A stretch of 32,035 nucleotides of DNA from Desulfotignum sp. (lineage in GTDB: Bacteria; Desulfobacterota; Desulfobacteria; Desulfobacterales; Desulfobacteraceae). The stretch lies in the NCBI GenBank assembly GCA_011390635.1, contig JAABSA010000041.1, positions 1-32,035 on the forward strand, given 5' to 3'. The notes under the pieces were generated by a model. It worked only from the letters and a program-made list of their open reading frames with translations, had not been told where the DNA came from and ran no database searches. Shown piece by piece: positions 1 through 32,035 of this stretch. The position numbers were made by a program, and so were the translations under genes. Position 1 is the first letter of the stretch, and the number at the start of each line of letters is the position of its first letter.

Positions 1-293
1 GGCCGGGAAATGTCCGGGAGCTGGAAAATATCCTGGAGCGTGCCGTCATCATCTCGTCTGGCCCGAAACTGCGCATGATGGATGATTTTAACAGGCCTTT
101 GGCCTATTTAGGCAAAGCCCCTAAAACGATGGGAACAAAAACACTGGAACAAGTGGTGCACGACTATATTGTCCAGGTTCTGGAACAGACCAACTGGAAA
201 GTCAGCGGGGAAAACAGTGCGACCCAGGTTCTCGGGCTCAACCGCAGCACCCTGCGGGCCCGGATGCGAAAACTTGATATTGTAAAACCCTGA
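1..293 (+). CDS. Sigma-54-dependent transcriptional activator, C-terminal fragment (5' part outside window)
   Basis: The frame is open from the left edge (first full codon at base 3) to TGA at 291-293, so only the last ~97 residues are present. The visible start reads PGNVRELENILERAVI, the conserved end of the sigma-54-interacting AAA+ domain. The final third, with ATQVLGLNRSTLRARMRKL, is a Fis-type helix-turn-helix typical of bacterial enhancer-binding proteins. Such proteins bind palindromic sites 100-200 bp upstream of -24/-12 promoters and use ATP hydrolysis to open the sigma-54 holoenzyme complex. The receiver or sensor domain lies outside the window, so its input signal is unknown. Its stop codon is followed two bases later by the first of a family of 14-bp palindromes that recur before two other operons, making it the natural candidate for their activator. 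The family assignment is firm; the link to those sites is inference. Confidence 0.93.
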   Translation, partial: PGNVRELENILERAVIISSGPKLRMMDDFNRPLAYLGKAPKTMGTKTLEQVVHDYIVQVLEQTNWKVSGENSATQVLGLNRSTLRARMRKLDIVKP

Positions 294-295
294 AC

Positions 296-326
296 GGTCA
301 CATGTGGCCTTTGGTTATATGTGACC
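296..326. promoter_or_regulatory. Tandem 14-bp palindromes, putative enhancer site UAS-1
   Basis: GGTCACATGTGGCC (296-309) and GGTTATATGTGACC (313-326) are two near-palindromes 17 bp apart. The outer half-sites are perfect and the inner ones slightly degenerate. The same motif occurs at 13045-13058 and 19197-19210. The centre of the pair lies about 131 bp upstream of the -12 element at 441-442, a normal distance for an enhancer-binding protein. The binding protein is inferred, not shown. Confidence 0.72.
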
Positions 327-427
327 ATTCGCCTTGATTTTTTTCGCCTTCTTCATTTCTCTTTGTAAAGACGGGTTCCTGCGGCAGATCAAGCAAATGG
401 ACAGGACACGAAAGCAAAGTCAAGCCA

Positions 428-443
428 TGGCATGAAGCTTGCT
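428..443 (+). promoter_or_regulatory. Sigma-54 (-24/-12) promoter P1
   Basis: TGGCATGAAGCTTGCT has GG at 429-430, exactly ten bases, then GC at 441-442, matching the -24/-12 consensus TGGCAC-N5-TTGCW in all but one constrained position. The identical 16-mer is found at 13158-13173. Transcription would start near 454, giving a ~94-nt leader before the ATG at 548. No convincing IHF site was seen between it and UAS-1. Confidence 0.82.
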
Positions 444-547
444 GTTAATACATTATGAAGTCATTACCGGCAGGGCCGGAAAAAAGTTCAGGATCGAATT
501 TCCGGAACCATTCAAACCGCCAGGCATAGATGAAAAAGGTGAGCGTT

Positions 548-907
548 ATGATTGTTGTCAGAATTACCCTGAATGCACTTGCGGATAAACATCTGGAGGT
601 CACGCAGACCCTTCTTTCGCTGATCGAACCTGTTGGGAAGGAAAAGGGTTGCAAAAACTACAATATTTATTGCGATATCCACGACAAAAACCATTTCTGC
701 CTGCTTGAGGAATGGGAAACCCGGGAAAATCTGGACCACCATATCCGGTCCTGCCGATTCGGGGTGCTTCTGGGGATCAAACCGCTTTTGCAGGAACCCT
801 TGAATATCATGATTTATACAATGCCCCATCCCCAGGGAATGGAGGCGGTTGAAGCCATCAGGGCCAAAGGAGTCCCTTATAATGAAAATATTGTTAATTT
901 ATCCTGA
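548..907 (+). CDS. ABM-fold (YgiN-like) putative monooxygenase
   Basis: A 119-residue protein resembling the antibiotic-biosynthesis-monooxygenase / YgiN family: small ferredoxin-like alpha+beta proteins that form dimers and in some members oxidise quinols or other aromatics without a cofactor. Supporting features are the N-terminal strand MIVVRITLNAL, a helix with EVTQTLLSLIEPVGKEKGC, and the family-typical LLEEWETRENLDHHI segment near the middle. The start at 548 is preferred over the in-frame ATG at 530 because AAGGTGAG (536-543) sits just before it. It is the first gene downstream of promoter P1 and overlaps the radical SAM gene by 26 bases, so the two are probably translated together. 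The fold call is good; substrate and even enzymatic activity are unknown, since many family members are uncharacterised. Confidence 0.75.
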   Translation: MIVVRITLNALADKHLEVTQTLLSLIEPVGKEKGCKNYNIYCDIHDKNHFCLLEEWETRENLDHHIRSCRFGVLLGIKPLLQEPLNIMIYTMPHPQGMEAVEAIRAKGVPYNENIVNLS

Positions 908-2360
908 ATTTCCAGAAACTTTCTGGTCATTCACCCATGCCTTAAGCTTTATCGGGAAAAAAGCCGCTTTCCCGCCGCTGGGATTGATCACGGTGGCAGC
1001 CCTGCTGCCCGAAAATTGGGACAAACGCCTGGTCGACACAAATGTGGAACGTCTGAAGGACAAAGATATTGTATGGGCCGACCTGGTGTTTATCGGCGGC
1101 ATGGCGGTACAGCGCACATCGGCCCGGCAGATCATTGACCGCTGCAAGGCATTGGCTGTAACGGTTGTGGCGGGAGGGCCGCTTTTCACCTGTGAGCCTG
1201 AAGCGTTCAAAAACGTGGACCACCTGGTGCTGGATGAAGCAGAACTGACCCTGCCTGAATTTTTGTCGGATTTTGACAAAGGCCGGGCTGAAAAAATTTA
1301 CCGGGCAGACGGATTCTGTAATCCCGATGACACCCCGGTGCCCCAGTGGGGGCTTTTAAACAGGAAACGGTATGCCTCCATGAGCCTGCAATTTTCCAGG
1401 GGCTGTCCCTTTAACTGCGATTTTTGCAATGTGACGGCCTTGTTCGGCCACATCCCCCGATTAAAAAAAGCCGACCGAATCATCCTGGAACTGGATCATA
1501 TTTATGCAGCAGGCTGGCGCGGCAGTATCTTTTTTGTGGATGATAATTTTATCGGTAATAAAACGTATTTGAAAAAAAATCTGCTCCCTGCATTGATTGA
1601 CTGGCGCAAAGATAAAAAGGGCTGTGTGTTTTTTACGGAATCCTCCATCAATCTGGCCGATGACCCCGAACTTCTGGACATGATGGTAAAGGCCGGGTTT
1701 GATTCCGTTTTTATCGGCATTGAATCCCCGGATGAAATCAGCCTCGCCGAATGTCATAAAACCCAGAATAAAAACAGGGATCTTCTGGAAAGCGTGGGCA
1801 TCATCCACCGTTCCGGGCTGCAGGTCATGGGCGGGTTTATTGTCGGATTTGACAATGACGGGCCTGCCATTTTCCAGCGCCAGATCGAATTTATCCAGAA
1901 AAGCGGCATTGTCACCGCCATGGTGGGCATGCTCCAGGCCATTCCGGGAACCCGGCTGTTTGACCGGCTTCAGCAGGAGAGCCGGGTTACTGAATCCTTT
2001 ACCGGGGACAATGTGGACGGCACCACCAATATCATCCCCAAGATGGGCATGGACAATCTGTTTAACGGATACCAGGCCATCATGAAACAGATCTATCAGC
2101 CGAAAAACTATTATTGTCGGATCAGGACCTTATTGATGGAGCTTAAAGCCCCTGAAATCGTTACTCCTATTGATTTTCAACGGTTTCTTTCCTTTTTCAG
2201 GGCAGCCTTGCGGCTCGGTTTTTTCGGGAAAGAGCGGTTCCATTACTGGAATCTGATTCTCTGGACTCTGATTCGAAAACCAAAACTGGTGCCCACGGCC
2301 ATCACCCTTTCCATTTACGGTTATCATTACCGAAAAATCTGCGAGCGATATATTTATTGA
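882..2360 (+). CDS. B12-binding-domain radical SAM protein, DUF4070/HpnP-like
   Basis: A 492-residue enzyme with an N-terminal Rossmann-like cobalamin-binding region (about 1-135, starting MKILLIYPEFP) that lacks a DxHxxG motif. A radical SAM domain follows with the 4Fe-4S ligands C175, C179 and C182 in GCPFNCDFC, then a C-terminal region of the DUF4070 type (about 390-492). This is the layout of class B radical SAM enzymes such as the hopanoid C-2 methylase HpnP, which move a methyl group onto an unactivated carbon, but the family is broad and the substrate here is not identifiable. The start at 882 is chosen because AAAGGAG at 867-872 precedes it; an in-frame ATG at 849 is less well placed. 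It overlaps the ABM gene and is followed by 98 bp before the glycosyltransferase cluster. Confidence 0.86.
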   Translation: MKILLIYPEFPETFWSFTHALSFIGKKAAFPPLGLITVAALLPENWDKRLVDTNVERLKDKDIVWADLVFIGGMAVQRTSARQIIDRCKALAVTVVAGGPLFTCEPEAFKNVDHLVLDEAELTLPEFLSDFDKGRAEKIYRADGFCNPDDTPVPQWGLLNRKRYASMSLQFSRGCPFNCDFCNVTALFGHIPRLKKADRIILELDHIYAAGWRGSIFFVDDNFIGNKTYLKKNLLPALIDWRKDKKGCVFFTESSINLADDPELLDMMVKAGFDSVFIGIESPDEISLAECHKTQNKNRDLLESVGIIHRSGLQVMGGFIVGFDNDGPAIFQRQIEFIQKSGIVTAMVGMLQAIPGTRLFDRLQQESRVTESFTGDNVDGTTNIIPKMGMDNLFNGYQAIMKQIYQPKNYYCRIRTLLMELKAPEIVTPIDFQRFLSFFRAALRLGFFGKERFHYWNLILWTLIRKPKLVPTAITLSIYGYHYRKICERYIY

Positions 2361-2414
2361 CAATCCTTAGTTTCAAAAGCCGGAATCTTTGATGTTTCTC
2401 AAGGCACCGGAAGC

Positions 2415-2438
2415 AGACCCAAGGGGAATTCCGGGTCT
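2415..2438 (+). other. Short hairpin in the 5' leader of the GT4 fusion gene
   Basis: AGACCC (2415-2420) and GGGTCT (2433-2438) can pair around a loop that contains GGAATTCC. There is no T-run after it, so it is not a classic terminator. It may influence mRNA processing or translation between the radical SAM and glycosyltransferase genes, or it may be meaningless. Confidence 0.3.
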
Positions 2439-2458
2439 AATAAAACAAAGAGGCGCCT

Positions 2459-4780
2459 ATGACAATGAAACCCAAACATGATGAAGATATCACATCCATA
2501 GCCGTCATCGGCAATTATCTGCCCCGGCAATGCGGCATTGCCACCTTTACCAGAGATCTGGTGGAAGGATTGTCTGCAATATCTCCGGATATGGATTGCT
2601 GGACGGTTGCAATGAATGACACCTTAAAAGGATATCCCTACCCTGAAAAAGTCCGCTTTGAAATCAACCAGAACATACTGGCCGATTACGGCATTGCATC
2701 CCAGTTTTTAAATTTCACCGGGGCCGATATTGTCTGCCTCCAGCATGAATTCGGTATTTTCGGCGGGTCTGCCGGCAGCCATCTGCTCAAGCTGCTGGGT
2801 GACCTTCACATGCCTGTGGTGACGACCCTGCATACGGTTTTAAAAGACCCTGCCCCGGAGTACCGGGATATCATGTGCAGATTAAGTGATCTGTCGGACA
2901 AACTCGTGGTCATGAGCCATAAGGCCGAAGATTTTTTAGAAGATATCTATGGTGTCCCCCGTGAGAAAATAGCATTTATCCATCACGGAATACCGGACAT
3001 GCCCTTTATCGATTCCAGTTTTCACAAGGACAAATTTGCGGTGGAAGGCAAAAAGGTATTGCTCACTTTTGGCCTTCTGTCCCCGAACAAAGGAATTGAA
3101 ACCGCTTTGCAGGCCCTTCCGGCAGTCTTAGAAAAACATCCGGATGTGGTCTATATCATTCTTGGCCGCACCCATCCCCATGTCTTGAAATCTCAAGGGG
3201 AGGCCTACCGGATCATGCTCCAGCAGCTGGCTCACCAACTGGGGATCAACCGGCATGTCATTTTCCAAAACAGTTTTGTGGCCTTGCGGGAACTGGGTGA
3301 ATTTCTCGGCATTGCCGATATCTATATTTCCCCATATCCTGAAGAGGCCCAGATTACTTCCGGGACCCTGGCCTATGCCATGGGAACCGGCAAGGCCATC
3401 ATTTCAACCCCCTATTGGTATGCTGTTGAAATGCTGGCTGAAGGCCGGGGGAAAATCGTCCCCTTTAAAAACCCTAATGCCCTTGCAGAACAGATCAATG
3501 CCCTTCTGGACAATGACGGCCAACGCCACGCCATGCGCAAAAAAGCCTATACCTTTACGCGTGAGGCAGTGTGGAAGGAGGTATCGAAGCAGTATCTGGA
3601 GATTTTCAAGGAGGTCCGTCAAAACCGCATCCGCCATCCGCGGCCCAGGTGTTCCTATATTGAAGACATTGAGGCCATAACCCATTTCGATCTGCCCGAA
3701 ATCAAACTGGATCATCTCAAGGCCCTGACCGATGATACCGGCATCCTCCAGCATGCCAACCATACCATCCCGGACAGGGCCTATGGATACTGCACCGATG
3801 ATAATGCAAGGGCCCTGCTGGTGACTGTCCTGGGGCAAAGATACCTGCCGGCCAACGGATTCGGGCTGGATGCCCTGGCCGGTCATTATCTCGGGTTTCT
3901 GTTAAACGCGTTTGATGCAAAAAACGGCCGGTTCCGCAATTTTATGGACTATTCACGGCAGTGGGTGGAAGAAACCGGGTCGGAAGATTCCCATGGCCGG
4001 GCGCTGTGGTGCCTGGGAAAGGCTGTGGCATATCTGGAGAATCCCAGCCACCTGGCCGTGAGCACTGTTTTGTTCAAAAGGGCGCTGGGGATTGCGGAAT
4101 ATTTTTTTGCCCCCCGGGCTGTTGCGTTCACCCTCATCGGTCTGGATGCCTACCTGGGCAAATTTTGCGGGGACAGCGATGCCAGAAGGATCAGGGATAT
4201 TCTGGCGGACCGGCTGTTCATCCAGTTTAAAGATCATGGCACAAAAGACTGGCCCTGGCTTGAAGGTGCCTTAAATTATGCCAATGCCAAACTGCCCCAG
4301 GCCCTGATCCTGTCCGGGAACAGGATGCAGCGCACCGCTATGGTGGATATGGGTCTGAACTCCCTGAAATGGCTTTTGGCCATCCAGACGGATGATCATC
4401 ATTTTGCACCTGTCGGCAGCAACGGCTGGTATCAAAAACAAGGAAAAAAAGCCCGGTTCGATCAGCAGCCCATTGAAGCCAAAGCCATGGTTGAGGCTTG
4501 TGTGGAAGCCTATAATATCACCCGGGACCGGCAGTGGTTTGAAAACAGCGTCATGAGTTTTAACTGGTTTCTCGGGCATAATGATCTGAATATGCCCCTG
4601 TATGACCCCAAAACCGGCGGTTGCCGGGACGGGCTCATGGTGGACGGCATCAACCAGAACCAGGGGGCCGAGTCTACGCTGGCATGGCTGTTGTCCTTGC
4701 TGACCCTGCAGAAGCTCTATGCCGATGAAATATGCAACCAACCGCCATTCCGGTCACCAGAAAAAGCGGTTAGCGGTTAG
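2459..4780 (+). CDS. GT4 glycosyltransferase fused to a six-hairpin glycosidase-like domain
   Basis: A 773-residue two-part cytoplasmic protein. Residues ~12-395 are a GT-B glycosyltransferase of the GT4 type: NYLPRQCGIATFTRDLVEG at the start, then LQHEFGIFGG, HTVL, HHGIPD, GLLSPNKGIETA and a nucleotide-sugar-side segment around ISPYPEEAQITSGTLAYAMG. Residues ~400-765 form a helix-rich domain with YGYCTDDNARAL, DWPWLEGALNYANAKLPQAL and GGCRDGLMVDGINQNQGAES, resembling (alpha/alpha)6 barrels seen in glycosidases and phosphorylases. The gene is preceded by AAAGAGG at 2446-2452. Neighbouring GT4 and GH130-like genes suggest it elongates, and may also trim, a mannoside or related glycan. No signal peptide or membrane segment is seen. 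Donor and acceptor are unknown, and the second domain may be structural rather than catalytic. Confidence 0.85.
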   Translation: MTMKPKHDEDITSIAVIGNYLPRQCGIATFTRDLVEGLSAISPDMDCWTVAMNDTLKGYPYPEKVRFEINQNILADYGIASQFLNFTGADIVCLQHEFGIFGGSAGSHLLKLLGDLHMPVVTTLHTVLKDPAPEYRDIMCRLSDLSDKLVVMSHKAEDFLEDIYGVPREKIAFIHHGIPDMPFIDSSFHKDKFAVEGKKVLLTFGLLSPNKGIETALQALPAVLEKHPDVVYIILGRTHPHVLKSQGEAYRIMLQQLAHQLGINRHVIFQNSFVALRELGEFLGIADIYISPYPEEAQITSGTLAYAMGTGKAIISTPYWYAVEMLAEGRGKIVPFKNPNALAEQINALLDNDGQRHAMRKKAYTFTREAVWKEVSKQYLEIFKEVRQNRIRHPRPRCSYIEDIEAITHFDLPEIKLDHLKALTDDTGILQHANHTIPDRAYGYCTDDNARALLVTVLGQRYLPANGFGLDALAGHYLGFLLNAFDAKNGRFRNFMDYSRQWVEETGSEDSHGRALWCLGKAVAYLENPSHLAVSTVLFKRALGIAEYFFAPRAVAFTLIGLDAYLGKFCGDSDARRIRDILADRLFIQFKDHGTKDWPWLEGALNYANAKLPQALILSGNRMQRTAMVDMGLNSLKWLLAIQTDDHHFAPVGSNGWYQKQGKKARFDQQPIEAKAMVEACVEAYNITRDRQWFENSVMSFNWFLGHNDLNMPLYDPKTGGCRDGLMVDGINQNQGAESTLAWLLSLLTLQKLYADEICNQPPFRSPEKAVSG

Positions 4781-4792
4781 CTTAAAACTTAC

Positions 4793-4810
4793 ATATAAAA
4801 CGTTTTATAT
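4793..4810. repeat. Perfect 18-bp palindrome before the GT4-cupin gene
   Basis: ATATAAAACGTTTTATAT is a perfect inverted repeat ending one base before the Shine-Dalgarno AAAGGAAAG (4811-4819). It could be an operator or an RNA hairpin that hides the ribosome site. It is very A/T rich, so chance is a real alternative. Immediately upstream, the 7-bp unit GCGGTTA is repeated in tandem across the stop of the preceding gene. Confidence 0.35.
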
Positions 4811-4819
4811 AAAGGAAAG

Positions 4820-6175
4820 ATGATGCGTATTGCCATGCTGTCACCCATTGCCTGGCGGACTCCGCCGGTGCACTACGGCCCCTGGGAAAAAGTGGCCTCC
4901 CTTTTAACGGAAGGACTGGTTGCGCGGGGCCACGATGTCACCTTGTTCGCCACAAAGGATTCATTGACCCATGCCACCCTGCATGCCGTTTGTGCGAAAG
5001 GATATGAAGAAGATCCCACCATCATTCCAAAGGTGTCTGAATGCCTTCATATTTCCGAACTGTTTGATCATGCCGAAGCATTCGACATCATTCACAACCA
5101 TTTTGATTTTCTGCCCTTAACCTATACGGGACTTACCCACACCCCGGTGGTCACAACCATCCACGGATTTTCATCACCAAAAATTCTTCCGGTGTTCAGA
5201 AAATACAATAAAAAAACCTTTTATGTGTCCATCAGCGAGGCTGACCGAAACCCGGATCTCGACTATATCAGGACCATTCATCACGGCATTGACCTGACAG
5301 AATTTGATTTTCAGCCCAATCCTGAAGAGTTTCTTCTGTTCCTGGGCCGGTTCCACCCGGATAAGGGTGCCAAAGAGGCCATCGAGATTGCCCGGGCTTC
5401 GGGCAGAAAACTGGTCATGGCCGGCATCATACAGGATGAGGCCTATTTTAATGCACATATCAGGCATGCTATCGATGACGACCAGGTAACCTATCTGGGA
5501 AGCATCGGGCCGGAAAAAAGAAATGAGGTTCTGGGCAAGGCATTTGCTTTGCTGCATCCTATCAATTTTGACGAACCCTTCGGCCTTAGTGTCATTGAAT
5601 CCATGGCCTGCGGCACCCCGGTGATTGCCGTCAACCGGGGCAGCATGCCCGAACTGATCCAGGACAAGAGGAACGGGTTTCTGGTTTCCGGTGTGCAGGA
5701 AGCGGTCCTTGCCGTTGGGTGCATCAGCGGCATTGACCGGACTTTTTGCCGGAAAACCGTTCTGGACCATTTCACCGTTGATCACATGGTTGAAAATTAT
5801 ATCCAGGTTTATGAAGAAATCCTTGAAACGACAACGCGTGAAGATCATCGGCCCTGGGGATTCTACCAGATTCTTTCCGATGAGAATGCTTTTAAGAATA
5901 AAAAAATAGTGGTTTATCCGGGAAAGCGCTTGAGCCTCCAGCGGCATCAGCACAGGGATGAACACTGGTTTGTGGTCAGCGGACAGGGCATATGGACCCT
6001 GGACGGTGTGGAAAAAAAACTTGTGGCAGGACAATCGGTGGATATCCCGCGCAAATCCGTTCACAGGATTCAAAATAACGGCATGGAAAATCTGGTATTT
6101 ACGGAAGTTCAGACCGGTGATTATTTTGGTGAAGATGATATTGAACGCCTGGAAGATGATTTTGGCAGAAATTAA
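4820..6175 (+). CDS. GT4 glycosyltransferase with C-terminal mannose-6-phosphate-isomerase-type cupin
   Basis: A 451-residue fusion. Residues 1-~335 are a GT4 enzyme: MRIAMLSPIAWRTPPVHYG N-terminus, HNHFDFLPL, TTIHGF, HHGID, LGRFHPDKG and the donor-binding EPFGLSVIESMACGTPVIA with its E-x7-E pair. Residues ~343-440 are a cupin closely resembling the C-terminal domain of type II phosphomannose isomerase/ManC: RPWGFYQIL, YPGKRLSLQRHQHRDEHW, VSGQGIWTLDG and DIPRKSVHRIQN, with the His/Glu metal-ligand pattern intact. Such cupins convert fructose-6-P to mannose-6-P in ManC-type enzymes, so the fusion hints at coupling of mannose supply to glycosyl transfer. Two consecutive ATGs exist (4820, 4823) behind AAAGGAAAG. 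It is followed 19 bp later by a GH130-like gene. Whether the cupin is an active isomerase or a sugar-binding module is open. Confidence 0.85.
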   Translation: MMRIAMLSPIAWRTPPVHYGPWEKVASLLTEGLVARGHDVTLFATKDSLTHATLHAVCAKGYEEDPTIIPKVSECLHISELFDHAEAFDIIHNHFDFLPLTYTGLTHTPVVTTIHGFSSPKILPVFRKYNKKTFYVSISEADRNPDLDYIRTIHHGIDLTEFDFQPNPEEFLLFLGRFHPDKGAKEAIEIARASGRKLVMAGIIQDEAYFNAHIRHAIDDDQVTYLGSIGPEKRNEVLGKAFALLHPINFDEPFGLSVIESMACGTPVIAVNRGSMPELIQDKRNGFLVSGVQEAVLAVGCISGIDRTFCRKTVLDHFTVDHMVENYIQVYEEILETTTREDHRPWGFYQILSDENAFKNKKIVVYPGKRLSLQRHQHRDEHWFVVSGQGIWTLDGVEKKLVAGQSVDIPRKSVHRIQNNGMENLVFTEVQTGDYFGEDDIERLEDDFGRN

Positions 6176-6194
6176 CACACAGAAAGGGTTTGTC

Positions 6195-7136
6195 ATGAAT
6201 ACCCGAAAAGATATCATCACGCGCTGTGCAGACAATCCCATCCTGACAAAAGAGGATGTCCCCTATCCGGTCGCAACGGTTCATAATGCCGGTGTGGTCA
6301 AATATCAAGGTCAGTATATCATGCTGTTCAGATCCCATCTTTATAACGGGCGCTCCATCATCGGACGGGCAGACAGCAAGGATGGATTTTCATTTACCGT
6401 CAGCCCCGAACCCTTTTTAATCCCGGCTGCAGATGGTGTTTTTGCCGAGTATGAATCATTCGGCGTAGAAGACCTGCGGATCAATCCGGTGGGAGATGAA
6501 TTTTTGCTCACCTACAGTGCCTATTCATGTCACGGGGTCTGTATTGCCCTGGCCAGGACCCTGGATTTTAAAACGGTTGAACGCATTGCCCTGATCACCC
6601 AGGCGGATTTGCGCAACGTGGTCATTTTTCCCGAAAAAATAAAGGGCCGGTATGTGCGTTTTGACCGCCCCCATTCGGAAATATCCCCCTGGTCTATCTG
6701 GATTTCCTATTCTCCCGATCTGATTCACTGGGGGAATTCCCGGGTGATCATGAAACCATTGGCCTATCACTGGGATGAAATGAAAATCGGGCCCGGCGCG
6801 CCACCCATAAAAACGGAAAAAGGCTGGCTGAATATCTATCACGGGGTTTTCAAAACCATGTCCGGGACCGTATACCGGCTCGGCGCTGCCCTGCATGCAC
6901 TGGATGATCCGGCAATCCTTATCGGGGTTTGTGATGAGTGGATTCTTCAGCCGGAAGACCCCTGGGAAAGGGTCGGCTACGTTCCCAATGTGGTGTTTGC
7001 CTGCGGTGCGGTTCCGGAAGAAGACGGCACGGTAAAAATTTACTGGGGGGGTGCGGATACGGTCATGTGCGCGGGTACGGCTAAGATTGACGACCTGGTA
7101 TCGCTCTGCATCTCTTCTCCCCGGCCGGCCATGTGA
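6195..7136 (+). CDS. GH130-like beta-mannoside phosphorylase / glycosidase (first of pair)
   Basis: A 313-residue five-bladed-propeller-type protein of the GH130 (PH1107-related) family, whose characterised members phosphorolyse or hydrolyse beta-mannosides. Visible signatures are VATVHNAGVVKYQGQYIMLF near the start, FGVEDLRI with the family acidic pair E92-D93, KIGPGAPPIKTEKGWLNIYH around residue 200, and GYVPNVVFACG near the C-terminus. The start at 6195 follows AGAAAGGG at 6181-6188; the frame is open further upstream but overlaps the previous gene and is not family-like. No signal peptide is present, so action is cytoplasmic, consistent with a phosphorylase saving the bond energy as mannose-1-phosphate. 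Direction (synthesis or breakdown) and linkage cannot be told from sequence. Confidence 0.85.
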   Translation: MNTRKDIITRCADNPILTKEDVPYPVATVHNAGVVKYQGQYIMLFRSHLYNGRSIIGRADSKDGFSFTVSPEPFLIPAADGVFAEYESFGVEDLRINPVGDEFLLTYSAYSCHGVCIALARTLDFKTVERIALITQADLRNVVIFPEKIKGRYVRFDRPHSEISPWSIWISYSPDLIHWGNSRVIMKPLAYHWDEMKIGPGAPPIKTEKGWLNIYHGVFKTMSGTVYRLGAALHALDDPAILIGVCDEWILQPEDPWERVGYVPNVVFACGAVPEEDGTVKIYWGGADTVMCAGTAKIDDLVSLCISSPRPAM

Positions 7137-7204
7137 CAATTGTCACAAAGGGCAATGGGTATAATCCCTGCGCTTAAATTGCAGTTACATAAGGAAGCCC
7201 GCAC

Positions 7205-8683
7205 ATGAAGGCAAAACATCATGTTCAATTGAAAGTGACAAGAAAACCCAACAAGATCACCGGGGATACATCCCGGGTCATTACACGGCCTCATATTCCG
7301 GATGACCCGCACCGCATATCTAAAATTATCGGCCGGATCATGGCTCTTCCCGATGCCTTTGCCAAAGACCTGATGGCAAAAATCCTCAAGAACTTTTCAG
7401 CCCGGCACGAAGACATCCATCATATTTTTGAACGGCACCTGAACCGGGTAAAGGATTTTCTGCCAAAGGGCGTATTGCTGAATGAAGTGCAAAAGGGACT
7501 GGTCGGCGCTTATTTTACAAAAGAATATGCCATAGAGTCTGCCGCACTTTTTAACCCTTCCATTGTGCTTCATCCGGATCAAAGCCACCTTGAAAAAGGC
7601 AGTCTCCGGTTTGTCATGAGTCTGAGGGCCACCGGTGAAGGCCATGTATCTTCCATTGTATTCCGAAGCGGTATTCTGAACCGGCACAACACCTTTTGTT
7701 TTGATCCGGTCAGTGAATTTGTGGAAACCCCGGATCTAAAAAAGGATCCTGTCTACGACCGATCCGTTTTCCAACGAAAGCTGGATGAAATGAAGGCCAA
7801 CAGCGAAATCAGTACCTATATTCTCGGCCGCCTGCCCGAAGTTTTCACCTTTACGGAACTCATCGAACAAATCCGCATCCTCAACGCAAGCCCGCAATTT
7901 TCTCCGGCCAAACAGAAAACAGCCTTCGGTTTTATCACCTGGCTTGCGGATTCCAATTATGAAGTGGATTTTCATGCCGATCACAGAATCTCGGAACGGG
8001 TCATTTTCCCGGTTTCAAGAAATGAGAGCAGGGGGATTGAAGATGCCCGGTTTGTGCAATTTTTCGATGATAACCAGGAGAGCACCTATTACGCAACCTA
8101 TACAGCTTATAACGGGGTGACCATTTTACCGCAGTTGATCGAAACAAAAGATTTCATTCATTTTAAAATCCGGACACTCAACGGCGATGCAGCTCAAAAT
8201 AAGGGCATGGCCCTTTTCCCCCGGAAAATAAAGGGCCAATACGCCATGCTGTCACGCCAGGGAGGCGAAAACAACCACATCATGTTTTCAGATAACCTGC
8301 ATTTCTGGCAGACCTCCCGGGTGATCCAGGAACCTGAACAGCCCTGGGAATTTGTCCAGATCGGCAATTGCGGGTCACCTCTGGAGACTGATAAAGGCTG
8401 GATTGTACTGACCCATGGAGTGGGGCCCATGCGCCAATACTGCATCGGCGCCATCCTGCTGGATCTGGAAAACCCGGCACGGATCATTGCCCGTCTGGAT
8501 GAACCGCTTCTGACCCCCAATGAGAAAGAACGGGAAGGCTATGTCCCCAATGTTGTTTATTCCTGCGGTTCCATCATTCACCAAAAGGAACTGGTCATTC
8601 CATACGCCATGTCTGATATTAATTCCGGTATTGCAACCGTTAAAATTAAAAAATTGATACAGTGTATGCATGCAGTGCCTTAA
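7205..8683 (+). CDS. GH130-like protein with long N-terminal extension (second of pair)
   Basis: A 492-residue protein. The first ~180 residues are a mainly helical extension followed by the start of the propeller. The rest carries GH130 landmarks: SRGIEDARFVQF with the acidic pair E279-D280, a YYATYTAYNG blade, GNCGSPLETDKGWIVLTHG, and GYVPNVVYSCG. It is clearly a paralogue of the preceding 313-residue protein, sharing the last two motifs, but far longer. Long GH130 members are known among beta-1,2-mannooligosaccharide phosphorylases, so the pair may divide long- and short-chain substrates; that division is inference. It begins after AAGGA at 7192-7196. The 68-bp gap before it contains a 12-bp palindrome (7134-7145) that includes the preceding stop codon. 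Confidence 0.82.
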   Translation: MKAKHHVQLKVTRKPNKITGDTSRVITRPHIPDDPHRISKIIGRIMALPDAFAKDLMAKILKNFSARHEDIHHIFERHLNRVKDFLPKGVLLNEVQKGLVGAYFTKEYAIESAALFNPSIVLHPDQSHLEKGSLRFVMSLRATGEGHVSSIVFRSGILNRHNTFCFDPVSEFVETPDLKKDPVYDRSVFQRKLDEMKANSEISTYILGRLPEVFTFTELIEQIRILNASPQFSPAKQKTAFGFITWLADSNYEVDFHADHRISERVIFPVSRNESRGIEDARFVQFFDDNQESTYYATYTAYNGVTILPQLIETKDFIHFKIRTLNGDAAQNKGMALFPRKIKGQYAMLSRQGGENNHIMFSDNLHFWQTSRVIQEPEQPWEFVQIGNCGSPLETDKGWIVLTHGVGPMRQYCIGAILLDLENPARIIARLDEPLLTPNEKEREGYVPNVVYSCGSIIHQKELVIPYAMSDINSGIATVKIKKLIQCMHAVP

Positions 8684-8709
8684 CCTGTTGAGTTGAAAGG
8701 GAATCAACC

Positions 8710-9726
8710 ATGAACAGCCGTGACGGAAAATATAATAAATATTTCCTTGTCCAGGAAATGCTGGAAGTCAAAAAAGTGTTGGCTGCCATGGAGCCTTTGC
8801 AGATTTTTGAATTCGCAGCGCACATCCGGCACAAGAAAATATTATTAACCGGTGAAGGATCTTCAAGAATTTTTCCGGCAAAAAAAGTGATTTGCGATGC
8901 CCGGCATCATAACTATAAAGAGAACATCATAACAGAAGGAGCAAGCCAGTCTGCAGAATATGATCTGAGTGACTATACGGTTTTCATTGCTTCCAATTCA
9001 GGCAGAACAAAAGAAGCTTTACAATTGATTGAAACATTAAAAAAGAAAAACCACACCCAGATTTTTGCCGTGGTTGCCCACAAAGATACTGAAATTATGA
9101 ATCAGGCAGATTATACCTATCTCTTAAAAAGCGGTCATGAAGATGCTGTGGCGGCAACAAAAACAGTGATCGAGCAGGCGCTGTTTTACGATATCCTGTT
9201 TCGGAAATCCAATCATAAGGTGCTTTTGGATTTAAATAAGACCGGGGAACTCATCGACCAGGTTTTAAAAACAATAATTCCTGAAAAAATAGTCAATCAA
9301 CTGGCTTGTGCCGACATGATCTATTTTTCAGGCAGGAATAACGGGGTTTCTGAAGAATTGGCTCTGAAAACCAATGAAATTACCGGGAAAAAATCAGATT
9401 ATCTGGAAGGAACTTATGCCGTTCATGGAATTGAAGAGGTCATGAAAAAAAATGAAGTGATCGTTTTGATTGATCCCTTTTCTGAAGAAGAAGCCAAAAT
9501 ACAGCAAACGCTGGTAAAGGGAATCGGCATGACCGGCATTGCCATATCCTCCCGGAAGACATCTTTTCCGACAGTGCAGATCCCTGATGATGGAGAATAT
9601 ACTCCCTATCTGCAATTGGCCATGGGCTGGAATCTATTGGTCGAAACAGCCTTGAAACTTGAGATTGATCCGGATCATCCTAAAAGAGCCAGAAAGATCG
9701 GCAATGAATATGAAAAAGGCGTTTGA
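8710..9726 (+). CDS. SIS-domain sugar isomerase/deaminase, GlmS C-terminal-like
   Basis: A 338-residue protein with two SIS domains in tandem (about 25-170 and 195-325), the layout of the isomerase half of glucosamine-6-phosphate synthase and of AgaS/FrlB-type enzymes. Recognisable pieces are GEGSSRIFPAKK, FIASNSGRTKEALQLIETL (phosphosugar-binding loop), HEDAVAATKTVIEQALFYD, and in the second half YFSGRNNGVSEELALKTNEI and YLEGTYAVHGIEE. There is no glutaminase domain, so it more likely isomerises or deaminates an amino-sugar phosphate or similar ketose/aldose phosphate than makes GlcN-6-P from glutamine. It overlaps the following PIG-L deacetylase gene by 23 bases, which supports a joint role in amino-sugar handling. 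The exact substrate is unknown. Confidence 0.85.
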   Translation: MNSRDGKYNKYFLVQEMLEVKKVLAAMEPLQIFEFAAHIRHKKILLTGEGSSRIFPAKKVICDARHHNYKENIITEGASQSAEYDLSDYTVFIASNSGRTKEALQLIETLKKKNHTQIFAVVAHKDTEIMNQADYTYLLKSGHEDAVAATKTVIEQALFYDILFRKSNHKVLLDLNKTGELIDQVLKTIIPEKIVNQLACADMIYFSGRNNGVSEELALKTNEITGKKSDYLEGTYAVHGIEEVMKKNEVIVLIDPFSEEEAKIQQTLVKGIGMTGIAISSRKTSFPTVQIPDDGEYTPYLQLAMGWNLLVETALKLEIDPDHPKRARKIGNEYEKGV

Positions 9727-10351
9727 TTATAAAAAAATTGCCGTCATTGTCGCCCATCCTGACGATGAAACCTTATGGGCCGGGGGGGTGATTCTGATGA
9801 ATCCCCAGTGCAGCTGGACTATCCTGTCTCTTTGTCGGGGAAATGATTTGGACAGGGCGCAAAAATTTTCAGAAGCGTTAGCTATTTTTGGCGCAACCGG
9901 GGCCATGGGCAACCTTGATGACGGACCGGAACAAAAACCGATCCCTGAAAAGGAGATAGATGCGGCCATTCATTTATTATTACCCCCGGTCCATTATGAC
10001 CTGATTATCACCCATAGCCCTGCCGGAGAATACACCCGGCATAAAAGACATGAAGAGATTGGCCGGGCAGTCTTTTCTTTATGGAAGCAAAATAGTATCG
10101 ACGCATCTGAATTATGGTTTTTCGCTTATGAAGATCATAACAAAACCAGTTATCCCCGGGCCATCCAGGATGCCGACAGAATTTTTGAACTTCCAGACCC
10201 TGTTTGGCTCAAAAAATACAGTATGATGACAAAGACATATCGGTTTCCGGCAGACGGATTTGAGGCAATGACAACACCCAGAACAGAGGCTTTCCAATGT
10301 TTTGGAAATGGAAAAAAGACGAATTCGGTGCATGAGGAGAACAATACGTGA
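9704..10351 (+). CDS. PIG-L/LmbE family zinc-dependent N-acyl-amino-sugar deacetylase
   Basis: A 215-residue deacetylase. The N-terminal AHPDDE motif (H18, D20, D21) and the later HKRH (H113, H116) supply the usual zinc ligands and catalytic aspartate of the PIG-L/LmbE family, which removes the acetyl group from GlcNAc-type residues on lipids, inositol or small thiols. No transmembrane segment is seen, so it is a soluble form. The start at 9704 lies inside the SIS gene; AGAAAG at 9690-9695 precedes it. An in-frame start at 9659 would add 15 residues with no family similarity. It overlaps the next glycosyltransferase by four bases (GTGA). The arrangement deacetylase-glycosyltransferase resembles mycothiol/bacillithiol and glycolipid pathways, but nothing here identifies such a product. 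Confidence 0.9.
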   Translation: MNMKKAFDYKKIAVIVAHPDDETLWAGGVILMNPQCSWTILSLCRGNDLDRAQKFSEALAIFGATGAMGNLDDGPEQKPIPEKEIDAAIHLLLPPVHYDLIITHSPAGEYTRHKRHEEIGRAVFSLWKQNSIDASELWFFAYEDHNKTSYPRAIQDADRIFELPDPVWLKKYSMMTKTYRFPADGFEAMTTPRTEAFQCFGNGKKTNSVHEENNT

Positions 10352-11490
10352 AAATTATGGTTTTATACGATTACCCCGCTTCTCCCGGCGGGTTGGCCAC
10401 GCAGGGGGAATTGCTGTACAGAGGATTAAAGGAAATGGGGGTGGATGCTTATCCTGTAAATTTTGAATCCGCCCAGGAAAAAGAATGGTACTATAGATGG
10501 TTTAAACCCGATGTGGTTCTCGGTGTCGGGTATTGGGGCCATACGCCGGATCTGATTCTTCATCCCCAGCAGTATGGAGTTCAGCCGGTTCCCTGGCTGG
10601 TTGCCGATGGATATATTTCCAATTATCAGGAAATATTAAACAGCCTTCCGCTTATTTTGGTCACCTCAAACTGGGTGAAAGATGTGTATATCCGGGATGG
10701 CATAAACGCAGACAATATTGAGGTGCTGCCGGTGGGCTGTGATACGGATGCGTTTCATCCCATGGACAAGACAGATCCCAAGGTGGTGGCGGTAAGGCAA
10801 TCCCTGGGGATTGACCCCGATGACATGATGATTTTAACCGTTGGAGGGGATGCTGCTTCCAAAGGAGCACTGGAAGTGATGCAGGCCCTGGCCATCAATA
10901 ATACCAAAGCCCCTCCCTGGAAATATATCTGCAAAGTCTGGCCCCAGGACAGAACCGAAGTGCAGAATGCATCTGATCATAAACTGTCCAATCAGCTGGG
11001 GATCAGCCAGAACATCATCAATGTGATGAACCGGTTATCCAGAAATTTCATGCCGTATTTACTAAACGCCTGTGATATTTATGCCGCCCCTTCCCGGCTG
11101 GAAGGATTTGGAATGCCCCAGGTTGAGGCCGGGGCCTGTGAAAAACCGGTGATCGGCATAAAGGCCATGGGCATGCTGGATACCCTGGTCCATGGAGAAA
11201 CCGCTCTTTTGGCCGAAGTTGCCCAGGAAATCCTCTTAAAAGAAACCATGGTGTTCAACGAATCCGGGTCGGCAGAAAGACGGCGGGTCATTTTTCCAAG
11301 CCCACGCACGGTTGATTACCGCGCCAGTGTTCATGATATTGCCAATTATTTGATGGATTTAATGGAAAGCCCGGCTCTGCGCCAAAAGCTGGGCGAAGCT
11401 GCAAGAAAACGAGTGGTTGAACAGTTTAATTACAAGATCGTTGCCAGGCGCTTTGTAGACATTATTTCCACCAGGCTGGGGATATCATAA
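10348..11490 (+). CDS. GT4 family glycosyltransferase
   Basis: A 380-residue GT-B enzyme. The N-terminal half has DYPASPGGLATQGELLYRGL (acceptor side) and a conspicuous aromatic GVGYWGHTPDL stretch. The C-terminal half has LTVGGDAASKGALEVM and APSRLEGFGMPQVEAGACEK with the retaining-GT4 E-x7-E pair (E252, E260). The start is GTG at 10348, preceded by GAGGAG at 10334-10339 and overlapping the deacetylase stop; an ATG at 10357 is the alternative. Its stop shares its last base with the next gene's ATG, so translation is almost certainly coupled on both sides. Donor and acceptor are unknown; placement after a deacetylase suggests an amino-sugar-containing acceptor. Confidence 0.88.
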   Translation: MKIMVLYDYPASPGGLATQGELLYRGLKEMGVDAYPVNFESAQEKEWYYRWFKPDVVLGVGYWGHTPDLILHPQQYGVQPVPWLVADGYISNYQEILNSLPLILVTSNWVKDVYIRDGINADNIEVLPVGCDTDAFHPMDKTDPKVVAVRQSLGIDPDDMMILTVGGDAASKGALEVMQALAINNTKAPPWKYICKVWPQDRTEVQNASDHKLSNQLGISQNIINVMNRLSRNFMPYLLNACDIYAAPSRLEGFGMPQVEAGACEKPVIGIKAMGMLDTLVHGETALLAEVAQEILLKETMVFNESGSAERRRVIFPSPRTVDYRASVHDIANYLMDLMESPALRQKLGEAARKRVVEQFNYKIVARRFVDIISTRLGIS

Positions 11491-12671
11491 TGGAAGAAAC
11501 CATAGCAGTGTTGATGGAAAAAGCAAAAAAGGCGGCGCTTGATGTATTGCTGTATAACAGCAAAGGACCGTTCTTCAATCTTCCCAGGACTGCCGGGTGG
11601 GGGTATCCGGAACCCTATACCAGAGATCTGATGATTTCAAGCCTTGGGATTCTGGTCACAGGAAATGAGATATTAATCAATTCCCTGAGAAATGTTTTTC
11701 AGGTTCTGGCAAAAAATCAGACACGGCTCGGCCATATCGCCTCCATTGTTCATGATCCTGAAGAATGCGGCGCCAGTGATACAACCCCTTTGTTTCTCAT
11801 GGCCCTGCAGATATTCCGCAAGGTTACGGATCAGGCTGATTTTTTAGATGAAGCCGCAAATAAAGCCCTGACCTGGATGTCATACCAGTCTCCATCCAGC
11901 CGGGTCCTGGTGGCACAGCTGCCTACCAGCGACTGGCGGGATGAGCAGTGGGTGCTGGGGTATGGTTTGTTTGTGAATACCATCGTATACACCTATTTGA
12001 AATTATTCGGCTTAGATGATCAGGCAGGTTTATTAAAAAAAAAGATGGCCACCCGCCTTTCCATCAAAGAAGCGGGTAATAAACACTATATGGAAGGCGG
12101 TTTAAAAATTTCGTTTAAACCCCATTATGCCCTCTGGGCCTATAAAATATACAACAGCGAACGCTTTGATCTTCTGGGGAACAGCCTGGCCATTCTTTCG
12201 GGAATTGCTTCTTCATCCAGATCGTTACACATGATTTCCTGGATAGAGGAAGCGTGCCAAAAACTTCAAAATACCGGAGATCTGGCCATTGATCTCCCTC
12301 CCAATTTTTTCCCTTATATCCATCCGGGAGATGATGACTGGCGGCCCCGATACACAAAATTCAACCTCCCAGGGGAGTATCATAACGGCGGGATCTGGCC
12401 CTTTGTCTGCGGATTTTATATCGCCGCCCTGACAGCGGCAGGCAGGCATAAACTGGCTGAAAAAAAGTTTAAAGCCCTTACAAGACTCATACAGCCCGCC
12501 CGCACCGCCAAAACGGAATTCGGATTTAATGAATGGTTCAAAGCCCAGGACGGTAAACCCAAAGGACAGGATTGGCAGACATGGTCGGCAGCCATGTATT
12601 TATATGCGGCCGAGTGCATTAAACAAAAGCAGACCCCTTTTTTTGAAAAAATAAGAGCCGGAGAAAAGTAA
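11490..12671 (+). CDS. Six-hairpin glycosidase-like protein (GH100 / amylo-alpha-1,6-glucosidase-like)
   Basis: A 393-residue (alpha/alpha)6-barrel-type protein. YPEPYTRDLMISSLGILVTG near residue 40, HNGGIWPFVCGFYIAALTAAG near 300 and QDWQTWSAAMYLYAAE near 365 resemble the motifs of neutral/alkaline invertases (GH100) and glycogen-debranching-type glucosidases. TRD at 44-46 is the position of the conserved arginine-aspartate pair. No signal peptide is seen, so it is cytoplasmic. It starts with the A of the preceding TAA (TAATG overlap) and has no strong ribosome site of its own, so it depends on translational coupling with the GT4 gene. Its likely role is hydrolysis or phosphorolysis of the glycan made by its neighbours; a specific substrate cannot be assigned. 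Confidence 0.72.
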   Translation: MEETIAVLMEKAKKAALDVLLYNSKGPFFNLPRTAGWGYPEPYTRDLMISSLGILVTGNEILINSLRNVFQVLAKNQTRLGHIASIVHDPEECGASDTTPLFLMALQIFRKVTDQADFLDEAANKALTWMSYQSPSSRVLVAQLPTSDWRDEQWVLGYGLFVNTIVYTYLKLFGLDDQAGLLKKKMATRLSIKEAGNKHYMEGGLKISFKPHYALWAYKIYNSERFDLLGNSLAILSGIASSSRSLHMISWIEEACQKLQNTGDLAIDLPPNFFPYIHPGDDDWRPRYTKFNLPGEYHNGGIWPFVCGFYIAALTAAGRHKLAEKKFKALTRLIQPARTAKTEFGFNEWFKAQDGKPKGQDWQTWSAAMYLYAAECIKQKQTPFFEKIRAGEK

Positions 12672-12751
12672 AGTCAGTCACAATAAGGCGGATGCAGAGG
12701 ACAAAAGATTAGCGTTCACTATCGTTCGCCGGAAGAAAGGAGGTGATTAAG

Positions 12752-12892
12752 ATGCCGGATAAGGATGGAACTGGACCGAAAGGTCAAGGACCGAAAGACG
12801 GTAAGGGCAAGGGTAAAGGTAACCGCACAGGACCCGGTCAGGGACCGATGACCGGGGGAAAGGAAGGAACCAAGAAAACAACCAAAAAGTAA
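12752..12892 (+). CDS. Small Gly/Lys-rich protein with DUF5320-like GTGPxGxGP motifs
   Basis: A 46-residue ORF. It starts at ATG 12752 behind a near-perfect Shine-Dalgarno, AAAGGAGGTGAT at 12736-12747, the strongest in the window. The product begins MPDKDGTGPKGQGPKDG and later has NRTGPGQGPMTGG, two copies of a TGPxGxGP-type motif, and ends in a basic KKTTKK tail. The N-terminal motif recalls the DUF5320 family (MPxGDxTGPxGxGPxTGRG), but the cysteines usually seen there are absent. It is likely disordered and highly basic, perhaps nucleic-acid- or polyanion-binding; that is inference only. It is the last gene before the terminator at 12921 and lies 80 bp after the glycosidase gene. Confidence 0.75.
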   Translation: MPDKDGTGPKGQGPKDGKGKGKGNRTGPGQGPMTGGKEGTKKTTKK

Positions 12893-12920
12893 TCCGGATG
12901 GCTGGATGTTCAGTCCGCAA

Positions 12921-12960
12921 AAATAACCACCGGCTTAAAGCCGGTGGTTATTTGGTTTTA
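12921..12960 (+). terminator. Rho-independent terminator
   Basis: A perfect inverted repeat with 16-base arms (12921-12936 and 12938-12953), GC-rich in the core (ACCACCGGC / GCCGGTGGT), ends in TTTGGTTTT. It closes the long glycan operon. The rest of the gene-free stretch 12893-13248 holds only the UAS-2 and P2 elements described separately. Confidence 0.9.
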
Positions 12961-13027
12961 AAAAACAGTCACTTGCCGGAAGGAGCATCAATTCCATATG
13001 AAAAAACAAAGAGGTGTTGGCGAACCC

Positions 13028-13058
13028 TGAATATAATGACCAAAGGTCACATATGACC
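13028..13058. promoter_or_regulatory. Palindrome plus half-site, putative enhancer site UAS-2
   Basis: GGTCACATATGACC at 13045-13058 matches the UAS-1 and UAS-3 palindromes. A right half-site TGACC at 13037-13041 lies exactly 17 bp from the TGACC at 13054-13058, the same spacing as in UAS-1. The centre of the pair is ~129 bp upstream of the P2 -12 element. GACCG-N5-CGGTC followed by GG and six Ts (13055-13077) overlaps its right end and could act as a weak extra terminator. Confidence 0.7.
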
Positions 13059-13157
13059 GCTATCCGGTCGGTTTTTTATATCATGCGGAGTCTTAAAAGA
13101 ACAAATTCGGCAGATAACCCGGCATGACCGGCTGCATTGCAAAACAGCCGCCGGTCT

Positions 13158-13173
13158 TGGCATGAAGCTTGCT
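13158..13173 (+). promoter_or_regulatory. Sigma-54 (-24/-12) promoter P2
   Basis: TGGCATGAAGCTTGCT is identical to P1. GG at 13159-13160 and GC at 13171-13172 are ten bases apart, as required. The expected start is near 13184, giving a ~65-nt leader before the ATG at 13249. Confidence 0.85.
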
Positions 13174-13248
13174 CTTAAATTTTTCTGATCAATGAAGAAA
13201 TCGTTTATGACCTTCTTTGTGTCAGGCGGTTAAAAAATAAGGATAAAT

Positions 13249-15936
13249 ATGGGACAATATCATTTAAAAAGCATGTTCAACCCCCGCCACATCGCAGTGG
13301 TGGGGGCCAGTGAAAAAAAAGGAACCATCGGCCATGCGCTGATGAAAAATCTGATCGACGGCGGATTTGCAGGAATGATTCTGCCGGTGAATCCCAAATA
13401 TAAAACCATACAGGGTCATGACTGCGTAAAATCGGTCCGTGATCTGATGCAGGGGCTGGATCTTGCCATTATTGCCACCCCCATTCATACCGCCATTGAT
13501 ATTGTGACGGACTGTGTCGAAAAAAAGGTACGCAGTGCGATTATTATTTCGGCAGGCGGCAGGGAAGTGGGGGACCAGGGCCGTGAGATCGAAGATCAGA
13601 TCCAAAAGATTGCTTATGACGGAGGGCTTCGTATCCTGGGGCCCAATTGCATGGGGCTCATCCGGCCGGGCGTGAATCTCAATGCAGGGTTTGCCTCGGA
13701 CATGCCCCTGGCCGGAAACCTGGCCTTTGTTTCCCAGAGCGGTGCCATATGCGGCGCCATTCTTGATATGGCTGCCAGGGAACACATGGGGTTCAGCCAT
13801 TTTGTCAGTATCGGATCCATGCTGGACATCGATTTCGGCGACATGATCGATTATCTTGGAAATGATTCTTCGGCAAAAAGTATTTTATTGTATATTGAAA
13901 ATCTGACAAATGTCCGCAAATTCATGAGTGCGGCCCGTTCCGTATCACGGGTGAAACCCATTATCGTGCTGAAATCCGGCAGGAGCCCTGCCGGTGAAAA
14001 AGCGGCGGCGTCTCACACCGGCGCCATGGCAGGAGAAGATGCCGTGTATGATGCAGCTTTTAAGCGGGCCGGTATCGTGCGGGTGGACTCCATTGAAGAA
14101 CTTTTTGACTGCGCAGAGCTGATGGCCAAGCAGCCGCGCCCCCGGGGTCCCAGGCTGGCAATCCTCACCAATGGCGGCGGACCCGGTGTAATGGCGGCGG
14201 ATACCCTTGCCGGATATGGAAAAGCACCCGAACCGCTTGACCCTGAAACAATCCAGGCGCTCGATGCATTCCTGCCGCCTTTCTGGAGCCGGGGGAACCC
14301 CATCGATATCCTTGGGGATGCAACGGCAGACCGTTTTGGCAAGGCCCTTTCGGCCTGCTTTAATTCAAAAAACCTGGATGGCGTCCTGGTCATTTTTGCC
14401 CCCCAGGCCATTGCCGATCCTTTGCCGGTGGCAAAGATGCTGGCGTCTGCCGTCAGCGGGCATGAATACCCGGTCTTTGCCTGCTGGATGGGCGGGAAAA
14501 GCATTGAAACGGCGGTGGCGGTTTTGAATGAAGCCGGTATTCCGACCTATGATACACCGGAACGGGCGGTTCGTTCCTTTTTATATATGGTGCAATATGC
14601 CGCCAATCTTGAAACACTCCTGGAAGTCCCCCCGAAATTGACCCGGAATATGGAATTTGATCAAAAAAAAGCCCGCAGCCTGATCGACAGGGTCCAGGAG
14701 GGCTTTATGCCGGAACCGGATGCTGTGGAAATGCTCACGGCCTATGGCCTGCCTGTGGTTAGGGCGAAAACGGCCGTAACAGAAGCACAAGCCTTGCGTA
14801 TGGCCCGGAAAATCGGATTTCCGCTGGTCATGAAGCTTTTGTCATCCGATATCACCCACAAAACCGATGCCGGGGGCATCTGTCTGGATTTGCGGAGTAA
14901 TGAAGATGTCAGCCGGGCCTATCAGCAAATTATGTCATCCGTCTCACGGTATAAGCCGGATGCAAAAATTGAGGGCGTGACCCTCCAGCCCTATTTTTCA
15001 AACCCTGATTTTGAAATTTTAATGGGGGCCAAGCATGATAAAGGGTTTGGTCCGGTGATCCTGTTCGGGATGGGCGGAATTTATACGGAAGTATTAAAAG
15101 ACAGGTCTCTGGGGCTTCCACCCATGAACCGCCTTCTGGCCTTGCGGCTCATGCAGGAAACCAGGGTTTACACCCTGTTAAAGGGATATCGAAACCGGCC
15201 TGCCGCCGATATGGAGAAGCTCGAAGAAATGATTATCCGGCTTTCTCAGCTTTTGATCGACTTCCCGGAAATTGCCGAGCTGGACATGAACCCCGTCCTG
15301 ATCAAAAATGGGAGTCCCGTGGCAGTGGATGCCCGGATACGGATTTCCCCGACACATGTCTCTTCTTCCCTTCATCTGGTCATCAGCCCCTATCCTGAAG
15401 AGGATGAATCCCATATGCGCAGTGCGGACGGACATAAAATTTTTATCCGGCCGGTCAAGCCCGAAGATGCCCCTTTGTTTACGGCATTATTCAAAACACT
15501 GACGCCCACAACAATTTATTATCGTTTTTTCGGGGCATTAAAGGAGTTGAACCCCGAGATGCTGGACCGGTTCACCCAGATCGATTACGACCGGGAAATT
15601 GCCCTGGTTGCCCTGGATGAAACGGCTCAAACCGACAGCATGCTTGGGGTTGCCAGAATCATCGGTGAACCCGATGGAAAGACGGGTGAATTTTCCGTCC
15701 TGGTGGGAGATGCCTGGCAAGGCAAGGGAATCGGGTCGAGCCTCCTGGAAAGATGTCTGGCCATTGCTGAGGAGCAGGGGTATAAAACCGTTCACGGTAT
15801 TGTCCTGGGGGAGAACAAAAATATGCTCGCGCTGGGGAAAAAACTGGGGTTTGAGATTGGGAAAGATCCCGACTCCAGTGACAACAACCTGGTGATTCAT
15901 TTCGGAAAACAGAACCTGAAACCAGGGGACAACTGA
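13249..15936 (+). CDS. ADP-forming acyl-CoA synthetase fused to a C-terminal GNAT acetyltransferase
   Basis: An 895-residue single-chain protein. Domains in order are CoA-binding (~5-135, VVGASEKKGTIGHALMKNL), succinyl-CoA-ligase-like (~145-460), ATP-grasp (~480-700, with VMKLLSSDITHKTDAGG and ILFGMGGIYTEVLKD) and GNAT (~725-890, with DAWQGKGIGSSLLERCL as the acetyl-CoA pyrophosphate loop). H256 in ASHTGAMAG is the histidine phosphorylated in ADP-forming acetyl-CoA synthetases, and it is intact. The same architecture is found in protein acetyltransferase Pat/PatZ, where the synthetase part is reported to be regulatory rather than catalytic. Here it could do either job: make ATP from an acyl-CoA, or acylate lysines of metabolic enzymes. 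It is the first gene of the P2 unit, with AAGGAT at 13239-13244 before the ATG. Confidence 0.9.
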   Translation: MGQYHLKSMFNPRHIAVVGASEKKGTIGHALMKNLIDGGFAGMILPVNPKYKTIQGHDCVKSVRDLMQGLDLAIIATPIHTAIDIVTDCVEKKVRSAIIISAGGREVGDQGREIEDQIQKIAYDGGLRILGPNCMGLIRPGVNLNAGFASDMPLAGNLAFVSQSGAICGAILDMAAREHMGFSHFVSIGSMLDIDFGDMIDYLGNDSSAKSILLYIENLTNVRKFMSAARSVSRVKPIIVLKSGRSPAGEKAAASHTGAMAGEDAVYDAAFKRAGIVRVDSIEELFDCAELMAKQPRPRGPRLAILTNGGGPGVMAADTLAGYGKAPEPLDPETIQALDAFLPPFWSRGNPIDILGDATADRFGKALSACFNSKNLDGVLVIFAPQAIADPLPVAKMLASAVSGHEYPVFACWMGGKSIETAVAVLNEAGIPTYDTPERAVRSFLYMVQYAANLETLLEVPPKLTRNMEFDQKKARSLIDRVQEGFMPEPDAVEMLTAYGLPVVRAKTAVTEAQALRMARKIGFPLVMKLLSSDITHKTDAGGICLDLRSNEDVSRAYQQIMSSVSRYKPDAKIEGVTLQPYFSNPDFEILMGAKHDKGFGPVILFGMGGIYTEVLKDRSLGLPPMNRLLALRLMQETRVYTLLKGYRNRPAADMEKLEEMIIRLSQLLIDFPEIAELDMNPVLIKNGSPVAVDARIRISPTHVSSSLHLVISPYPEEDESHMRSADGHKIFIRPVKPEDAPLFTALFKTLTPTTIYYRFFGALKELNPEMLDRFTQIDYDREIALVALDETAQTDSMLGVARIIGEPDGKTGEFSVLVGDAWQGKGIGSSLLERCLAIAEEQGYKTVHGIVLGENKNMLALGKKLGFEIGKDPDSSDNNLVIHFGKQNLKPGDN

Positions 15937-15952
15937 ACGAAAGGATATAACC

Positions 15953-17962
15953 ATGGAAACCCCGACAATTGAAAACCAGCTTCATCCTGACAATGCCGAA
16001 TTGATCAGACGAAATGCCCTTCTCGAAGAAACTCTGATGGAAAATGAAGTCCTGCTGGAATCTTTGAAGGGTTCTGAAAAACAATACCGCCGCCTTTTTG
16101 AATCCGCCAAGGATGGTATCCTGATTATCGATGCCGATACCGGCCAGGTGGATGATGCCAATCCATTTCTTTTGGCCCTGATCGGCTCAACTTACGAGAT
16201 GGTATACGGAAAACACCTCTGGGAACTGGGTGTGTTGAAAGATATTGCCGAGTCCAGGGAGGCGTTTAAGGCGCTGCAGAACAACCAGTATATCCGTTAT
16301 GAAAATCTGCCGCTTCTGACGATTGACGGGCGGCACATTGAAGTTGAATTTATCAGCAATGTCTATCTTGTGGACAACAAAAAGGTGATTCAGTGCAATA
16401 TCCGTGATATCACGGCCCGAAAGCATGCGGAAAGGATCATGACGGAGAACGAGTCCAAGATGCGCAGCATCCTCGACAACATTGGCATCGGCGTGGCGCT
16501 CATCAGCCCGGAGATGGTGATTCTTGAACTGAACCGGCAGATGCGCACCTGGTTTCCCGATGCCGATATCGGCCAGGATCCGCTTTGTTACCAGGCGTTC
16601 AATGACCCGCCGGGCCACGTGGCCTGCACAGGCTGTCCAGCGGTGAAAACGTTTTTGGATGGCGGACTGCATGAAATCACACGCCAGGTCATGCGGGCCG
16701 GTGTAAGGCGCGACTACCGCATTGTTTCATCTGCTGTCCGCAGCGTTTCCGGTAAGGTCACGGCCGTCATCGAAATGGTCGAGGATATCACCGAGCGGAT
16801 TTCCCTGGAAGCCCAATTCCTCCAGGCCCAGAAACTCGAATCCCTGGGACGGCTGGCAGGGGGAGTGGCCCATGACTACAACAATATGCTCGGTGTGATT
16901 CTCGGGTACGCAGAGCTGGCCCAGGGAAAGCTGAATCCATCGGATCCAGTATACGGGGATCTTAAGGAAATTCTCAAAGCCGGCAGCCGTTCCGTGGAAA
17001 TCACCCGGCAATTGCTGGGCTTTGCCCGCAAACAGACCATTGCACCCAGGGTCATCGATGTAAATGATAATGTGGCAAGAATCATTAAAATGCTGGGTCC
17101 CCTCATTGGTGAGGATATTACTCTCAACTGGCTGCCCGGAGCAAACCTGCAGCCGGTCATGATGGATCCGGCCCAACTGGATCAGATCATGGCCAACCTG
17201 TGTGTAAACGCCCGGGATGCCATCTCCGGCATCGGCAAAGTCACGGTTGAAACAGCCATGGTGACCTTTGACAAAGCCTATTGCGATGGCCACGACGGAT
17301 TTATTCCCGGTGATTTCGTCTGTTTAACCGTCGGTGATGACGGCTGCGGCATGGAAGAGGAGATTCAGAAAAATATCTTTGAACCCTTTTTCACCACCAA
17401 GGATGCGGGCCTGGGGACAGGTCTTGGTTTATCCACGGTGTACGGTATTGTCAAACAGAACCAGGGATTTATCAATGTATACAGCGAACCGGCCAACGGC
17501 ACGGTGTTCCGCATCTACCTGCACGGCCATACCAGTGAACCGTCCATCAGTTTTCAAAAACACACACATAAAGCCTTGCCAGGACACGGTGAGACCCTCC
17601 TGGTTGTGGAGGATGAGGCCACGATACGGAAATTGACAAAACACATGCTTGAAGACATTGGATACATCGTGCTGACCGCCGGTTCGGCAAAAGAAGCCCT
17701 GCAGCTTTCGAAGGTCCATGGCCATAAGATCCGCCTGGTCATCACCGACGTCATCATGCCTGAAATGAATGGACAGGAGCTGGCCGACCGATTGAAAATT
17801 CTTAACCCGGATCTGGGTATTCTGTTCATGTCCGGCTATACCTCCGACGTGATCTCCCGCGGAGGGGACCATGAGATTCACTTCATTGAAAAACCGTTTT
17901 CCGTTGCATCCCTGGCAGGAAAGGTGCATGAAGTGCTGGCAAAAAATGCAGCTGCCGTTTGA
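15953..17962 (+). CDS. PAS-PAS hybrid histidine kinase with C-terminal receiver
   Basis: A 669-residue protein with no transmembrane segment, so a cytoplasmic sensor. It has a short coiled-coil N-terminus (~10-45), PAS-1 (~45-160), PAS-2 (~165-285), HisKA with phospho-acceptor H307 in GGVAHDYNNMLG, a HATPase with NLCVNARDAI, DDGCGM and TGLGLSTVYGIV boxes, and a receiver (~545-665) with D599 in VITDVIMPEMNG. PAS-2 carries C212 and the pair C225/C228 in ACTGCPAVKTF, a pattern that could hold a metal, a disulfide or an iron-sulfur cluster. The gene starts 16 bp after the acyl-CoA synthetase, with AAAGGATA before its ATG. No separate response regulator lies beside it, so the output may be a phosphorelay to a protein elsewhere, conceivably the activator at the left edge. 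Confidence 0.92.
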   Translation: METPTIENQLHPDNAELIRRNALLEETLMENEVLLESLKGSEKQYRRLFESAKDGILIIDADTGQVDDANPFLLALIGSTYEMVYGKHLWELGVLKDIAESREAFKALQNNQYIRYENLPLLTIDGRHIEVEFISNVYLVDNKKVIQCNIRDITARKHAERIMTENESKMRSILDNIGIGVALISPEMVILELNRQMRTWFPDADIGQDPLCYQAFNDPPGHVACTGCPAVKTFLDGGLHEITRQVMRAGVRRDYRIVSSAVRSVSGKVTAVIEMVEDITERISLEAQFLQAQKLESLGRLAGGVAHDYNNMLGVILGYAELAQGKLNPSDPVYGDLKEILKAGSRSVEITRQLLGFARKQTIAPRVIDVNDNVARIIKMLGPLIGEDITLNWLPGANLQPVMMDPAQLDQIMANLCVNARDAISGIGKVTVETAMVTFDKAYCDGHDGFIPGDFVCLTVGDDGCGMEEEIQKNIFEPFFTTKDAGLGTGLGLSTVYGIVKQNQGFINVYSEPANGTVFRIYLHGHTSEPSISFQKHTHKALPGHGETLLVVEDEATIRKLTKHMLEDIGYIVLTAGSAKEALQLSKVHGHKIRLVITDVIMPEMNGQELADRLKILNPDLGILFMSGYTSDVISRGGDHEIHFIEKPFSVASLAGKVHEVLAKNAAAV

Positions 17963-18006
17963 TAGACTTTCCATGATCGTTCGTTTAGACGGGTAAAAAG
18001 GATAAT

Positions 18007-19197
18007 ATGGCCGGGATCCGTTTTGTTCCTGACAATCAAATCACACTGCTGCAAAACGGCGACACATATTTCTCGGTCATGGAAGCAGCGCTGGACAAGG
18101 CAGAACATGAGATTTATCTGATAAGCTATATTTTTAAAAATGACACCATTGGACGACGTATTGCAGAAGCGCTCAAGCGGGCAGCGCTGCGCGGTGTGAG
18201 GACCCGCGTGCTGATTGATGGTTTCGGTTCGGACAATCTGCCGAAAACCATGGTCGCAGACCTTGATGCAGCCGGTGTGATGGTGATGAAGTTCCGGCCC
18301 AAGATATCTCCCTGGACATTTCGGCGCCGGAGGCTGCGTCGATTGCACCGGAAAATTGTGATTGTCGATCAGAGCGCTGCATTCGTGGGAGGCATTAATA
18401 TTGTCGATGATTTTGATACCCCCGATCAAACCTCGCCCCGGTATGACTACACTGTACATGTAAAAGGACCGATGGTCCGAGATATCCTTGTGTCCACCCA
18501 ACGGCTGTGGTCCCGGGTGATCCGGACCCGTTTTCGTATCTGGCCCCGTTCCGGTACCCGGGGCCGTGGCCAGGACCGGCAATCGCCTTTTCCCGAATCA
18601 TGCGGCAGTATGCGGGCAGCTTTTCTGGCGCGGGATAATATCGGGCATCGACGTGATATCGAAGATGCCTATATGCAGGCGATTGAACAGGCACAAGTGG
18701 AAATCATCATAGCAAATGCCTATTTTTTTCCCGGATTAAAATTTCGTCATGCGCTTATGGAAGCGGCCGGGCGAGGTGTCCGGGTGGTTTTGCTTTTGCA
18801 GGGAAAGAAGGAATACCCGTTATTGTATTATGCCTCGAAAACCCTGTACGGCAGTTTTCTAAATGCCGGGATAGAAATTCATGAATATCACAATAGCCTC
18901 ATGCATGCCAAAGTTGCTGTGATTGATGAACAGTGGTCTACGGTGGGATCTTCGAATCTTGACCCGTTCAGTCTGCTGCTTTCACTGGAGGCGAATGTGG
19001 TGGTTGATGATAAAAATTTTGCCGGGAACTTGAAACGCAGCCTGGAGAAGTCTATTGCTGCCGGGGCACATCAGATCCAACCCAATAGCTGGAAACGCCA
19101 ACCCATTCGGCTTCGTATGGTGAATTGGCTATGCTATGGTTTGGTCCGATTCATGACAGGAATGACGGGGTATGCGCCGGGCAAAGATTCCAGATAG
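18007..19197 (+). CDS. Cardiolipin synthase-like phospholipase D family protein (ClsB type)
   Basis: A 396-residue protein with two HKD motifs: H114-x-K in RLHRKIVIVDQ followed by GGINI, and H300-x-K in LMHAKVAVIDEQWSTVGSSN. This pair is the active site of phospholipase D/cardiolipin synthases, which join two phospholipids or a phospholipid and an alcohol. There are no N-terminal membrane helices, and length and motif spacing fit the ClsB (YbhO) group rather than ClsA. AAAAAGGAT at 17995-18003 is the ribosome site; the gap after the kinase is only 44 bp, so it belongs to the P2 unit. The last base of its TAG (19197) is the first base of the UAS-3 palindrome. A general PLD-type transferase remains the alternative. 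Confidence 0.87.
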   Translation: MAGIRFVPDNQITLLQNGDTYFSVMEAALDKAEHEIYLISYIFKNDTIGRRIAEALKRAALRGVRTRVLIDGFGSDNLPKTMVADLDAAGVMVMKFRPKISPWTFRRRRLRRLHRKIVIVDQSAAFVGGINIVDDFDTPDQTSPRYDYTVHVKGPMVRDILVSTQRLWSRVIRTRFRIWPRSGTRGRGQDRQSPFPESCGSMRAAFLARDNIGHRRDIEDAYMQAIEQAQVEIIIANAYFFPGLKFRHALMEAAGRGVRVVLLLQGKKEYPLLYYASKTLYGSFLNAGIEIHEYHNSLMHAKVAVIDEQWSTVGSSNLDPFSLLLSLEANVVVDDKNFAGNLKRSLEKSIAAGAHQIQPNSWKRQPIRLRMVNWLCYGLVRFMTGMTGYAPGKDSR

Positions 19198-19228
19198 GTC
19201 ATATATGACCATTTGATCATATGCGATC
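19197..19228. promoter_or_regulatory. Tandem palindromes, putative enhancer site UAS-3
   Basis: GGTCATATATGACC (19197-19210) is a perfect 14-bp palindrome. GATCATATGCGATC (19215-19228) is a weaker second copy 18 bp away. The first copy begins on the last base of the preceding gene's stop codon. The centre of the pair is ~129 bp upstream of the candidate -12 element at 19341. Confidence 0.68.
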
Positions 19229-19327
19229 TATTTTTATGATGGTTTTCTTCTCTATCCATGATCCATTTATGTCATTATTCTCTGATAATTTAACATATTA
19301 AGACGAAAAATTACAATTTGTTATGTT

Positions 19328-19343
19328 TGGCCCGAAACTTGAG
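19328..19343 (+). promoter_or_regulatory. Candidate sigma-54 promoter P3 (imperfect -12)
   Basis: TGGCCCGAAACTTGAG has GG at 19329-19330 and the right ten-base spacing, but GA instead of GC at the -12 position (19341-19342). Alone it would be doubtful; its distance from UAS-3, matching the other two cases within a few bases, is what supports it. A leader of ~100 nt would precede the ATG at 19453. Confidence 0.55.
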
Positions 19344-19452
19344 TATGTCATGTAGCAATGAATAGATTTCCGGAAAAGCGTTCTATATTGAATGAATCTG
19401 TGTATTGCTAAAACAATATAATGTGGGGGATATTTTAAAATGGAATCTGACC

Positions 19453-20820
19453 ATGAATAAACTCAAGCAAATTTGGAGCAATCTGCGGTCAAGCTTTTGG
19501 TTTGCACCTTCGCTGATTGTTGCCGTCAGCATCGCCATTGCGGTGGCTTTGGTTGAAGCGGGTTCCATTGGAAGTGACCAATGGCTGGCCCGCTGGCCGC
19601 GCCTCTTTGGCGTCGGTGCGGAGGGCGCGCGCGGGATGTTGTCCACGATTGCCGGCTCGATGATGACCGTGGTGGGGGTCACGTTTTCGATGGTTCTGAT
19701 GACGTTGGCGCTGGCTTCGAGCCAGTACACCTCGCGCATCCTGCGGAACTTCATGCGTGACCGCGTCACGCAGGTCGTGCTCGGGATTTTCACGGGTATT
19801 TTCACCTATTGCCTGATTGTTTTACGCACCATCCGCGGTGGCGAGGAGAGCGGGTTTATTCCGAACCTGGCAGTGTCTTTCGGTGTCGTTCTGGCAATCG
19901 GCGGCATCAGCGTCCTCATTTTTTTCATTCATCACATCGCTTCTTCGATCCAGGCATCGACCATCATCGCTTCGGTTGCTGCTGAAACCATGGTGGCCGT
20001 TGACCGGCATTTTCCAGACAAGCTTGGAGACGGACAGGGTGACGGTGAGGAGGATCAATCACCGCTCCCCCTGTTGGGGTGTCGCTGGCAGGCAGTCGCA
20101 ACCAGGGGGAATGGGTATATCCAAAACGTAGATATTGCAACACTCCTGCGTTTGGCGCGGGAACACCAGACCATCGTGCGGATGGAACGAAACATCGGTG
20201 CTTTTGTGGTCCAGGATACCACGCTGGCTTCGCTCGCTTTGAAGGACCCGCCGGAAAAAAAACTCATCGCCGATCTGCAGGCGGCATACAGCATCAAGCG
20301 GTACCGCATGGTGGAACACGATTCAGCTTTCGGCATCCGACAGATCGTGGATATCGCGCTGCGTTCACTTTCCCCCAGCATCAACGACACCACGACGGCC
20401 GTGATGTGTGTGGATTATCTGACGGCAATTCTGGCGCGACTGGCGCCTCGGAAAACACCCGCCTCTTGCCGGTACGAGGAAGGGGAACTGAGGGTGATAA
20501 CCATCGGACCGACCTTTGAAGATTTGCTGGCCGAATCGTTCGATCAAATTCGAAGCAGTGCCACAGGCAATGTCGCCATCATGTTGCGGATTCTCGGGGC
20601 GATTGAAACCATCGCCGGTGTGACGGCCAGCCCGGGCCGTCGACAGGCGCTTCACGATCAAGTGAGATGGATCAGTGAACTGGCCGAACGCACCCTCGAG
20701 TCAGCGCATGACCGTGCGAGGATCGATATGCGGCTGGCGCGCGTGTGCGAAGCGCTTGAAGCCGATTCTGTTTTGTGCACAGGGAAAGAGAAACAAACGA
20801 AGGAACAAACCAAAAAGTAA
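19453..20820 (+). CDS. DUF2254 membrane protein
   Basis: A 455-residue inner-membrane protein of the DUF2254 family, function unknown. The N-terminus MNKLKQIWSNLRSSFWFAPS is typical of the family. Four hydrophobic segments follow (about 18-40, 60-90, 105-128 and 135-160), then a ~290-residue soluble domain with REHQTIVRMERNIGAFV and SLSPSINDTTTAV. The ATG at 19453 is preferred because of the family-like N-terminus; a TTG at 19405 in the same frame would add 16 residues. Neither has a strong ribosome site. It is downstream of UAS-3 and P3. The coding region looks more GC-rich by eye (many GCG, CTG, CGC codons) than the genes on either side, which may point to separate acquisition. Confidence 0.88.
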   Translation: MNKLKQIWSNLRSSFWFAPSLIVAVSIAIAVALVEAGSIGSDQWLARWPRLFGVGAEGARGMLSTIAGSMMTVVGVTFSMVLMTLALASSQYTSRILRNFMRDRVTQVVLGIFTGIFTYCLIVLRTIRGGEESGFIPNLAVSFGVVLAIGGISVLIFFIHHIASSIQASTIIASVAAETMVAVDRHFPDKLGDGQGDGEEDQSPLPLLGCRWQAVATRGNGYIQNVDIATLLRLAREHQTIVRMERNIGAFVVQDTTLASLALKDPPEKKLIADLQAAYSIKRYRMVEHDSAFGIRQIVDIALRSLSPSINDTTTAVMCVDYLTAILARLAPRKTPASCRYEEGELRVITIGPTFEDLLAESFDQIRSSATGNVAIMLRILGAIETIAGVTASPGRRQALHDQVRWISELAERTLESAHDRARIDMRLARVCEALEADSVLCTGKEKQTKEQTKK

Positions 20821-20821
20821 G

Positions 20822-20854
20822 CCGGATTTAAAAACGAGAAGGGTTTAAATCTGG
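20822..20854 (+). other. Inverted repeat after the DUF2254 gene
   Basis: CCGGATTTAAA (20822-20832) and TTTAAATCTGG (20844-20854) pair at 10 of 11 positions around an 11-nt loop, starting two bases after the stop codon. There is no T-run, so it is not a classic terminator; it may stabilise or process the transcript before the next gene. Confidence 0.35.
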
Positions 20855-20894
20855 ATGGTCGAAAATATTCATCACAAAAAGAGAGGAGAACTAT

Positions 20895-21242
20895 ATGAGA
20901 ACAAACATGGGTTTGTGGATAGATCATCGCAAGGCTGTTATTGTGACAGTTTCAGGCAATGGGGAGCAAACAAGCGTTATCGAATCAAATGCAGAAAAAC
21001 AGCCCGGGCGGTTTGAAGGGATACGTTCGACTACCCCCTATGAAGCTCAGAAGGTTCAAGCGGATGGCAGACAGGATATAAAATTTGCCGAAAAACTCAA
21101 TATCTACTATGATGAGGTCATTTCGGTACTTCGTAACGCCGAATCCATTTTGCTTTTTGGTCCTGGAGAGGCAAAGGGTGAACTGAAAAGACGGTTGGAA
21201 GAAAAAAATCCTTTACAAACATCCGTTCTGACAGTATTATAA
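20895..21242 (+). CDS. Small eRF1-domain-3-like protein of unknown function
   Basis: A 115-residue protein. MGLWIDHRKAVIVTV near the start and YYDEVISVLRNAESILLFGPGEAKGELKRRL in the second half (split by me at about residues 77-107) are recognisable from a family of short bacterial proteins related to domain 3 of release factor eRF1 and to host-attachment-like proteins. Biochemical function is unknown. AGAGGAG at 20882-20888 gives a good ribosome site for the ATG at 20895. It may be co-transcribed with the DUF2254 gene 74 bp upstream. Its stop codon lies inside the left arm of the palindrome that precedes the toxin-antitoxin pair. Confidence 0.6.
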   Translation: MRTNMGLWIDHRKAVIVTVSGNGEQTSVIESNAEKQPGRFEGIRSTTPYEAQKVQADGRQDIKFAEKLNIYYDEVISVLRNAESILLFGPGEAKGELKRRLEEKNPLQTSVLTVL

Positions 21243-21262
21243 TCATATTATATGATTATAAT
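21236..21262. promoter_or_regulatory. Palindromic putative operator of the toxin-antitoxin operon
   Basis: Twelve-base perfect arms (ATTATAATCATA and TATGATTATAAT) flank TTA. The element overlaps the stop codon of the preceding gene and ends 20 bp before the antitoxin ATG. Antitoxins of this type usually repress their own operon through such palindromes, and it could also form an RNA hairpin after the upstream gene. The A/T-rich sequence may also contain the promoter. Confidence 0.55.
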
Positions 21263-21281
21263 TATTTATGAGGAGCGAATC

Positions 21282-21551
21282 ATGGAGCGTATAAGTGTCA
21301 CCCAGGCAGTACGACAATTTTCTGATTTGCTTAATCGAATTTTTTATCAAGGTATCAGTGTAGAGTTGGAACGTGGTAATAAGGTGATTGCTCGAATTTC
21401 TCCAGTTTCAATTGCGTCCTCTTTAAAAGTCAAAGACCTGAATAGAATGTTCGCAGAGCTGCCTTCGCTTGGAGATGATGCAAGTGTCTTTACAAAAGAT
21501 CTGGAGGATATTCGAAAACAAATACCCCTGGAGAAGACACAATGGGATTAA
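21282..21551 (+). CDS. Phd/YefM-type antitoxin
   Basis: An 89-residue protein beginning MERISVTQAVRQFSDLLNRI and continuing VELERGNKVIARISPV, the N-terminal DNA-binding and dimerisation module of Phd/YefM antitoxins. The C-terminal half (LNRMFAELPSLGDDASVF) is the flexible part expected to wrap the toxin. The ATG at 21282 is chosen because GAGGAG at 21270-21275 precedes it; an in-frame ATG at 21252 lies within the palindrome and would add ten atypical residues. It overlaps the toxin gene by ten bases. Confidence 0.85.
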   Translation: MERISVTQAVRQFSDLLNRIFYQGISVELERGNKVIARISPVSIASSLKVKDLNRMFAELPSLGDDASVFTKDLEDIRKQIPLEKTQWD

Positions 21552-21958
21552 TGCTGGACACAAATGTTTTTATTCATTCTGAACGATCGAAATCTCCGAT
21601 AGATTTTTCACCCTGGGAAAAATATGGCGATGTATATATCAGCGCAGTTACTGTTTCTGAATTATTGGTTGGTGTTCATTATGCTGATAATGAGTCAAGA
21701 AAGGCACGTCGTTCCGCTTTTGTGGAATCCATATTAAGTAAAGTTCCTGTGTTGGATTTTAATACTGAAGTAGCCAGAGTACATGCTGGTTTATTTACGT
21801 CACTTTCCAGGCAGGGTATGATGATAGGGGCACATGACCTGATTATTTCAGCAACAGCCTTAGTCCATAACTGTGCAGTGCTGACAGAAAATAAAAACGA
21901 ATTCGAAAGAGTTCCTGGACTTGAAACCATTTTATTCCTTAAAACGAGGAGTGAGTGA
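21542..21958 (+). CDS. vapC: VapC-type PIN-domain ribonuclease toxin
   Basis: A 138-residue PIN domain. The acidic metal-binding residues are visible: D6 in LMLDTNVFI, E40 in AVTVSELLVG and D99 in GAHDLIISATAL, with a polar C-terminal LTENKNEFERVPGL near 115-127. Family members cut tRNA or rRNA when their antitoxin is degraded. The gene overlaps its antitoxin and ends 20 bp from the convergent SDR gene. This pair lies between the regulon half and the lipid cluster of the window and looks more A/T rich than either, as is common for transferred modules. Confidence 0.9.
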   Translation: MGLMLDTNVFIHSERSKSPIDFSPWEKYGDVYISAVTVSELLVGVHYADNESRKARRSAFVESILSKVPVLDFNTEVARVHAGLFTSLSRQGMMIGAHDLIISATALVHNCAVLTENKNEFERVPGLETILFLKTRSE

Positions 21959-21978
21959 TGAAAACCGGGCGAATCTGT

Positions 21979-22812
21979 CTACCGAAGCTTATAATACGAC
22001 ATGATGATCCGGTCAAACCATCGGTTGGGCAGTATTTTTTTCAAAATTATGGATAATTTCTGATCAGGTGCACCTACTGCATAACGCAACCGGGGGTTGG
22101 GTGTATTGATAATCCTTTCAATGAGATATGCAATTTTCAACGGCGGCTGACCGTTTTGTTCATCGTGCGCAATAACATTCATTGTCTGCTGGAAATTATC
22201 TGCATTATGTTTTGCTTTAATGTTTTGCCGGTTTGCGGCAAATTCGGTTTTAAAGTCCCCGGGCTCGATCAGGACCACTTTAATGGCTGACAGGGATAAC
22301 TCTTTATATAAGGCCTCTGAGAGTCCTTCCACAGCAAATTTGGACGCAGAATATATCCCCTGGCAGGGAAGTCCGATGATGCCCCCAATGGAGCTCATGT
22401 TGATGATAAGTCCTTCGGACTGCTGTCTCATAACCGGCAGCACTTCCTGCAATACGCGATAGATGCCGAAAAAATTGGTATCAAACAGTGCTTGGGCCAT
22501 TTCTGTCGGTGTATCTTCAACAGTACCGCCAATACCAAACCCCGCATTGTTTACAAGAATATCGATATGCCCTTCTTTTTTGACAATATGTGCAATGGCA
22601 TCTTTCACAGAAGTGGTATCCCGTACATCCATGGTTATCATGAAACAATTTTTTGTTCCCGGACAGGATCCGGGCCTGCGGGATGTGCCATACACCTGAT
22701 ATCCCTTTGTGGCCAGATACGCTGCCGTACATTTGCCAATGCCGGAAGAGGCGCCTGTAATCAATACGGTCTTTGATGACGCTTGCTTTGGTTTCACCGT
22801 CTTTCCTTTCAA
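21979..22812 (-). CDS. Short-chain dehydrogenase/reductase (possible 3-ketosphinganine-type reductase)
   Basis: A 277-residue classical SDR with TGASSGIG (19-26) for the nucleotide, NNAG (88-91), serine 140/141 and the Y154-x3-K158 catalytic pair in YSASKFA. The R45-R46 after the second strand suggests NADPH. It overlaps the upstream alpha-oxoamine synthase by four bases and is the last gene of the minus-strand cluster. In sphingolipid synthesis the product of serine palmitoyltransferase is a ketone that an SDR reduces; position and type here fit such a step. SDR sequences are poor guides to substrate, so that role rests on context only. Confidence 0.85.
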   Translation of the reverse strand: MKGKTVKPKQASSKTVLITGASSGIGKCTAAYLATKGYQVYGTSRRPGSCPGTKNCFMITMDVRDTTSVKDAIAHIVKKEGHIDILVNNAGFGIGGTVEDTPTEMAQALFDTNFFGIYRVLQEVLPVMRQQSEGLIINMSSIGGIIGLPCQGIYSASKFAVEGLSEALYKELSLSAIKVVLIEPGDFKTEFAANRQNIKAKHNADNFQQTMNVIAHDEQNGQPPLKIAYLIERIINTPNPRLRYAVGAPDQKLSIILKKILPNRWFDRIIMSYYKLR

Positions 22813-24065
22813 CGGATAATGCGGGCTTTTCTGCCGATTTTCTCAAACATATCCAGGCAGAATTCCAGTTGTCTGCGGGTGTGGGTTGCCATGCAGCTGG
22901 TACGCAGCAGGCCTCTGCCCTGGGGTACCGCCGGTGAAACAATGGGATTTGTGTAAACACCCGCACCCATAAGGTCTTTCCATACCTGGAAGGTCTTGAG
23001 ATCTTTACCGATAATAATGGGAATGATCGGGGTTACGCTTTCACCGATATCAAACCCCAAAGATTTTAGACCGGTGCGCATAAACCGGGCATGTGCTGTC
23101 ACCTGTTCGCGACGTTCCGGTTCTGCCTTGATGATTCCCAGGGCCGCCATGACAGACGCCACATTGGAAGGCGGCAGAGATGCCGTGAAGAGCATGCTGC
23201 GGGAACGATGTTTTAAATATTCGATAACCATTTTTTCGCCGGAAATAAATCCGCCGATGCACCCCAAAGATTTACTGAAGGTCCCCATAATCAGGTCCAA
23301 CTCTTTTGTGACGTTGAAATGTGCAGCAGTCCCATCGCCACGGGGACCTAAAATCCCAAGGGAATGGGCATCATCGACCATCAGGCGGGAAGGGTATTTT
23401 TTCGATAAGGCCGCCAGTTCATCCAGTCTGGCAATATCTCCTTCCATACTGAAGATGCCGTCAGTGACAATAAACCGGGGATATCCGGGGTCTGCAAAAG
23501 CGAGCTTTTCTTCCAAATCCTGCATGTCATTGTGTTTGTACTTGCATTTTCGTGCACCGGAAAATCGGATCCCGTCGACAATGGACGCATGATTATATTC
23601 ATCACTGAAAATCAAATCATCAGGACCGCAGATGGTGGAGATCGTTCCTAAATTTGTACCAAATCCGGTGGAAAACACAAGGGTGCTTTCCATGTGAACA
23701 AAATCCGCCAGCTGTTCTTCCAATTGATCATGCAGCAGCGTATTCCCGTTCAGCAAACGGCTGCCAGTCAATCCCGAGCCATATTCCCGCAGCGCTTTCA
23801 CACCCGCTTCAATCACTTTGGGATGATTGGTGAGTCCAAGATAATTATTAGACCCCAGCATGATTTTTTGTCGTCCGTCAATGGTAACTTCGGTGGCATT
23901 GGATTTTTCGATCTTTGGATAATACGGATAATATCCCCATGCCTTTAACAGATTTGACCGGGTATAGGCATATATTTTTGTATAGACATCCGGGTGCTTT
24001 CCAAAATATTCCATACGCTTGGCACGTAATTTTTGGGTGGCAATATCAATGAATTGATTTAACAT
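22809..24065 (-). CDS. Alpha-oxoamine synthase, serine palmitoyltransferase-like
   Basis: A 418-residue PLP enzyme of the family that includes serine palmitoyltransferase (SPT), BioF and Kbl. It condenses an amino acid with an acyl thioester and releases CO2. Evidence includes LGSNNYLGLTNHP, GSGLTGSRLLNG, DEYNHASIVDGIRFSG, VDDAHSLGILGPRGDGTAAHF, K265 in GTFSKSLGCIGGFI (Schiff-base lysine) and LRTSCMATHT near the end. The last two and the extended N-terminus (TRSNLLKAWGYYPYY) resemble bacterial SPT more than BioF or Kbl. No biotin genes are nearby. The ATG overlaps the upstream GT-B stop by seven bases. With the PKS and its PPTase in the same operon, the acyl donor is plausibly a carrier-bound polyketide chain; amino acid specificity is unknown. 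Confidence 0.87.
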   Translation of the reverse strand: MLNQFIDIATQKLRAKRMEYFGKHPDVYTKIYAYTRSNLLKAWGYYPYYPKIEKSNATEVTIDGRQKIMLGSNNYLGLTNHPKVIEAGVKALREYGSGLTGSRLLNGNTLLHDQLEEQLADFVHMESTLVFSTGFGTNLGTISTICGPDDLIFSDEYNHASIVDGIRFSGARKCKYKHNDMQDLEEKLAFADPGYPRFIVTDGIFSMEGDIARLDELAALSKKYPSRLMVDDAHSLGILGPRGDGTAAHFNVTKELDLIMGTFSKSLGCIGGFISGEKMVIEYLKHRSRSMLFTASLPPSNVASVMAALGIIKAEPERREQVTAHARFMRTGLKSLGFDIGESVTPIIPIIIGKDLKTFQVWKDLMGAGVYTNPIVSPAVPQGRGLLRTSCMATHTRRQLEFCLDMFEKIGRKARIIR

Positions 24066-25027
24066 GGGTCCTCACTTTCGAGAAGCCGGCGGCAGACACC
24101 AGCTATGTTCAGGGCTGCCGAACCGTTCTGTACAGGCGTCAATCGACGCATTTCTTCCATATTGAAGTCTGAATAAGTTTCCTTGCCCAGGGCAAGGCCC
24201 ACAAGGGCGGTCGAAGAAAACCGGGTAATCAGAACATCACAGTTTGCGATCATTTCTTCTGCATTGCCGCAGGAAAAAACCATGGCCCCGGGTGCATATT
24301 TGTTTATTTCCCGAGTGGCACGCCTGTGTTTTTCACCGGGGTGGAGCTTGAAGATAAGCTGCCGGGAACCTGCGATCTCAACAGCTTTTTGGATAAAGGC
24401 CCTGCGGTTTTCGAACTGGAGCGTTTCTCTCAGCGCAGATGTACAGGCCAGCACATAGCCCTTATAGGGAAAGGTGTTGCTGCTGTATTGCCGGCAATTG
24501 TCGAAATTGGGTATCCCCGTGACAACGATTTTTTCAGGCCGGGCCCCTTTTTTGATGAAAAAATCCCGATACCCGTCACTTGCAACACAGAATGCCCGGT
24601 ATGCATCACTGAGACCGGTCAATGCATTGCCTGCAAACCAGAGCGGAAGGAACCGGAACCGGCTGACCAGATGGCACATGAAAGTTTCCGGGTCTGTAAC
24701 CCCTTCCTGGACCAGCACCATCCGGTTGCCTCTGATATTCTTCTGCAGATACACATCCGAGCAGGTCACCACCAGGTCGTAGGGGCGGTTGCGCCCACTT
24801 TCGTCGATGGGAAGACCCTGGTTCCGGAGATAGTCCCTGCAGCGGTTTGACAGTTTGTTGCCTGCGACAGTGAATTCGATCATCCCGAGTTTTTTGAGAA
24901 ACGCATCAAATCCGTCGACATAGAAGGGAGAGAAGGCATGGTCATACGCGTCAAGGTGCCCTGCGATCTGATGCATCTGGGTGGTCTGGTTCATGGAGCC
25001 GCATATAAAGAATATCTTTTTTTTCAT
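24059..25027 (-). CDS. GT-B fold transferase, CDP-glycerol glycerophosphotransferase/capsule-synthesis-like
   Basis: A 322-residue protein with GT-B character: an N-terminal KKKIFFICGSMNQTTQMHQI, a central VVTGIPNFDN linker, and C-terminal FKLHPGEKHRRA and CDVLITRFSSTALVGLALGK, typical of enzymes of the CDP-glycerol/teichoic-acid and related glycosyltransferase groups. The start at 25027 is preferred because GGGAGG lies six bases before it; the frame continues upstream to 25096 into the preceding gene without family-like sequence. It probably adds a head group (sugar or phospho-polyol) to the lipid made by this cluster; the donor cannot be read from sequence. No membrane segment is present. 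Confidence 0.66.
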   Translation of the reverse strand: MKKKIFFICGSMNQTTQMHQIAGHLDAYDHAFSPFYVDGFDAFLKKLGMIEFTVAGNKLSNRCRDYLRNQGLPIDESGRNRPYDLVVTCSDVYLQKNIRGNRMVLVQEGVTDPETFMCHLVSRFRFLPLWFAGNALTGLSDAYRAFCVASDGYRDFFIKKGARPEKIVVTGIPNFDNCRQYSSNTFPYKGYVLACTSALRETLQFENRRAFIQKAVEIAGSRQLIFKLHPGEKHRRATREINKYAPGAMVFSCGNAEEMIANCDVLITRFSSTALVGLALGKETYSDFNMEEMRRLTPVQNGSAALNIAGVCRRLLESEDPC

Positions 25028-25040
25028 TTCATGCCTCCCA

Positions 25041-25985
25041 TTACCGCCGGTGTACCCAGTCACAGCTCTGACAGACCGGAAATCCGCTATAGTCAAGCTT
25101 GCCGAAGTTCTTTCGGATGTCGGACATTACCGGCCCGTTCCAGATTTCCATAACAGTCTGGGAGTTCAGATCTCCTGCGCCCTGAGCCCCATTGTAATCC
25201 ACACAACAGGTAACAGCCCTGCCGTCCCGGAGCACGGACATGGCCGACCAGGGATAAAAACAGACAGACGCTATTTTTCCTTTCACAGGGTTGTACTCCC
25301 TTCCGCCGCCGAAATTGTCCGGAGAGACGAAATTCAGGCGGTCGCCCATCTTCTGATCCAAAACAGAGCGCCACAGAAATGTAAATTCTTTTGTTCCGGC
25401 ACCATTGGTTTTTTGGGGCATGTATTGAAGGATCAGTTTCGGCCTCTTTTTTTTCATTTCCTTTCTTATTTTCACAAATCTCCTGATGTTGTCCAGCGCC
25501 ACCTTGAAATCAAGCCCCCTCATGGTGCGGCTGTAGGATTCATCATCCGTTCCGTAAAAGCTGATTTTCATCTCATCCAGTCCCGCACCAATGATTTTTC
25601 TGGCGGTCCCGGCAAATAATAACGATGCATTGGTAACCAGATAGGTATGCGTTATCCCGAAAGCTTTTGCGAGCCTGATCCGTTCCGGTAATGATTCATC
25701 CAGCAGCGGTTCTCCAAATCCGTGCAGATGCACAATCGGTTTTCGTTTTGCGCCGGACACCTCTCGTATGATTTTTTCAAATAATACAAATGTCATAACA
25801 CCGGGTTTCCGGGTCAGCTTCTCACGGGGGCACATTACACAGTGCGCATTGCAGCAGTTTGTGTTCTCGATCAGGATGACCGCAGGCAATGGAAAATGGT
25901 GGCGGTAATAGAGATGAAAGGGCAAAGGGGACCTGGCCAAAGACAACAGCCCCCGGGTGATCCTGTCCCGTGCATTGAATATCAT
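25041..25985 (-). CDS. Radical SAM protein with SPASM-type C-terminus
   Basis: A 314-residue enzyme. C45, C49 and C52 in CNAHCVMC bind the radical SAM 4Fe-4S cluster. GFGEPLLDE and LVTNASLL are typical barrel motifs for SAM binding. The C-terminal ~80 residues contain CFYPW, TCCVDYNG, GDLN and CQSCDW, the cysteine pattern of a SPASM auxiliary-cluster domain. Such proteins modify peptides, sugars or small substrates; no precursor peptide gene is seen nearby. It overlaps the permease gene by four bases, so it belongs to the lipid operon, where it might modify the amino head group or the chain. The family is certain, the substrate unknown. Confidence 0.88.
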   Translation of the reverse strand: MIFNARDRITRGLLSLARSPLPFHLYYRHHFPLPAVILIENTNCCNAHCVMCPREKLTRKPGVMTFVLFEKIIREVSGAKRKPIVHLHGFGEPLLDESLPERIRLAKAFGITHTYLVTNASLLFAGTARKIIGAGLDEMKISFYGTDDESYSRTMRGLDFKVALDNIRRFVKIRKEMKKKRPKLILQYMPQKTNGAGTKEFTFLWRSVLDQKMGDRLNFVSPDNFGGGREYNPVKGKIASVCFYPWSAMSVLRDGRAVTCCVDYNGAQGAGDLNSQTVMEIWNGPVMSDIRKNFGKLDYSGFPVCQSCDWVHRR

Positions 25986-27115
25986 GCGGTCTCTCCGCCT
26001 GATTTTGTTATCATGATGCCGAAAACGAACACAACGGCGGCAAAAGCGCCGATGATCAATGCGCTTTTCAGGGCAGCCGTGTGATCCACAGCAATCATGG
26101 CGGCCCTGAGTCCTTCGTTCACATAATACAGCGGCAGAATCCTGGCAAACGCCTGCAAAAATTCAGGCATCATCTCCACAGGAAAAAATGTTCCTGAGAG
26201 GAACATCATCGGAAACATCAGGGCATCGGCCGCGGCCGAGGCACTTTCAGCCTCCCTGGCCACGCGGGTGAGAATCATGCCGAGTCCGACAAATGCAAAT
26301 ACATCTAAGGCGACAAACACCACAAGCCAGGCATTGATCTCAAGACTGACCTTAAACACGGCATAGCTCACCAGCAGCATCACTGCGGTGGACACAACCG
26401 CAAGGATGAACTGGTACAGGATATTTGACAGGATCCAGTCAATCCGGGTGATGGGGGTGGTGGATAGCTTTCTGATGACGCCTTTTTGCAAAAGTTCGGC
26501 ATTGACATTCACGGTACCGAACAGGCTTGCCGTCATCACTGCCATGGCAATGATCCCGGGGACAAAGAATTCGATGAACCGGTATTTCTTTTTAAGTATG
26601 GATACGGGTTCCGATGCGATGAGCGGCGGTTTACCGGACATTTCCTGGTTTATTTTGGCCAGTACCATATCCAGCACCCCAATTTTGGTGGTAACCCCAA
26701 AGGAGCCGGGGTCGTATATTTTGGTGAGGGTGACGGGTGTTTCAAAGTTGTCGGCTGTCATCTTTTCAATGAGAGACATTTCAAAGTTTTTGGGAATAAT
26801 GACAATCAGGTTCAGCTTGTTGTCCCTGGCATATTGTTTGGCATCCGCCTCAGGGGAAACCTGTGTGATGTTGAATCTCCTGCTGAGCCCGATAGCTGCC
26901 ACGAGTTGTTCAGATGACGTTGTCTGGTCCAGATCCTGAATGCGCAACGCAAAAATTTCATTGTCTCTTTCCATGAAAATGGTACCGAATACGAGTATCA
27001 GGATGACCGGGAAGGCAATTCTGAAAAACACCACCGTTTTCTCCCGGTAGAAGCTCTTGATGCTCACAATGATATTTGCCCGAATGATATTGGCATGGAT
27101 GATGTGCAGGTTCAT
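25982..27115 (-). CDS. ABC-2 type transporter permease
   Basis: A 377-residue membrane protein. A first transmembrane helix (~29-49, FFRIAFPVILILVFGTIFM) is followed by a ~130-residue extracytoplasmic domain, then five hydrophobic helices, among them FFVPGIIAMAVMTASLFGTV and FVALDVFAFVGLGMIL. LMFPMMFLSGTFFPVEMMP is characteristic of ABC-2 exporters of the DrrB/YhhJ type. The start overlaps the ATPase stop by four bases. It would form the membrane half of an exporter for the product of the cluster. Confidence 0.9.
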   Translation of the reverse strand: MNLHIIHANIIRANIIVSIKSFYREKTVVFFRIAFPVILILVFGTIFMERDNEIFALRIQDLDQTTSSEQLVAAIGLSRRFNITQVSPEADAKQYARDNKLNLIVIIPKNFEMSLIEKMTADNFETPVTLTKIYDPGSFGVTTKIGVLDMVLAKINQEMSGKPPLIASEPVSILKKKYRFIEFFVPGIIAMAVMTASLFGTVNVNAELLQKGVIRKLSTTPITRIDWILSNILYQFILAVVSTAVMLLVSYAVFKVSLEINAWLVVFVALDVFAFVGLGMILTRVAREAESASAAADALMFPMMFLSGTFFPVEMMPEFLQAFARILPLYYVNEGLRAAMIAVDHTAALKSALIIGAFAAVVFVFGIMITKSGGETA

Positions 27116-28065
27116 TGTGCCGCCTCTATACCGGCAGACTTTTCCATGAGACTGTCATCGGTCAATTTGAGGAAGACCTCTTCCAGGTTGGGCTTGCGGA
27201 CGTTCAGACCGGTAAACGACGCCCCGCCTTCCCTGACGGCGTTGAGCATCCTGCGGACATCGTCTGCATGCGTCAGCCGGACCTTGATATCCCCGTGGCT
27301 GTCATAGCCCGGCGCAAATCCCATTTTTTTAACAATGTCAAACACCGTTTCATCCACAGACTTCAGCATGACGACCAGGTAATCGGCATTGTTTTCTATG
27401 AGTTCCCCGGGGGAGCCCATGGCGGAAATTTTTCCTTTTTTTACGATGGCAACCGTGTCTGCAAGAAGCTCTGCTTCCTCCATGTAGTGGGTGGTGAGGA
27501 ACAGGGTCTTCCCCTTTTTCTTAAGGTCCAGAAGAACTTCCCACATGGCGCGCCGGGCCAGGGGATCGAGCCCGGTTGTGGGCTCGTCCAGAAACACGAT
27601 TTCAGGGTCGTTCACCAGGGCAACCGCGATGCCGAGGCGCTGTTTCAACCCGCCGGAAAGATTCTTATATTGTACGGCTGCCTTGTCTTTCAGGTTCACA
27701 AGCGCCATCAGCCCCTGGATATCGGGTTTTCTGCGGCAAAAAAGCCGGGAGTAATACTGCAGGGTCTCTTTCACCGTTATCCGGTCAAAGGAACTGAATC
27801 CCTGGGGAAGGACCCCGATGCGGGGGATGATGTCATACTTTTTTTCGGTGACATCCATTCCAAGAAGAAAGACTTTTCCGGATGTGGGCTTTCGGATGGT
27901 ATTGAGGATCTCGACGGTCGTGGTCTTGCCTGCCCCGTTGGGGCCCAGCAGGGCAAACACCTCACCCCTTTCGACAGTAAACGATATGTTGTCAACCGCA
28001 GACAACCCCTTGTAACGCTTTGTCAGGTTATTGACTTCAATGGCATATTTACTGTTTTTGGTCAT
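27112..28065 (-). CDS. ABC-2 transporter ATP-binding protein
   Basis: A 317-residue ATPase of the DrrA/CcmA group: Walker A GPNGAGKTT (41-49), Q88, signature LSGGLKQR (136-143), Walker B IVFLDE (156-161) and the switch histidine in LTTHYMEE. About 80 extra C-terminal residues (from ~235) end in NLEEVFLKLTDDSL, as usual in this group. AGGAGAGG precedes the ATG. It pairs with the downstream permease; substrates of this group include antibiotics, polysaccharides and lipids. Confidence 0.93.
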   Translation of the reverse strand: MTKNSKYAIEVNNLTKRYKGLSAVDNISFTVERGEVFALLGPNGAGKTTTVEILNTIRKPTSGKVFLLGMDVTEKKYDIIPRIGVLPQGFSSFDRITVKETLQYYSRLFCRRKPDIQGLMALVNLKDKAAVQYKNLSGGLKQRLGIAVALVNDPEIVFLDEPTTGLDPLARRAMWEVLLDLKKKGKTLFLTTHYMEEAELLADTVAIVKKGKISAMGSPGELIENNADYLVVMLKSVDETVFDIVKKMGFAPGYDSHGDIKVRLTHADDVRRMLNAVREGGASFTGLNVRKPNLEEVFLKLTDDSLMEKSAGIEAAQ

Positions 28066-28076
28066 GCCTCTCCTGT

Positions 28077-28973
28077 TTACATCTTTGGGTATTGGAATTT
28101 CGGCAAACTTGTCCCTTCACCCTGGTAAGAAAGCCGATGCAACAGGGCAATGGAAAGCCACATTTTCCCGTGGCAGACCGAACGGACCCGTAAGGAGCAG
28201 CCCTGCGCCATGGGAAATCTTTTTACCGCCTTTTGCGATAACCCCACCAAAAAATCATATATGCTGTTTTCCTTTGCCCCTGTCCATGTGGCCCCGTCTG
28301 TTGACGGATAAACAGTCATCTGCAGCGGGTCCACAAGATGAAAGCCGCATCCCATGGCCTTAACAGCGGCTTCCTTGACAGACCAGAGCAAGGCTGCCGC
28401 CTTTTCCAAATCGTCGCCAGCCGGTTTCAAGGCATGCCGAAGTTCCCTGGGGTGAAAAACCCGGTAAAAAGGATATTTGCCCTGAAATTCATGGCTTTGT
28501 GCAACATCGATACCGATATCATGCGCATCTCCACAAAGCGCGGCCCAGAGGTTTTGGGAGCTTGCACAAAAAGAGATTGCCGGGCCGGTATGATCCCCCA
28601 GCAGGAGTTGCGGCCTGCCAAGAGTGCCCCGAATGACCCGAATGAACTGGTCGACCTGGACGGGGAAAGCATCCGGATTGTCATACAGCCTGTGCCTGCA
28701 AAAAGAATTTTTTTCAGCAAGAAGGTGATCCCACAGTATGGAAATCAAATGATGTTTTTGGCCCGGATCGTTCGTTTCGGGCCCTGCCGGCATTTGGCCC
28801 GCCATTGGTCTCCGGGGCAGCGATGCGTAGAAGACAGGACCTTTGTCATGAGAAAAATTCACTGTTAGAACGGCTGGTTTTTGACTGTCCTTTATCATAT
28901 CCGTTCCTGTCTTTTCCTGTCCTTTTTTGATCTCCAATTTTCCTGGCTCCTTCAGGATCAGTCTGAAATCCAT
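28077..28973 (-). CDS. 4'-phosphopantetheinyl transferase
   Basis: A 298-residue Sfp/AcpT-type enzyme that loads phosphopantetheine from CoA onto carrier proteins. GIDVA (D156, magnesium ligand) and WSVKEAAVKAMG (W197, K200, E201) are the two diagnostic motifs. The usual GIDxE glutamate is replaced by alanine. The N-terminal ~35 residues are unlike the family, so the true start may lie further in: a TTG at 28937 follows AAGGAG, and an ATG at 28898 is also in frame. The annotated ATG overlaps the last codons of the PKS gene (GAAATGGATTTCAGACTGA region). Its obvious client is the ACP of that PKS. Confidence 0.85.
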   Translation of the reverse strand: MDFRLILKEPGKLEIKKGQEKTGTDMIKDSQKPAVLTVNFSHDKGPVFYASLPRRPMAGQMPAGPETNDPGQKHHLISILWDHLLAEKNSFCRHRLYDNPDAFPVQVDQFIRVIRGTLGRPQLLLGDHTGPAISFCASSQNLWAALCGDAHDIGIDVAQSHEFQGKYPFYRVFHPRELRHALKPAGDDLEKAAALLWSVKEAAVKAMGCGFHLVDPLQMTVYPSTDGATWTGAKENSIYDFLVGLSQKAVKRFPMAQGCSLRVRSVCHGKMWLSIALLHRLSYQGEGTSLPKFQYPKM

Positions 28974-31900
28974 TTCATCTGCAAACTGAAAATCTGCATC
29001 AGGGTTTCGCCCTGATCGTCAAGCCCTCTGGTGTCCCAGGTGAGCACTTCATCGGTTTGTGCCCGCAACCGGGCTTCCAGCGTTATCTTTTCCCCTGTCT
29101 CAACTTTTCTGAAACACCGCATCTCCCCGATTTCCAGGGGAATCATGGACCGGGGCTCTGATGGGTCTGTGACAGCAATGTGGCAGCACACCAACTGCAG
29201 AAGCGCCTCGAAAAGGTACGGGGAATACTGGTATTTTGCGTTCACAAGATTTGCAAAGTCACATGTCGCAGGATAGATGGTCCGGCCCCGTATGACGCCC
29301 GGACCTGTACCGTCAAGAAATTCTATCACCCGGTACCGGCCCCCGAGGCCACTGCGGTCTTTGTACCATTTCAGCACTTTTTTACGGTTCATGGGCCTTG
29401 TTCTAAGCTCGTCCGGCCGGATGGGAAAATCCAGGAACCCTTTCCCGGGCGTTTCTCCTCCGCCGCCAAGGATCACCTGGCCGCTGCATTGCAGGGCAAA
29501 GTGTTCCATCAATCTCCCTACCGGGGAGATCTCCTGTGCCGACAGGGAGGTATCGCACAATACCTCCCGGATGCTGTCACCGGCCCTGCAGCAGGAAATC
29601 CGGGCCGGTCTCGGAACCCCGGGCCGGCATTCAATCATGTCCATGAGCCGGACTTTTCGGACACCCTGCACCTGGAGGTGGGGATACAGTATCCGGGCTG
29701 CTTCCATAAAGGTCTCCAGAACCATGGTGGCGGATACGATGGGATGCTTGATGAACTTGAAAGGCCTGTGATCCGTGATCCAGAGATCTTTTTCCAGGGA
29801 AAAGGACCGGCAGGCTTCCAGTTTTTCATGACAAAGATCCAGGGTTAAAATCTTTTCTATCATGGGAAAGTCCCCGGGCGTAAAGGACAAGAGGCCGGAA
29901 TCCAGATCTCCACCAGGCAAAGGAGGCGTTCGGTCATTGCGCAATACCGTCTTCACAGACGGCAGCTTTTTCATGAACATCACCCAATGGTCTTCGGCCG
30001 GGGCGAAAATGAGTTCCCGGCAGAAAAGTCCTGCAAGTTCATTCACATGAATGTATGCAACCCCTTTTTGCTTCAACAGTGCCTGGATTTCCGGATCATC
30101 TGCCATGCCCGCCCCCTCAACAGGAGGAAGCATCAGGGCTTTGAACCGGACAGCCTTGTTTTCCCGGCCCAGGTGCCTCAGCAGGGCGGACATCATCCGG
30201 TTGGCCGCAGCGTAATTGGCCTGTCCGGGATTTCCCTGGATTGCCGCTGCCGAGGAAAGACCTACAAAAAACTTCAATCCGGCATTTTGGGCAGATAAGA
30301 ACAGATGCCAGGCGCCTGAGAATTTGACATCCGTGACCATGGAAAAATCATCCAGGGTCATACGGCTTAGGGGACCGTCTCTGAGGATACCTGCACTGTG
30401 AATGATCCCGTCGATTCTGCCGTAACGGTGGATCACCTCTTCCAGGACAGCCTGAACCGCCTCAGGGTCGGTTACATCGCAGGTATGGTAGACTGCCTCA
30501 ATTCCTGAGGCGTGTAAATCTGCCAGGGTCCGGGTAATTTCCGATGCCCTGGAATCAATCGTGACCGCCCCGGAAGATGCGTGTTCAGCAAGGGGGTTTG
30601 CCGGATCACTTTCCGGATCAAGAAGCGTCCTTCCCAGAAAGACCAGGCGGGGCATGAAAGGAGCAAGACCACGGGCCAGGTGGGAGCTGATACCGGTTGC
30701 CCCCCCGGACATGACGACAACGTCTCCGGGGCATAGATTCAGATTTGATGAACCATTGAAAACCGACGGGGCCAGATGTCCCTCTGACGTGAGGAATTTT
30801 CCATCACGATGGATCATCTCCACCACTGCACATCCTCTATCCAGCGCATGGCGCATGGCTTTTTGAAGATCGGTATCTTCTTCTATTTCCAGTGTGCGGA
30901 ACTGGACGGACGGGTATTCCCGGGCAGCGCTTAAGAATAGTCCGAGCATCCCCTCCGCCAGCAACTGAACAGACGTTCCGGTATCTTCAGCAGAATGAAT
31001 CAGCATGATGAATTTTTTAGCCGAAGACTCCAGAAATGCCTTTACAAGGAGAAAGAATCCTTTAAGAAGCTGAGAAACCTCCGTCATACTGCCCAGCTTT
31101 ATCGGTCCTCCCCGGCCGAGGATGATGACCATCCCGGAAACAGGAACCAGGTCTGCAATTTTATCTACAGCTCGCAAGGCCCCCTCTTCGGTCCGGATGT
31201 CATAACTCGGTTTTCCGGGATCGAAGCTTTCCTGAATAAATCCCATTGGAAACGGGTTAACTTTATAGCCGGTTCGAAGAATATCCCCTGCACGTTCGGC
31301 AATCTTGTCATCCCCGTCAGGTGAGAAGAAAAGGACGGATTCGTCCGGGATTAATTCCAAAGGAGCAGAATTCTTTGGCTCAATTGCTGCGTGATCAAAT
31401 AAGAGCCGGTTCAGGCTTGCCTCATCCTTTGAGCAGTTTTCGCGTTTATCCTGCACAGGGTTTTGGTCAAGCCCGTCAGCATCCGCATGCAGGCCGCTGC
31501 CTTTTTGTCCGGCAGTTAATTTGGAGATCCCTTCAGCAATATCCTTCACAGTACGGACATCGATAAAATCCTCCAGTTCGATGGTGATCCGGAACTGGCG
31601 TTCTACCGCATCCATGATGATGGGAAGGCGGCTGGACCGGATGGAAAGATCTTTTCTCAGGTCCATGTCGGGCTGGATCTCGTCTCTGTTGAATCCAGTC
31701 GCATCCATGATGATTTGAATCAGCCTCTCCATGAGATCTTCACCCTCAGCAGCAGAGCCGGATGATTCAACAGATACAGGAGCAATCTGTTTTAATTCTT
31801 CAGGAGGCCCAAACCCGCCGAACATGGATTTAATAACGCTTGACAGCTCACCTTGTTTGAACTTCGGGTTAAGCTCCCGGCGGATGGCTTCCAGAATATT

Positions 31901-32035
31901 GGACTTCAGAAACTGACCGGAGTTCTCCATCACGAATCGGTTGATTTCTCTTTGAATGATCTGTGCCATTGGACTTGCATCTGCGTTCCCGGATTTTTGC
32001 GGCGCTAAACCCAATACCAGGATGTTCCGAAGCGG
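28958..32035 (-). CDS. Polyketide synthase, C-terminal part (ACP-KR-DH), 5' end outside window
   Basis: The frame is open to the right edge, with no convincing start inside the window (the first possible start is TTG at 32014). The gene therefore begins beyond it, and KS/AT domains are probably there. Numbering from 32014: an acyl-carrier domain (~92-165) with S127 in DLSIRSSRLP as the probable phosphopantetheine site; a linker; a ketoreductase (~430-640) with SGGATGIS, IIHSAG, S587/S588, Y601 and N605; and a double-hotdog dehydratase (~715-1018) with H749 in LWITDHRPFKF. Reduced, dehydrated chain building suggests a fatty or polyene-like product. Downstream genes for a PPTase, an ABC exporter and an alpha-oxoamine synthase are packed tightly behind it. 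No thioesterase domain is visible at the C-terminus, so release probably depends on another enzyme. Confidence 0.85.
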   Translation of the reverse strand, partial: PLRNILVLGLAPQKSGNADASPMAQIIQREINRFVMENSGQFLKSNILEAIRRELNPKFKQGELSSVIKSMFGGFGPPEELKQIAPVSVESSGSAAEGEDLMERLIQIIMDATGFNRDEIQPDMDLRKDLSIRSSRLPIIMDAVERQFRITIELEDFIDVRTVKDIAEGISKLTAGQKGSGLHADADGLDQNPVQDKRENCSKDEASLNRLLFDHAAIEPKNSAPLELIPDESVLFFSPDGDDKIAERAGDILRTGYKVNPFPMGFIQESFDPGKPSYDIRTEEGALRAVDKIADLVPVSGMVIILGRGGPIKLGSMTEVSQLLKGFFLLVKAFLESSAKKFIMLIHSAEDTGTSVQLLAEGMLGLFLSAAREYPSVQFRTLEIEEDTDLQKAMRHALDRGCAVVEMIHRDGKFLTSEGHLAPSVFNGSSNLNLCPGDVVVMSGGATGISSHLARGLAPFMPRLVFLGRTLLDPESDPANPLAEHASSGAVTIDSRASEITRTLADLHASGIEAVYHTCDVTDPEAVQAVLEEVIHRYGRIDGIIHSAGILRDGPLSRMTLDDFSMVTDVKFSGAWHLFLSAQNAGLKFFVGLSSAAAIQGNPGQANYAAANRMMSALLRHLGRENKAVRFKALMLPPVEGAGMADDPEIQALLKQKGVAYIHVNELAGLFCRELIFAPAEDHWVMFMKKLPSVKTVLRNDRTPPLPGGDLDSGLLSFTPGDFPMIEKILTLDLCHEKLEACRSFSLEKDLWITDHRPFKFIKHPIVSATMVLETFMEAARILYPHLQVQGVRKVRLMDMIECRPGVPRPARISCCRAGDSIREVLCDTSLSAQEISPVGRLMEHFALQCSGQVILGGGGETPGKGFLDFPIRPDELRTRPMNRKKVLKWYKDRSGLGGRYRVIEFLDGTGPGVIRGRTIYPATCDFANLVNAKYQYSPYLFEALLQLVCCHIAVTDPSEPRSMIPLEIGEMRCFRKVETGEKITLEARLRAQTDEVLTWDTRGLDDQGETLMQIFSLQMKWISD

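Follow-up and report, generated by a model that had tools for sequence, protein, structure and literature searches.

A sigma-54 activator with paired palindromic enhancers probably controls envelope and stress genes in Desulfobacterales and some neighbouring groups

The window analysed here, the whole stretch C41:1-32035 of 32,035 bp, probably comes from a sulfate-reducing bacterium and opens with the tail of a regulatory gene, raising the question of which genes this regulator serves and through which DNA elements. Only the C-terminus of the activator is present because the contig end cuts the gene; the remaining 96 residues (3..293, plus strand) hold the AAA+ lid and the helix-turn-helix (Pfam AAA_lid_14 and HTH_8). 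Judging by the domain make-up of its orthologues, the encoded protein is a one-component PAS/AAA+/Fis sigma-54 enhancer-binding protein (EBP). Full-length orthologues have about 500 aa with PAS, Sigma54_activat and HTH_8 domains; those at L060, L068 and L058 carry an AAA+ domain with a GAFTGA-type loop, a Fis-type HTH and no receiver domain, and match PAS_4 with E values of 2.7e-5, 9.1e-9 and 5e-9, respectively. The loop reads GAFTGS or GAFTGA in orthologues, and GAFTGS in members of the genus. No close match to the orthologue N-terminal part was found in the rest of the assembly (best 50%), and a comparison of the activator PAS with that of one CheB-CheR protein showed no likeness. RpoN is coded once in the genome (one PF04552 match, E 1.5e-59), and there are four HU/IHF-type matches, one of them partial.

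NifA, NorR and FhlA have the same AAA+ motor and Fis-type HTH, and activators of that type work with enhancer sites, IHF and a -24/-12 promoter. However, their motif and targets differ from those found here, and none of the 25 curated NCBIfam subfamilies listed, NifA, NorR and FhlA included, reached its cut-off for the activator. The PEP-CTERM box response regulator (TIGR02915), which serves a dispersed set of envelope genes, is also a sigma-54 activator, but the match to it was 315.7 bits against a cut-off of 502.6, and it is by name a response regulator, unlike the activator here.

Three units of the window are preceded by one and the same arrangement, with all elements on the plus strand. 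Enhancer 1 (296..326) consists of the palindromes GGTCACATGTGGCC (296-309) and GGTTATATGTGACC (313-326), with one mismatch each and 17 bp apart, and is followed by sigma-54 promoter 1 (428..443, TGGCATGAAGCTTGCT); enhancers of this type were also seen 3' of the activator gene in relatives. Enhancer 2 (13037..13058) joins a TGACC half-site (13037-13041) to the perfect palindrome GGTCACATATGACC (13045-13058), the half-site starting 17 bp before the palindrome's own TGACC. At 13037 there is no more than a half-site, with 7/14 mismatches if scored as a full site, and the distal site of this enhancer in a relative (L116 of G010) has 4 mismatches. Promoter 2 (13158..13173, TGGCATGAAGCTTGCT) is identical to promoter 1. 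Enhancer 3 (19197..19228) is formed by the perfect palindrome GGTCATATATGACC (19197-19210) and by GATCATATGCGATC (19215-19228, 3 mismatches), 18 bp apart, and leads to promoter 3 (19328..19343, TGGCCCGAAACTTGAG). GG-N10-GC is exact at promoters 1 and 2, while promoter 3 reads GG-N10-GA and does not strictly conform. The sequence-only reading had placed palindromes at 296/313, at 13045 with a half-site at 13037, and at 19197/19215, where we found them, and its 17-18 bp to the second copy or half-site agreed with the measured 17, 17 and 18 bp. It had also put the -24/-12 element 129-131 bp from the centre of the pair; from this centre to the -12 G we measured 130, 128 and 128.5 bp for promoters 1, 2 and 3, the first of which fits while the other two are slightly shorter.

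In the window, the two sites 17 or 18 bp apart are thus followed by the -24 element after 99-101 bp. A comparable distance (97-103 bp from site end to -24) was found in 81 of 85 promoters at named loci of relatives, whose -12 reads TTGC in 39, TTGA in 39 and otherwise in 7; these 85 are the full-length rows kept by hand from 138 returned, and the 53 dropped were partial, on the opposite strand or weaker, a few being nearly full length. Between enhancer 1 and promoter 1 lies an IHF-like site (387..399) matching 7/9 positions of the consensus, as at promoter 3, compared with 5/9 at promoter 2. IHF-like sites fell at one 8-bp step in 18 of the 85 promoters and in at most 2 at each of nine other steps. 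Both the IHF consensus and the sigma-54 matrix were general background ones.

The bare 14-mer alone has no significance. With up to 3 mismatches it gave 7 matches in the window against 3.7 expected, a number reached in 9 of 100 shuffles, and with up to 2 mismatches it gave 41 in the genome against 62 for a reversed control pattern. This missing enrichment would suit palindromes that are chance or a scattered repeat, with coincidental -24/-12 elements. However, the full geometry is significant: it occurs 3 times in the window and in none of 100 window shuffles or 380 locus shuffles, and it stands unchanged ahead of many different genes. Moreover, a matrix built on 11 promoters, all from other genera, returned the window promoters in the top three places (46.3, 42.8 and 27.7 bits), the best score in 100 shuffled windows being 20.0 bits. 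Its training rows had been selected because they resembled this consensus and geometry, and the matrix is therefore held out in sequence but not in form. Coincidence is extremely improbable in our judgement.

Whether the switch belongs to the adjoining activator was judged from the DNA behind its orthologues. Of 76 testable named loci, 47 had a pair with promoter within about 350 bp behind the activator DNA-binding domain, compared with 0 of 380 shuffles; these loci were the best 78 of 184 relatives, chosen by that domain alone. The test used the consensus of the sequence-only reading and the general sigma-54 matrix and was independent of the genome-wide model described below, although several named loci are the same records as genomes used to build that model. 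Pair and promoter were also found at 9/15 orthologue loci and at 0/13 loci of other EBPs (Fisher p 0.0008), where L049, which carries the switch, was counted as an orthologue fragment and excluded from the controls, of which it would be the 14th. Furthermore, the activator gene itself stands behind such a promoter in G036 and in predicted chains behind such promoters at L165, L191 and L198. No pair with promoter was found behind the activator in G008, G009, G011 and G019, or behind the upstream tandem copy in G006.

Another EBP might run the switch with the adjoining activator as a bystander, since an EBP query picks up 44 genome stretches, almost always through the AAA+ part, and model matches also occur in 7 of the 23 genomes that have no clear activator orthologue. 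Four of these seven are less than 90% complete, and G024 has activator fragments. We regard this as improbable: the switch sits right behind this particular DNA-binding domain in most testable loci, it is missing at the 13 loci of other EBPs, and the activator gene lies behind such promoters in relatives. In line with this, model matches occurred in 16 of 16 genomes with the activator (best E <=1e-20) against the 7/23 (Fisher 7e-6; by genus 7/7 vs 4/20, p 0.0004), but this table is partly circular because the model was trained on many of these genomes' loci, its E cut-off was chosen after the list was seen, and it is not our main evidence. The proposal that the activator ending at 293 controls all three units is thus supported, as far as sequence can tell.

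From the site pairs, their spacing, the promoters, the orthologue domains and the association with the activator gene, all read directly from sequence, we infer the following mechanism. Activator dimers would occupy both palindromes of a pair (consensus GGTCATATATGACC), which lie side by side at a distance of 17 or 18 bp; IHF would probably bend the roughly 100 bp between enhancer and promoter, so that the activator ring could reach the sigma-54 polymerase at -24/-12, contact it and open the promoter. The mechanism is ordinary sigma-54 activation; for the regulon, no published description was found. We put at about 0.8 the probability that a regulon of envelope and stress genes is controlled in this way by a dedicated sigma-54 activator in Desulfobacterales and some neighbours. 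Most of the genome's about 40 sigma-54 activators presumably have no known targets, whereas here a motif, a rule for the promoter and a list of targets are now available for testing in relatives that are in culture.

A genome search for pair plus promoter, as the sequence-only reading had advised, reached beyond the three units first seen and gave six enhancers serving seven such promoters, two of which diverge from a common enhancer. The genome-wide model yielded seven full-length matches (E 2.3e-22 to 2.9e-10; the next, partial, 1.5e-3); five were in its training set and the C68 match was not. The VWA-OmpA promoter was found in 10/13 genus genomes. The divergent C44 promoter had model matches in 8/13, in three of which the element is some 10 bp longer; with the matrix applied at 90-110 bp, a -24/-12 was recognised in just 5/9 genomes. 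Three of 8 own-genome matches to a gapped pattern (reversed control 1), on C9, C24 and C90, had no second site and were dropped as chance. The C60 pair 1482/1499, with a strong -24/-12 that is 164 bp away and partial model matches, was left out of the regulon, and likewise a plus-strand C68 promoter at 66 bp.

In relatives, pair and promoter often lie next to the activator. Named records with matches include Desulfosarcina alkanivorans, Desulfogranum marinum, Desulfofustis glycolicus and Desulfatitalea alkaliphila, and some are labelled Desulfobulbaceae, Desulfocapsaceae or Desulfohalobiaceae; the switch is therefore not confined to one order. A few matching records labelled as other phyla may be misbins. 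A phylum-wide scan with stricter filters and few genomes of this order gave model matches in 3/198 genomes, our own included.

Operon 1 (plus strand, as are all genes up to 20820) begins with an ABM-domain protein (530..907, PF03992), the commonest target family in relatives, where it occurs in predicted chains behind 26/85 promoters. It is followed by a B12-binding radical SAM protein with a Pfam DUF4070 match (885..2360; start 849 TTG or 885 ATG) and a glycan part (2459..12671) assigned from ORFs and Pfam: GT4 (2459-4780), GT4-cupin (4820-6175), two GH130 (5958-7136 and 7205-8683), SIS (8710-9726), PIG-L (9659-10351), GT4 (10348-11490) and GH100-like (11490-12671). A match to beta-1,2-mannobiose phosphorylase in this part was below its cut-off. 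Promoter 2 precedes an ADP-forming-type acyl-CoA synthetase fused to a GNAT acetyltransferase by domain match (13249..15936), a PAS histidine kinase with receiver domain (15953..17962) and a cardiolipin-synthase-like PLD protein (18007..19197; PLDc_2, PLDc), the name cardiolipin synthase being one we take over from the sequence-only reading as an assumption.

Promoter 3 precedes a DUF2254 membrane protein (19453..20820, PF10011) with the start MNKLKQ as in orthologues, and is the weakest and least certain of the three. In both close orthologues (G008 and G011) the site pair is kept at the DUF2254 gene but the stretch that would hold promoter 3 is missing. Together with the GA at its -12, this would suit a situation in which only promoters 1 and 2 work, DUF2254 is transcribed as part of the upstream operon, and enhancer 3 is either a relic or has its effect at another place. 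However, promoter 3 reaches 42.8 bits with the matrix from outside the genus, a score that only one other place in the window exceeds, and TTGA is as common as TTGC at -12 among the named-locus promoters. We consider the relic possible but doubtful, and prefer three working promoters.

Via the C44 promoter, the predicted regulon also takes in the right half of the window. The minus-strand genes at 21979..32035 are the 3' part of an operon headed by promoter C44:22805(+), collinear with L246 of G011 behind the same promoter. Pfam, NCBIfam and PDB sequence matches assign a polyketide-type synthase (28958-32035), a phosphopantetheinyl transferase (28077-28973), an ABC transporter (27112-28065 and 25982-27115), a radical SAM/SPASM protein (25041-25985), a 345-aa protein of unknown family (24059-25096), a serine-palmitoyltransferase-like enzyme (22809-24065) and a generic SDR reductase (21979-22812). 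The serine-palmitoyltransferase-like enzyme reached 383 bits to the solved enzymes 8guh and 3a2b and 494.1 bits in NCBIfam against a cut-off of 640. No Pfam, NCBIfam or PDB match was obtained for the 385-aa first gene, which may resemble the ceramide synthase bCerS. The synthase and the serine-palmitoyltransferase-like enzyme are perhaps for sphingolipids. In the parts of the report available to us, the PfSgaAB cluster of Pseudomonas fluorescens likewise has a type I polyketide synthase adjoining a serine-palmitoyltransferase-type enzyme, and a reductase homologue in the proposed pathway; unlike it, the operon here adds the phosphopantetheinyl transferase, the ABC transporter, the radical SAM protein and the 385-aa protein of unknown family, and sits behind a sigma-54 enhancer (PMC12134224). 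Sulfate reducers among Black Sea Desulfobacterota were inferred to make sphingolipids, which were linked to oxidative stress; gene regulation is not described in the sections consulted (PMC11334938). The operon here lies behind a putative sigma-54 switch, through which the control of sphingolipid-type synthesis in Desulfobacterota could be approached.

What the regulon is for can be suggested from target gene content. Own-genome targets comprise outer-membrane VWA-OmpA and BON lipoproteins, the cardiolipin-synthase-like enzyme, sphingolipid-type synthesis, storage or surface glycan genes, a protein-modifying acetyltransferase and kinases. Most are envelope, lipid or glycan genes, and sigma-54 has been described, in the portion of the paper seen, as a controller of the bacterial exterior (PMC3162934), as would be expected if the regulon were an envelope, surface-glycan and lipid programme for attachment, biofilm or storage and not a general stress response. 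We think this unlikely, though worth considering: in relatives the same promoter precedes predicted operons with GroEL, Lon, FtsH, Hsp20, HflK/C and KaiC/B besides BON and ABM, and a catalase gene lies on the C68 side of our own genome, albeit 1.1 kb from the promoter. Genes for chaperones, proteases and oxidant or osmotic protection are spread across relatives, each in one or few loci. A combined envelope and stress programme is the reading we prefer.

A search for RpoS, the only such factor covered, gave nothing above cut-off in 7/7 genomes tried, own included. Tentatively, and at somewhat below even odds for all parts jointly, Desulfobacterales and some neighbours may mount a general stress response via a PAS-type sigma-54 activator, not a sigma-S, sigma-B or EcfG-type factor. 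Some members would hold the regulon largely in one 40-100 kb island, and sphingolipid-type synthesis would be among its inducible functions. In some relatives its reach would extend to core chaperones and proteases, to a sigma-70 family factor (L148) and to the activator gene; with the last of these included, the switch would amplify itself. Such a response could explain how envelope, lipid and protein-quality defences are coordinated without an RpoS-type factor. In Desulfovibrio vulgaris, according to the parts of the reports consulted, the operon of the sigma-54 activator DVU3305 and those beside it respond to heat, to high pH and to stationary phase, and the system includes a Lon-domain protein (PMC3333781); with DVU3303-3304 it is listed under general stress (PMC4641369). 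However, DVU3305 is a two-component response regulator whose targets are UspA-type and membrane proteins (PMC3333781), while the activator here has a PAS and no receiver domain.

The sequence-only reading had placed three palindrome pairs with -24/-12 elements at 296, 13037/13045 and 19197, and direct reading found all three at these positions, upstream of the ABM operon, the acyl-CoA synthetase operon and the DUF2254 gene, respectively. The two sites of a pair lie 17 or 18 bp apart, and the -24 element follows 99-101 bp beyond the promoter-proximal site. Window and genome counts showed the palindrome on its own, without this geometry, to be uninformative. The full geometry occurred 3 times in the window versus 0 in each of 100 dinucleotide shuffles. 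Furthermore, a matrix from outside the genus, trained on 11 promoters that were themselves chosen by resemblance to the same form, ranked the three window promoters first, with 46.3 bits (296), 42.8 bits (19197) and 27.7 bits (13028), while the maximum over 100 shuffled windows was 20.0 bits. An inverted repeat followed by a T-rich stretch at 12920-12960, 3' of the first operon, looks terminator-like by eye.

The activator gene at the left edge (3..293, plus strand) is truncated because the window is contig C41 of this 98-contig genome from its first to its last base. The contig may end inside this gene because activator repeats occur: the gene is duplicated in tandem in the relative G006 (locus L058, G006:C7:52013 and 54044) and on two contigs in MAG S12.Bin036 (L125, L130). 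Orthologues are about 500 aa long and carry PAS, Sigma54_activat and HTH_8 domains, and the best named matches to the DNA-binding domain were MAGs labelled Desulfobacteraceae and Desulfotignum. A scan of contigs with this domain alone found 184 relatives, the best of which, 78 named loci, were used. The search of relatives that the sequence-only reading had called for bore it out, with a pair plus promoter within 350 bp past the domain end in 47 of these best-of-184 named loci. When the search was repeated on the 76 of them with enough sequence, 47 real loci were found against 0/380 shuffles. Pair and promoter were also present at 9/15 close-orthologue loci in relatives and at 0/13 loci of other enhancer-binding proteins (EBPs); L049, a short orthologue fragment carrying both, was excluded from the latter. 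That another EBP is the true activator would suit the model matches (sequence-only model of pair, spacer and promoter) in 7/23 genomes without a clear activator orthologue, and no pair with promoter was found behind the activator in G008, G009, G011 and G019. Set against the counts at the named loci and at the loci of other EBPs, this alternative is very improbable, and we regard the left-edge protein as the probable activator.

Across the named loci, 85 full-length model matches fell in 61/78 (best of 184 relatives). Among these matches, site spacing was 17 in 65 and 18 in 20, the gap from site to promoter was 97-103 bp in 81/85, and the -12 element read TTGC in 39 and TTGA in 39. An IHF-like site was enriched at one position (18/85; at most 2/85 in each of the other nine 8-bp steps). 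The sites, their spacing and the domains are established at the level of sequence. By analogy with the family, the activator would bind the site pair, IHF would bend the spacer between pair and promoter, and the AAA+ ring would open sigma-54 polymerase at -24/-12.

A genome-wide motif search, also proposed by the sequence-only reading, yielded seven full-length matches, all with E <=2.9e-10: C60:6746(-), C41:296, C44:22690(-), C44:22805(+), C41:19197, C41:13031 and C68:10550(-). The next-best match in this genome was partial (E 1.5e-3). The model was built from sequence only, using 38 sequences; 5/7 of these promoters were in the training set, C68 was absent from it and C44:22805(+) was represented only via relatives. 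The two C44 promoters are divergent and have a common enhancer. The minus-strand one, present in 10/13 genus genomes, leads to genes for two lipoproteins, VWA-OmpA and BON. Behind the plus-strand one a 385-aa protein comes first, then a polyketide-type synthase; this promoter had model matches in 8/13 genus genomes and a positive matrix test at 90-110 bp in 5/9 genomes. In three of the eight (G001:C205, G006:C7 and G007:C351) the synthase-side element was 8-12 bp longer than usual, about one helical turn. The C68 promoter is directed towards a catalase gene 1.1 kb off, and the C60 promoter leads to pyruvate kinase. Beyond pyruvate kinase, at L012:1569-1936 (the C60 locus), an acyl-CoA synthetase gene is broken into fragments; the homologue at that position in G006 is intact (899 aa). 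A site pair at L012:1482-1512 has a strong -24/-12 at 1317(-), at an atypical distance of 164 bp, preceding a PEP-CTERM protein gene.

The minus-strand genes from 32035 to 21979 were collinear with G011 genes behind the same plus-strand promoter (74-92% identity). By comparison with G011, C44 and the window both terminate within the same synthase gene, so the two contigs are probably adjacent on the chromosome; no overlap was seen between their ends. With the right-half genes placed behind the C44 plus-strand promoter, four regulon operons are represented in part in the window. In this arrangement the operon runs through the 385-aa protein, the synthase (C44 carries NMO and KS domains, the window ACP, KR and PS-DH; AT was observed in G011), a phosphopantetheinyl transferase, an ABC transporter, a radical SAM/SPASM protein, a 345-aa protein, a serine-palmitoyltransferase-like enzyme and an SDR reductase. 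The serine-palmitoyltransferase-like enzyme scored 383 bits to solved serine palmitoyltransferases and 494.1 bits with NCBIfam, below the cut-off of 640. In Pseudomonas fluorescens, a polyketide synthase and a serine-palmitoyltransferase-type enzyme yield sphingolipids (PMC12134224). At 21252-21958, a small gene adjoins a PIN-domain gene, likely a toxin-antitoxin pair; homologues also occur in the G011 island.

Conservation of the DUF2254 unit in relatives held only in part: in G008 and G011 the pair was kept and the promoter segment was absent. This would suit a non-functional third promoter, to be weighed with the score of its own element, the second highest in the window. The DUF2254 gene itself had matches in only 4/13 genus genomes, one at 49%. 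Among the orthologues compared, G010 alone has promoter 2 immediately ahead of the acyl-CoA synthetase gene; in the remaining ones the gene lies elsewhere, in different operons.

Target lists in relatives were drawn up with a crude gene caller plus a rule for chaining genes, and they describe gene content. An ABM-domain gene was in the predicted chains behind 26/85 named-locus promoters (best of 184 relatives), and BON-type proteins formed two clusters over 10 named loci, one member per cluster being confirmed by Pfam. The remaining targets, each in one or few loci and often beyond the first gene, were CheB-CheR fusion proteins, histidine kinases, HflK/HflC-type Band 7 proteins, FtsH, Lon, GroEL, Hsp20, KaiC, KaiB, a trehalose-synthase-type GT, a PBP1A-type protein, a sigma-70 family factor and a diguanylate cyclase. 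The activator gene itself was among the predicted targets, and again so at G036:C19:7151. Judged by target content, the programme would respond to stress. A programme for the envelope or surface that leaves out general stress, which the envelope, lipid and glycan genes among this genome's targets would suit and the chaperones and proteases in relatives less so, seems rather unlikely. With the RpoS model TIGR02394, a match that reached the cut-off was obtained in 0/7 genomes including this one, and in only 1 of 14 controls.

In the literature searched, with most subscription papers outside its scope, none of the four exact palindrome forms was found. Among the matches listed, no description of the regulon was found in work on sigma-54 regulons or stress in Desulfobacteraceae or Desulfotignum, on DUF2254 with BON or cardiolipin synthase, or on sphingolipids with Deltaproteobacteria, Desulfobacterota or sigma-54. 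The closest known case, DVU3305 of Desulfovibrio vulgaris, is a sigma-54 regulator of the two-component type that has been linked to general stress (PMC3333781). The mechanism is of a known kind and the regulon, as far as searched, is new.

Targets may also be clustered. G033 had five model matches inside 42 kb, and G011 carried many of the targets of our genome together with the activator within about 100 kb, with one model match 0.5 Mb away. In the G011 island lies a gas-vesicle cluster (GvpF/L, GvpG, gas-vesicle protein, GvpK; L247, G011:C1:4712001-4724500). In a Desulfobacteraceae MAG, the activator-adjacent promoter is followed first by a gene for a sigma-70 family factor (L148:10414-11460), a hint of a sigma cascade.
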